From the NCBI GenBank assembly GCA_947034885.2, contig OX344749.2, positions 2,805,501 to 2,869,500 on the forward strand: 64,000 nt of DNA, read 5' to 3'. The translations under genes and the position numbers were made by a program. This document shows, piece by piece, positions 1-64,000 of the stretch (the stretch's first letter is position 1; each line of letters starts with the position of its first letter). The notes beneath the pieces are model-generated. The model searched no databases, had not been told where the DNA came from, and was given only the letters and a program-made list of their open reading frames with translations. The DNA is from Thuidium tamariscinum (lineage: Eukaryota > Streptophyta > Bryopsida > Hypnales > Thuidiaceae).

Positions 1-795
1 TCGAACACGTATCCTACAAATGGAACAAAATAGGGGGATTTTTTTGCTTTTATCCCAAAAGAGCCTAAAAATTATCCTACTGGACCCACTTTGAATGGAG
101 GATTTATGATACGCACAAGTCAGATCTGACCTTGGGGAGTTCGAATCTGGTGGCTTTGGGAAATGGAGGGAGTGGCTTGATGTGCGTGTGTGATCGTGAG
201 GTGGTGAATGTGAGACTTTCTGAAATTTTCATTTTTGTGTGTGCCACGGAGGAGAATGTTTGTTTCGTTGCGTTTGTCGGTGATTCTTGATCCGGGTTGA
301 CTCGTGAATTAGGTTTTGGACCCGAAGGCGTAGAGCATCCTGATTTGACAGAGAATGTAGTGTGATGAGAGTAGATTGCGAATCTGTAATGGTAAGGGAG
401 TTCCGACTTCGACTTCTGGCCTAGGATTGGGGTGACGCCCGGGATATTCTCGTGTTGAGCGTCAGCCTTTCTGAAGTACAGGGGTCTCGAAGCGGAAGAT
501 TGTCTTTGTTATGTGAAATATGTCATTCAGTACTTAATAAAGCGGATGTGGTCAGAATGCATGGACCTGACCAGTTTAAATGATGGTATTCTGCTGCAGT
601 TTGGAGTTCAGAGTTGGATTTGACCTCTTGCAAAGGTTGAGGCATCCAATTGGGGTGCAGTCTCTTGGTGCAATAACTCAAAGCACTCCAATGATGATCG
701 TCACTTCAAGTGCTTTGGTTTTATCTTTTCATTTTAGGTTTGAGACGTTGTATGATTCTGGTTTTCGCTGATGTGGAAGAGGTTTCTCTGTACAG
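1..795. other. No gene recognised upstream of the RPL17 relic
   Basis: Only short ORFs with no recognisable protein signature are visible. The stretch ends in a pyrimidine-rich run and a CAG acceptor directly before the first L17-like exon, so part of it may be the old 5' leader or first intron of that gene. Nothing else can be supported. Confidence 0.4.
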
Positions 796-1830
796 GTGAC
801 GTATGCGAGGGATTCTAACAATTTGACCAAAGCATGCAAAGTCCAAGGATCTGATTGGCGTGTGCATTTCACGGTATTGTTTGCCAATCAAGTTGTTCTG
901 GAGTGTACTATTGTATTTAGGGTTTTACAATTGGAAAGTGGTGATGAGCTTATTCCTGGGCTAGAGCTTTGCAATTTGTGAAGGGAGTTGATGGGAAACT
1001 TGGTTTTAACTCAGAACTTAACAGAGATAGCGCAATCCATTAAGCATATGGAGTTGGCCAAGGTCAAGCGGTACCTTGAGGATATGTGCGCACACAATCA
1101 CGCCATTCTATTTCGTAGGTTCTGTGGCGGTGTTAGGCGTACTGCGCAGGCCAAGGCACGGCATTCTAATGGATAAGGGCGTTGGCCAATGAAGTCAACG
1201 ACTTTCTTGCTACGGTTGTTGAAGGATGTGGAGAGCAACGCAGAGGTATGTATTGAAGTGCAATTGACTGAATGAACGAAATATTTCATTGCTTTCCAAG
1301 CATGTGCGTCATTGATTTTAGAATGCTGAATTTATGATTAAATCCTTGGTATCAACAATTGCAGGATTTGCAGCTGAAGAGTCTTGATGTTGACACTCTT
1401 TGTGTATCTCACATTCAAGTCAACGAGGCACAGAAGCAGCGCAGACGTACTAACCGTGCCCATGGACGGATCAATCCTAAGCGATTTCCGATGTGATTCT
1501 TACACTTTGGGTGGTGCAAATTATATCCCTTGCATGTGATAACTGCCCTATCTTAATACTGACTTCCTACTGCTGTGTGGTGATGCAGCTTACATGACCT
1601 CTCCTTGCCACATTGAGTTGATCCTGTCGGAGAAAGAAGCTCCCGTGAAGACAGGTAAAGTCTTCACTTTTCAGATCACACGTGAGCTTGCGAGTAATGC
1701 ATGCATGAGCGTGTAAATTGGAGTTCAATTTGCATTGCTAATGACTTGCACTTGATTTCTGTGAGGTTGAAGTGGTTGCACCAAAGACTTACACCAAAAA
1801 AAGCACGTCTATGAAGTGGAGCCACTCTTG
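796..1830 (+). pseudogene. RPL17: Ribosomal protein L17 (uL22) pseudogene, intron-containing
   Basis: This is a relic of the cytosolic large-subunit protein uL22 (RPL17), which lines the peptide exit tunnel. Exon 796-873 reads YARDSNNLTKACKVQGSDW, then HFT and a GT donor. Exon 1015-1245 holds [21 protein letters not shown] and [10 protein letters not shown]. Exon 1365-~1479 reads [19 protein letters not shown] and then [13 protein letters not shown] fourth exon, ~1589-1654, reads YMTSPCHIELILSEKE. A short tail exon near 1765 is possible. Introns have GT-AG borders in the first two cases; the third lacks a clean GT donor. The start codon is not in place, and TAA at 1174-1176 sits where the family has Gln in HSNGQGRWP. 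Retained introns mean a decayed duplicate, not a retrocopy. Identification is by recognition of the conserved protein. Confidence 0.85.
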
Positions 1831-2702
1831 CTGCTACTTAGTATTTCCAGCCTTAACGCACCTTTCAGACATGTTTCGTTGGGCACATCGATTCAATGAA
1901 TTTGTTAACGAATTTCCATTGGTCTCCTATACACATGGTTTTGTCTAGTGGTTGGGTTGTATGTGATTACCTTCACAATTCCTACCGCCTTGCATGAACT
2001 TGTCGTGTACTTCTTATGGAGAAACTTGAAAGGTACATTGCAGGACTAGAATTTCAGAACCTTTTATGTGAAAGGCTTGAATGAGTTTTACTAATATGAA
2101 AATATTGAAAAAGGAAGTCGGAGATCAATTGTTTCCTTCTTTACGACGGGTATTGTATCTGAAGCGAGCACAACGCCCAATTACTGAAGGCTTCCTGTGG
2201 TCGGAGACGCACTGATTAGCTACTGGAAGGTTTAGGTATCACATGTCCGATTTCAACAGAAGTTTTCGATCTCAACACTGATGAGAACTATCTCTTCATC
2301 TTGACAGTGCGTGTTCTAGTAGCTAAGGTGTTCAAGAAACTCGAAACTTCAATTCAATGACCTAAGGTAGAAGGCTCTTAAATGGAGCGGGTTCTAAAAT
2401 GGTGTCCTATCTTAAATGTACAGTAGTTGTACATGTTGCTTTTTCATAGCCTTCAGCAGAGTACTGACAGTGTACATTGTAGCTAGGGCACCATTTTACA
2501 GCCCTATGCCCTTTCAACTTCAAATTTTGATAACTAATTCAAAAAACCTCAGAAAAATATGAAACAACTTGGGTTAGATGTCAATTCTACTTGTTTTTCA
2601 AGGAAAATTTACTGAAAAATATTTCTAGAGGTTTTACCTCCCTGAAATTCTGTTTCAGCCCTTAGATGGTCCATTATAGGTCCTCTTACCTTACTCTTTG
2701 CA

Positions 2703-2848
2703 ATGCAACTGTGGTTTCAATGTGCTATGTGAAGGATGACTACCTTTAGTGACCAGACATTTTAATGCAAGGACGATGCAACTGTGGTTTCAATGTGCTA
2801 TGTGAAGGATGACTGCCTTTAGTGACCAGACATTTTAATGCAAGGACG
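2703..2848. repeat. Direct tandem duplication, 73-bp period
   Basis: The segment beginning ATGCAACTGTGGTTTC at 2703 is repeated at 2776 with only a few changes. Recent local duplication. Confidence 0.9.
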
Positions 2849-2855
2849 GTGTCAT

Positions 2856-3012
2856 TTCTTTACTTAACTCTAAAAGACGTCGACACTAGGTGTCTAATGG
2901 ATGACAAAGAGTTCTAATGGATGACAGAGAGTTCTTTACTTAACACTAAAAGACGTCGACACTAGGTGTCTAATGGATGACAAAGAGTTCTAATGGATGA
3001 TAGAGAGTTCTT
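2856..3012. repeat. Direct tandem duplication, 76-bp period
   Basis: The segment beginning TTCTTTACTTAAC at 2856 recurs at 2932. Each unit also contains an internal doublet of TTCTAATGGATGA. It is adjacent to, but distinct from, the preceding duplication. Confidence 0.9.
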
Positions 3013-4530
3013 TGCATGTAAGATAGAATTGCAATTGTCCATCCTTAGAATTTTGTTCAAAAAAGAGAGATTATGAATAGGAGTTTGTTATGAATTTTTT
3101 TATAGTAGATGTTTCACATGGTTTCAAAAAGCATGATTTCCATAAACCAATTGGGCCTTTAGGGGTTAAATGCAAGATACAACTTCGCTCAAGCACAACG
3201 GTGTCTTCAAAGCATCTCTTGCATCCCTCCAATTAGTACTCCAATCCCTTCAATTAAAATCTATCCAATTTAGGAGAGATGGCTACTTTTATCCCTTGTC
3301 GTACGCGCAGTCTAGCAGAAAGCACCTTTATCACACCCAAACATGATAATATGACACGGAATATCGTCCCAGGAGACTCCAGACGTTACTAATAGTTGCG
3401 TTTTCCGGTTTCTAGGTTTCATGGATCAAAACACCCCAAGTTACTACTCTTAATCCGGCATACCAACTTGTCTTCCGGAACTCTTTTTCCGGATCCGTCG
3501 TTTCTTTCCGAATCCGTCTCTCAACTATGACCGGATTCCTTCCTTGGATCCGGATTTCACCTTCACCCAGATCCGTCTCAATCCGGAATCCGGTTCCGTC
3601 ACTCAATAATCGGTTTTTGATACCCCTGTTTTACCCTTAGGGAGTCCTCTCTTGATCTTTAGAGGGGTAGGGACTTACCACTCGTAAACCTCACGCTCTC
3701 TCCTCTCAAACAAAACACACGAAAACACCAAAATATATCCGGTGTTGTATTAGGGCTGGATTTGGATCCTCACAACTTCCCGGATAGCTCTAGGCCAATC
3801 CGGTTAGCAGGTCACTCAGGACTACTTCACTTGCCCTTACTACAACGACAGATTCGGAAACCCCTAGACCCGAAAGGACGTATTTTCCTAGTTCTTCGGA
3901 TCGACTCAATGGTTGGCAGACCTTCCGATGGACGGAACTTTCCTATGGCGGCTGCTTAACTCCGCACGGATCCGCCCCTACGGTTCCGGAACCTCCTCCT
4001 CGTCACTCTTGGACTCACACCGGATCACCGTTCCGGTGAATTAAAGGCTCCACGCTCAAACTCACGATTCAAGATCCTAACTCTCGGAAGTTGGTCACTC
4101 AGTTTGGATTTCAAGTGCCTAAGAATCCGGATTCCTCCTCACCCTTCCTTCTTGCCTCTCAACACTTCAACGAACACACCAAGAAGAGACTCAAACATAA
4201 GTCAGAGCTAGAATGTCCATCCGCCGGCTCAAATTAAAGAAGGGAATGAAAATACAATGGGATATGCACTAGGAGGGAATGACAGGCCAACTAACTTGCC
4301 TGCCCCTTAAAAGCTCAAAAACACAATGAAAGTCAAAGCCTAAAAACAGAAACGGAATGCCAACAAGGCCAAAGAAAATCCGAAACAACCAACCGGAGTC
4401 CAACCGGATTATCCGGAAAGGTCCGGTCAGTTGTCCCTAAAGTTCCGGATTGGGGCCCACATCCGGGAAATCCGTCCAGGAAACTTCCGTCCCAAAATCT
4501 CAAAATCCTACCTAACTACACAACTCTGTC

Positions 4531-6545
4531 CTACTTACGCGCCCGCTTCGATGTCATGCCTACGGGCGGAATTGAACTCCTCCGCGTTGCTACCTTGGGA
4601 GGGGGAGCCTTCTTGGTGGCGGATCGGGTCTGCCTCTTCTGAATCGGAACTGGTGGCGTTCCGTTGTCTTCCGTCGAGGTCTCCTCCGAATTCGCCTCGG
4701 AGCTTTCCGAATGCTCCACTTCCTGAAATCTGCCCTGCTCCCTAACTTCATCACGGATGGTGAGGGGCATATTGTCTTCCCTGTCCGAGTCATCCAAGAT
4801 GACTGTCTTGCTGCGCGGATCCTTGCCCGGAACCCTGTCTGGCTCGTTCATGTGGGCGAACTTCTCCGGATTCTCCCTGGCCGGATTCGCTAGGGCCTTC
4901 ATTCGGATCTCTAGGACGAGCCGTGGTGATGCCCTCTTCTCTTGCGGTTCCGTAGGTGTGTTGGACGGTCCGGCCGCATTCGGATCCGATCCGAGCTCGC
5001 CGAGGTTCTTCACGACCGGCGAGTTTCCGAGTAGCTTCCGATCCGTCGACATCCGTCCTTGCGCACCGGGGCTGAAGTCCGTAAAAACTTGCTGGTTGAG
5101 CAAGCTCGATAGTCCTTCCCCCAACTCCGGATTGAGAGCCCTAATTAAGGCCCTCATCTCCTTCAGTACCCCTTCCATCTTGGCCTGGTAATCCACCAAG
5201 ATGGTGATGACTTTTGATCCGGTGACGTGCCCTTCCGTCATCAGCCGGGCGGAAAACAGTTTCGCCCTCATCACTGTATCCGCCGGCTGGGCCACCAACT
5301 CCTGCAGGTTCCGAACCAAGGAGGTGGCCTCCACGATCTTCCCGTTGGCGACACTCAGATCACTCTCCAGATACGTCATCGTGCTCTGGAGCCCATTCCG
5401 CTCCTCTTCCGCCTTCCGTCGTCCCTCTTCAACTACCCGGGCCAGATCTTCCGCCTGCCGGGTCCGGTCTGTCTGGTTCCGGGCCTCGTCCTCCCACTTC
5501 TGGATCTCCTCGTCCTTCTTCCGCAACACCTCTTGAGTCGGAAGACGGTCGAGGATTTCCGGAATATCCTCGATCTTTACCGCGCCCAGCTTGGTGACGA
5601 CCTGCTCGAGTATCGCCTCACACTAGTTGTTGTCCGCGTGTGCCATCATGGCGTGATGGATGATGGTGTCGAAGTGGTTCCGCTTCTTCTTCCCCAAGGT
5701 GGATCCGGGTTTGGATGTCCCCGCTTATCCGGCGTTGTAGACTTCTTCCGTTCCGGTTGGCTGGCCGGCTTCGGCTCTTCCGGGTCCTCGTCCATCCGCT
5801 CGTCCTCTGGGTCCTCCGGCTCCTTCTCCAATTCATCCGTCAAGCCGTACTTGAGGATCTGCTCTCCCGTCTCATAGCGGAGGAGTTCCGGGCCACTCAG
5901 TACATCATTGTGGTGGTACAGGTGGAAGAGATAGGCACTGATGGTGCTGGTCTTCTCTCGTCCCACATGCTCGGCTAGCCGATTAACTACCCACTGGAGG
6001 ACTAGGCTCTAGTTGACTATCCGCTTCTCAAAACACCCGAAGATGGTGTTTGCTACCGTCACCGTGACACGGGTAGGCTTTTCCGGATAGAGGATGGGAA
6101 TCAGGAATTCCAACATCCGTCTATGCCGATCGTTTGTGCAATTCGGAACTGAGTATCTGTCCTTAGGGTGGGGCGGATTCCGGAACTTATTGACACCAAA
6201 CTTGTCCGTCCGGGGAGCCAGACCTAATCCGGTTTTATCAAAACCGTATACATCCGCCCAGATATCCGGCGACCAGGCACTCGGTCTACCCCTCACTGTG
6301 AGTTGGTACTGATTCGGAACTCCCGAGAGGATTTCCTGTAACATCTCATCACTCTTCACACTCCATGGGCGCCGGATCAACCCATGACACCCTAGGAAGA
6401 CTAGATCATCCTCTAACTCCTTCCAATGCTGCGGATCGGAAGGGATGAGTGGCGAAATCGCCTTGGCAGTCATTACCACCCGTTTCGGATTGGAGGAACT
6501 CGCCATCTCTCCGCTCGAGTCAGAACTTGTCGGTGCGGTCGGCAC
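4531..6545 (-). pseudogene. Gag-like/coiled-coil ORF of element A, broken
   Basis: This is the degenerate copy of the ORF in B (11700-13736). The frame opens at 6545, is stopped by TAG at 6009-6011 (Trp in B) and reopens. It is then shifted by a 10-bp deletion near 5700, where B has an extra CGGATCGACC between direct GGATC copies. It meets a further TAG at 5623-5625 (Gln in B) and runs open from 5529 to 4531. It keeps the PHPKDRY-type block and the KPTRVTVTVANTIF block in the N-terminal half, an acidic EEPEDPEDE stretch, a coiled coil rich in K/E/R, and a basic, Ser-rich C-terminus. Function unknown. The N-terminal half distantly resembles the gag-like 'putative plant transposon protein' domains, which is inference only. 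Confidence 0.8.
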
Positions 6546-6680
6546 CGACCCTAAACTAAACCCGGAACCGATCTCTACTGCTCACCACTCTTTCTCTCTC
6601 TATACGTGCTCCAAAACCTGCACACAAGCCGTACCTCGATTTGCCAAATCGAAAAGGAGAAATGAAGTGGAGTGGTGGGG

Positions 6681-6688
6681 TTTATATA
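6681..6688 (-). promoter_or_regulatory. TATA box of element A ORF
   Basis: On the minus strand this reads TATATAAA, ~410 bp inside the upstream end and ~140 bp before the ORF. The same box and spacing occur in B (11557-11564). Confidence 0.65.
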
Positions 6689-7101
6689 CCAGTCGGTACC
6701 TTGTGTTCCCAATTCCCCTCGGAACGGCGCGACGTTCCCCGGCCGTTACGCTAGTTTCCGTAGGTCGGCGGCGTAGACCCGTAGGTGCCGACCATCCGGA
6801 ACTGGCTCAAATCCGTCCCTAAGTAGACCGGATCCATCTTTAGGTATATCGGGTCCATCTTTAACAAGTTCCGTCTTCCGGAGAGTTCCGTTCCGGAGAC
6901 TGGAGAATCCGGATCCGGAAACTCATACCTATAACCCGGAAATTCTCCTTGCTCAATCCGGTTCAGACGGATCCCAAGGGAGAAAGACCTTAATTGTCTT
7001 CTTTTCCCCATATCTAACCCTAAAATTTTGAAAAATTGAGCTACTCTATATACTATCTCCCTATTTTTACTTACATGATATTTCCGGACTGCGACATCCC
7101 T

Positions 7102-8440
7102 AGTAGAACAATTCTCTAAAATATACTTCTAACCAATCGTAAGTCCCATATCTTCCAAAAGCAATAAATAAGCTATCATTTATTATGATGACTTGCTAAT
7201 CCTAAAAGAAAATATAAGTTGTAGAGGAATTGGTGACCCTTCAAATACAACTAATTTGGTGTGCCAAAGTAAAGGTAGATGTTGATGCTTGCTAAAATTG
7301 ATTGCTCATCATCCAAAAACGGCAAGAAGGTTAACTTTGGAATATTTAGAGGGATGTAGGAAATGTTCTTAGTCCAATCAAATACCACCAATCTACCATG
7401 CATTAAAGAAAATTTGGATTCTCTATAGGGCCACCTAACTTTGACAAGTCAATCTATATAAAGAGCCCAATTTCTGACAGAAGATGCAGTACAGCTTGTG
7501 TGCATATCTTCACTGCTATGCAAAATATGTCAGGTTTTTACAGCTTTCATCCAATGAAACTGAAGAACTCGTATTTCAAAGCTTTGACGTTTGGTTGCAC
7601 TGTTGAACACATGACACTTGTACTAACATCATAGCTAAAGGGGAAAATTTCTGCCTCATGCTAAATAGATGTAATGAGGGGTCCCTTCCGCCACTTCTGA
7701 GCGGCCTTGTCGTGAGTCCAGATTTTCTCTAATGTTAATACCATAATGAAATTGGGCCTTCTTTGATCTTAATTCTATTCTTTTCTTCTACAAGCTTGGA
7801 AAAATTTGTAAAATTGCTGGCAAACGACTTACTAAACCTTTGCTGGTGGAATCCAACAGACCACTCCCAGCTGAGGCGAAATTGACGCCCTTGGTGAAGG
7901 AAGCGGGTGTTCACTAAAACTCACTCTCCAATAAAGGGACTGTCACAGCGCAGGGAGATCTGGTCCAGCGGCTGACAGCTAGTTGTGCCTCGAAGACCGC
8001 ACTATTCGCCTGCCTTTACTACCGGTAATGGTTCCGGTGGCAGACCCGGCAGACCGTCAGCCCGTTTGGGGACCGGCTTAGAGGAAGTTCCGCCTGCTCC
8101 AAAAAAACCTGTCCGCTCCTACACTCATGTGTTTCACTCTCTGTACTTCACTGCCTGTGAAACACTCCTTCTGTTTCGCAATTCGGGTTTACAGTGGGGC
8201 CTGGGCCTGTGTTTCGGAGCACGTCTGCTTTTCAGGGTTTAGGCCCCAAGGTCAAAAAATTTATTAGGGTCATCCCTTACAATTATTTGTATTATGGATC
8301 AATGCTTGATGAGGGAAGTTGTGTGAATGTGTGCATAGTGAGTTGTAATATTTTGTGCATGCTTTTATTTCTTTTCACGGGAAAGAGGCCACAAAACTAT
8401 ATAATAGGATAGGTTCAAAATATAGAACTCCTAAAATTGA
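7102..8440. other. Intergenic DNA, no gene recognised
   Basis: Small ORFs only. A GC-richer patch at 7985-8242 has an open frame (85 codons, GTG start), but I recognise no protein and see no supporting promoter or splice structure. Confidence 0.4.
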
Positions 8441-10959
8441 AGCAAGAAAGAGGAATTGCTTCAATGTAAGAAATGGAGAAACAAATTGGAAAAGGGTTTG
8501 TCATGAATGACAAATTCTAAGTACTTGTACAATAGAACCAAGAGAGGCAAAGTGCGTAGTTGCTAAAAATAAAAATAGAATTGTGGCGGGTTTAGGGTAA
8601 CCCATCTTTGCTTGTACAAGGAGATTGATATAGAATTCTAGATGCACTACTTTCATTATAATAGTGGAAATGAATGGGAAAAAGAGGGTAGGGTCTTCAA
8701 CAATGAAACGAGGGACAATAATCTTCTACGTGAAGAAACTAATAAAAAAGGGTACAGACATGTGTCACCTCTTCATGACCTAAGAATTGAACAACGAGGG
8801 CCAAATATACCGAATATGAAGAAGTAGAAGACTATGTAAAGGAATTAGGATCACCCATTATTGCTTCTAGCAGAGAAATGGTAAGGGGTTAGGAGAATGC
8901 CCCTTATTACTTCGACAATGGAATGAAAGCGATTAAAATATTGTATTTGAAGATTTTAAAGGGGGGAGGTGAGTTGAGGTCACCCAGGTCATTTTTGTTG
9001 TAGAAATAGGAAAACCAAGATTATAGCTATACATAGATTTGAAGAGAGAAAAGAAGGTGACAAGAATTTTGTATGGTTTTAGAGTGCTTGTACTATCAAA
9101 GCCCAAACAACAGTCTTGCCTTAAGCAAAGATTTAAAACATTCATAAATGGGCAAGGAATACTAGTCAATTTTAATTGATTCCATAATGCTACTATAATG
9201 AAAGCAACACTTTCGGGTGAGGAGGACAATAAATGGGAAATGAATTGGGTGGCTCCTTAATAGTTATTGAATGGAATTGAAAGTGAAAAAAATCTTCACT
9301 CTTAACATTTAGAAAGAAGAAGGAATAATGGTTACTTTTCACTGTTCTGCAATGCAAAAAAAGGAAAAAGAAATTCATGTGACAATGAAAAAAATAGGGA
9401 AGGAATCTAGATAGCCCCTTCCTTGTTATTTGTATGGAATTAATAAATAAATAAATCTTCTCTTAGAAGATTTTAGAGGAAATATGGGAAAGTAATTTAA
9501 GGTAACTTTTTAATGCCTCTAGAATGGCAACAAATAAAAAATTCAAGTGAAGACAGAAAAGAAAGGGGCACTGAAGGTAGATGGCCCCTTACTAGTTACT
9601 GAATGGAATACAAAGAGAATAGAATCTTTACTTCGAAGATTTATAAACAATAAGGAATTATAGTCACTTCTTATTGCTTCAGCAACGCTACAATAAGAAA
9701 AGAAAAATTTTCATGTGATAAGGAAAAAATTAGGGAAGGCATTTAAATAATACTTTCCCAATTACTTCAATGGGTATAGTAAATAATAGAATCTTCGCTC
9801 TAGACATTTCTGAGTAAATTAGGGGAACTAACTAAGATTACTTTTAACTTCTTCTACAATGCCACAAACACACACAAAAAAGCGATGTGCAGTTTTAAAG
9901 AACGGGTTTAGGGTTTAGGGTGGCCCGTTAATAGGTACTGAATGAAATTAGGAGGGAATGAAATTAGAAGGGAATGAAATCTTGACTTCAAAGATCTATA
10001 TAGTAGGAGAAATTATAGTCACTTTATACTGCTTACCTCATGGGACAACAATTACTGAAACATTGTCATGTGAGGAGGAAAAAAATGGGGAATCAATTGG
10101 AAGGGCCCTTTCCAGTTACTTTGAGGGAATTAACAAAGAATGAGATTCACTCTCTGATGATTTCTTAATAAAAAGGGTGGAAGGAAATATGGTCTCTTTC
10201 TATTGCTTGTATAATTCTACGGAAAATAAAAAATTCCATGTGAGGAGGAAAAAATTAGGGGAAGGAATGTGGAGGGCCCCTTATTAGTTTCCTCATGGAA
10301 TTAAAAGGGAAAATAAATCTTCACTTCAAAGATTTATAAAGAATAAGCAATTACGGTCACTTCTTATTGCTTCATTAATGCTAAAAACATTAAAGAAATT
10401 TTTTCATGTGACAAGGAAAAAAATGGGGAACTAATTTAAATGGCACCTCCAAGTGACTTCAATGTAAAAAGAAATTATAAAATCTTCTCTTATGAGATTT
10501 CTAAGGGAATTGGGGAAAAAACTTAAGGTCACTTTTTACCGCTTCTACAATGCGAGAAACAAACCAAACCAAAATTCATTTGAGGATAAAAAAATGGAAA
10601 AATGAATTATTTTGGGTGGCCCCTTTATAGTTACTAAATGTTACAAAAAGGGACTACAGTCTTCACTTGGAAGATCTATATAGAATGGAAGTATGGTCAC
10701 TTTTTACTCGTTACCTCATGCCACAAGAATGAAAGAAACGTTGTCATGTGAGTAGGAAAGAAAAAGAAAAAGAATTTAAAGGGCTATTCACTAGTTACTT
10801 AAATGAATTAAAAAAGACAAAAAATTCTTCTATGATTTTTAATGTAATGGGTTGAAGGGATATTGATCTACTTGTATTCCTTGTACAAGGCTAAAAAAAT
10901 AAGATAAAGAGTTCCATGTCAGGAGGAAATTAATGGAGAAGGAATTTGGATGGCCCCTT
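8440..10959. repeat. Degenerate satellite-like array, ~170-bp period
   Basis: A mosaic of diverged units recurs about every 165-180 bp. A GGCCCCTT..TAGTTACT-like landmark is visible near 9248, 9412, 9585, 9755, 9925, 10102, 10283, 10444, 10618, 10785 and 10952. It alternates with TTCATGTGAGGAGGAAAAAA, AATCTTCACTT and GGTCACTT..TATTGCTTC landmarks. The last unit is cut at GGCCCCTT by the left end of element C. The start is less clear because units decay toward 8.4 kb. No coding potential. Confidence 0.75.
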
Positions 10960-11556
10960 TGTGGCAAACCATATTTTTGATTTTTTTCGGTTAGCAGGTT
11001 TTGCGAGCGGAAGTCAGGAGCTTAGGAACCGGAATTTTCCAAGGAACGGGTAAGATCCTGCAATAGTACCGGATAATGCTGTAGCGACCGGTGGCGGAAC
11101 AAATCCGGTCCATGACAACGGAAAACCGGAAAGGAACACTTCCGGACCCTTATTAAAAAGGAACGGATTCTGTTGCAATCCGGAAATATCATGTAAGTAA
11201 AATAGGAAGATAGTATATAGAGTAAGCTCAATTTTTGAAAATTTTAGGGTTAGATATGGCGAAAAGAAGACAATTAGGGTCTTCTTCCCTTGGGATCCGT
11301 CTGAACCGGATTGACCAAGGAGAATTTCCGGTCTATGGGCATAAGTTTCCGGATCCGGATTCCTCAGTATCCGGAACGGAACTTTCCGGAAGACGGAAAT
11401 TGGAAAGACGGATCCGGTATACCTAAAGACGGATCCGAGGCAGTTCTGGATGGTCGGCACCTACGGGTCTACGCCGCCGACCTACGGAAACTAGCGTAAC
11501 GGCCGGGGAACGTCGCGCCATTCCGAGGGGAACTGGGAACGCAGGGTACCGACTGG

Positions 11557-11564
11557 TATATAAA
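11557..11564 (+). promoter_or_regulatory. TATA box of element B ORF
   Basis: TATATAAA, followed ~140-180 bp later by the two candidate ATGs of the ORF. The same position is conserved in A. Confidence 0.65.
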
Positions 11565-11699
11565 CCCCACCACTCCACTTCATTTTTCCTTTTCGATTTG
11601 GCAAATCAAGGTACGGCTTGTGTGCAGGTTTTGGGGCGCGTATAGAGAGAGAAAGAGTGGTGAGCAGTAGAGATCGGTTCCGGGTTTAGTTCAGGGTCG

Positions 11700-13736
11700 G
11701 TGCCGACCGCACCGACAAGTTCCGACTCGGGCGGAGAGATGGCGAGTTCCTCCAATCCGAAGCGGGCGGTAGTGACGGCCAAGGCAATTTCGCCAGTCAT
11801 CCCTTCCGATCCGCAGCATCGGAAGGAGTTAGAGGATGATTTAGTCTTCCTAGGGTGTCATGGATTGATCCGGCGCCCTTGGAGTGTGAAGAGTGACGAG
11901 ATGGTACAGGAAATCCTCTCGGGAGTTCCGAATCAGTACGAACTCACAGTGAGGGGTAGATCGAGTGCCTGGACGTCGGATATCTGGGCGAATGTATATG
12001 GTTTTGATAAAACCGGATTAGGTCTGGCTCCTCGGACGAACAAGTTTGGTGTTAACAAGTTCCGGAATCCGCCCCACCCTAAGGACGGATACTCAGTTCC
12101 GGATTGCACCAACGACCGGCATAGACGGATGTTGGAATTTTTGATTCCCATCCTCTATCCGGAAAAGCCTACCCGTGTCACCGTGACGGTAGCGAACACC
12201 ATCTTCGAGTGTTTTGAGAAGCGGATAGTCAACTGGGGTATAGTCCTCCAGTGGGTAGTTAACCGGCTAGCCGAGCATGTGGGACGGGAGAAGACCAGCA
12301 CTATCAGCGGCTATCTCTTCCACCTGTACCACCACCATGATGTGTTGAGTGGCTCGGAACTCCTCCGCTATGAGACAGGAGAGCAAATCCTCAAGTACGG
12401 CTTGACGGATGAGTTGGAGAAGGAGCCGGAGGACCCAGAGGACGAGCGGATGGACGAGGACCCGGAAGAGCAGAAGCCGGCCAGTCAGCCGGAACGGAAA
12501 CCGGAACGGAAGAAGTCTACGACGCCGGATAAGAGGGGACACCCAGACCCGGATCCACCCGGATCGACCTTGGGGAAAAAGAAGCGGAACCACTTCGACA
12601 CCATCATCCGTCACGCCATGATGGCACACGCGGACAACAACCAGTATGAGGCAATACTCGAGCAGATCGTCACGAAGCTGGGCGCGGTGAAGATCGAAGA
12701 CATTCCGGAAATCCTCGACCGGCTTCCGACTCCAGAGGTGTTGCGGAAGAAGGACGAGGAGATCCGGAAGTGGGAGGACGAGGCCCGGAACCAGACGGAT
12801 CGAACCCGACAAGCGGAAGATCTGGCCCGGGTAGCTGAAGAGGGACGACGGAAGGCGGAAGAGGAGCGGAATGGGCTCCAGAGCACGGTGACGTACTTGG
12901 AGAGTGATCTCAGTGTCACCAACGGGAAGATCGTGGAGGCCACCTCCTTGGTTCGGAACCTGCAGGAGTTGGTGGCCCAGCCAGCGGATACAGTGATCAG
13001 GGCGAAACTGTTTTCCGCCCGGCTGATGATGGAAGGGCACGTCACCGGATCAAAGGTCATCACCATCTTGGTGGATTACTAGGCCAAGATGGAAGGGGTA
13101 CTGAAGGAGATGAGGGCCTTAATTGGGGCTCTCAATCCGGAGTTGGGGGAAGGACTGTCGAACTTGCTCAACCAGCAGGTGTTTACGGACTTCAGCCCCG
13201 GAGCGCAAGGACGGATGTCGATGGATCGGAAGCTACTCGGAAACTCGCCGGTCGTCAAGAACCTCAGCGAGCTCGGATCGGATCCGAATGCGGCCGGACC
13301 ATCCAACACACCTACGGATCCGCAAGAGAAGAGGGCATCACCACGGCTTGACCTAGAGATCCGGATGAAGGCCCTAGCGAATCCGGCCAGGGAGAATCCG
13401 GAGAAGTTCGCCCACATGAACGAGCCAGACAGGGTTCCGGGCAAGGATCCGCGCAGCAAGACAATCATCCTAGATGACTCGGACAGGGAAGACAATCCGT
13501 CCCTTACCATCCGTGATGAAGTTAGGGGTCAGGGCGGATTTCAGGAAGTGGAGCATTCGGAAAGCTCCGAGGCGGATTCGGAGGAGAATTCGACGGAAGA
13601 CAGCGGAACGCCACCGGTTCCGATTCAGAAGAGGCAGATCCGATCCGCCACCAAGAAGGCTCCCCCTCCCAAGGTAGCAACGCGGAGAAGTTCAGTTCCG
13701 CCCGTGGGCACGACATCAAAGCGGGCGCGTAAGTAG
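11700..13736 (+). pseudogene. Gag-like/coiled-coil ORF of element B, one stop
   Basis: A single frame of 679 codons, interrupted only by TAG at 13080-13082 in DY*AKMEG, where A has Gln. Start is 11700, or more likely the internal ATG at 11739 (MASSSNPKR). Residues ~45-230 form an alpha/beta-looking conserved region with PHPKDGY (~124), HRRMLEFLIPILYPEKPTRV (~140-160), VNWG and YLFHLYHHHD. Residues ~240-285 are acidic then basic. Residues ~345-425 are a strong coiled coil. The C-terminus is Ser/Arg/Lys-rich (RSATKKAPPPK). No zinc knuckle, protease, RT or integrase is present. Gag-like assembly or nucleic-acid binding is a guess from layout. It has an equivalent in A and C, so it belongs to the element. 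Confidence 0.85.
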
Positions 13737-14471
13737 GATAGGGTTGAGTAGTTAAGTAGGATTTTGAGATTTTGGGACGGAAGTTTCCTGGACGGATTTC
13801 CCGGATGTAGGCCCCGATCCGGAACTTTAGGAACAACTGGCCGGACCTTTCCGGATAATCCGGTTGGGCTCCGATTGGTTGTTTCGGATTTTCCTTTGCC
13901 TTGTTGGCATTCCTTTTCTGTTTTTAGGCTTTGACTTTCATTGTGTTTTTGGGCTTTTAAGGGGCAGGCAAGTTAGTTGGCCTGTCATTCCTTCCTAGTG
14001 CATATTCCATTATATTTCATTCCTTTCTTTAATCTGAGCCGGCGGATGGACATTCCAGCTCTGACTTATGTTTGAGTCTGTCTTGGTGTGTTTGTTGGAG
14101 CGTTGAGAGGCAAGAAGGACGGGTGAGGAGGAATCCAGATACTTAGGCAACTGAGGTCTGAACTAAGTGACCAGTTTCTTAGAACTTGGGTTTAGAGTTG
14201 TGCGTTTGTGCGTGGAGCCTTTAATTTGCCAGAACGGTGATCCGGTGTGAGTGTGGAGGAGGTTCCGGAACCACGGGGGTGGATCCGTGCGGAGCTAAGC
14301 AACCGCCAAGAGGAAAGTTTTCGTCCACCGGAAGGTCTGCCAACCACTAAGTCGATCCGCCGATCTAGGGAAGTACGTCCTTTTGGGCTTCGATGTCTTT
14401 GGATCTGTCGTTGTAGTAAGGGCAAGTGAAGTAGTCCTGAGTGACCTGCTAACCGGATTGGCCTAGAGCTA

Positions 14472-16367
14472 TGTCGCAACCTAGAATACAAGTTTTTATT
14501 ATTTAGGATAGAATTAGGAACAAAAGATCCAATCTTAGCAAATTTTTCTGATTCTTTGAGAGAGAATTAGATAAATGACTAAGATTAATGATGAGTGGAA
14601 AGTAGAGTAGTCTTATAGAGATAAATTGGTTAAGCTAGGAATTTATATTTCCCAATCGGACCGGAAACCGGAGACCGAAACCAGAGACCGGAAACTGAAG
14701 GAGGATCCTATAGAAAAATTACTAAGGATTTGGTGGGACTTCAAGAGTATGTCCGGGGATAGAAACAGAATGGGAGGAAAGTCTATAAGTTGATGTGATA
14801 CATCAGCTCATCCAACCTTGGGAAAAAGCACAGTCCGGTCAAGATCCGGATTAGAACCAAGCGGGACCGGAACAGGAGACCGGAACCCAGATCATGACTC
14901 AAGACCGGATGTTACTTCTCCTCAGCGATTTAAGGAGAAAGGAAAGATTCCAAGGAAAAGGCTGCAGCTGCAATCCAGGTATCAATCAGTAGGAAGCAAC
15001 CAGCTATAGAAGGGTCCACCAAGCATGTGGGTTTTCCCCCCAAAATAGATAAAAAGGTAGTTGTAATTAGCAACTAGAGTAGGTAGAATAATTTTAGAAG
15101 CAGATGAATTTGAAAGTGGTAGTAGGTAGAAAATAGTTAGCAAGTTACTTTTGAGCTGGATTCACCTGGACCGGACCAGATCCAGATTTATAGGATCTGA
15201 GATCCACTTTTTGTGGGATTTTCAGAAGTCAACGAGCCCAAGTTGTAAGGGAATGTTACGTGGCATTCTCTGGGTTGATGTTGATTCCCCTTGTACTTTT
15301 AGGTTATTCTTGGAGTTGTGTAGTATTTAAATTCGGGTTGTAGTTGAATCCGGTGTGTAGTTCCATATCTTGTTTTCCCAAATTTTTGTGTTGCAAATAC
15401 AAATCAGACCTTTTCTGATTCACTCTAAAGTGGACTGTGTACGCTTGACCCTGTCAAAGTCTTGTTGGGACGGTTAGGATTGCAACCTTGGGTGGAGAGG
15501 AGGTGCGCCCAGATTCTGAGTTTATCCAGTCTCTGGACCTGAAGTGAATTCGGTTTTGATAGGGAATTTGTGTGGGATCTCTCAGTATAATTTGGAGCAG
15601 GTCTGGGGAGTAATCATTGGAGATAGACACTTGTAGAATCTGGATTTGAGATCGGGAGTGTCCGGCCAAATGCCAATTGAAAGGTGATCCGGTCTCTGTA
15701 GATGAAAGAAGGACTAGTGAAGGATATATCTCTCTCATGCAAGCTACCGCCCTTATTCTGCCAAGATGCAGGACTAACTCAGTAATCTGTCGTTGTAGTA
15801 ATTGTTAGGAGCAGATAGGAGTGCTTGCGTGACCTACTGGACCAGATCCGTTCCGGTCCAGTTGTGAAGTATTCCGGTCTAGTAGGATTTATTTTGTTAT
15901 CTTTCTTCTTTTTATTTTTATAGTGGAACTTCTGACACTTTAAAACTTGAAGGGTAGGAGTAAGCTTCCTTCCTAAACGCCCAAAGAGCAGATCCCTCTC
16001 GTTACAGAGGTTAAATCTACACTTGGTCACTTATTTAGGGACCAAACCAGATCTTAGTTTCCGGTCTCCGGTCCCATATTTAGAAAGAGTAGTAAGAAAA
16101 ATCTAAACATGTGGGTATAAGTGGAGAGGAAACTCTCTGCAGTCAGAAATGTGATCCTGTTCCGGTCTAGAAGTAAAAATCAAGAAGTGTTCAGACCGGG
16201 ACCGGATTAGTTTTTGCTTGGGTTTTGTTGTGACTACCATTATAGTATTCCGGTCCACCGTGAGCTTTCGACCAAATCCTTTGGGAACGATACACGAGTC
16301 ACTTTAAGGCTAACTTAGTACATTCTAACGCCTTAGAGAAGGAATTGTGCTTTCCTGTGCTACGACA
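14472..16367 (+). mobile_element. TGTCG element E, 1.9 kb, nested in B
   Basis: It starts TGTCGCAACCTAG and ends GTGCTACGACA, with a perfect duplication AGCTA at 14467-14471 and 16368-16372. Its ends match element D (TGTGGGAACCTAG ... reverse of TGTCGTAGCACA), so D and E form a subfamily. No ORF longer than ~95 codons exists. A 63-codon Arg/Gln-rich frame at 14818-15009 may be the remnant of the basic ORF seen in D. It is rich in GGACCGGA and CCGGTC words. Confidence 0.9.
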
Positions 16368-17030
16368 AGCTATCCGGAAAGTTGTGAGGATCCGGATCCG
16401 CCCCTAATGCAACATCGGATATATTTGGGTGTCTTTGTGTGTTTTGTTTGAGAGGAGAGAGCGTGAGGTTTACGAGTGGTAAGTCCCTACCCCTCTAAAG
16501 ATCAAGAGAGGACCCCCTGAGGGTAAAACAAGGGTATCTAAAACCAATTATTGAGTGACGGAATCAGAATCCGGATTGAGACGGATCTGGGAAAAGGTGT
16601 AATCCGGATCCGAAGACAGATCCGGATAGTGGTGACGGATCCGAGACGGATCCGGATAGAGGTGACGGATCCGGATAGTGGTGACGGATCCGAAGACGGA
16701 TCCGGAAAGAGTGGAGAGACGGATCCAAATTGAATTTCGGACACAAGGTTGTGTTCCGGAAGAAAGTAATAACTTGGGGTTTTTGGGGCCGGAAAACCTA
16801 GAAACCGGAAAACGCAACTAATAGTAACGTCTGGAATCTCCTAGGACGATATTCCGTGTCATATTATCACGTTTGGGTGTGATAAAGGTGCTTTCTGCTA
16901 GACTACGCGTACGACAGATTCTATCCGGATTCAATCCCAGAGCGGACCGGATCTTTTCCGGACCTGGACTGAGTGGATGGGAACGGGAACAGAAGATCAG
17001 GAACGGAAGACCGGATCCATTTCTGGAAAC

Positions 17031-17038
17031 TATATAAG
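17031..17038 (+). promoter_or_regulatory. TATA box of element C ORF
   Basis: CTATATAAGG lies ~115 bp after the B insertion and ~355 bp before the ORF. The same TATATAAGG form is found before the kinase-like gene (24041) and in F2 (60292). Confidence 0.6.
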
Positions 17039-17390
17039 GCCTGACATTTTCAGTTGGCCCATTTGCTCTCAAGCACTTCATTGTGTGTTTTTTAACTCTC
17101 AGCATTTTTCGCCTTTCTGTGAGTTAGTTTTCCGCGCGTGTTGTGTGGCGCAGTTTTCTGTGGCGCGGCTGTCAGTGTTAGCGGCTGGTGTTTTGTCAGA
17201 GCGGGCAGTTGTCAGCGGTGCGGGTCTCAGACGGTGCGCTGAGGCGCTGGTGTGCGCGGGAGGAGTATGTGTGTGTGTTTGTGTAGGTGGTTATTACGGG
17301 CGGATTGGTGTTGTGTCTGTGTTGTGAGTGTGTGTGAGGAACGGGACGTGCGGCTAGGAGAGAAGTGAGGTAGTTTTCCGAATAGTTGCC

Positions 17391-19055
17391 ATGCCACAGC
17401 TACGCCGGAAGAGGAATGAGTCCACCACACCCCCACCCCCAAGGATAAGACTGAAGAAAGTAGTTCCGCTCATCCCTTCAACAAAGCCGGAGAGAGGCAA
17501 TCTGATGGCGGACTTGACCACCATGGGGTGCCTAGGGTTAGCGAAGATACCCTGGAGGTTCAAGGAGGAGCGGATGGTGAAGGAACTGATGGGGAAGATG
17601 TCGAATCAGTTCGACAACACTGAGCGGGGATTACCGCACAAATGGATGGAGGCGCACTGGAGGGCCGTGTACGGATTCAAGCACCAGGGGCATGGACCGG
17701 CCGGGAGGAAAGTAGACTTCCTCCAAAACAAATTTAGCGACACCCCTCACCCGAAGGACGGATATCGGGTGATGGACTGTAACGAAGACAAGCATAGACG
17801 CCTATTGAAGTTTCTGCTTCCGGTCCTTCATCCGGAGAAACCAACCCGGGTGACGATCGGCTTGGCCAACACGATTTTCGGTGCTCTGATCGGAGACCAG
17901 AAAGTAGACTGGGGCCGGATCATAGCGGAGCTGATCGGCCGGTTACTGAGAAACCTCGGAGGGAGTAGGGCGACCCCGATCTCTCCCTACCTCTTCCACC
18001 TCTATCACAGCTTGCAGCTCCTCATGAATACGGAGGAGAAGACTTGGCACGCTCAGGAGATAGTCTTGACGTACGGGGAGTCATCAACGGATGACGAGGA
18101 GACCTACTCCGAATCCGACACGGAAGAGGAGGACAAGGATGAGGAACCGGAAGTTCCTCTCGTGAAACGGCAGAAAGCAACACCGCCGAACACGAGAGGA
18201 TCTCCTCTGGTCCGACAGAATCCGGCCACGGAGGACAGATCGGGGCCATCCGAACCGGCACCAAAGGAGAAAGGTCCCAAGGATCCGTTCGTCAAGTTGA
18301 CGAAAATCCTGTGTGACATCCGGGCAGATTGGGAGATCAAACGGATTACCCTGGAATCTATCGCGGCCATGGTTAATGGCCAACCGGATAGAAATCTTCC
18401 GGGTGTAATGGGGAATTGCATTGCCTCCCCCACGGATCTCGCCAAGTTGGAGGCGGAAAACCGGAAACTTCAGGATGAAGTTGACGGTTTGAAGGCAGAA
18501 CTTCTTGTCCTCAGGGACAACGAGGCCGCCACGAAGGAGATCGCGGCGGAGACCGTGAAGGTGGCTGAGCAGGTGAAGGCGACGTTTGGGGAACCCGGAT
18601 CGGCAGCCATCCGGGCTCGGCTGTTTGACGAGGAGGTACACAAGGAGAAGAAACTATCCGGAAGCCGGATAGTCCGGATCCTTTCTGACTTCTCCGAGCG
18701 GGTGGAGACAACATTGGTGGAGGTGCGGAAAGCTACGGAGCGGATGGAAGACTGTACCCGGAGGCTGATGGAAATTTCGGTCAGGCTTTCCGACCTGTCC
18801 CTTCCGAGTCTTTCCGAGGGAATGCCTCCGAGGCCAGGGAAGGAGAAAACGCCGCAGTCCAAGAAGTCAGAGCGGGCGTCGACGGCTCAACAGGAGGCAA
18901 CAATCCAATTATCGGATTCTCCTACGAGCCCGATTGTTGGGGCTCCGGTCGCAGTAGATGGGGAGCGGACTCGGAACCTCACTAAGGTTTTCGAACAAAT
19001 CCGGAGGACGGAAAGCCCAACTATAGGCTCTAGAGTAGCAGAGGTAGAAGAATAG
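17391..19055 (+). CDS. Gag-like/coiled-coil protein of element C, intact
   Basis: 554 residues starting MPQLRRKRNEST, uninterrupted. It is the only intact member of the ORF family in the window and clearly diverged from B. The shared block is PHPKDGYRVMDCNEDKHRR followed by LLKFLLPVLHPEKPTRVT, GLANTIFGA, VDWGRII and YLFHLYH (residues ~118-205). An acidic run (SESDTEEEDKDEEPE) is near 235-255. There is a predicted coiled coil at ~345-390 and a second amphipathic helix at ~430-465. The C-terminus is disordered. Conservation of this frame despite divergence argues that it was selected in the family. No enzymatic motif is seen. Function unknown. Confidence 0.8.
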   Translation: MPQLRRKRNESTTPPPPRIRLKKVVPLIPSTKPERGNLMADLTTMGCLGLAKIPWRFKEERMVKELMGKMSNQFDNTERGLPHKWMEAHWRAVYGFKHQGHGPAGRKVDFLQNKFSDTPHPKDGYRVMDCNEDKHRRLLKFLLPVLHPEKPTRVTIGLANTIFGALIGDQKVDWGRIIAELIGRLLRNLGGSRATPISPYLFHLYHSLQLLMNTEEKTWHAQEIVLTYGESSTDDEETYSESDTEEEDKDEEPEVPLVKRQKATPPNTRGSPLVRQNPATEDRSGPSEPAPKEKGPKDPFVKLTKILCDIRADWEIKRITLESIAAMVNGQPDRNLPGVMGNCIASPTDLAKLEAENRKLQDEVDGLKAELLVLRDNEAATKEIAAETVKVAEQVKATFGEPGSAAIRARLFDEEVHKEKKLSGSRIVRILSDFSERVETTLVEVRKATERMEDCTRRLMEISVRLSDLSLPSLSEGMPPRPGKEKTPQSKKSERASTAQQEATIQLSDSPTSPIVGAPVAVDGERTRNLTKVFEQIRRTESPTIGSRVAEVEE

Positions 19056-20311
19056 ATAGTAGCCTTTTTGTATTTTTGACTTAGGAACGGATCAGGAAGT
19101 AATCCAGTCCGGATTAGGAACTTAGAGCGGGTTGGAATCCGTTCCGGTTCAGGAGTAGGTAGGAACGGATCCACCGAGCGTTAATCGCGGCGGACTTGTA
19201 TGGCGCTTTATGCTTTCTGTTGATTATTTAAGTCAGTCCCCTCGCGGTGGACTGGGAGTCTTTCTTTTGCATTTTCCTTGTGTATTTTTATTCTCTCTTG
19301 CTTTGCGTGTGTATCTCCCGAGTTTGGCAGGGCGGCGTGACGCAGAGTTAGGAAGGTGCAAGTAGTTTTGCAGGTGACATTCTCCCTTTGGTGCTTATTT
19401 TCCGTGTCTAAGTATATGAGAACGGTTAGAGAAGAGTTGGGAGTATAATTCTAGTGCCTCAGCGCTTCTAGGACTTAAGATTCCGGGTGAGAAAGCCGTT
19501 GTTAGGCTAGACGAGAGGGAGGGATTCCTTAGTCGTGCTAGAGCTCCTGGGTGGGAAACCCAGTTGAGTGTCCAATCTCCTGTGAGGTCTCACCGTCTTT
19601 GTGGCAAACGGAAGAGTTCTGGTTAACGTTGGAATGAACGGGTATACTTGTAGCCACCTGACTCTACAGGAACGGAAAGTAGTGCCAAAGTCGTTGTAAT
19701 ATGAGAAGATCGTACGGGGGATCTCTGTGTGACCTACAGTCTGGATTTCTATCTGTACTGTTGTGAGGGATCAAACCGGATCTGGAGTAATTTTAGAGTT
19801 AACGGGTAGAAAGTGGGTCTTCAGCCACTATAAGTCACGGAAGGAGCGGTGGGCCTACCGCTCACAAAATCAAGCGGCGACCCCTCTGATGGTAAAACAG
19901 AGGCAAAACCAAACCGGATTGAGGAACGGGTGTGGACGGATCATCCGGAACGGATTGGTCCGGAGAGGAAACCAGGAGCGGAACTCGTTAGGGAGCGGAT
20001 CCGTTGCAGTCTGACGGAACGGATAAAATCCGGGAAACCGGAAAAGTGAAGGAACTGATCCGTTCCGGACCAGATTGCTAGAATATCAGTTTTGAACGGG
20101 ATAATGGGTTGTCGTCTCGGGTTATTTGTGTATTTCCGGTTCTAGATCTAGAACCGGATTATAGAGTTTTGGGAGCTGTCCTATCTTAATCGCTTAACTA
20201 AGCCAGATACTTCACAGAATCTCGCGGGTTCGATCTTTAGAGTCACTTAGTTATACTCTACAGTGATTTTTGTGAGTATAATAGGGAATTTACTTACCCT
20301 GTGTTGCGACA
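19056..20311 (+). other. Non-coding 3' part of element C
   Basis: No ORF of note. It contains a run, near 19875-19915, of the form CGACCCCTCTGATGGTAAAA then CAGAGG, a small hairpin. The corresponding place in A, B and G has CCCTCTAAAGATCAAGAGAGG, so a hairpin is kept while its sequence changes. It ends at CGACA. Confidence 0.5.
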
Positions 20312-23300
20312 CCAGTACCCTTATTTCTTGCACCGACATTTCGCTACTCTTCTGTGCTACCAACGTGGTTGGAGCACCTCTTGGACCAAAGATCTTGGCC
20401 AAGTCTTGTTTGCATTCTGTTCTTTGAATTTGAAGGCTTAGGGCCCCTTCAACTTTTATTCCTTTGTCATATATACTCCAGAGGCAAGACCTCGACGCTT
20501 CCTTTGTCACTAATTCACGGAAATTTTGAGCATTGAGTGCCAAAGTTCGGTTTAAACACTGTCATGTGTACCTCCTTTGGTTGCAAAATCCCAAAATACT
20601 AAGACATTTTAAGAATTTAAAGTGAAAGTTAGGTTAAACACTGTCATGTGTACCGCCTTTTGCGAATAAAACTCTTAAAATACAATTCAACATTTTCACG
20701 GCGAAGCTTTGAACTTATAATACCCTAAGGTTATAACCTTAAGAAACCTTGGATTGGAAGTCAAAAGGGTTGAACACCAAGTGGGATTATATCTCATACC
20801 CAGTTAAACCTTGCCACATTTTCTAGTATTAGAATTAAGGTGTGTTAGACCCAAAATCCAAAAGTACTTAAACCAAAAAAGAGAAAAAAATCAAAGTTGT
20901 GATCCAGCAACCGGCGGACCAGAGCCAGCGTGACCGGAGCGGACCAGAGCCAGCATGACCGGGTGGACTAGAGCCAGCGTGGCTGGGCGGACCGGGAGCC
21001 AGCGTGGCCGGGGCGGACCGGAGCCAGAGGCTGAGCGGGGAGCCAGAGGCTGAGCGAAGAGGCCAGAGGCTGGGCGGAGAGGCCACTCACTCACAAGTGA
21101 GACTTTGAAACACAAAAATTGATTTTTTTAACAAAATCAAGGGTTGGCAGTTGGCGCCACAACCCCTTTTTTTTAAATTTCATTTGAAAATCTAAATCTT
21201 AGAGTTTCACATTTCTCACCAAAATCTCAACACTCAAACTCCATAGCCGTCGTCTCTCTCATGAAACATTGCAACAAAAAACCAAATGAGAAAGGAAGAG
21301 AACTAGGGGGGAGATTAAGGTGAGGAGATTCCTAACCGTGACAAATTAGATTAAAAAACTAATTTCTTTGGAATAACACTATAGATTGGGATTCTTTATT
21401 CTTGGGGTTTGACCTTTGGGAATAAAAAATCCATTTATTTGGAATAACACTATTGAAATTGTTCTCGGTCTTTTGGAATGTTCTACATTCTTTGGCTATT
21501 AGATTCTTAGAAGGTTTGGATTTTACTAGTTTTGTTTTATTAGGCCTAATAAGCCAAAAGGAAAACAACAAATTGACAACCAATTTCTTGAAGAATTTTA
21601 AGGAAATTAAAATTAATTGGATTATAAAAGATTTGGTTGCAATTCTTTATTCAAATTAATCCTAATAAGCCAAATTAAAAAAGACAAATTGACAACCAAT
21701 TTCTTAAGGATTTAAAAGAAATTAAAATTAATTAGATTATAAAAGATTTGGTTGCAATTCTTCATTTAAATTAATTCTAAAAAACCAAACCAATTGACAA
21801 CCAATTTCGTTAGGAATTACCAAGAAATTGAATTAGTTAGGATTGGTGATGACATTTTAATTCTAAGAAAGAAGAACAACTCATTACGTCGAAATTAGGT
21901 GAAATTTAATTCTTAAAATTAGATAAATTCGTAATTCAATTAATCAAAGAATAATAATACTAACAATTAGATAGGATTTTCATTGATCATTCGAACTATT
22001 TAGTAGATTCAAAATATTGTGACATTTTCCAATTACCAATAAATTAGGAATTGAAGAGAAAATGTGCAATTAATTCGAACCTACGTAACTTTCAGTGGCT
22101 TATTTTAATTAGGAGAAAATTTACCAACAATTGTGGAAAATTACTATGGATTAGATGGAGAACCGGGATGATTTTGATGGCGAGGTCATAGGGGAATATT
22201 TACACATGATGATGTTTGACGACGGGACCATGGAGATTTACGTAGAGGAGGTAAACCGCTCACATTTGATTTTCATTCTAATTGTTTTACTGTTAAGTTT
22301 CTTTTTACCAAACACTTGGAATTAGATTTAGGCAAAACTATAGAATAGAGTAGGGTCACTTGGTTGCATTTTAGAATAGAATAGATAGAATTATAACCAC
22401 GAAATTAGATTAGAAACATCCAAAAAACGTGACTAAAAGAGTTCATTGCTTGGAAGGCTTTCTTTTTCACCCAATTAGAAAGAAAACTCAATTAGACACA
22501 GGACCCGTGTGAAAAACTCTTAGCTCGAGGGTGGAGTTAGGAGCGCTCATAGTAGTACTAATCTAATTTCCTAAAAAATATATGCCTAGTCGGATGGCTC
22601 CCGAATTTAAAATTGAGAAGTTTAAATCCCTACATATCCGTAGGGCAACTTCTAAAATTTAGGGTCCATCACTTTAGCCATTCTCGATATGAGCTGAAGC
22701 ACTGGAAGGCAATGTAAAATTTTAGCCGTGTACATTACACACTACCCACCAACAAGTTTAGGATCATCCAATTTTGCCATTGAAATGAATTTTGCATAAT
22801 ATAATCAAGCATACCAAATGTGGATTTCACATAAGTCAAATTCAGTTTTTGGTGAATTGTTTCATTCAAAACTCATGGTTTAGCATGATAATTGATTATA
22901 AAACATTGGTGATGAATTAGCATTAATTTGCAAAGAGGAGATATGTAGGAAACATCCATATGCACATCTTTCATACCAAAAAACATCCTAGATTCCTAGT
23001 AAGTTACAACAATATAATTGGGTTGAAGAATTCAATTAGGCATTTTATATGACCCCATTTTGTAAAATAGATGTATGTACGCTTGAATTAGATTTTGGCA
23101 AAGTCATTGTACGGAAATGATTTAAGTTCCTGAAGGAGTTATAGTGTGACCATCAAATAGCAAATGCTAATTAAGCCGGATTAAATTATTAAAATTAGCT
23201 CCTATTTCCTAAATTCGCAGGGGAGAATGAAATTAGATGGAAAGGGAGGAAGTAGAGCTTTTTGACGACACAACTGAGAACGGATACGCATCAACCGAAG

Positions 23301-23340
23301 AGGTATGTGTTTGGACTAGAACCAATAAGTTTAATCATTT
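20312..23340 (+). repeat. Repeat F1 (homologous to 60.3-62.7 kb)
   Basis: Collinear with F2. Shared landmarks are CCAGTACCCTTATTTCT at the start, GAAGGCTTAGGGCCCCTTCA, two copies of CACTGTCATGTGTACC, and a GC-rich minisatellite. Next come AATTGACAACCAATTTCTT blocks and a short open exon (22154-22252) ending at a GT donor. A possible second small exon lies at 23239-23303 (MEREEVELFDDTTENGY). F1 lacks the TATA-containing sequence upstream of F2's start because element C abuts it. No recognisable transposon protein is present. Confidence 0.7.
20905..21085 (-). repeat. GC-rich minisatellite in F1
   Basis: Degenerate ~20-30 bp units built on GCGGACCGGAGCCAGCGTGG and GAGGCTGAGCGG. A related GC patch occupies the same place in F2. 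Open frames across it are by-products of the repeat. Confidence 0.75.
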
Positions 23341-23499
23341 CATGTTATTTCTTTTATTTACTTCAAAATTTGCAAAATTAGATTGACGCTAGGAAAAGAA
23401 AGATCAATTACCGAATACAAATTATAATGCACTTCTTAAGTTATTAAATTACTAAACTAGACATTTTACCCTCATTTACGCAAAAGTAAAAAGGAACTT

Positions 23500-23527
23500 A
23501 AACCCTAAACCCTAAACCCTAAACCCT
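23500..23527. repeat. Interstitial telomere-type repeat
   Basis: Four perfect consecutive copies of AAACCCT, the Arabidopsis-type plant telomere unit. Such short interstitial tracts are common in plant promoters and old break sites. Confidence 0.9.
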
Positions 23528-23639
23528 CGGTTGGGCAAGGCCTTTAGGTTGGGTTTTCACCTTCTCAAAATTCAGTGTCAGCCCTTAGATGGGCAGTTTC
23601 TGGGCCTGTTACCTTTTTACCTTGTAGAGGAATTTCAGT

Positions 23640-24030
23640 CGCACGAGGCTTGCCATTAAGTCCGTTAATGGCTTCGCTGGCATCTTCACCGCCCTGTGCT
23701 TCCCCGACGATCCCCTTAATGGTTCAGAATTCCCGGGACGCCCTGTGGGGTCCCGTGGACGGCCTCGTTCCACGACGGACCCCCGAATTCCCAGGACGGC
23801 TTGTGCGTCCCCTCGACGGTCTCGCAGTTCCTCGACGGTCCCCACGACGGCTTCGAAATTCCCGAGACGAATGGGGCGTCCCGTCGACGGCCTCATCGTC
23901 CTCGACATTCCCCTCGACGGCTTCCGAATTCTGAGGACGGCCAGCACGTCCCCTCGACGGTCTCGGAGTTCCCGACACCCCTCGATGGCTTTCGAGTTCC
24001 TTGGACGGATCGGCCGTCCATGCGACGGCT
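23640..24030. repeat. GC-rich minisatellite upstream of kinase-like gene
   Basis: Imperfect ~55-65 bp units containing CCCGTCGACGGCCTCGTC, CTTCCGAATTC and CCTCGACGGT. It ends only ~15 bp before a TATA box. Long frames on both strands (for example 23609-24184 minus) are repeat translations. The CGTCGACGG word also dominates the terminal GC arrays of the hAT elements at 43.1 and 57.0 kb. Confidence 0.8.
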
Positions 24031-24040
24031 CGCCAACGGC

Positions 24041-24048
24041 TATATAAG
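24041..24048 (+). promoter_or_regulatory. TATA box of kinase-like gene
   Basis: CTATATAAGG sits at the boundary between the GC minisatellite and the leader, ~200 bp upstream of the ATG at 24242. A 3' splice site (TTTTTTTTCAG) ends at 24240, so there is probably a 5'UTR intron. Confidence 0.7.
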
Positions 24049-26814
24049 GTAGGCCAGTTCTGAGCTCTACACGAGTTTCTCCTGCTCTGACGGTGCTCTC
24101 TTGCCCTGGATTGGTTGTAGTCCTTGCTTGGGAGCGCGGGTGCTTGCGAGGAGGCTCGGTTGAGGAAGGGGGGATAGTTTTCACATTTGTGACTACTGAA
24201 CCCTAATTCCTTGGTTTTACCATCGCATATTTTTTTTCAGAATGGACGGGCGAGGTGCGTCGAAGCGCAAGGTTGATGCGTGGTTTTCAGGCATCGGAGA
24301 TCCTGTTGGTGAACAGTCTTCAGAATCCACTGACTGTGTATCGGAGGCAGTATTGGCCGGAGAAGGGGTCGGTGGTGTGGCTGGAGGAGAATCTTCGGGG
24401 GCCAAGAAAAAAAAGAACAGGCGAAGGCACAAGGCTACGAATACAGACGACTGGCCAAGGAAGGCTGCGACCAGGAAAGTGTAGGAAGTGGCATTGGATT
24501 TTCTGGAGCAGTATACGATTTCTCAATTGAATACGACCTACGTCTCGCGTGGATTGCAAGGGGTGGAGACAATAAAAAACAAATTCACCCACATGTTTTG
24601 GACAACAATGAGCGAGGATGAGTGGCTTGAAGATCGCACAAAGGAACACTTCCGTCGTTGGCTTGACGAACAAGTGCAAACTTGTGTTTTCAACATCGCC
24701 CAAGTCGCCGCATCGATAAAGGGCTTCAAACGAGATGTAGCGCCGAAGCAACAAGCATTGAATTTGTTGCACAAAAAGGTGTATTGGTGGCATGACGCAA
24801 TGCGAGCGCTGTCTTCCAGCAATATCCGCTCTGCCCCATGGTTTCAGCAGAGCCAAAACTTGTCCCTAGGCCAAGCGGGTGCAGGAGGAGTGGTATTTCT
24901 CGAACGAGGAGTGGTGGTGGTTCCATTGTCAGGCCACAGCAAACAAGGGGGGCACGGGAGGGTGCGTAAAGTGAGCCTCCAAAATTCAAGGCACATTCCC
25001 CCCACGATGGAATTGGCAGGCAAGACAGCCCTATATGTGGATCAATTGAAGAAGTCGCGGGAGAAGTTGTCCATCGACGCTTTGGTTTGTCCATGTAATC
25101 ATCCAGGGGTCATAAAATTTTTTGCTATAAATGACATGACCATGGAGTGTTATTCTCAATGGTGGAATGGAGGAACATTGGGAGCCATGTTCGCCTTGGA
25201 CCACAAAAACCGAGATTATGTTGAGATCGGGGAGCTTGCCTACCATGCAACTCCACAGACGATGCAAGAAGCCAAAAGACTCTTGGCTTATCATAGAAAC
25301 CGCACCGAGCTTGCATGGGCGTTAATTTGCATCGTGGATGCGGTGCAACAATCTTCGGTGCTCCACAACGACATCACGCCAGAAAACATCATGTTGCATT
25401 TTCCGAATGATGATGGGCGAACAGTGTGGATTGGGCTATGTGATTGGGGAATGGCTAGTTGTCGTACGCGCAGTCTAGCAGAAAGCACCTTTATCACACC
25501 CAAACGTGATAATATGACACGGAATATCGTCCCAGGAGATTCCAGACGTTACTAATAGTTGCGTTTTCCGGTTTCTAGGTTTCTCGGATCAAAACACCCC
25601 AAGTTACTACTCTTAATCCGGAATACCAACTTATCTTCCAGACTCTTTTTCAGGATCCGTCTTTTCTTTCCGAATCCGTCTCTCAACTATTACCGGATTC
25701 CTTTCTCGGATCCGGATTTCTCCTTCACCCGGATCCGTCTCAATCCGGAATCCGGTTCCGTCATTCAATAATTGGTTTTTGATACCCCTGTTTTACCCTC
25801 AGGGAGTCCTCTCTTGATCTTTAGAGGGGTAGGGACTTACCACTCGTACACCTCACGCTCTCTTCTCTCAAACAAAAATACATGAAAATACCAAAATATA
25901 TCCGATGTTGTATTAGGGCTGGATTCGGATCCTCACAACTTCCCGGATAGCTCTAGGCCAATCCGGTTAGCAGGTCACTCAGGACTAATTCACTTGCCCT
26001 TACTACAACAACAGATTCGAAAACCCCTAGACCCGAAAGGACGTATTTTCCTAGTTCTTCGGATCGACTCAGTGGTTGGCAAACCTTCCGATGGACAGAA
26101 CTTTCCTATGGCGGCTGCTTAACTCCGCACGAATCCGCCCCTGCGGTTCCGGAACCTCCTCCTCGTCACTCCTGGACTCACACCGGATCACCGTTCCGGT
26201 GAATTAAAGGCTCCACGCTCAAACTCACGATTCAAGATCCTAACCCTCGGAAGTTGGTCACTCAGTTTGGATTTCAAGTGCCTCAGAATCCGGATTCCTC
26301 CTCACCCTTCCCTCTTGCCTCTCAACACTTCAATGAACACACCAAGAAGAGACTCAAACGCAAGTCAGAGCTAGAATGTCCATCCGCCGGCTCAGATTAA
26401 AGAAGGGAATGAAATACAATGGAATATGCACTAGGAAGGAATGACAGGCCAACTAACTTGCCTGCCCCTTAAAAGCCCAAATCAAAACACAAGTCAACGC
26501 CCTAACAAGCCAAAAAGGCACCACAGAAATCAGGGCAACCAATCAGCGAACACCCCAAGATATCCGGAATGGTCACAACCAGCTATCCCTAAAAATCCGG
26601 ATCCCCTAAAAATCCGGAACTCCTATAAATCCGGAATTTGGATCCGCATTCGGAAAATCGGATTCAGATTCTAGAAATAAAATTTAACTAAGTGGAAATA
26701 GCCTTTAGCTACCTCTCCCAATGCGCCATCTTCAAACTGCTCCCACTTTGACTCCTTGGTGTCTTCGCAAAAGCCTTCGTGAACTAGAGTAGTCTTGACT
26801 GTCGCTTGGGTCCA

Positions 26815-26930
26815 AATCTCCCATTCCGGGTCAATTTCGGATCCAATCCGGGTCAATTTCGGATCCAATCCGGATCCATTTCGGATCCATTCCGGATCCA
26901 TTCTGGATCCATCTCGGATCCGGATCGTCA
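26815..26930. repeat. Short tandem repeats in element G
   Basis: Units such as CGGATCCATTC and CGGGTCAATTT, 15-30 bp long, with the word CGGATCC in nearly every unit. Confidence 0.8.
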
Positions 26931-27114
26931 ATATTTACGGAACATTTCTGTTCCTAAATATTTCCGGATCCAGTGCCGATAGTACCAAAATACTTTTGGA
27001 CTACTATCTGGGTTCTGGTTTCCGGTAAGGACAAAGAATGTAATCTTCCTCCTTAACCATTTTGTCTCAATAAAGAGACCCTATAGTTTGCTAATCCATA
27101 TCTAGAACATTCAC

Positions 27115-27265
27115 AGCCGGAAGTCCTAAATTTCCGAAATCCCTAAATTTCCGGATCCCTAAATTTCCGGAATCCGTAACTTTCCGAAATCCCTAAATTT
27201 CCGGATCCCTAAATTTCGGATCCCTAGAAATCCGGATCCGGATTCTTTCCGGATCGTTTTCGGAT
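27115..27265. repeat. CCCTAAATTTCCGGAT tandem repeats in element G
   Basis: About six 18-30 bp units of the form CCCTAAATTTCCGGAT, located ~185 bp from the right end, as subterminal repeats of a transposon might be. Confidence 0.8.
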
Positions 27266-28497
27266 TGTTTCCGGATTTTCCGGAATATGGATCATAGTTC
27301 TGGAATTTCTAGTTTCGGAACCCCCTTAAACAATAAAATGCTCTTATTTGTCCTACTCCTATGTTTAAGCTTCAAAAAAAATCAAAGAATCGGATTATTC
27401 TAGCAAGATATATTATAACACTATATTTTGGACATTTTCGGATTGTGACACTAGTCATATCAATGAAGAAACCCATTCTTTGTACCAGTTTCAATGTGGA
27501 AGCCAAATGCGGGCTACACGTCAGAGATGTTGGTGGGTGGCCCCTGAATTGATGTATGTGACTAGAGAGGCAGGCACTTCGGTATCCCCCACTCGCGCAG
27601 ATGGGGCACCGTGTGTCAGTATACATACAGACGGATTTGCTGTTGGGAAGCTTGCGGAGAAGATATGGAAGAAAGACCGCGAAAATACGGAAATGCTTCC
27701 CGACCATACATCGTTTGGTACATTTCAAGCCACATTGGGCGAATTGTGCAAAGAGGACCCACTACAACGATGCACGGTTACGTACGCCGTGGGACGAATT
27801 AGTGGCGCCCCCTTATTTTGGACTCCACCCGTGGATTGCTACCGCGAGGCCCGCAAGGAGCAAGCACTTCTACAAGAACAAGCAAGGAATGAAGATTAGA
27901 GAATAGTATTTTAGTGGCAATGTAATCGTAGACGTACCTTAGTACTTGCTTTTACCACAGTATAGTCCACGAACTTTGCCTCACTGAATTTTGTACTAAC
28001 TCCTTTTTGAAATAAATATATGTAAATCTTTTTGTTCCATTCGAGTATGATTCCGGTGAGTGGATTTGTGAGTAGTTCTGTCCCTTCGCAAATTTTGGAC
28101 TTAATGCCATGTTAATTCAGTACTTTCAATCATTTTCTCCATATTCCAGATTACATTTGTTTTCTTGTACAGGGCAAAATCCATAATGATCTCAAAATAT
28201 CCAAGCATGTAGGTAACCAGCTTCGAAGAATGAATCCAAATTTAAGAGTATAGAACACATGGCAAACGACAAAGCAAATATTTCCATTTCTTGGGACAAA
28301 TATCCATAAATGGATCCGTTGTTGCGTTGTAGAATTTGTGACATGTGAAGATAAAAAATTTCTACCCACACGCCTTACATGAGCACAAGAAGCATGGGTA
28401 GTATTTATAATTAATGCCGAATTTCACATGCAAGGTATTCAGCCTTACACAGTATTACATAAGATGACATGGAGACATTTTTTTCCCTAGATGCTCT

Positions 28498-28639
28498 CAA
28501 CGTCTTGCACGTGTACGATTAAGAGCCATGCTCCTTGCAGTAGCCTCTCGCGTGGTTGCTTGGTTGTCTTGAGGTGCAGGTGGAGGACCTCTACGAGTCC
28601 CTCTATAATCACTATCTCCCAGAACTTCACCATCTTCAC
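28498..28639 (-). pseudogene. Possible terminal exon, unknown protein
   Basis: On the minus strand, an acceptor TGTTATCAACAG is followed by an open frame reading GEDGEVLGDSDYRGTRRGPP, then APQDNQATTREATARSMALN and a stop at 28498-28500. Composition (disordered, Arg-rich tail) is protein-like, but no upstream exon is found because the next DNA codes on the other strand. Low confidence. Confidence 0.3.
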
Positions 28640-28659
28640 CTGTTGATAACAACGAAAAC

Positions 28660-29505
28660 GTGGCTCATCCAATGCCACCATCACATTCTCAAGAGAGATC
28701 TCCAGTACCAACACGTATTCCTTTGAGTGATTCAAGGAATCCTTTGAATGTTGGACAAGCTAGCGTGGGAAGTGAACAAGAAGAAGAAGAAGCTCCCGTC
28801 CAACAGGGAGATGTCACGGGGATTCCAATTTCCAGAACGATGAATCCATCAACCACCCAAACTACAACAGCTTTGGAATATGATTCAGATGCGCCATTGA
28901 ACAGTGTCATATATCGCAATCCTCGCAGGAACTCAACTCCAGCTACAATGAGAAGGTCGGTTCCAAGTCCTTCCAGAAGGGTGCCTCCAATACCATCCAC
29001 TACGGAAGTAGTACCACAATCTGCTCCACAACCTACCCAAGTGACATCAATGTCATTCCCCAGACAATCATCATTGGAAGCGCATACACGCAATACCGGA
29101 GGGAAACGACGGCGTATTAGAAGGGTTGATGAAAGGACACAAGGGAATCCAAAACGTGCTAACCATGTTGTTCACAAATATAACATGGCGGTGGAGGGCT
29201 CTACGCAAAGAGTTGGGCAATCAAGTACTGGAGGTCGGCCTCCTTTATCTATTATTGATGGCACTACAGATGCAACGAGGCCTACAAAACGGTTAGTACG
29301 AGTTGAAAATGTAGGAGGTATAGATGTTCAGGTGCGAAATTTGCACTCAGAGGTAGAACGTGAAATACAAGCTGAGCCAATATTGAGAGAGGATGACGAG
29401 AATGAAAGCTCGGATGGCAATAGAGGCAGTGGCGAGTCAAATGGAGAAACAGACCCTAATGTCGATGAAGTTGAGGGTGATTCGGATTTTTCACCAAGTG
29501 ATTAA
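28660..29505 (+). CDS. Hypothetical disordered protein, 281 aa
   Basis: Intact frame from ATG MAHPMPPSHSQERSP to SDFSPSD-stop. Pro/Ser/Thr-rich throughout with a basic patch GGKRRRIRRVDERTQGNPKR (~residues 148-168, nuclear-localisation-like) and an acidic end (EDDENESSDGN...DEVEGDS). No folded domain is recognisable. AT-rich DNA follows. It could be the last exon of a transposon-encoded protein, since similar acid-tailed disordered regions are common there. That is inference. Start choice is only the first ATG of the open frame. Confidence 0.5.
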   Translation: MAHPMPPSHSQERSPVPTRIPLSDSRNPLNVGQASVGSEQEEEEAPVQQGDVTGIPISRTMNPSTTQTTTALEYDSDAPLNSVIYRNPRRNSTPATMRRSVPSPSRRVPPIPSTTEVVPQSAPQPTQVTSMSFPRQSSLEAHTRNTGGKRRRIRRVDERTQGNPKRANHVVHKYNMAVEGSTQRVGQSSTGGRPPLSIIDGTTDATRPTKRLVRVENVGGIDVQVRNLHSEVEREIQAEPILREDDENESSDGNRGSGESNGETDPNVDEVEGDSDFSPSD

Positions 29506-29519
29506 ATGTGCAAGCAGCA

Positions 29520-30990
29520 GTCTTGAGAAAAAAAAAGTATTATAAAGATCTTCGACAAATGTTTTGTATTGAAGATTAGAAGTAGAAGTTTATAGGCTAG
29601 TACCTTATGTGTGAGCATTTTGTAGTGCTTCATTAGATAATTATACATGTTATAGCGAGACTCACATAAATCCATATTATTATTTGTATTTGAAAGTAAT
29701 TAGTTGATGGTAGTAGGCAATTTCAAAATAGCAACGCAGACAAATCTTTTTTTGTAGACTCTTTGAAGTATAATGATAATACATAAGTTATGAGTTTATT
29801 ATCACTATTTTGATTTTGAGTACTACTGATTTGTATTTCATTAATGTAAAGTCCTTAGACATCCGTTTTTGAAGTGGAGAAGAAGAAATGAGTTACAAAA
29901 TTCTCATCCTTCATTGTTCAGAATTATGTAGTAGGGAACTCATTATGATTTTGTAGCACTTCCAATGGTTTTGAACAGGGTTTAGAAGTACCTAAGTGTA
30001 AATCCTTGAGAATCATTTGGGATCTTTTAAATCAAGAGTAGATTAATAGATAGGGCCAATTAATCTCTACCCACTCAAACACCATTTTTTAGCAACCTGG
30101 CAATTTTGGGCTATTCACTATGAATGGAGATTTTATTATATTCTTTCGAAATTTTCAAACAATATGTGTCCAATGAGTAGCTTTGAGGCCCAACAATGTT
30201 CATAGCTTTTGACAACATGTTTTAAAAGTTATGGCATAATATGTCACTTCTTTAATTCATTTAATTGGTGGATACTGGATAGTACGGGTAGTCGGGTAGA
30301 AACAAAAAATTCTTTAAAAATAATTTTTATAAGAAGTAAAACATTGATATTGGTTTATTAGATTTCTACCTAAGTGCAAAGCTTTGAATCATTTGATTTT
30401 GATCAATGAGTCAAAAGTTATGTCGAGTTTTAGTAGGAGTATTTTGTGACTAGTTATAGAATCTCTACACTACAAAAGAAGCAGTTCTTGATCCTTTATT
30501 AAATTTAGTTTTTTACATTTGGAATAATAAATAAATAGTAGGTGTAGATTGTTTATTATAATATTTTAACCATTGGGATTGGCATTTTCCAATTCTATGA
30601 ATCAATTGTTCACAATTTGGTATTTTAGCTCTTTTCTACTTCTTTCTAGTTATTATAATCTTTTATACCTTGTACAATTGACAATTCTAAATGATTTGAA
30701 ATTTCTTGAGCACGTAGCCAACTTGCCTTCAAGGATGAATTCAAAGTGTATCAAGCAATTTGAACTTTTTTTTCATACAAGTGTAACCTTGTGAAGTGTA
30801 GCTTCCAGTATTTTAGCATTGTTAAAAAAAATTTGTAACTTGAAATGGAAATATGTTGCAATCTGTATGGTGGAAAATTCTGAAAGTTTTTCTATATCTT
30901 TTCAAACAAGATTACTATAAGAATATAAGATCCTAAGGTTGCATGTGTTAAAAAAAATGTTTTTTCCCCTAAGTCTTGGTGCATGAAGTA
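29520..30990. other. AT-rich intergenic DNA, nothing recognised
   Basis: Low-GC sequence with only short chance ORFs. No repeats or RNA genes were spotted. Confidence 0.5.
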
Positions 30991-31004
30991 GAAATCTCAT
31001 TGCC

Positions 31005-31215
31005 ACCCTAAACCCGCAGTCGCCCCTCACCCGAGTTCGCAGTCCTCTAGGACCCGCGGTCGCCCACTGGAACCCACACCCGAGGTCGCCCACGGCCACC
31101 TGCACCCGAGGTCGCCCACTGGAACCCACACCCGAGGTCGCCCATAGGAACCCGCACCCGAGGTCGCCCTAAAGCCCCAGTCGCCTTGCATTTGGTACCC
31201 GCGGTCGCCCTCTCT
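31005..31215. repeat. GC-rich minisatellite
   Basis: Roughly six ~30-bp units around CACCCGAGGTCGCCCACTGG and AACCCACACCCGAGGTCGCC, with sharp GC contrast to both flanks. Like the arrays at 43 and 57 kb it lies next to a hAT-type end (31417). Confidence 0.85.
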
Positions 31216-31309
31216 TCACCCGCAGGCGCCTTAAACCCTTTCCACGTCATTGTCCAAAGCCTGCCACGTATGCCAAATCCATTTACTATAGGGTAATTTT
31301 TTTTTACCT

Positions 31310-31417
31310 TACTCGACGGGCTGCGACGGGGTAGCGACATGTTATCACCTGCGACACGCGACGTCAGACGTCCAACACGACACTAAAACCAAAAATATGT
31401 CCAACAAGAAAACCCTG
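31310..31417 (-). mobile_element. hAT-like terminal fragment K
   Basis: The minus strand begins CAGGGTTTTCTTGTTGGACA, then TATTTTTGG and GTGTCG..GGACGTC. It is homologous over ~110 bp to the right end of MITE J (63370-63481). The other terminus and an 8-bp duplication (ACGGGTGG expected) were not found, so it is a fragment, possibly including the minisatellite to its left. Confidence 0.55.
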
Positions 31418-31747
31418 ACGGGTGGATCATCCAAGCTAGACGCTTGTCGTCGCACGCCGATCGTGTCTCGACGCAATGTGCGAAAGTCTATCTCGACACC
31501 AATGGGGGATCTGTGGCTACGAGTGTTCCACGCCACTAGGGGATCTGTGGCAACGACCTCATCTTCGCCTTGTCTTTCTACCACAACGACATGTTCATGT
31601 CTCCGGGTACGCATTTCTTCTTCAATCGGCCCTATAACCGGCGAAGGTGGGGCTTCAACCCCTTCGTTTTGATTTCCACCACTTGATCCCGCAATCGATG
31701 TACAAGGCCTTATTCGTTAAATTGAGACAAAATAGTCATTTTGAGAC

Positions 31748-33893
31748 TGTCGTAGCACAAAGAAGCACAAATCCGTCTATAGGTGTTAATTTGGCATTAA
31801 CACCGTTCAAATGACTCGTGTATCGTTCCCACAGGATTTTACGTAGATTCCTCAAGATATCCGGAATAACAAGATGCGGAAAACAACCCCAAGACAACAG
31901 TAACCGGATTCCTAACCGGAAACTTCCTCACAACATCCGCATTCCTTTAGATTGCCTTTCTCACCATTCATACATACTTTACCACTCTCACAACAACCTC
32001 CAAACAGGGGGGAGTGCCCAAACTCTGTACCTTCCCCTATCCAGACTCACAGTATCCGACTGGGCGGATTAGGAACCGAAAGGAGTGCCCAAACTCTGTA
32101 CCTCTTCCGGATCCGGTTTCCGGATCCAATCACTCAAGTAACAAATGAAGTTTAGCCTCTGTATTAGAGGGGTCCGCGGTTGGCATTTAGGAAGGATGCG
32201 TTGAATCCTACCCTCCTCAGGATTATAGTGAATGGAGTTCCACTAAAAGAGAAAAAAATAACAAAAGACATAAAAGAAATAGGCTGCAAGTTCTTCCTCA
32301 CAACTAATCCGGATTGCAATCCCAACTAGTAGGTCACTCAGGAAACCCCTACAAACCCCACATTACTACAATGACAGACTCACCCAAACTCAGTTCCTAA
32401 GGCTTAATCTAGGAGCCAGATAACTAGGGGATCCTAACTGTCTGCACATCCCTCACTTCCGGTTATAGTAGGACCTCAACAACACGTCAATTGGCATGCG
32501 CCCACTCTCCTAGCAGAACACACCCAATCTAAGAGCGGCTTTCCCACACAGAAGCCTCCAAGTGACTGCAGCAGCTAGACTTCAATCCTAATACACCAGT
32601 AGCCTCAACCAAATCACTTCAATTTCCCGGAACCGGATTCAGACAAAGTCTGGGGGAGACACCTCATCCAAACACCTACAAACCCAGCTACCTCGCACTA
32701 TCCAATGGTTCTAGCATTGCACGGCATACCAATCCAGAGTCGAGACTTGTTCAGACCAACTCTTAGAAAGTAGAAATCTGGAAATCAGATTGCAAATGAA
32801 AGGAAAAACAGAAGTAGGAACACCCGGGGCAACCAACTAACAGCCACCCCTAAATACCAACCCAAGGGAACCCTAAAAGCCCCAAGGGAACAAAATCAGA
32901 GGACAAGAGAATGCCAGGTGGCATTCCTTATCCACAAAAGTCACTTTCCTATCCACCCAACTGGACCCGAAAAAAGTGGATCTCAGATCCGAAAAATCCG
33001 GATCTGACTGACCAGGTGCATTCTAAGTTAAAAGCACCTTGCTAACTGCTTCCTACCTATTGGAGAGGTAACTTTCCACCTTTTCCACTAAGTCTGCTCC
33101 TCAAAATTCTCTACCTACTCTACTTTCTATTCCTAACTACTTCTTCATCCGCTTTTTGGGGGAATCCGCATGCTTGGCGGCTCCCTTGCGTGCTGGCTGT
33201 TTCCTACTGGTGGAAACCTTTGCCGACGCAGCTGCTTTGCCCTTGGAAGGCGTGGCAGCAATCTTACCCTTCCCCGTAGATTTCGAAGGCGTGATTTCCG
33301 TCGGGTCTGACGGTTCCGGTTCCGGTTCCGGATTCCGAATCCGACTCCTCTTCTTCGTGCTCGCTCTGCTCTGGGGACTCGTCTTCGTTAGACTCCAGCT
33401 CAATGGGACTCTCCCTCGCCCGCTTTGCTGTAGCCTTCCTCTTCATTGTGCTAGGAACCTTGGGGGACTTCTCGGATACCTTGCTCGGAGGCGTCTCCTG
33501 ATCCTGGTCTTCCGCTTGGACTTGCTTCCGGATTTGGGATCCGGGTGTTGCCCCTTCTCCTACATCAAGATTAAGTCAGGAAGATGCCTTGGGCGCCTGT
33601 GGAGTCTTCTCTTCCACTGAACCCTTGCCCTTGGATGACATCTGGACCCGTCCACGATCCTAGGGTTGAACCTCAGATCCTCAATCCGGTTCCGGATTTT
33701 CCGGTTAGGTAAGGGTTTCTACTTCCCTTCTTTAACCTTATTATCCCAATTGGATGTCTCCAATTTCCACCTCTTCCTAATCTTACTCATTTTCCCTATT
33801 CTTGATCAAAGAATCGAAAAATTTATCTAAGATTAGCTTCCTTATTCCTAATTCTATACTAAACATTAAAAACCTGTATTCTAGGTTCCCACA
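31748..33893 (-). mobile_element. TGTCG element D, 2.1 kb
   Basis: It starts TGTCGTAGCACAAAG and ends CTAGGTTCCCACA, with perfect duplication GAGAC at 31743-31747 and 33894-33898. Both ends match E, including the internal CGTGTATCGTTCCCA motif ~75 bp from the TGTCGTAG end. The minus strand carries a short basic ORF remnant. It inserted into a sequence reading AAGGCCTTATTCGTTAAATT, the same type of end found next to the hAT gene at 54.2 kb. Confidence 0.92.
33137..33641 (-). pseudogene. Basic/acidic low-complexity ORF of element D
   Basis: ATG at 33641 reads MSSKGKGSVEEKTPQAPKAS, then TGA. Neighbouring frames continue with MKRKATAKRARESPIELESN and an EESDSESGTGTGTVRPDG stretch, and then end KQPARKGAAKHADSPKKRMK. 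At least two frame changes are needed, so it is broken. The basic tail recalls the C-terminus of the A/B ORF (KKAPPPKVATRRSS), suggesting a shortened version without the conserved globular half. Confidence 0.55.
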
Positions 33894-34443
33894 GAGACTT
33901 TCAATATTTAGTGCGCAACTACCATTGAGGTAGAAGTTGTTGAATCCAAGGATAAATAGAATCGGATTTGAAGTTCTCTGAAATAATTTGAAGGAAGTAT
34001 ACATCCATGGGTCATTGACATGATGTGCGAAATGAAGAAAAACAAGGAACTTGGATTCTAATCATTTATGGACTTGGGATTTTCATACTTAAAAAACACT
34101 TGGGATCTTCATATACAAAGAGTATGTGAGTCTTCACTTCAAATTCCATTGGAGGAAATGAATTGTCATGAAATGATATGATTGCAAAGGCTCATTGTAC
34201 AGTCATGAAGCCCTTAACTTCTCATAGGGTTTTAAGGGTGTCTATTTGCCTAGTAATCACAGATAGGGCTAATCATAAAGCACAAATCTTTACAATCTAA
34301 TATCTATTTACGTCCCATTCTATTTTTAGTAATGAGATTATGAAGCAAAGACCTTATTAATCTAAGTCTCATTCACGTATCATTCTATTTTTAGTAAAGA
34401 ATTGAGGAAGCTGCTTCGAGAACTTCATTGTCTTTCGTAGGAT

Positions 34444-35376
34444 TCACTTTTTTATTACAGAAATAGCCTTCCCCGCCTCTATGGCTTTAAGCTTCGCAAG
34501 ACCTCTTAAAATATCCTCGCGTCGAGAAGAATAATGCGGGCGACTTTCACTGTAAAGAGCACCGCTCTCGCTCAAACTAAGAGATGTACTTGCTTTTCGT
34601 TTCGATTTGTGCGTGCTTTGAGGAACTCCCGATGTGGAAAGAGATTTGCAATTCCGTTGGGGCGGCCTCGGCATCGAGGCCTTCACACTGTCTATGTACG
34701 CAAGACTAGTTCCACTAGACTTGGAGTCAAGAGATCGTCGATGATCTCTAATAATTCGTTGACGAAAAAGACTATCGGAGGATGAGAGACGTCTGGCTCC
34801 CACCGATAGTGAAGAGCGAGTTGGATTATCGTGGAGTCGAGGTAAAGTAGTAGCTCCATCTGTCGCCACAGGTTGGACCACTTTGTCCGCCACTGGTCCA
34901 CGAGTCGACTTCACTCCGTTGGTGGGGCTAGCGGGAACCGGGGAAGACAAAGGCACCTCATCCTCGCCTCGAGGATACCCTCCAACATCATCGTCCGGGA
35001 GTTCCAGTTTCCGACTGGTCGCAACATCCGTCCGCGGATCGGGCGACCAAGATCGTCCTCGACTCGAGGATGTCCGTCTCAACGGCGAAGGCGAGCAGAT
35101 GGGAGTCCTCCCCGACGCGTGACTCAGGGGACTGTTCACGACGCCGTCGTCGATGTTTCCTTTGCTAAAGTCTATGGCGGCGGACGCTGCGTCAGTAGCA
35201 GAACGCAGCATGTAAGGCTTGGACACGGGAGCCGTTTCACAACTTCCACCGTCGGATTCGGAACCGCCGATGGACTGCGACTTGAGCGACCCCGAGAGGA
35301 GACTCCTCGTGAGCCTCTGTGTTTTGTGTGTTGGAACAGAGCGAAAGGCTGAAACCTGCATTGCACAAAGGTTACA
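34444..35376 (-). CDS. Ser/Arg-rich exon, unknown protein
   Basis: An acceptor (TTTGTGCAATGCAG) at 35377 opens a 310-codon frame to the stop at 34444. It is Ser-rich (SGSLKSQSIGGSESDGGS; RRTSSSRGRSWSPDPR) with RS-like patches and a final short basic helix (LRGLAKLKAIEAGKA). No domain is recognised. Two copies of the ~19-bp TCGA/GATA palindrome lie inside the coding sequence (34960-34977, 35052-35071). It is the most downstream frame of the minus-strand block and may be the last exon of a longer gene. The upstream exon was not identified. Confidence 0.5.
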   Translation of the reverse strand, partial: CNLCAMQVSAFRSVPTHKTQRLTRSLLSGSLKSQSIGGSESDGGSCETAPVSKPYMLRSATDAASAAIDFSKGNIDDGVVNSPLSHASGRTPICSPSPLRRTSSSRGRSWSPDPRTDVATSRKLELPDDDVGGYPRGEDEVPLSSPVPASPTNGVKSTRGPVADKVVQPVATDGATTLPRLHDNPTRSSLSVGARRLSSSDSLFRQRIIRDHRRSLDSKSSGTSLAYIDSVKASMPRPPQRNCKSLSTSGVPQSTHKSKRKASTSLSLSESGALYSESRPHYSSRREDILRGLAKLKAIEAGKAISVIKK

Positions 35377-35588
35377 AGAACCCACCGTCGATTTCTCTCC
35401 ATGAGTACATGGGTACATGTGAAATTAGCATTCATTTGGTCGAAGGCAACTTTCAAAACAAGGAAAGAATATGATATATACAACTAAATATATTTTATTT
35501 ACAGAAAAATATGTCATACATGAAAAAATAAGATACGATACGATATGCCTGTGCTCCCTGAATGCGCACCACTACAAAAAGTCTAATT

Positions 35589-36581
35589 CTAACGACGTCG
35601 CCTCGGTGCAATGAGGCTCGTGTTGAAGCTATCAAATCGAGCCCCCATGACCTCAGCGGACTCCCTCATCGCTCCCACTATTTCCTTATAGTGGGTGTCG
35701 TCGCGGCCAAGCGGATTGACGCCGATCCGTTTGTCGTCGACGTATTCGAGCAACTCCCCTTCCGGGTCGCACTCCGAGTGGAGTCGGCGGATCCACGGCA
35801 GGAGCTGCCCCATAAGCACGTCGTCCCTACGCATATCGTGGGTCCACGACTCCAGAAGGAGTGTGTTTCCACTCACATTGAGGACACTCTTTTCGGGAGA
35901 GTCATCAATGAGGATGGTGTCGTGCGCAAAGAACGACGCGCCTTGACTGTCAGTGCCCATGAGGTCGCCCTCCAGGAATTTCATGAACAGGGGCGACTTC
36001 CCCCAACGAAAGAATTTGCCAAGAGCGATTTCTATTTTCGTGCATTGCTCCTGGCCTAAGACATTGTAGGGCGGTCTGCACCCTCGGAACAAGAATTCCG
36101 CGATCGGTTCCGTGTTTCGCTTGGCTATGGACGACTACACTACGATTTTATTCGCTATCTCCGAAACGTGTCGGAGAAATTCAGCGACGTTCTGTCGCGC
36201 GAACACCGCCTTGTGGCCGATGATCGTGGGGTTCCGATGGCTCAGAACATTGTCTTCGAGTCTGTACGGTTTGAATTTGTCGCCGTAGGACTTCATTACG
36301 GTGTGGCACAACACCCCATTCAGGTCGAAGACAATGTTCAGCCATTTCCTCCTCGGCGAAGGCATCATAGGACGGTCTATCCTCCGCATGACCTCTCTTC
36401 GCCCCTCCGATCCTACCTGATAAAAGCAGGACAACAAAGAATTTGGAGTTACCTGGTTACATGCGGAACTGGTAAAGGCAGAGTGCGGAGACACGCATTG
36501 CAATTCTCTACTCGACTGCGCCCTCTCAGTAGGAAGTGCTTTCGTGGATAGCGGGCGATGTAAGCTTACATATTTTTCAAG
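35589..36581 (-). pseudogene. FCP1/NLI-like HAD phosphatase frame, one stop
   Basis: After an acceptor (TTTTTTGGTTCAG) one frame runs to a stop at 35589, broken only by TAG at 36135-36137. The acceptor-side motif KWLNIVFDLNGVLCHTV is HAD motif I in the Asn form (DLNG), typical of plant NIF-family proteins. The stop falls in KIVV*SS, where the family has VWSS (motif II). HDTILIDDSPEKSVLNVSGN then LLLESW matches the C-terminal FCP1 motif (DDSP). The length fits a single FCP1-homology domain. Known FCP1/SCP enzymes remove phosphate from RNA polymerase II CTD, but the substrate here is unknown. A 36-bp GT...AG segment (36417-36452) could be a tiny intron or in-frame coding. The upstream exon is unclear. 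Confidence 0.75.
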
Positions 36582-36781
36582 CTGAACCAAAAAACATGGA
36601 CAAAAGAATGCAATTAGGCAACGCACACTTTGAATATAGTGAAGTATATATTTTATTGATTTGGTTTCATATATACATTTCAAAATTTTTCGGCCGAGTT
36701 GACTATACACTCCGACAGTTCTACTCTACACTAGTCTACACGTTGTCCGCCGCAGACGGATTCTCCGTCAACACCAAGCAA

Positions 36782-39700
36782 TTAAGGAGTGGCGACCTCC
36801 TCCTGTCAGACATCATAAATACAAATGAGAGCCGGAACCCATTTGTTACCTCTAATAAGATCAGATGACTTAAAGTTTAATTAAGTCAGTCAAATTCATA
36901 AGGGCTATAATATGATACCTGCGTTGATTCGGTAGCTTGGGGCGCCGTCTGCTCTCCAAGTGCAGCTTGTTCCTCCAACGCCATGGCCAGAGCCTGCAAT
37001 TCACCTTCCTCTAGAACGTTGTCCTCAGGGTCATCCTCCCCATAGTCCAATCTCTCTTCTTCGTCCACAGCAGAGGAAATTTCCGTGGGGACTTGCACCT
37101 GCTCTAACACTTGGCAATTTGGTGCTGTCTCAGAGCCGCATGGGGCTTCGGCAGCACTCTCCAGGATATCGTCGACGCGACGATAATCCCGAGCATCTTC
37201 TAGCATAGGTCTTCGTGCTTGAGGGAGGGACACTTCAAATGCACTCTCATCCGGAGAGTGCGCACTAAGACTCACATGTGATGCTGGGGTGCATTCCACC
37301 ACATCATCATGTGCCAAGGACACTACACGATGGGTATCCTCGACTCGAGGATGCGGGAGTCCAGAGACTAACTCTTGGACTCTAGGAGGAACAGGAATAG
37401 TCTGCTCTGAAGGCAAGGGCGACGGGAGCACGTTCTGCACTGGAGCTGTCTGATTGAGTTGGATTTTCATCATTCATTTGAGCTCTTCCACTTCGCTGGA
37501 AAGCGCAGACATCTTCTCCTGGGACTGCTGCGTCACCTCGATGAGTTTCGCATTCGATTCTACAAGTGCTCTGTTTCTCGCATCCCGCTCCAGATTCCGA
37601 GCGATTCACCTAGCCCTCTTTTCCTCCTCCTCTTTCCAGTGGTCTTTCTCCACTTTCATGACTTTCCCGCCAGGCAAGAGTAGTGGTTTCAACTCTGTCA
37701 CCTTCGGGCGCCCCTTGTGATCCTCGTCATCGTCGTCGGACTCGTGAGGATGATCGAGTAGATCATCGTCACTGCCAAAGTCATAGAAGACGGGCTTCCC
37801 GTCTTTGTTGACGGCATCCGCCGGAGGTAATTGATATGATCGCCCCTCCGTCTGTCCGTCATCCTGCCGTACTTCCTGCATGATGACATCGTCATCGGCA
37901 GAACCCCCTCTCAAGAAGCTGTCCTCCCGCACGCCGAAGTCCAGAGGATCCTCATCATCTTTCTCCTCCTCCACACGTTGAGCTCTTGTTCTCTCGAACT
38001 TAGTGTCTGTCTCCATACCGTCCTCATCCTCATCTTTATCCCCATCTTCAACCTCATCCTCTGAATCAGATTCAGTCTCTGCTGCAGCAGTGGCAAGGGG
38101 AGCTTCTGGCGTCGTTTGGACTTCAATCAACTCCAATTCCGGTTGAGCAGACACCTGGGCCGCGGCCGGTGCAATTTTCACAACCACATCCGCGTTTGCC
38201 ATCCATAGATACATTTGGAACGTGTTTGTTCCAAACTCATCCAATCCCTGCACACCTGGATTTGTTGTCAAGTGCGGACCGACATTCTCCCTTTGTCGGG
38301 GGAGAGGAACTTCCGCAGACGGCGACCTGAAATTAACAGGAGGTGACTCAAGCGACTCAGATTGAATGATGACGGGGCCACGGGTCGGGGGGGTCTCGTA
38401 CACCATCGAATACGGAGAGTTTGTCATCATGAAGTCGTTTTTATCCATTTTATTGGCGAGGTACGAAATCGCCTCGTACGCTTTCACATCTGACTTCTCC
38501 ACAAACCCGTAAAAGAACGCTCCAAACATCTGTTCATAAGTACACAATATGACGATCAATTAATTTGCAGTTGAAATGAGTCCTGTAAACTGGAGGGAAC
38601 ACAATAACGTAAAGACCATATGTTATCCTCGAGTCGACGATAACATTGCATCATGTCATTCGAGCTATTGTGTTAATAAAAGACAAGTATCCTCGAGTCG
38701 AGGATACTTACTTCATAGGGTTTCTTTACTTACCTTTGCAGCAAGCATGAACTTTGCTCCTAGAAAAATCCCTAGCACGTTCTCGTTTGGTTTCGCAAAA
38801 TCCCGGAGCATGTCCAGGTAGAACTCCATGCGCAACTCGGTAGGCTCTATCCGCCACTTCGCCTCCATGTTCTTATTCCAGTCCCAGTAATAGGGATTCT
38901 GTAGGGGGGTAGAGTACTTAGACTTCACAAGCACACGACTGGCGGACGCAAATTCATTGTTCTTCTTGAACAAGAAGAGTAATGGCACGTCTGGAGCCGT
39001 GAGGTGGTTCGTCACATTGTCTAAGAGCTCGGCTCTTCCTGGAACATAGGTGGACGACACGCACTCAAAATCTTTCATCTTCAAAGCTGCAAAGTCTGTT
39101 GCAGCCTGGATGTCGCTTTTCCCCTTTAAGATAAACAACCACACGTTCGGTGTTGTCATCTTCGGCTTCAAATTCAAAGCCAGGAAGTTCAAGAAAGGGT
39201 CGATGGCGCTTTCTTCTTCAGAGGGTATGCCTCTCAGGGCTTCTCTCAAATCTACTAGGGCAAAGTTCACCTCCCGGGAATGATAACTGTATGTCGTGCT
39301 CGTCACGAGAGCTTCAGTGCCAACATCAATCCCCCTAATCTAAACACCTCCTTCCAGTACAGGAAGTTGATATTTCAACTTCATGAACCTAGTGAACATA
39401 AAAAGTACCTGGAGAAATTGCTTCTCCAGGTCTTTTGTCCGTTTCAGCCAAGCATTGTTGCGGAGACGGCGCTTGAAATAATCCGCTCCTGGATGCGTTA
39501 GAAGGAAATCCCACGAGGCCGATGTGAATCTGTGCCTTGCCTTCCATGACTTCCAAGTACCGTCAATTACATCGCCAGCATTATCTATGACCATCAAATC
39601 GGGGTTGACGGCCATCAAATCTTGGAGCACAACTTTCTTGCGCTTCCTCCGCTCCACCCACTCCTTGTGGGTCATGTTGTCCGGCACGAGAACTTTGGTT

Positions 39701-41779
39701 GCGATCACTGACACCTTCGGATAAATTGCTAGACGACCAGGTGTTTTACCGAGCAGATGCACTGCGTTCACTCCAAAGTCCACGTCCGTAAAATGCCCGA
39801 AGTGCTTGAAGAACTCCTTCTTAAGGGACATGCTCTTTATCTTGAATCCTTTCCCCGCTTTGTAAGGTTTCAAGGCGCAGGAGTCAATTAAGTCGCCTTT
39901 GGAGTGCTTTGTCAAAAACAACTCCCAGTGCGCCCACAGATTGTCGGGCAAGGTGATGATCTGAATTTCATTTTTCAGATCTGAGGTGCCACTGATTTTA
40001 GCGCCGTCTCTCTCTGGATTTATGTTTTGAAAGTGCTCAATCACGGCATCCGCGAAATTCTGCAAGAATTGCGTAGCATAAGTTGTATGACACATTTTAA
40101 GAATACTAGGACTTTATCCTCGATGCGGTGATACGTTCACTTTGACACAGATGTGGAACATGGAGAAAATCACTGACGAAGAAATAGAATTGAAATAACA
40201 CCACACAATAACAAAACACAGAAGCCAACTTATCATCGAGTCGACGATGTGGGTTCTGAATGGCACTATACCTTGTACTTCGTCAGGTCAAATACTGCCT
40301 TATTCTTCCTCGAGAAGTCTTTGTACGCACATCCGTGGGACGCTTGTAGGTGATCCAAATTCTCCGATAGCTTACGATTTGGTTCCCCCAAGTTGGTTGG
40401 GCATGGTCCAAGTGGTTTGTACAGTTATAGTACTTCGAGATGTTACGCAACTTGTTCTCATCAAGAGACCAAACAATGTATGCGTCCCATGTCTTCAATT
40501 CCACTTTCCTTGCTTCTCCACAGCCAGAAATTTGTAGCTCCTGCGAAGCTGTAATGCTGTGCTGCCCGTTTATAATCATGAACTTCCCGTTCTTGATTTC
40601 GTCCCATGATTGAGGCTTCCTTTTCAAAAGCTTCTTCTTAAACACTGGTGTTAGGCAGACTTTCTGCCGTTGATTCACATCAATCAGTTGGACGAGCTCC
40701 TTCTTCACACCGTCCACAATGTCCCGCTGCAAGGTGCGAATGACATACTCAGGACTCGCTATTATACACTGTTTGATGTCGATCTTCACAGTCTCTTCAT
40801 CAAACAGAAAGCATTTCTGGTGCCCTACCCAGAAAGTTCTCTAGATTAGAGCAAACTTTTCGTGCTCAGGGACCTCATCCGCAGTCGATGACGGTGCAGC
40901 AGATACCGAAGTCAGAGCAGAACCAGAACTTCCACCAATAGCAGGGGCACTGATCAGGCTTTTCCTTCTCTTTCTGCTAGAGTCTCCCTCTCCAGATCCA
41001 AGAGGGTCTCTCTTTTTAGGCTCGGACCTTGTTTGTCCGGGCTTCCGTGGTCTACTTCTTGACCCTGTTCCAGTGAAAGATGGAGGGGCAGGACTGTCGC
41101 TTCCCTGACGACAACCGTGCGAGTGATCGGCCGGACGACCCACTATAGGTTCCCTCTCCACGTGCTCCAGTGCATACCGATCCAGCATTTGGAAGATGAG
41201 ACGCAATCTCGTCGCATTTGATCTGGCGGTGCTGTTTTTCCATGGAACGTATCCAACTTTTTCAAACTGGCTATTCAGGGACTCCATTTGTAAGCCCTCC
41301 AAAAATGTCATGAGGTTTGCGAGATCAAAACAGCCGTGATAGGCGTTCACGTTCAACACAATGGAGTGGCAGTGCTCTTGTGGTTTTCCACTCTCATCAA
41401 CCTCTCGTAGAATAATCAGAATGTAATCCTTCTGGTGCTCCTCGATGAGTGTAACCTTCTCTTTCAAATTCCATGGCATGTATGTATTTGTCCCTTGAAC
41501 TCTGTAACGCAAGTACACATAGTTCTTAAATCGGTTCACACCGAAACTCCATGTATGAATATGCGCTCTGAATTCCCACAACGTCCCGTACGTGTCCTCC
41601 ATCTCCGTGATGAAGGGCTTGTTCTGAAATGGGTTAATGAAGGGCTTAAGGTGATGAGATGTTAAGGAATAGTCATAGCCGTCTGTCTGCTCCATATTTT
41701 TCTCCTGCATAATGCAACATGTGCTGTTCAGTGTCTTGGTATCATCGACACAGTGATACATATTCATTGTGGAAAACAA
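36782..41779 (-). pseudogene. ParB/Srx-like plus degenerate DNA methylase gene
   Basis: Exons with phase-0 joins: 41704-40272, 40059-39409, 39339-38734, 38529-36919 and 36802-36782 (ends EEVATP). Exon 1 holds a globular N-domain, a disordered linker, and a ParB/Srx-like domain (GKFMIINGQHSITASQEL, 40590-40535). Exons 2-4 resemble an N4/N6 DNA methylase: the order is the beta-class one, with VLGIFLGAKFMLAA then KMFGAFFYGFVEKSDVKAYE where active enzymes have DPFxGSG..AA..GR..IG.E. The motif-IV place reads VIDNAGDVID, not DPPY. So the fold is retained but SAM and catalytic motifs appear lost. An acidic tail and coiled coil follow. Breaks: TAG 40841, TGA 37606, TGA 37474 and one apparent 1-nt shift near 40.3-40.4 kb. 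The start is uncertain; further 5' exons may exist. ParB-methylase fusions are known from phages and bacteria. Function here is unknown. Confidence 0.7.
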
Positions 41780-42812
41780 TCAGTCTACGCATAAGAAATA
41801 AGAATGACATAATCATGAGAAAAACGAAACGATAATTATTTTAGCCAATTACTCTAATGGATCTTTTATTCACGTTCAATGATTTTGTGATGTCATCGGA
41901 GGATAAAGACACTTGCAGTAACATTTACAGGCTATGATATAGGTAGGACGTTTCACCTCTACAATAATGTCGTATGAGGTTCTTGAAAGTTTGAAGTATT
42001 TCTAAGACAAGGTCTCCTACACCCAATCATGACCTCAAATCACGAGGAAACAATTATCCTCGATCCGATGATAACCTAAGAGGGTGAGGACGCCAGTGTC
42101 CTCGACCAGATGACAACTTGAAAACATAAGGAAACAGTTATCCTCGAACCGATGATAACCATAGTGTTCATGAGGAAACAATTATTCTCGATCCTATGAT
42201 AACCTAAAGGGATGAGGACGCTATTGTCGTCGACCAGATAGGACCTTGAGAATAGTTATCCTCAAACCGATGATAACCATAGTGAGGACACTCATTGGCT
42301 GAGGAAGTTCAAAACATTTTTGCTTCATTAAGATGACATTGCATTTTTGTTTATTTTTTCCTATTTTCTAATTATTACCTGAATATCACATGTTTCAACC
42401 TAAATACGAACTGCAATTTTCTGACGGTCTCCAGATCAAGTTCTTATAATCGTTTCGTCTGTATCCTACATCGTAGTAACTTTTGATGGACTTCTCTACT
42501 GCACGTACAGACTTCTCATTATCATCGGGTCGACGATAAAGAGATGAGCACTGAAGAGATTTGAGAGCTAAGGGTCCATTCAATATTGGATCAAATGTTA
42601 ATTTTCGGTGACCCCTAATACTCTGTTTCGTGTTTATAGACTTAGAATTTGACCAAGTCTTTCGGTATCATCGTCTCGAAGATAATTTTTTAAATGTACG
42701 TGAGACCATACAATGACATCGTCTTATCATCGGCTCGAGGATAGCTTTCCTGGCTTCTGCAAGGCCTATTTTCTGAAATATATGTTGAAATGTTATCACC
42801 GGTTCGACAATA
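41740..42812. promoter_or_regulatory. Palindrome cluster upstream of ParB-like gene
   Basis: At least ten imperfect copies of TATCNTCGANTCGANGATA lie here: about 41740, 42056, 42101, 42138, 42190, 42223, 42258, 42516, 42665, 42724 and 42793. TATC/GATA arms flank a TCGA-NN-TCGA-like core. Spacing is irregular (30-260 bp). They occupy the region directly 5' of the minus-strand gene. They could be binding sites for a protein encoded by the block, which is inference. Confidence 0.75.
42040..42290. repeat. Tandem repeat, ~130-bp period, ~2 copies
   Basis: The segment AGGAAACAATTATCCTCGAT then CCGATGATAACCTAAG...GAGGACGCC...GTCGACCAGAT occurs at 42047 and again at 42177. A third half unit ends near 42290. 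Each unit carries two palindromes. Confidence 0.75.
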
Positions 42813-42974
42813 CCTTTGGCACCCTTGTCAAAACCCTAATTCATGTGATGTTCCTAGGGCCCCTAAATCCTAAACCCTAAATATACATTTGCCTAAACCC
42901 TAAACCTCAGAGCACATTCTATGTTAACCTGATTGTAGACCCGCCAATTCAATTCAATTAATCAGGAAAACTAA

Positions 42975-43055
42975 CCTCTTCAATGAATTAGTTGCAATTT
43001 GCTTGACAAGTGCAAAATGCAAACACGAACGCTCCACAACTCCAAATTGCAGCCT
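42975..43055 (-). other. Candidate upstream exon of minus-strand gene
   Basis: An acceptor (GAATGCATTTCAG) at ~43056 precedes a short GC-richer tract ending in GAAGAG|GTTAGT, a good donor. Together with the candidate first exon at 44019-44140 it could form the 5' leader of the ParB-like gene, with MITE H1 inside the intron between. No protein homology supports it. Confidence 0.3.
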
Positions 43056-43141
43056 GAAATGCATTCAACCAAGACGAAGTCAATATAATGTTCAAGTCAG
43101 TATAATGTGGACAATGTTCACAACAACATAGAACACAGACT

Positions 43142-43730
43142 CAGGGTTGTCTATCCCGACGTGACGTGGGCTTTTCCCGTCCGGATGTCATGACGCGTCA
43201 GTCGTGACGAGTCAGGACGCGTCAGAGGCCGTCCCGAATGCTGACAGCGTCGTCGACGGCCTGGATGAAGTCCGTCGACTGTCGACAAGGCCGTCCACGA
43301 GGCCGTCGACCGTTAACAGGGCCGTCGAGGAGGCCGTCCACCGTCGACAGGGCCGTCCACGAGGCCGTCGACCGTTAACAGGGCCGTCGAGGAGGCCGTC
43401 CACCGATTAGGGCTGGCCGGCTGCAAACTTCAGAGCCTTGTAACTTTTGCAAAAAGTCTTCAAATTGGGCAAATGAGATGTTTTTCGGCATCTACAGTTT
43501 CTGTAGATGCCGAAAAACATCTCATTTGCCCAATTTGAAAACTTTTTGCAAAAGTTACAAGGCTCTGAAGTTTACAGCCGGCTAGCCCTAATCGGTTCGA
43601 TTCTATCCTAGACGGTCCGGTCGACGGTGGACGGCCTCGTTGACGGCCCTGTCGACGATTTTTCATGCTCTGTCGCGGATTCTGTCGTGAATTTCATCCT
43701 GACGGACGTGACGCGACGGAAGCAACCCTG
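43142..43730. mobile_element. Fold-back hAT MITE H1
   Basis: Ends are CAGGGTTGTC and GCAACCCTG, flanked by 8-bp duplication CACAGACT / TACAGACT (43134-43141, 43731-43738; one C/T mismatch). The first ~135 bp match, inverted, the right terminal region of the hAT element at 57053-57187. A CCGTCGACGGCCT minisatellite follows, then a ~94-bp near-perfect hairpin (arms 43404-43497 and 43501-43594, 3-bp loop). No coding capacity. Mobilisation in trans by the related hAT transposase is likely. Confidence 0.9.
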
Positions 43731-44018
43731 TACAGACTGTCAACGTTCTGCACCAGTTGTATGCACACCTAAACCCTAAACCACAAACCGAATTGAAGCC
43801 AAAATACACGATTGTACTTGAAACCACAAACCCAACTGAAATCGAAACACTAGAATCACATGAAGATGCAACCATCGATTGTGCTTTCAAAATCAAATGC
43901 AGAAGATTGATTCTGCTTCCACAAGCAAACAGAACTGAATCCAACAGACCAAATTTAAGCAAAGAAATTTAAAAAAACTCCAAATGCAGCAAATGAAACA
44001 AATTCCGGAGATCTTACC

Positions 44019-44140
44019 TGTAAGTCCGACAATGGGTGGATGCGACGTGCACACTCCAACGTCGCCGCAACCCTAGGGTGGAGCACCGAAGCCGCAACCG
44101 TGTACTCTTCCGCCAAAGTGCGAGTGACGACTTTCTCGAA
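44019..44140 (-). other. Candidate first exon (minus strand)
   Basis: The minus strand reads an open frame SFEKVVTRTLAEEYTVAASV then LHPRVAATLECARRIHPLSD-LQ, followed by a strong donor CAG|GTAAGAT and a U-rich intron-like stretch. Upstream are GCGAGCGAGCG repeats and CT-rich leader sequence. It may start the transcript of the palindrome-associated minus-strand gene. No homology recognised. Confidence 0.35.
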
Positions 44141-44149
44141 ACTGCACAC

Positions 44150-46490
44150 CTTCCCTTCACCCGCGACACAACCTCGCTCGCTCGCAACTCACAACTCCCA
44201 CACTTCGCTCGCTCGCTCGCACAGCGATGAGACACCCCACACCGAATACTGAACAACAACAGCAAAACAGTAGACAAAATCACACTTGAACCCTAAACTT
44301 CACACACACACCGCGACCAGAGCTTCAGCCACCGCTTCCTGAAACTCCAACAGAAGAACACACTACTCATGCGATCACACAGCGAGCCCTAAACGCCAAA
44401 GCACAGAACAAAAAGACGCAGGAGAAACAACACGCATGCACACATATACACAAAGGAAACAACAAACACAAAAACCTCCCTCCCCACGAGAGAGATGAAC
44501 TCCCGCAGCAACGTCGAGCCGCCTCGAGCCTGCACCGAACCTACCCCGAGCCTAGCCCAAGCCGGAGACACCAAGCCTAAACTCCCTAAGCTACGCCGAG
44601 CCTTCGCGAGCCTACCCCGAGCCTACCCCGAGCCGGCAACACCAAGTCTAAACCAACTGTCGAGCCTCCATTGCATTGCGAACCTGAGGTTCGGTCTCCC
44701 CCGAGCCTACCATGAGCCTACACAGTCAGCTCCTTTAAGTGTACAAATTTTGTGTTTTTGTTCTTATTATTTAATGTACACACCTATTATTTAGGAAATT
44801 GCACAAGTTGCACAAGTTAGTTAGGAAAAATAGCAATATCATTTATGTCGTCAAAATTATAATGTGTAAGGATGACGGTGTTCAAAACTGCAAAAGGAAA
44901 GTGAAGTCTTTGTATCTTTTTTTTATAAGACTAATATAAGAAGTTGGTGTCTAATTAAATAGAGGTTTGAAGGGCCTTTAATGCTTAATTCCAGTGGACT
45001 TGTAGGTTCAAAAATGTATTCTAGGATTTCCGAAACTTTGATTTGCATGGTGATTTTTTTGTCCTACATTTACTGTATTTGAAGCCAATTTTTAAGACTT
45101 CTCAAGAAAACAAAAAGTCCATCTTGATGTGGGTACAATTGTTTCAAATTAGGAATTAATAAAATCACCATCATTCTTTTTGTAGATCCAATTTTTTAAA
45201 GTAAAAACCTTTTTTTTTTCAAATTGTTGTCTACGAACTTCAAGTTAGTTAGAATACTATGATTCTAAGAATTAAAAAAGAAAGTGCACTCATAGGCAAG
45301 CTATAAAATCTTCTTTTTCCATCATAGACTATATGAATCTGCACTTAGCGTTTTCTTCTCCTCATATTCACAATTCTAGTACATTCAATTTACACATGGT
45401 AGGGTTTAGGGTTACTTATAGGTTCAATATCATTTGGATACTACAAGTTCAATATCATTTCAACACTTTTCTCATATACATATTACACAAGATCTCTCCT
45501 TCACGGAGCTACAATGGATATTCTTTCTTGTATAGACTAATTTCATTTAGCTTTTTTCCTTTCGAGTAATTCCATTTTCCTTCTTGCATCACTTGGAATT
45601 CGTGGTTTCTAATCTAATACTTCTAGTGCCGTTTTCCATAGAATTTTTGAACTTCGAGAAATAAAAATTTCAATGACTTCTTCAATTATATTGTATTGCA
45701 ACCTACTTGAAGAAGACTTCATAGATTCAACTCTTAAATTTTTATGTTGAATTGTCAGCAAGTTCTATTTGTACAAGGCATTTATTTCACAAGTAATTCC
45801 ACAGCCAACTAACCTTTACAATGCAAGAAGGAAAATGAATTTGTAGTTTTTCAAGGTTGGAATTAAGATTTCAAACTATACAAAATGAAAATAATGAGTG
45901 ATTATTACGTGATTGAAAAATCATTTGTCCGTGCAATTCTTTCCACTTCCAAATAACCCTACAAACAGTCGTTCGGAAATAATTGAACTCAAAAAGAGGC
46001 CTCGAATTTTCATAATCTAGGTTTAATGTCTACCAATTTTAGTAATAATTGCATGTAATTGTATGTGTATGAAAGCAATCATACATGGCATTTCACCCAC
46101 CACTTGTCATGTGCTTCATCCTTCATGAGGAAACCATCATGAGATTTATGATATTTTGAAGTAATGTTGGGACAGTGATGATGACGAATTTTTGAGTTCA
46201 TAATGCATTTCTAGGCCAATTTAGTGAATTTAGAAGGCTCTTCCCAGTCACCCACTAATTCACGAGATCATGGGCATGAATTGAATAATGATGACTAATT
46301 TTTGAATTCATCATTGAATTCTTGGCCTAATTAGTGAATTATTGGCCTAATTAGTAAGTTGTGAAGGCTCTTCCCACCTTAATTTGTGCATTACAAAGCG
46401 ACTGCTTTTGGGGTTCAAGTATTTTCTAATGGGAACTCCCATTATTTTGTAGAAATCCTTTATGCAATGCATTTAATGTTGAATTCCTGT
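44150..46490. other. No gene; CCGAGCCTA repeats then AT-rich DNA
   Basis: 44500-44720 is made of degenerate CCCCGAGCCTA(C) units of ~10-20 bp. The frame across it is a repeat product. From 44750 onward the sequence is AT-rich without recognisable features. Confidence 0.5.
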
Positions 46491-46498
46491 ATGTTGCA

Positions 46499-46838
46499 AA
46501 GAAAGAACCAATTGTCTTATACATTTCAACATTAATAAGATTTTTCAACATGAATAAAAAAACAAAACTTTATATAAACCTTTAATATTCACAAACTATA
46601 AACAATTAAACGAACATTGAGTAACTAAGGTACATTTAGTAGTCGAATTCTCTTAGTCACAAAAAAAAAGCGAAGAAAGAACCAATTGCCTTATACATTT
46701 CAACATTCATAAGATTTTTCAACATGAATAAAAAAACAAAACTTTATATAAACATTTAATATTTACAAACTATAAAAAATTAAACGAACATTGAGTAAGG
46801 TACATTTAGTAGTCGAATTCTCTTAGTCACAAAACAGA
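46499..46838. repeat. Tandem duplication, ~175-bp period
   Basis: GAAAGAACCAATTGTCTTAT at 46499 recurs at 46674 as GAAAGAACCAATTGCCTTAT. Both copies extend through TTTAGTAGTCGAATTCTCTT. Confidence 0.9.
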
Positions 46839-47109
46839 AAGCGCAACCTTAGTTAAACTTCTTCAAAAGAGCATGACGAAACCACAAATACTAGGCATTG
46901 CACAGACAAAAGAGCCCAAAAAGAAGGAAGAGGTTGCACGTTATAAAACAGGAATGTTTTAATTAAAGCAGTTTACATTTCAAACATTTAAATTACTCAT
47001 TATTTATCAAAGTCATAGGAAAGAAATGGTAGCCTTGCCATTTCCTTCCCAAAGTGCCGACCCAAAAAAAATAGGAAAAAGTAAGATGTCATAAATTATG
47101 AATGTTGTA

Positions 47110-48135
47110 ATTATGACCATTTCAATCTCAAACTTTGAAATTGCTCATGATTAACTTACCATAGTCATAGGGAAAGAAATGGCAACCCTGCCATTGCCCT
47201 CCCAATTGAAAGGACCGAGGTCCGAAATGTTTTAGTATTCACGTTCAAAAAACGTTAAAAAATTGTCTACAAGTTCGAAACTCATAGAACATTCATAATC
47301 TAGGTTGAATTTTAATTTTGTACTCAAAGAATTCCAATTTGATTTGTGACAAAATGAAAAGGGCAACCCTGGCCTTTTTAAAAAAAAAATGAAGATCACA
47401 CAAAATAATGATAAAAATTGCACGAACAAGAGATTAAAAAAAATTGGAAGAGGTTAGGGTGTCATCAAATACTCATGTCCTATGAGAACTTCCATCTCAA
47501 ACATTGAAATTGCTCATGATTAACTTACCATAGTCATAGGGAAAGAAATGGCAGCCCTGCCATTGCCCTCCCCATTGAAAGGACCGAGGTCCAAAATGTT
47601 TTAGTATTCACGTTCAAAAAACGTTAAAAAATTGTCTACAAGTTCGAAACTCATAGAACAATTTGTTTTGTGACAAAATGAAAAGGGCTATGTTGGCTTC
47701 TTTTTTTTTTAAATGAAGAAACCACAAAATAATGACAGAAATTGCATGGAGACTAGAAAATTTTGGACCTTATGACTTTGGAAAAAAAATGCCCCGGTTG
47801 CCATCTCTTTTATCACGACTTAGCTAAATAGCTATTGCGGTGTATAAGATGGAATTTTTCATAATGAACTCATTCATTCATATTCTACAATACGCCAACT
47901 TCTTCTTGTTCTTTTTGGCTCTACGCTCCGTGCAATTTCTATCATTCAGGGTTTGTTTATTTCTTTTTAAAAAAGCCTTGCTTGTTCCTTTCATGTTGTC
48001 ACAAAGGAATTTTGAATTTGTTGAGCACAAAAGTAAATTTTAACCTGGTTGTGAATGTTCTAAGAGTTCCCAACTTGTAGACATTTTTTTGGCATTTTGT
48101 AAACGCGGATACTAAAACATTTTGGACCTTATTAC
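47110..48135. repeat. Direct and inverted duplications
   Basis: A ~170-bp segment with CATGATTAACTTACCATAGT and GAAAGGACCGAGGTCC occurs at ~47119-47290 and ~47489-47665. Diverged inverted copies (AACTTGTAGACATTTTTTTG then ACTAAAACATTTTGGACC) lie at ~47755-48135. No coding potential beyond chance ORFs. Confidence 0.7.
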
Positions 48136-48959
48136 TATGAGAAGGAATTGGCAGGGGTGCCAATTTTTTTTCTAGGACTTAGCTAATAATTAGGCAATTG
48201 CAATGTGTAACATGAAGAGTCTAATTTTGGCATTGCACTTATATTTAGAACAATGTATCTACGAAATACAAAAAGTTTTCCTTAACGAGTGATACTATTG
48301 CTTTTCGGTAAAAAATAATGAACAAAATAAAATACCTCCGGGATTCTAATACCTAGAACTCAACCCTCGCATTCAAAGACCCCTTCAAGAATATTTAGAA
48401 AAATAATAGAGTCCTCTGCCATTTGAAATAGTTCGAGACTATGCATTTTGAGAGTTTGAAATGTAATTTCCTAAAACTATACTTCATCCTAAACATGGAC
48501 TTGCTTAAACTATCCTATATTCTTTGGGCCTTTTGGATATAGATTCATAGAAGACAATAGAAAATTTGGACTTCAATTAAATTAATTAATCAAATTTCCT
48601 ATACTTTTAAATGTAAATGACAAAATTGGCAATTTTAAAGGATAAAATTTGAAAAAGAAAAGAAATGTTTCCATTTACAGGCATTTATAAATGGATTTCA
48701 ACGAATTAGATTTTGGAAAGAGTTCTCAAAAACTACTCCAATTAAAAAGACTACAATGAATAAATAATTTTTGAACTTCAAAGTTCAATTCTTGGGCATT
48801 ATAGAATGAGACTTCAATGAATTATAGTTAGGAAAGACTTCTATAGAATTACTACAACGGAGAAGAGTAAAGTAAATAAATATTTATTAGCTTTGAAAGT
48901 TTATTAAACATTAACGTTTTGAAATGAATTGGGATTTAGGGTTTAGGATTTTATATTAT

Positions 48960-49200
48960 TGAGAGTCTTAAACCAAAAACCTCATTTTGAAGCCACATGT
49001 CGCAAATCCTAACCGCAAACCCTAAACCCTAAAGACCCTAAAGACCCTAAACTCTAACCATGGAAGCTTGAAATCTCAAAACATGACCTAAAACCGTGAC
49101 CATAACAGTGCTAAACCCTGAACCGTAGCCCAAAATCTGATCCTAGGAACCTGAGAACCATGAAAACTTAACCTGATACCGTAACCCTAAACCCTAAAAT
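48960..49200. repeat. Degenerate telomere-like tract
   Basis: Scattered AACCCTAAACCCTAAAGACC words and GGTTTAGG nearby. It looks like an old interstitial telomere-type repeat or a microsatellite grown from it. Confidence 0.6.
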
Positions 49201-49482
49201 TTGTAAAAGGGTACTCTTACATTTTCAAAGGGTTCTGAAATGTGAATTTACGAAGTGGATTTCCAAAAATTTCAAGGAATCCGAAACTCCAACCCCAGAT
49301 GTCAACATTCACCATTTATAGTGGACAGTTGTAACTTTTAAGCTGTCAAAAAATAGTTTTTCCGGACTTTGGTGCCTCAAAGCTAACAGAAGGCATCACG
49401 AAAAGTTCGGCCAAGTTGCATGAAATGACGGGGTAGGGGACGCCGACCTACGAAGAATTCAAATTCAATCCATTGCGCGCTC

Positions 49483-49497
49483 AAAATTTCCCGCCCT
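49483..49497 (+). promoter_or_regulatory. E2F-like site
   Basis: The tract AAAATTTCCCGCCC matches the E2F consensus (TTTCCCGCC) in a GC-richer patch ~1.3 kb before the transposase-like gene. A plausible cell-cycle element of its promoter. A single site, so tentative. Confidence 0.35.
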
Positions 49498-49882
49498 TCT
49501 TTTCATCTGCAGGTCCAAAGCTAAGCTACGTTGCACAAGCAATCGCTTCTTCTTGTCGTTGTTTCCACACACCATGCCACCGTCGTTCCCCTTTTTTCTT
49601 GTTGTGGCTTGCTGTTTGAATGTTTGAAACAGAATGGAGTATTCTTAAGTGAAGATCCTTCCCTCGATTGCTAGCAGGTACGCCGACTTTGATAATCACT
49701 TATTTGCATAGTACGCAGTGTTTTGTGCGGATGCTTTTGTTTTCTGTGATCACATTGTATTTGTAGGTCAGTGTCAAGGGAGTTTTTAGAGTGGTCGATG
49801 ATTTCTGCCCTACAGTTATCTCCGACCTTTTCGGCGGAATTTGCGGAACCCAACATTGTCAGTGTCACTGATGGTAATAAGG

Positions 49883-50755
49883 TATCATCGACTCGAGGAT
49901 AATGTGTGCTTATGCATTATCCTGGAGGAATCATTTTTATCGTCGTGTCGACGATAACTTACCCAGTATCAGCTCACTGCATCTAGACGCTCAGTACATC
50001 CAGAACGCTTACTATGTTTATCCTTCGTAATCCAACCAAGATGTTTGAGGTACATTATCGACAATATAATAGGTTAGTGTAGAAGTTGAGGACAACTTTG
50101 TAATTCTTATCATCGAGTCGAGGATAACTTGTCTTCAGAGATCCTACTGGTTTGTAGTTGTTGCTGACGGAGTGCTCATTATTTTTGTACCGTTTCCTGC
50201 GTAGACGATGCAAGTGCGAATTTCTGATTTGATGTAGAAATCTCTTCGGGTATATAGATCAGGGGATGATTGACTTGGAATGATTTAGGAAGTATCATCG
50301 AGTCAATGATAAGCTTTCTTTTATACTAAGATATTAATGTAAATCAGGATTATTGTATATGAGGAATTTTTTTTAACATAACAGTATCCAGTAATGGACT
50401 GAAGGGTTTCGATTTCTCTTCTGTATGTATCATCAAGTCGGTGATATCTATGTTTCTTGTAGTCTTGTCCTTGACTCCGAGGAGACCTAGGTCCTTGATG
50501 TTTGTAGGTCCTTCATGGTTATGATCTTTGTGGCTTTATCATCGAGTCGATGATAGTTACATTTTCTTCATGATGGTGATGTTGTTTTCTCTTGGGATTG
50601 GAACACCATCCCTTTGTGGATGTTCTGAGGATGGAGTTTGCTAGTTGACCAATCAGACTTTCTTTCATGAAAGAACTTGAATGACTTCTGAATTACAATA
50701 ACAAGCGTGACTATGAAGAGTCCGACGAATTCCTTATCATCAAGACGACGATATT
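49883..50755. promoter_or_regulatory. Palindrome cluster upstream of transposase-like gene
   Basis: Seven copies of the same ~19-bp palindrome lie at about 49883, 49939, 50108, 50294, 50428, 50538 and 50735, for example TATCATCGAGTCGAGGATA. They fill the presumed leader intron that ends at the acceptor TTTTTTGCAG (50786). No copy occurs between 42.8 and 49.88 kb, or downstream of 50.76 kb as far as I can see. Confidence 0.75.
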
Positions 50756-50787
50756 TAATCTCCCTATTTGGATTGCTTTTTTGCAGA

Positions 50788-53649
50788 ATGGATTTTCATG
50801 GTCGTGAGGAATTTGCAACTCCAGTCCCCACGCTTCCAGATGATGTTTGATTGTGCGAGGGGATCCCTCGTGCAAAATGGGTCTCTCAGTCTGTTACCCT
50901 CCAGAACGATGACGGGGTGGACATTGCCAGAGGTGTCTGTTAGAACGTTGATCCTGATTTGGTTGTTGACCACGACGGGAAGTCACTCGGTGATGATCGA
51001 GTTGCTATCCAGATTGCAGAGTCTTTGAATGAGGAGCTCTATTCTTCTGGGAACATGTGGTCGCTACGCTCTTGGCACATCAGGAGAGTGTTCCTTTATG
51101 ACGGAGCCTCATTGTACGATCACGATCAGACACACATATACAACACGGCCATTAACCCCTCAAGTAGAAGAGTTCGAAAGGGGGTTCGTTCATATGAAAC
51201 AAGTCGTGAAAGGGTTGATCCTGAGGTTCTTCCTAAGAAAGAACTTCTTTTGACTATGGAATCAATCACTGCAGTTTCTACTAAAACATGTTGTGAGATG
51301 AATTGTGTGCAACCTTTTCCACGTGCACAAATACAGTCAATACGGACTGAACTGTATGGCGGGGATGACTTCAAGGCTCGTAACAAGACGCTTCTAGAGG
51401 TACATAGGCAAATTCACAAAGACGATAGAGGCAAAGACTGGATAACTTTGAAAGGTAGAGAAGTGTGCCCTATTGCTTGGTGGATTATTCATGGGATTGC
51501 AAAGTGTACATTCTATAGGTACAAGGGGAAAGCAAGAAGTGGGGAGCAAGCAGAGGTTCATGGGAATTTGGGGAGCAAGAAGCCTCGCAAGCATACTATT
51601 CAAGCTACTGCCACACTTCGAACACTTATAGAGTCGGATGCTGATCAAATGCCACACAAGACTAGAACACTTGAGTCTGGAGAGAAAGTCACCGCAATGG
51701 TTTTGCCATCCTCGTTCCGTTGGAGTGAGCAATTAGAAGAAATCAATGCTTCCAATGCGATGTTGGATCTGCCACCAATATCTTCAAGTGGTTTGAGTAA
51801 CATTCGTCGTGCTTCTTTTCCTGAATATGCAGCAAAGGCACGTGGAGACACCTTTGCTCGGTGTGGAGTGTGTGACACCTACAAGCAGTTAAGGAAAGCT
51901 TGTGTGGGTGCTGAGTCAAAATTGAAGTGGATCAATCTTTATAAAACTCATAATCAAGGGCAAGAAGCTCATAGGAAATACTACTATTCCAATTGACGCA
52001 CTTCAACACTACACCCCGAGACGATGTTGTGCATTATTCACGATAAGATGGATCATTCAAAGACAGCTTCTCCTCACTTCTCTCACAAGACCAAAGTGAC
52101 AGAATCCTTCATGAAAATGTCTGTAGCAGTTATAGGTATGATTGCTCATGGTCATGGCGACGTGCGATATGCACACTATGGATTAAGTATTTATCCAACA
52201 GATTCAAATCATACTATTGGATCAATTGCAAGATTGTTGCGTGATTTGGAAGGAGCGCCCAAGAATTCATCACGCATATTATTTTCTATTGAGAGGGACC
52301 AATCAACATTGACAAAAGCACTTCTAGATGGAGCAGAAACTTGCTTGGACTCCCTCTTCCCACCTCCAGAAGAACCCCTTCCACCTAAACCTCTTCCTCT
52401 GGTGTTAATATTGCAATTAGACAATGCTTCAGGAGACAACAAGAACCGATATGTTTTTGCTTTTTGCTCTATGCTTGTCTGCAAAGGCATTTTTCGTGAG
52501 GTGTATATTAATTTCCTCATTGTAGGACATACGCACGAAGACATTGATGCTCTTTTTGGTCGTTGGAGCTCGAGATTGAAGACAAGTAGCTATCCAACAC
52601 TTCCAAGACTCATGAAGTCATTTATGGATTGTGAAACGCACCCTGTGATTCCTCATCTCATTGAGGAAGTTCCTGACTTCAAGGCATTTGTACAAGGGTA
52701 CTTGGGCACCAGAGGGGATTTTTTGGAGGGGCATTCTAGAGCCCAGCAGTTCAAGTTTTTCATGGATCCAAATGGATGGCCTCTGATGGAGTATAAAAAT
52801 TTGTGTAATGATCCTAAGTGGTTGCCAGAGGATGGTAAGGGGATTCGGTTGTGGTCCGAGACTGAAGATGGGCTTCCTATAGTGCCGAGTGGGAATCCTC
52901 GACCTCTTGTTCCAGAGAAGATGAAGGATCTTGAACACGTAAAAAAGGGATTGAATGGTTTTGTTGCGCATTGGAAGAAAATGTCAAATGATGATTACAT
53001 AGGAGAGTTCAGGCGGAAGAATGGTGCCTTAGAAGATTACTGGAAGGGTGTTCGGGCGGCTCTAGATGCACCTCTTCAAGTGCGTGAAGCATTACTTGAT
53101 GGGTTTTGGCCGGCTTCCCGGATTGCTCCGGACGAGACAGATCGGATGCAAAGAGATGGCACATTGTATGAGGAAGACGTAGAAGATGCGCTGTTCGTTG
53201 GACGTAGACGTGATCGTCCACGTCCTTCATTCCGTGTTAATGTTGATACGCATGAAGGTTCTTTTATTGCTGTACGTCGAGCTCATGGTGATCCTAAACC
53301 ATTTTGGCTTGCTAGGGCCATTACGGCTCCGAGTCCAGATCCAGGGCATAAGCATATGATCCGAATTCAATATTAGACGCCTGCCTCAAATCGGCACATT
53401 AATATGGATACATATGCGGGATGGGACACAAAACAAGGGAATGTGTGGCGTGAAGACATCGTAATTAAACCAACATGGTCTAGTACGGGTTGTATCCTAA
53501 CGGCTTGGAAGCCTCGTTTCCGAGAGAACACTAAAAAGCCGAAAGTATCGATTCCAAATTTACAAATTGGCATCATTAAGGCATCATTGGCGACCTTTGC
53601 AATTGATGAGCACAACGATGAGGAGAATGAGTCAATGGAAGAAGAATGA
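50788..53649 (+). pseudogene. Transposase-like gene (DUF7869-type), four stops
   Basis: One frame of 953 codons from the ATG after a splice acceptor (MDFHGREEFATPVP). It is broken only by TGA 50848, TAG 50941, TGA 51994 and TAG 53374; each would be Arg or Gln before a C-to-T change. A Cys/Lys-rich element CGVCDTYKQLRKAC lies near residue 360. The likely RNase-H-like core has IIHDKMDHSK (~415), LQLDNASGDNKNRYVFAF (~540) and FLIVGHTHEDIDALFGRWS (~575), the hallmark block of a widespread transposon-associated family that I recall as DUF7869. The C-terminal 300 residues are unassigned. Acidic residues in these three blocks could form the catalytic site. It shares the palindrome motif with the minus-strand block. 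Confidence 0.75.
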
Positions 53650-54219
53650 ATATTTTGTAGTTGTAGCAGTAGGTTTTTGTTGTTGTATTTCAAACACTAG
53701 ATCGTTTTTTCGTATTGTAGTTACAGGTTATGAGAATGATATTTGCATACATATATAGTACAAGTCAGATATGAATATGTCTTTAGCCACACTGTAGTGG
53801 ATATGTATTAAATTATGATTTCTATTAATAGTACTTATATATTTTCTACCTTTACATCTTCCTATTGTATGTTGAAAAGATTTCTTATATCAATGTAGGA
53901 ATATGTGACAAGTTTAAGGAGTGAAATTGTGAAAGTGTGATATCATCAAACTTCACATGTGTGTTGTAAGAAGTACAAGTCTCCATTAAAAACATCAAAC
54001 TTGAAAATGTTTTGAGCTATTTTGTTTATTTATAATAAATAATTAAAAGAAGAAATATAGATGTTGATAGTGGATATTTATAGCTTGTAGAAATAAAAAA
54101 ATATTAAAAAAGAATAATTCTTGACGCTCGTAAGTCTCAATTTAATGAAAAGTCTCAATTTAATGAAAGCTTTTTAGGCCTTAAAATAGAAAGTTGTTAA
54201 AATGAGACTACACTTTGTC
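53650..54219. other. AT-rich spacer between two converging genes
   Basis: 3' flank of the transposase-like gene. No ORF. It contains doubled GTCTCAATTTAATGAAA near 54135-54170 leading into a MITE-like end. Confidence 0.5.
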
Positions 54220-54240
54220 TCATTTTAACGAATAAGGCCT
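54166..54240. mobile_element. MITE-like palindromic end
   Basis: TAGGCCTTAAAATAG...GTTAAAATGAGAC-TACACTTT-GTCTCATTTTAAC...AATAAGGCCT is a hairpin with AGGCCTTA-type ends. The same end sequence (AAGGCCTTATTCGTTAAATT) occurs at 31705, where element D inserted. Family not assigned. Confidence 0.5.
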
Positions 54241-56634
54241 TGTACGTGGCATCCATGACGGACTGCCATCATTTCCCCCGTTGTCATTTCCACCCTCGTC
54301 TCCCCCGTTGTCATTTCCATCCTCATCTCCCCCGTGGTCATTTCCATCATTATCCGCGCCATCAAAGTCAAATACGGACTTGTCAATTAGGGGACCCCTT
54401 TCTTGCCTTTCACCCAAAGGCCGAAATGGTGAATCATCATTGCCATTGGAACTGTCGTCTGAGTCATCGTTGTTAGCATCTGACATAACCGAACCACGAT
54501 CGAAGCCATCTGATTCGGCTGTCATGGAATCTTCGGACAACATGTTCTCAGTGTACCACCGTGTTGCATCCGCCGCACCCCTTTCCCTGAGAGTCCTCGA
54601 ATTGGTATAAATGTAAACTAATTCCTCTGCGCGCTCAGATGTCAATCTGTTGCGAGACTTGCTGTGGACAAATGAATACATGCTCCAATTGCGTTCGCAT
54701 GATGATGCGGAACATACTTGTGCGAGGATCCTTCTTGCAATAGGTGCAAGCATATGAGCACCGGCTCCGAGAAGATCTTACCATTCATGCGGCTCCAAAT
54801 TCAAAGTATTCACATCGGGAAGTCCAGCAAACATGCCTCGGCGGTCTCGAAAGGATTGGTACTCAAACAAAGCGGCTGCATATCCCAACCCTCCAACTGC
54901 CAATTTGCGTAGTACTCTAAGAATGGCCTCCTTTGCCTCGTTATCGTCTATTAGTACAATTTCATCAAGGAAGAATGGATTGAGCAGGGTAGCTGCGTAG
55001 TGCAAATTGGTCTTCATCAAATCCCATCGTTCGTAAAACACATATTCAGCACGGTCCGCATAATTTGCCTCCAATGAAAATGGTCGATTCCTCAAAGCCA
55101 AAACATGCTTTTCTAGCTTCTTCATCACGATCCATGCTTTGCCCATGACCGGATGTTTTCCATCAAACTCTCGAAGAGCAAACAACACAGGCTCTACCAT
55201 ATGCACGAAGTTGAGACACCTCCTCCAGAACTCGTCCTTTCGAACCCTACGTCGAACCTTTTCTGCCTTATTGTGTATTGCAGCGTTCGAGGACCTCACA
55301 TATTCGTTCCACTGCGGATCATGGACTGTAGATTCCACGGCTTCCTTGACCTTGGCCAAACGCTCGATCATGAGGAACATGGTCGCAAAATGTGTCTCAA
55401 TAGGATTCTTCAACATGAGATTAGGAGAATGTCTTCGGAAAATGGCGAGTGGCATGTGATACGTGCGAATGAATTTCACGATTGATTTTGCTTTCTTCAC
55501 CATTTTGACCACCCAAAGTTGCTTGCCCCAATCTTCAAGTAGAAGGTCAAGTGCATGCGCGGAACAACCTTGGAAATATAGGTGAGGGAATTCGCGAGTA
55601 ATTTGAGTACCAGCCAAACGCATGTTTGGCGCATTGTCCGTGCAAACTTGCACCACATTATGTCCCCCCATCACGTCAATGTAATCGATCATGCGATTAG
55701 CCACATAAACAGCGTCTTTGCTTTCGCCTGTAGTGTCCACCGATCCCAAAAATACTTCTCCACTCGTGCACGACAACATTACATTGATCAATGGCCTATG
55801 GGTGACATTGTCCCATCCGTCAGAACATATAGTGACACCGTACTTGTGGGTAGGCCCCCTTGTCTTCTCCGCTACCAGTGCAGCCACTTCTTCCTTTGTT
55901 GATGTCATGAGCTTCGTACGTATGGCATTGTAAGGTGGAGGTTTGTAAATAACTCTGGACTCGGAGGTTGATTTCACGGCATCCACAAAAGCGGGGTGTC
56001 TCACCACATTGAATGGGATATTTGCTTCGTAGAAAAACTTCGCCCACTTCTTGTCTAGTACTTGCTTTTTGGATGTGTCCATCCCTTCTTGTACAGATAA
56101 TTGCCTCAACTGTCGACTATGGGTCGAAGAAGGGACAGGCACCTCTGATGATCGAACTTGAGAACTTTGGCCCAAAGTATTTCCTCCCCCTCCACTAATT
56201 GAGATTGAAGCATTGGGTAGTTCTTGATCACGTATCACCCTCGTTGGATTCGATGATGGTGATGTCACTTCCACATCATGTTCCTCTTCGTCTTCGGAGA
56301 TCGTAGGAACATTCCCCCCACAATTGAAAAACATAGCCTTCACTGCTGCACTGGCCTTGTTGCACATTCTCACTCCGGGGAGGGTGTCATTTCGTTTATA
56401 ACCCAAGTGGAAAAGCAAGCGATCCCTGCGGTAACTAATCTTCGTTTTGCAGAACTTGCATTCCACTTTCCCATCCTGTTGTAGCCTGTACCAGGGTTCC
56501 CATTGTGTCCTCCCCCCTCCCATTGCTCCCACTAGTTCTTCACTTGAAACTGAACAAACAAAACAGGTTAGTATTCTGTTTGGATGTGATGTGGAAATAA
56601 CACTTACTGCTTTCACAGCAAGTGTTCTTCCCAC
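54220..56634 (-). pseudogene. hAT transposase (BED/DUF659/dimerisation)
   Basis: An 805-codon frame broken once by TAA at 54778-54780 (EPHEW*DLL). There is a BED-like finger near the N-terminus (WYRLQQDGKVECKFC). DUF659 contains SDGWDN, QVCTDNAPNM and the GCSAHALDLLLEDWGK motif. The C-terminal hAT dimerisation region reads SASSCERNWSMYSFVHSKSR then ERAEELVYIYTN. Candidate catalytic residues are the D of SDGWDN, the D of CTDN and the E of SCERNWS. The extreme C-terminus (PRTRPYSLK-stop) reads into the MITE-like end, so the tail is not original. A good intron, GTAAGTGTTATTTCC to TTTGTTTGTTCAG, lies at ~56550-56610, so translation may begin at MGGGRTQWEP instead of the first ATG. hAT transposases cut and paste CAGGG-ended elements. 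Confidence 0.9.
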
Positions 56635-57187
56635 ATACTCTTCTTGGACTTCACTCTAGTGCAATGGCTATGTGCCAACCAGGTCATAAGAGCAGAGATC
56701 AACAAGGAAAAGTGACCTTCAAATACACGGCTCGCGCTATATACTATGAAGGCCTAGCAGCAGTCGTCCAGTCGACGGCCTATCCATTGATGCATTGTGG
56801 ACAGCCGCGGATGCAACGTCGTGGCTGTCCCCGCAGACGCTCTGGCCGTCCAGCGGACGTCTCGCTGTCCAGACGACGGCTTGGCCGTCCCCATAGCGTG
56901 GACGGACTCTGGACGCCGTGACCGTCCGCTGAACGGAAAACTGTCGAGGCGACGGCCTGGCCGTCCCGCCTAAACCCTAAAGCCGCGGACGCTCTGGCCG
57001 TCCACGCGACGGCCAGTCGTTGAGGCGGCCGACAGGCCGTCTGCGCGCTGTCGACGGACTTCATCCGCACTGTCGACGACGCCGTCAGCATTCGGGACGG
57101 CCTCTGACGCGTCCTGACGTGTCACAACTGATGCGTCATGACATCCGGACAGGAAAAGCCCACGTCACGTCGGGATAAACAACCCTG
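54240..57187 (-). mobile_element. hAT element H2, one end intact
   Basis: The right end, read on the minus strand, is CAGGGTTGTTTATCCCGACG, followed by ~135 bp homologous to MITE H1, a GGCCGTC/GACGGCC GC-rich array (56760-57060), a TATA-like TATATAG (56738) and the transposase gene. The opposite terminus and a partner for the flank ACGGGAGT were not found. The element seems truncated at the MITE-like end near 54.2 kb. Confidence 0.75.
56760..57060. repeat. GC-rich subterminal array of hAT element H2
   Basis: Dense, irregular repeats of GACGGCC, GGCCGTCC and GTCGACGG between the inverted terminal region and the transposase promoter. CpG-rich, in contrast with AT-rich surroundings, and similar in words to H1 and to the kinase-gene upstream array. 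Confidence 0.75.
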
Positions 57188-57385
57188 ACGGGAGTGTAGC
57201 ATATGGTGGCTTTGTGAAGCAAAGGCAAGACCAATTTTGAAGCCACTAATGCCTAGGTCTTCGTCAGCGTTGTTAGCATCACTCATACAGTTTGCAAGTG
57301 TTTTATCTTCTAGTGTTTCAGTGTTCCCAGTGTTATGCCAGACTTGCTACGGGACTAAATTATAGTTCACGAGTTGTGCCTGCAG

Positions 57386-58795
57386 GAGGAGGATTACGCG
57401 GGCGACTACGGAAAGATCGACCGTGCAATCAATGCACTATGCCAAGGTGTTAAATATAGGAAGGTGCCTGCAGATATTCGGCTCATGGCACAGTACCTCC
57501 AATACGTGCAGGACTTAGGAACCTACGAAGAGAGGTGTCGGAAAAATGCCGCGGACTTATGGGAAGAGCAGGAGCAAATGGTGGAGAGCGTTGTGGCCCA
57601 GTTTCGATTTGAGACACGCATCAAGAGGGAGGCTGCCTTGTGGGACTGGTCCCCCATATGGTTGGTGGTGTACGAGAACCAATCCATCTTCAAAAAGCTT
57701 CCATCATTACCATGGCGCCATGACGGTGAGTTTCTCACAATGGCACTCTGGCAATTCAGAAATCTACTTTACGACCTTCCATTGTCCGTTTCAGCTCGTA
57801 CTGAATGTCATGAAATACTAGGTTTGAAACATTGAGTGCACTTGACGTCTTGTATTTAGAAAGTGTTGACGGAGGTCTTCACTATGCTGTTGCCAGAGGA
57901 GGAGGCAGAGGTGGTGCGCCGCACGGTCCTTAGACAACGAGTTCACTGCCACTGCCCACCGCCTTTTGTCCAAGTGCTTCGCATTGCATTGCATAAGATT
58001 TTTGGGAGATGGAGGCAACTTACGTGCCCGATATTTGGAATCAGGGAGACTGTTGTGAGGAGCATGTGTAAGAACCAACGAGACCTCATGCTTGCGCTTG
58101 CTGTGTACACGGCGGAAGCCCTTTTCTCGGGCATGGCGTCATTTGAAGGGGACGTTGTGCACGCATCGGTGATGAAGGACGCTCAACTAGTTTGCGATGG
58201 GAAAGAGCAACGCGTCATTAACAGAGTGATGGGTTGAATAAGGTCAGTTTGCATCCGAGCTCTTCAAGACTTGGCGCGTGACTTCCCAGAGGGATTTTGG
58301 CGGTGTTGGACAACCACGCTCCATGAGCATTGGGGAGACCAGGGGAAGCTCTGGTCTCACGCATTACATCAACGAGAAGACTTGGACATCAGGTGGTTGG
58401 CGACTGAAATTGTGCCAAAGTGGGCTTCGTGGGTGGCGGCTACAAGGCGTGCTATCTTGCAACTCGCACAGGCCGTGGATCATGCGCTGGACGTGGATGA
58501 AGATGAAGTTTGGGAGCATTATCATGCTTCGACACTGCCAAGGCGGGAAGTCCTAGATGTCGATGTAGAAGGCACGTCGTGTGCAACACTAGAGCCAGTT
58601 ACCGAGTCGGAGGTTGCGAGCTTGTTCCAACTTCAAAGAGAGGTAGACGTGGACGACATCTGCACACAGGACTTGTCTGTGCAGTGTCTCACAGACGTGG
58701 ACACTCCAATGCCGTTTCTTGGGTGCGCCTGTGAGCCCTCGAGATGGCACTCAGGACTCTGGGTCCATTTTTCGCGATTTAATAGCGAAAATTAG
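57386..58795 (+). pseudogene. Unrecognised multi-exon gene, partial
   Basis: An exon opens at 57386 after the acceptor GTTGTGCCTGCAG: EEDYAGDYGKIDRAINALCQ onward, helical. It leaves at CTAG|GTTTG (57824). A ~40-bp intron ending TTAGAAAG joins in frame to VLTEVFTMLLPEEEAEVVRR. The frame continues past TGA 58235-58237 (VMG*IRS, an Arg-to-stop candidate) to 58795, through FPEGFWRCWTTTLHEHW and an acidic tail. Rich in Trp and Leu, predicted all-helical, no motif recognised. The 5' part is missing: H2 ends 200 bp upstream at 57187. Coding beyond ~58780 is doubtful, because composition changes abruptly. Confidence 0.55.
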
Positions 58796-60288
58796 CCAAA
58801 TTATTCAAGAAAAAGACATAAAAAGAGTATTGAGGGAGTTTTGGTGTCAGTCTATGCCAAAATGGTGGAAAACCAACTTAGAAGGTGGAAAATTCCTAAT
58901 ACTAGAAATTTGAATCATTCTAAGTCTCCAAAGCGAGTATATGTGAAGAATTAGTAATTCTGAGAGAAATAAGGAATATAGAGTTAGTCAGTCCTAGCGA
59001 ATGTCTGTGCAAAGTCAACCTTTTAAGGATGCATAAGACATACTGACTAAGCTAGAAGAGTCTACTACGAGCGTGGGAGAGTTACCAAGGCTTAAGTCCA
59101 ATTTTGGAATAAATTGGATTTAAAGGTAAAACCACTACAATGAATTTGGAGAATTTGAATTTCACGAGACAAAAGATGGAGGATTGGAGGTTGAAGACTA
59201 CAGAGAGGTGTTCCAAGGGTAGGAGCATGCCAAGAGCGAATGAGAATCAAACAATTGTCCAAGATTCCCGGGCATCGGGAATTAAATTGTCCAATTGGGC
59301 AAAGTAATTCCAAATTATTAAAATTAGAAAGGTACAAGGTTGCGTGGGACTTACACCAAGAATCTAGGAGTGCCCTAGATGTTACCCAATTTATTTCGGA
59401 TTTTTCCGAAATTCCACGTTGACTCCATGGGAAGTCAACCGCACATAGAAATGTTCGTAAAATCATAGAAATTACGTATGATGCGGTAAAATCTCACTAA
59501 AAATTAGGATAGGTTTTTGTGTGCTAAATAAGCGCCCGTCAAGTTTGAAGACATTCCGACATTCCCAACTACCAAAACCGGCATCGACATCGAATTTCAC
59601 TAGAAGTTACAAATTGGCGACGGGTTGACCGGCATATCAGGAGCGAATGATGTCCGATTGTCGCAAATAAGGAGTCAATCCTTACTCTCACGGACATTCC
59701 TAACAACCCTGGCCTGACAGATTCATCAAAATGCGCAAATCCTAAAAGTTAGATTTTTGACTTTTAATTGGAGTTACCGTAATTCCAATTTGGGCGCGCA
59801 AATGGCCTAGGAGTGAGGGGTAAGGGGTCCCTTAGGCTAATTGGGGTCTTCTGAAGACAATGGCGTAGACGGTTTTCCGTTTCAAGTTGTTCCCTAAAAG
59901 ATAGAGAGGGTCAGCTCTTAGTTTGACTTTTTAATCGTTAATTGCGGTTAATTGGAAGTGATTTTGGAAATATCTCTTGGAAAATCAAAGATTGGATTTG
60001 GTCAAGATCTCTTTCTTGCGTAAAAATCCATCTTTGGGCTAAAGAAAGACAATTTTCCAAATGACTTTTGGTTAATTTGCAAAATATCTACGTAAATTAG
60101 GGTTAATTCCAAAATATTTTGGGTTAAGATCTTGGATTTGATTTGGCCAAGATTTCTTTTGCGAAATGGGGATGTTTTTAGAAATTTCCACCATTAAACA
60201 ACTAATATTTTGGAATTACATTAGGGTAGTTTAGGATAAAAAGTAAGAAAGTGTTTTCACCGGCAATTACCGAGAGGGGCCCGGCCAC
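58796..60288. other. Non-coding, possibly promoter part of F2
   Basis: No ORF with recognisable content. The last ~800 bp leads into a TATA box at 60292 and may be the upstream part of repeat F2, which F1 lacks. Confidence 0.4.
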
Positions 60289-62720
60289 GGGTATATAAGG
60301 ACCCCCCTCGAGGTTGCCAGTACCCTTATTTCTCGCACCGACACTTCGTTACTCTCTTCATTTATGCCACTGGCGTGGTCGAGGCATCACTTGGACCAAA
60401 GTTTTGGCTAAGTTTTGTATTTGTCACACATTTTGAAGGCTTAGGGCCCCTTCATTTAGTTCATAAGATTCACATTTTTTTCCATAAAGGTTACTCTACT
60501 ACCTAGCGGACCAACAACTCATGGAAATTTCAAGCATTGGAAGCCAAAGTTCGGTTTAAACACTGTCATGTGTACCTCCTTTGGTTGTAAGATCTTGAAA
60601 TACTAAGAAATTTTAAGAATTTAAAGTGAAAGTTCGATTTAAAGACTGTCATGTGTACCTCCTTTTGCGAATAAAATTCTTAAGATACTCTGGGAAAAAC
60701 TCTTAAGACGGTGAAGCTTTGAACCATCACTCACATCTTGGAAGAATTAAAACTCTTCAATAAAAGGGGGAAGTTACTAGTCCACCCCGAGGTTGACCTG
60801 GGAAAGGATAAAAAGGCTTTAAACCTCAAGATTCGAAGGCCTATACCACTTTTTTTAACGCTTGAGCATGAGAGACCTCATCTATCTTTTCAATTGAGAT
60901 TAGTATATGGTGGGTAAGGACCCCGTGATTATTACTGAGTACCAATTGCAAACATAGGAGACACTAGCAATAGCCATCAGATAGTGTAGATTTAGTCCAA
61001 GAATTAGAGTCCAAAAAACCAAAAAATCTAAGTCCAGGGACCACCCCGAAGGCGGACCAGCGGCCTGGAGCGGGGAGAGCCCAAGCGGCAAGGGCGGGCG
61101 ACTGGCAGCAGGGGGCGGCGACCCGGCCACTGGCGCCGCGCCACGTGGCGCCAGCTGAGGCCCGTGACCGGGCTGAGGCTCTGTGTGACCGGGCTGGGCT
61201 CTGTGCGATCAGGCTGAGGCTCTGGTCCAGGCCAGGCCAGGCCATTTTGAGTTCCAAACTCACAAACTAAGAGTCCCAAACTCACAAACGAAAACATCAA
61301 CAACCACACATACAAGTAAGTATTTTCCTAACAAAGTTGACTTGCAAACTCCACTCTTAAGGTAGTGTTACAAAAATTGGGTTTAAATAAAAATTCAAAG
61401 GAAGTAGAGTACTATCCCATCCTCCATTTGATTTGGTATCAAAAATCCAACATTTGTAACTTTGGAATTTCACCACACGAACCTCTATTCTCTCCAACCT
61501 CCATAGCCAAACTCTCATCAAACTTTGCACAATCTAAATGCAAAATTGAGAGAGACGGAAGGAATTAAAGGAAGGAAGATTAAGGGAGAGACAACCAAGT
61601 GAGAGAATTTGGCATTAAAAAATCAATTTTCTAAGAATCTTACTATTGAAATCTAATTCTTTATTCTCAACGTTGACCCCACGTCCTTTTAAAACTAATT
61701 GTTTTAGAATCTTACTATTGAATTGGCACTTATTCTAGGGAGTATGTTCTACATTCTTTGGTCGGTAGTTTTTAATTAGATTCTTAGAAGGTTTGGATTT
61801 TGTTGGTTTTGTTTTATTAGGTCTAATAAGCCAAAAAGAAAGAAACAAATTGACAACCAATTTCTTTAGAATTAACACAAATTCAAAAATTAATTAGATT
61901 TGAAAAGATTTGAAGATGATTTTTTGATTAAAATATTCTAATAAACCAAAAGGGAAACAAACAAACTGCCAACCAATTTCTTTAAAATTAACACAAATTC
62001 AAAAATTAATTAGATTTGGAAAAGATTTGATGTCAATTTTCAATTTAAATAATTAAATCAATTTGAATTTTGGATATTAATCTAGGACCAAAGGAAAAAC
62101 AACTAAAACAACCAACCTTTAACTTTCATTTATTTCTTTAGAATAGAATATTTGCTAACCAAACTAGGTAGACTAATTAAATTGCAGTATTTCTTAATTA
62201 CCGGGGAATTAGGAATTAACAGAATTACGCAATTAAATTAGCACTACATAACATTTAATTTCCTTTTTAATCAGGACAGAATTAATTGACCAACAACGTG
62301 AGAATTATTATGGATTAGATGGAGAGCCGGGATGATTTCGATGGCGAGGTCGTAGGGGAATATTTACACATGACGATGTTTGACGACGAGACCATGGAGA
62401 TTTACGCAGAGGAGGTAAACCGCTCACATTTGATTTTCATTCTCGTTATTTTACTGTTAAGTTTCTTTTTACCAAATGTTTGGCATTAGATTTAGACAAA
62501 ACTATAGAATAGAATAGAGTAGGATTGCTTGGCTGAATTTTAGACTAAAAAAGATAGAATTATAGCCACGAAATTAGATTAGAAACACTTAAAAGACGTG
62601 ACTAAAAGAGTTCATTACTTGGAAGGCTTTCTTTTCATATCCAATTAGAAAGAAAACTCAATTAGATACAGGACCTGTGTGAAAAACTCTTAGCTCGAGG
62701 GTGGAGTTAGGAGCGCTCAC
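60289..62720 (+). repeat. Repeat F2 with TATA box (pair of F1)
   Basis: GGGTATATAAGG at 60290-60300 is followed by the leader CCAGTACCCTTATTTCTCGC. The rest is collinear with F1: GAAGGCTTAGGGCCCCTTCA, CACTGTCATGTGTACC twice, GC patch 61040-61240, AATTGACAACCAATTTC blocks, then a short exon (62319-62414, MESRDDFDGEVVGEYLH...) ending at GAG|GTAAAC. Homology stops near 62720. The 32-codon exon differs from F1 by five replacement and one silent change, all transitions, so coding selection is not evident. Identity unknown: LTR-type or gene-derived repeat. Confidence 0.65.
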
Positions 62721-62729
62721 AGTGCCACA

Positions 62730-62894
62730 GAACCAGTTCAACGTATGGAGTTAAGGGATAATGTTTTGTCGTCAAAGCCGCGATGCTTAGTGCAAGACTT
62801 TGCAGCAGTAAAGGACCAAGACTCCAAGAGGACCACGCCACCGACTTCGGTGACTGCAATGCTGAAGAGGCAGAGGAAGACCATGCGCCTATGA
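62730..62894 (+). other. Possible small exon after F2
   Basis: After CGCTCACAG an open frame reads PVQRMELRDNVLSSKPRCL, VQDFAAVKDQDSKRTTPP and ends MLKRQRKTMRL-stop at 62892-62894. It is protein-like but unrecognised, and could belong to the gene whose exon starts at 63651. Confidence 0.25.
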
Positions 62895-63120
62895 GCCTCC
62901 AAGACCTCGATAGTGCACGCAGGCTATCTCATTGAAAAACGGTTACTATTCTCCCCTCGCGAAGCGGTGACTGTGACCCAACAGTTTGGTCTAAACTCTC
63001 CATTTTAAAAACTTATGAGTACTACAAGATAGAAGACCTAATGGAAACCTTGCCAAGGTACCATTCGTCTTCGTCAGTGTAGTGTTCATAACAACTATCT
63101 ATAGTTTCTGTGTTTCGGCC

Positions 63121-63481
63121 CAGGGTTGTTCTGCCGGACATTGCGACATCGCGACAGACAGACGTCACGCAACATCTAGTAGAGCCCTCGTGACGTCTCA
63201 TTGACTAAAAATCAAGTTGACTTAAAAATAAATCATTAGAAATTAAAAATTTTGACATATTTAAGTTGGGTTTCAATTAAGTGTTTCAATTTTATGAATA
63301 CATATTACATTCTTCATTTAGGTTCATAGTAATAGTAAGATTTTCATTTTTTTGAGTTGCTGAAAATGGACTTTTGCGACGAGGTGGGACGCCCCTCGTA
63401 ACAAGTTGTCACCGTGACACGCGACGTTGGACGTCGTACACAACACCCAAATCCAAAAATATGTTCGACAAAACAACCCTA
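63121..63481. mobile_element. hAT MITE J, 361 bp
   Basis: It starts CAGGGTTGTTCTGCC and ends AAAACAACCCTA (last base changed from G), with a perfect 8-bp duplication TTTCGGCC at 63113-63120 and 63482-63489. The right ~110 bp are homologous to fragment K at 31.3 kb. Non-coding and AT-rich in the middle, with GC-rich ends. Confidence 0.92.
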
Positions 63482-63650
63482 TTTCGGCCAACTCATCATA
63501 AGCAACATGCAATGAAACCAGTCAATTCCTATGTGAAAATGATAGTGAGAATCTGTGAAATTTGGACAAAGCCACTCTGTGGCCATACTATTGCCGTAGT
63601 TTAATGTGCTTTCAAGTGGGTGCTGACAGTGTTTTTCTGAATTCGAGCAG

Positions 63651-64000
63651 GAGAGGCGACGGTGAAGAAGACCTTGGGACAATTAACTTCTTCGGTGGGG
63701 AGTGGGATAGCCTACCAGTCCCGGTTCAGCAACTTCAAGACTTGCGTAGATGCCGAAAATTCATTGGCCAAAACATTGTAGAGCTCCTTTCCCGGCGGCT
63801 CTGGTTCAGCTTGTCGGAGGAAGCACGGGCCCGCATGTACATAGCACCGTCATTCATGCAGGGCCCTCTGGAGAAAGCCTGGAATAAACAAACTAACGAC
63901 TCTCTAGTGAAGTGGGGCCGAAATTATCTGGTCCCATCTCGTTTTTTCAGTGAGTGTCCCGACGACTTAGAGGTTCTTGTTCCATACGTCGTAGGAAAAC
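63651..64000 (+). CDS. Open exon running off the window, unknown
   Basis: An acceptor TTTTTCTGAATTCGAGCAG ends at 63650. The frame starting at 63652 stays open to the window end: RGDGEEDLGTINFFGGEWDS, then LPVPVQQLQDLRRCRKFIG, NIVELLSRRLWFSLSEEARA, PLEKAWNKQTNDSLVKWGR and CPDDLEVLVPYVVGK. About 116 codons with normal composition. No family recognised. The other frames close within this stretch. Confidence 0.5.

Follow-up and report, generated by a model that had tools for sequence, protein, structure and literature searches.

LTR-type units with dense ATCCGG motifs and a candidate VANC-like anti-silencing gene in a 64-kb window

The window analyzed here, a 64-kb stretch of DNA, contains six mobile units (A, B, C, D, E, and G; Table 1), with E nested within B and B within C. 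The units bear insertion marks of the integrase type and are saturated with an ATCCGG-type motif, and three of them (A, B, and C) hold homologous ORFs for a protein that was under selection while the family spread. We tentatively favor the possibility that they are LTR-type units carrying a gene for a VANC-like anti-silencing protein together with the targets of that protein, which would also act in trans on the units lacking the gene. More doubtful is a specific form of this idea, namely a retrotransposon lineage (presumed to lie outside plants, and probably fungal to judge by the gene content) with a VANC-type anti-silencing gene and CG-containing target arrays inside its LTR.

Table 1. Mobile units of the window, with their ORFs, TATA boxes, and tandem arrays of the motif.
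Feature	Position	Strand	Details	Evidence
Element A	3297-7096	-	3800 bp; target duplication TCCCT; carries a broken ORF	End-to-end alignment with B (89.6%), flanks
A ORF	4531-6506	-	Several frames	tblastn family homology 4534-6554
TATA box upstream of A ORF	6683-6688	-	GTATATAAACC; element position 409	
Element C, first part	10960-11170	+	5' end TGTGGCAAACC; interrupted by B	Left end = tandem repeat break 10959/10960
Element B, first part	11171-14471	+	Target duplication GATTC; interrupted by E	Alignment, flanks
TATA box upstream of B ORF	11557-11562	+	Element position 387	
B ORF	11739-13736	+	In-frame stop 13080-13082 (447 + 217 codons)	dN/dS vs. A
Element E	14472-16367	+	1896 bp; target duplication AGCTA; in B; ORF homology not detected	Self-comparison, tblastn, flanks
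Short tandem array in E, CCGGAA-type motif	14659-14695	+	Periods 7, 13	
Element B, last part	16373-16916	+	Contains motif tandem array	Alignment, flanks, tandem repeat search
Motif tandem array in B	16605-16711	+	Periods 19, 30, 49	
Element C, main part	16922-20311	+	No target duplication	Right end = dispersed repeat break 20311/20312
TATA box upstream of C ORF	17031-17036	+	Element position 321	
C ORF	17391-19055	+	Intact, 554 aa; predicted helical N-terminal domain ~17-232, acidic disordered linker, coiled coil 299-461	
Element G	25460-27450	-	1991 bp; target duplication CTAGT; in kinase-like ORF; ORF homology not detected	Self-comparison, joined flanks, tblastn
Motif tandem array in G	26587-26636	-	Period 17	
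Motif tandem array in G	26821-26921	-	Periods 11, 22	
Motif tandem arrays in G	27117-27277	-	Periods 11, 17, 50	
Element D	31748-33893	-	2146 bp; target duplication GAGAC; ORF homology not detected	Self-comparison, tblastn, flanks

An earlier, sequence-only reading had placed A, B, D, E, and G at these coordinates, which alignments and flanks bear out, and had noted perfect 5-bp target duplications in five of the six elements, which comparison of the flanks confirms; a 5-mer flank match is expected by chance at a rate of 0.00119 (200,000 random 5-mer pairs drawn from the window). With nested inserts included, B spans 11171-16916 and C spans 10960-20311, both on the plus strand; minus these inserts, A, B, and C are 3800, 3845, and 3601 bp long. 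Strands were assigned by the ORF or by homology to an ORF-bearing unit, and D and E were oriented by each other. Termini of the form TG...CA are present in all six elements. The inverted ends TGTCG/CGACA given by the same reading hold for CGACA, found at all six 3' ends, but the exact 5' TGTCG occurs only in A and E, the other 5' ends being one base off (TGTTG in B, TGTGG in C and D, TGTCA in G). Pentamer pairs 0.5-10 kb apart number 366, with matching flanks in only two cases (A and E). The pentamer pattern alone is weak, and the element set is secure because homology supports the ends: when the copies were aligned to fix their ends, as that reading had proposed, A and B matched from end to end and the alignment stopped at the marked ends, while in the self-comparison D and E agreed at each terminus and G aligned with A for 1160 bp, up to the last 3' base. 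G is a mosaic, its 3' part being 92.5% identical to A (compared to 87.7% for B to A in that part) and its first 848 bp unlike A or B.

Excision of G with one CTAGT kept joins the flanks into a single open frame across a protein-kinase-like ORF (24593-27896), and as it restores one reading frame, it is counted as further proof of insertion. The identity of this interrupted gene is weakly supported, because the match of its left half to Pfam Pkinase falls short of the curated cut-off and its right half has no match. For C, the flanks (CCCTT and CCAGT) show no duplication. On the left, a local tandem repeat continues past 10282 in one copy and breaks at 10959/10960 in the other; the right-hand break, at 20311/20312, falls in a dispersed repeat whose other copy lies at 60.3 kb, where the equivalent point is 60316/60317. 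Both ends of C thus look real despite the missing duplication, and since repeats are broken at both of them, the flanks of C belong to two separate target sites, a state expected if two insertions had recombined with each other. The tandem repeat that C cuts (9532-10959) has units of ~340 bp with roughly one-quarter divergence among them, and the dispersed family has two direct copies ~40 kb apart (20312-22553 and ~60317-62723), 70-88% alike in pieces. Immediately upstream of 60317, the right copy of the dispersed repeat has TATATAAGG, and the right end of C adjoins the left copy at the corresponding position.

As stated before, the elements have neither long direct nor long inverted terminal repeats, to judge by self-comparison of all six on the plus strand and by terminal comparison, in which the inverted ends share 5-7 bases. 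All six units adjoin non-element DNA, and no internal retroelement region follows any copy in the 64-kb window. The interpretation offered earlier, either giant solo LTRs that encode a protein or a non-autonomous class that borrows an integrase, is partly supported. The units have the look of solo LTRs. That they would instead be complete, self-bounded non-autonomous elements and not LTRs, relying in trans on the integrase of an LTR retrotransposon or Ginger-like transposon and carrying the protein gene as a regulatory gene of their own, we consider unlikely, although the isolation of all six copies, the presence of promoter, gene, and 3' region inside one unit, and the retention of both ends in D, E, and G, like deletion derivatives, would fit. 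We know of no mechanism that could produce a unit of this kind other than by way of an LTR element, and this counts against it. Further, inverted ends of only 5-7 bases are typical of LTRs, whose short inverted end motifs have been described (PMC3601003; PMC numbers here and below refer to the excerpts available of these articles).

The three larger units each hold one ORF, homologous among them and preceded by a TATA box. The earlier description, in which A, B, and C carry a gag-like ORF of 550-680 codons with a TATA box before it, stands in these respects, but "gag-like" is unsupported; the ORF is intact in C, with 554 codons, has one in-frame stop in B, and is split into several frames in A. 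In agreement with the absence of polymerase and integrase noted before, Pfam scans of the B and C ORFs and of 36 others detected neither reverse transcriptase nor integrase domains; these are 36 of the 45 ORFs of at least 110 aa (out of 79), the nine omitted being pieces of the A, B, and C ORFs and overlapping frames. No transposase had been seen either, and the single ORFs of A, B, and C have no transposase Pfam match. Between A and B, dN/dS is 0.215 (656 codon pairs; 3 with stops skipped), compared to 0.39-1.8 when the five wrong frames are used and 0.59-0.88 when flanking DNA is treated as codons; being below these controls, it shows that the protein was under selection while the family spread.

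At E 1e-4, tblastn with 217 homologues finds only the copies in A, B, and C. An HMM search of D, E, and G for ORF remnants gave a best E of 0.034 on the wrong strand, and the pattern that finds the TATA boxes of A, B, and C finds none in these three. On the minus strand of D, at element positions 452-754, there is a frame with a basic tail, SPKKRMKK, resembling the C-termini of some family members, perhaps a remnant of a deleted ORF, to go by the resemblance of the tail, with the HMM score not significant. AATAAA/ATTAAA was seen once in a scan of the six elements, in C. Rfam and ARAGORN gave no match.

A protein search that scored only the 8000 candidates sharing most words with the query gave 162 homologues at E ≤0.001, of which at least 120, those listed, are 29-55% identical and lie on contigs of up to ~800 kb. 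A second search, which used residues 1-240 of a distant member as query and admitted proteins of up to ~1320 aa, gave 143 at E ≤10. No relatives were found in viral contigs and genome contigs. A Gag-pol fusion was rejected, as the 120 matches listed per search are free of Pfam domains and the longest of the 217 homologues has 754 aa. Among the 72 proteins of at least 550 aa, an acidic linker is present in 38. Two other candidate family traits were rejected, since a basic C-terminus (at least 5 K/R in the last 12 residues) occurs in only 18 of the 72 and the motif KR.K in 12. PF20167, which we take to be a plant family and suspect of a link to the ORF protein, matches 1 of 17 N-terminal domains (E 0.033) and is not among the best 25 of 110 families for 77 members; based on these profile matches it is a lead. 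PF21804 also matches weakly (1 of 23, E 0.11).

The N-terminal domain of the protein is predicted to be helical, with only one strand of at least 3 residues. A VANC-like fold of this domain is a prediction, suggested by one moderate structural match of the predicted model that the Foldseek list does not support; Foldseek with the N-terminal model gave no significant match (best E 2.1), and the N-terminal profile had none among PDB sequences up to E 10. For the full length, the matches of the model from VIA are to coiled coils, and those of the profile among PDB sequences fall in the linker and the coiled coil. DUF1985 is absent among the Pfam matches listed, some of which are the best 25 families. 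The coiled coil, the acidic linker, and the basic C-terminus of some members would fit equally if the units were solo LTRs whose gene encodes a structural Gag-like protein or an activator of LTR transcription, with no anti-silencing involved. This alternative seems to us rather improbable, to much the same degree as that of complete elements. No Gag family occurs among the Pfam matches listed or among the structural matches listed.

VANC proteins bind short motifs that are dense in the non-coding parts of their own transposons (PMC5735166, PMC10398659), and the predicted VANC-like fold therefore prompted a search for such motifs in the units. The resulting motif arrays add to the earlier reading, which gave none. 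Counted on both strands, ATCCGG occurs 149 times in 17.3 kb of element DNA (33 in A, 40 in B, 23 in C, 15 in D, 6 in E, and 32 in G) and 7 times in the 46.7 kb outside; another count lists an eighth outside position, which spans the junction between the flank duplication of E and the continuation of B. The densest window outside, among 565-745 overlapping windows for each size of 1.9-3.8 kb, has 1-2 copies. AATCCGGA occurs 38 times in the elements and not at all outside, and among the 64 six-base palindromes TCCGGA is 35-fold and GGATCC 23-fold above outside, with the next below 4-fold; E has only one TCCGGA. The base profile around CCGG is symmetric by construction, both strands being counted, and is thus no evidence of a palindrome.

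Dinucleotide-preserving shuffles (200 each) gave means of 1.8, 0.9, and 0.5 and maxima of 6, 4, and 4 for G, D, and E, with 32, 15, and 6 observed. For A, B, and C, the 3' parts gave means of 0.8, 0.9, and 0.6 and maxima of 4, 4, and 3 (observed 17, 20, and 6), and the 5' part of C gave a mean of 0.2 and a maximum of 2 (observed 6), whereas for the 5' part of A the highest shuffle reaches the 6 observed. Enrichment extends to the ORFs (10, 14, and 11 observed in A, B, and C vs. means of 2.5, 2.3, and 1.6); in A and B the motif is less dense there than elsewhere in the unit, but the 3' part of C is sparser than its ORF. Besides the tandem arrays in Table 1, D has a 6-bp tandem run. The density might be a neutral by-product of tandem duplication or shared ancestry, unrelated to the protein, as part of the motif does lie in tandem repeats and a single family comprises A, B, and the 3' part of G. 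We regard this as improbable, given that A/B, C, and D/E share the motif with no nucleotide similarity beyond short ORF stretches, so that it is not simply shared DNA, that TRF at score 40 finds no motif array in A or C, where the motif is dispersed, and that the shuffles stay below the observed counts in most parts. The least probable alternative by far, a new type of transposase or integrase encoded by units that are DNA transposons, would account for the ORF as their sole gene and for gene-less copies that retain both ends, but the predicted domain is helical with no RNase-H-like sheet, and the Pfam matches passing the cut-off include no transposase or integrase family.

The observed/expected CpG ratio is 0.94-1.23 in A, B, C, and G, 0.62 in D, 0.57 in E, and 0.81 outside; with the CpGs of CCGG removed, it is 0.66-0.81 in A, B, C, and G, 0.44 in D, and 0.31 in E. 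D and E are depleted of CpG outside CCGG while CCGG is enriched, as if the CpGs of the motif had been kept or protected and others had decayed, but as a record of methylation these ratios are not decisive.

To return to LTR-type units with a VANC-like anti-silencing gene, the six units would most simply be solo LTRs of a retrotransposon with an LTR of 1.9-3.8 kb, in which the complete units A, B, and C would encode, behind a TATA promoter, a conserved protein that combines a predicted VANC-like fold at its N-terminus with an acidic linker and a coiled coil, and that is probably dimeric through this coiled coil. It would bind ATCCGG-type motifs (palindromic core TCCGGA), which are spread or tandemly arrayed through its own and related units and for which ATCCGGAT is the proposed binding probe. 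The bound protein may keep the units free of DNA methylation or other silencing, and may serve the gene-less D, E, and G in trans, which keep their ends and motifs, as expected of copies served in this way. If so, every LTR, solo ones included, would be a self-contained epigenetic island sustaining itself and its gene-less relatives, and one protein with one short motif would make a compact, testable pair, perhaps a tool for targeted epigenome editing.

Elsewhere in the window, the remains of a hAT-type transposon gene lie on the minus strand at 54220-56655, with DUF659 and a hAT C-terminal dimerisation domain (Pfam), and two adjacent frames on the plus strand at 50944-53376, the second with DUF7869 (E 1e-43), may belong to another mobile element gene. 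GTCGAC-rich 31-bp tandem repeats and a near-perfect hairpin (43402-43596) lie at 43141-43657, with a 139-base inverted copy at 57050-57188, and may represent a short mobile element. TAAACCC, which serves as the telomeric unit in some cases, occurs four times inside the sequence at 23499-23527.

A 5-bp duplication is a hallmark of LTR elements, and the integrases of LTR retrotransposons leave target duplications of 4-6 bp. The units resemble solo LTRs of Ty3/gypsy or Ty1/copia in their TG...CA termini, short inverted ends, 5-bp duplication, isolation, and nesting, but are 1.9-3.8 kb long, contain a promoter and a whole gene, and have no full-length relative in the window. Compared to a full-length LTR retrotransposon, they lack direct terminal repeats and, in the ORFs scanned, any reverse transcriptase or integrase domain. 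Ginger-type DNA transposons have their own integrase-like transposase and long terminal inverted repeats, whereas the units have no integrase Pfam match and inverted ends of 5-7 bases. Genes within or overlapping an LTR are known in retroviruses, namely sag of MMTV, nef of lentiviruses, and the transactivators of foamy viruses (regulators acting on the LTR); the likeness is one of arrangement, and here promoter, whole gene, and 3' region lie in one unit. RLG_Quinta of wheat, a non-autonomous LTR element that contributes only Gag from an ORF between two LTRs (PMC11302176), similarly has no polymerase genes and one conserved ORF, but two LTRs and a clear Gag were not found here. LTR length is reported to correlate with the formation of solo LTRs (PMC7251063, citing Du et al. 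2012), and a survey of elements in Laccaria bicolor lists LARDs, with no passage on solo LTRs or LTR length found in its excerpts (PMC3411680). In the literature searched, judged largely from the openings of abstracts, there was no system of VANC relatives in fungi or LTR elements or of ORFs inside LTRs.

Some fungal DNA transposons and Helitrons carry a TET/JBP dioxygenase that counters DNA methylation (PMC12730594); both would be transposon-encoded counters to methylation, theirs an enzyme and the one proposed here a non-enzymatic DNA-binding protein. As modeled, the system works most like VANDAL/VANC, yet it is not a VANDAL, because its units have no transposase and have other ends and another duplication, and membership of the protein in the VANC family is unproven. 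VANDALs are MuDR-type (PMC12730594), and the motif of VANC21 is YAGTATTAY (PMC5735166, PMC10398659). Like VANC proteins, the protein here would have a short motif at high density in its own elements, as its putative binding site. Unlike the VANDAL/VANC systems of Arabidopsis (VANC21, VANC6), the units lack a transposase gene (VANA) and have TG...CA ends with 5-bp duplications, and their motif differs and occurs within the ORF too, with no detectable sequence similarity. To our knowledge, sequence-specific anti-silencing by a transposon-encoded DNA-binding protein has been described only for plant VANDALs. If the reading is true, the presence of a structural relative in LTR-type elements of non-plant hosts would mean that this strategy is older than VANDALs or has moved between element classes.
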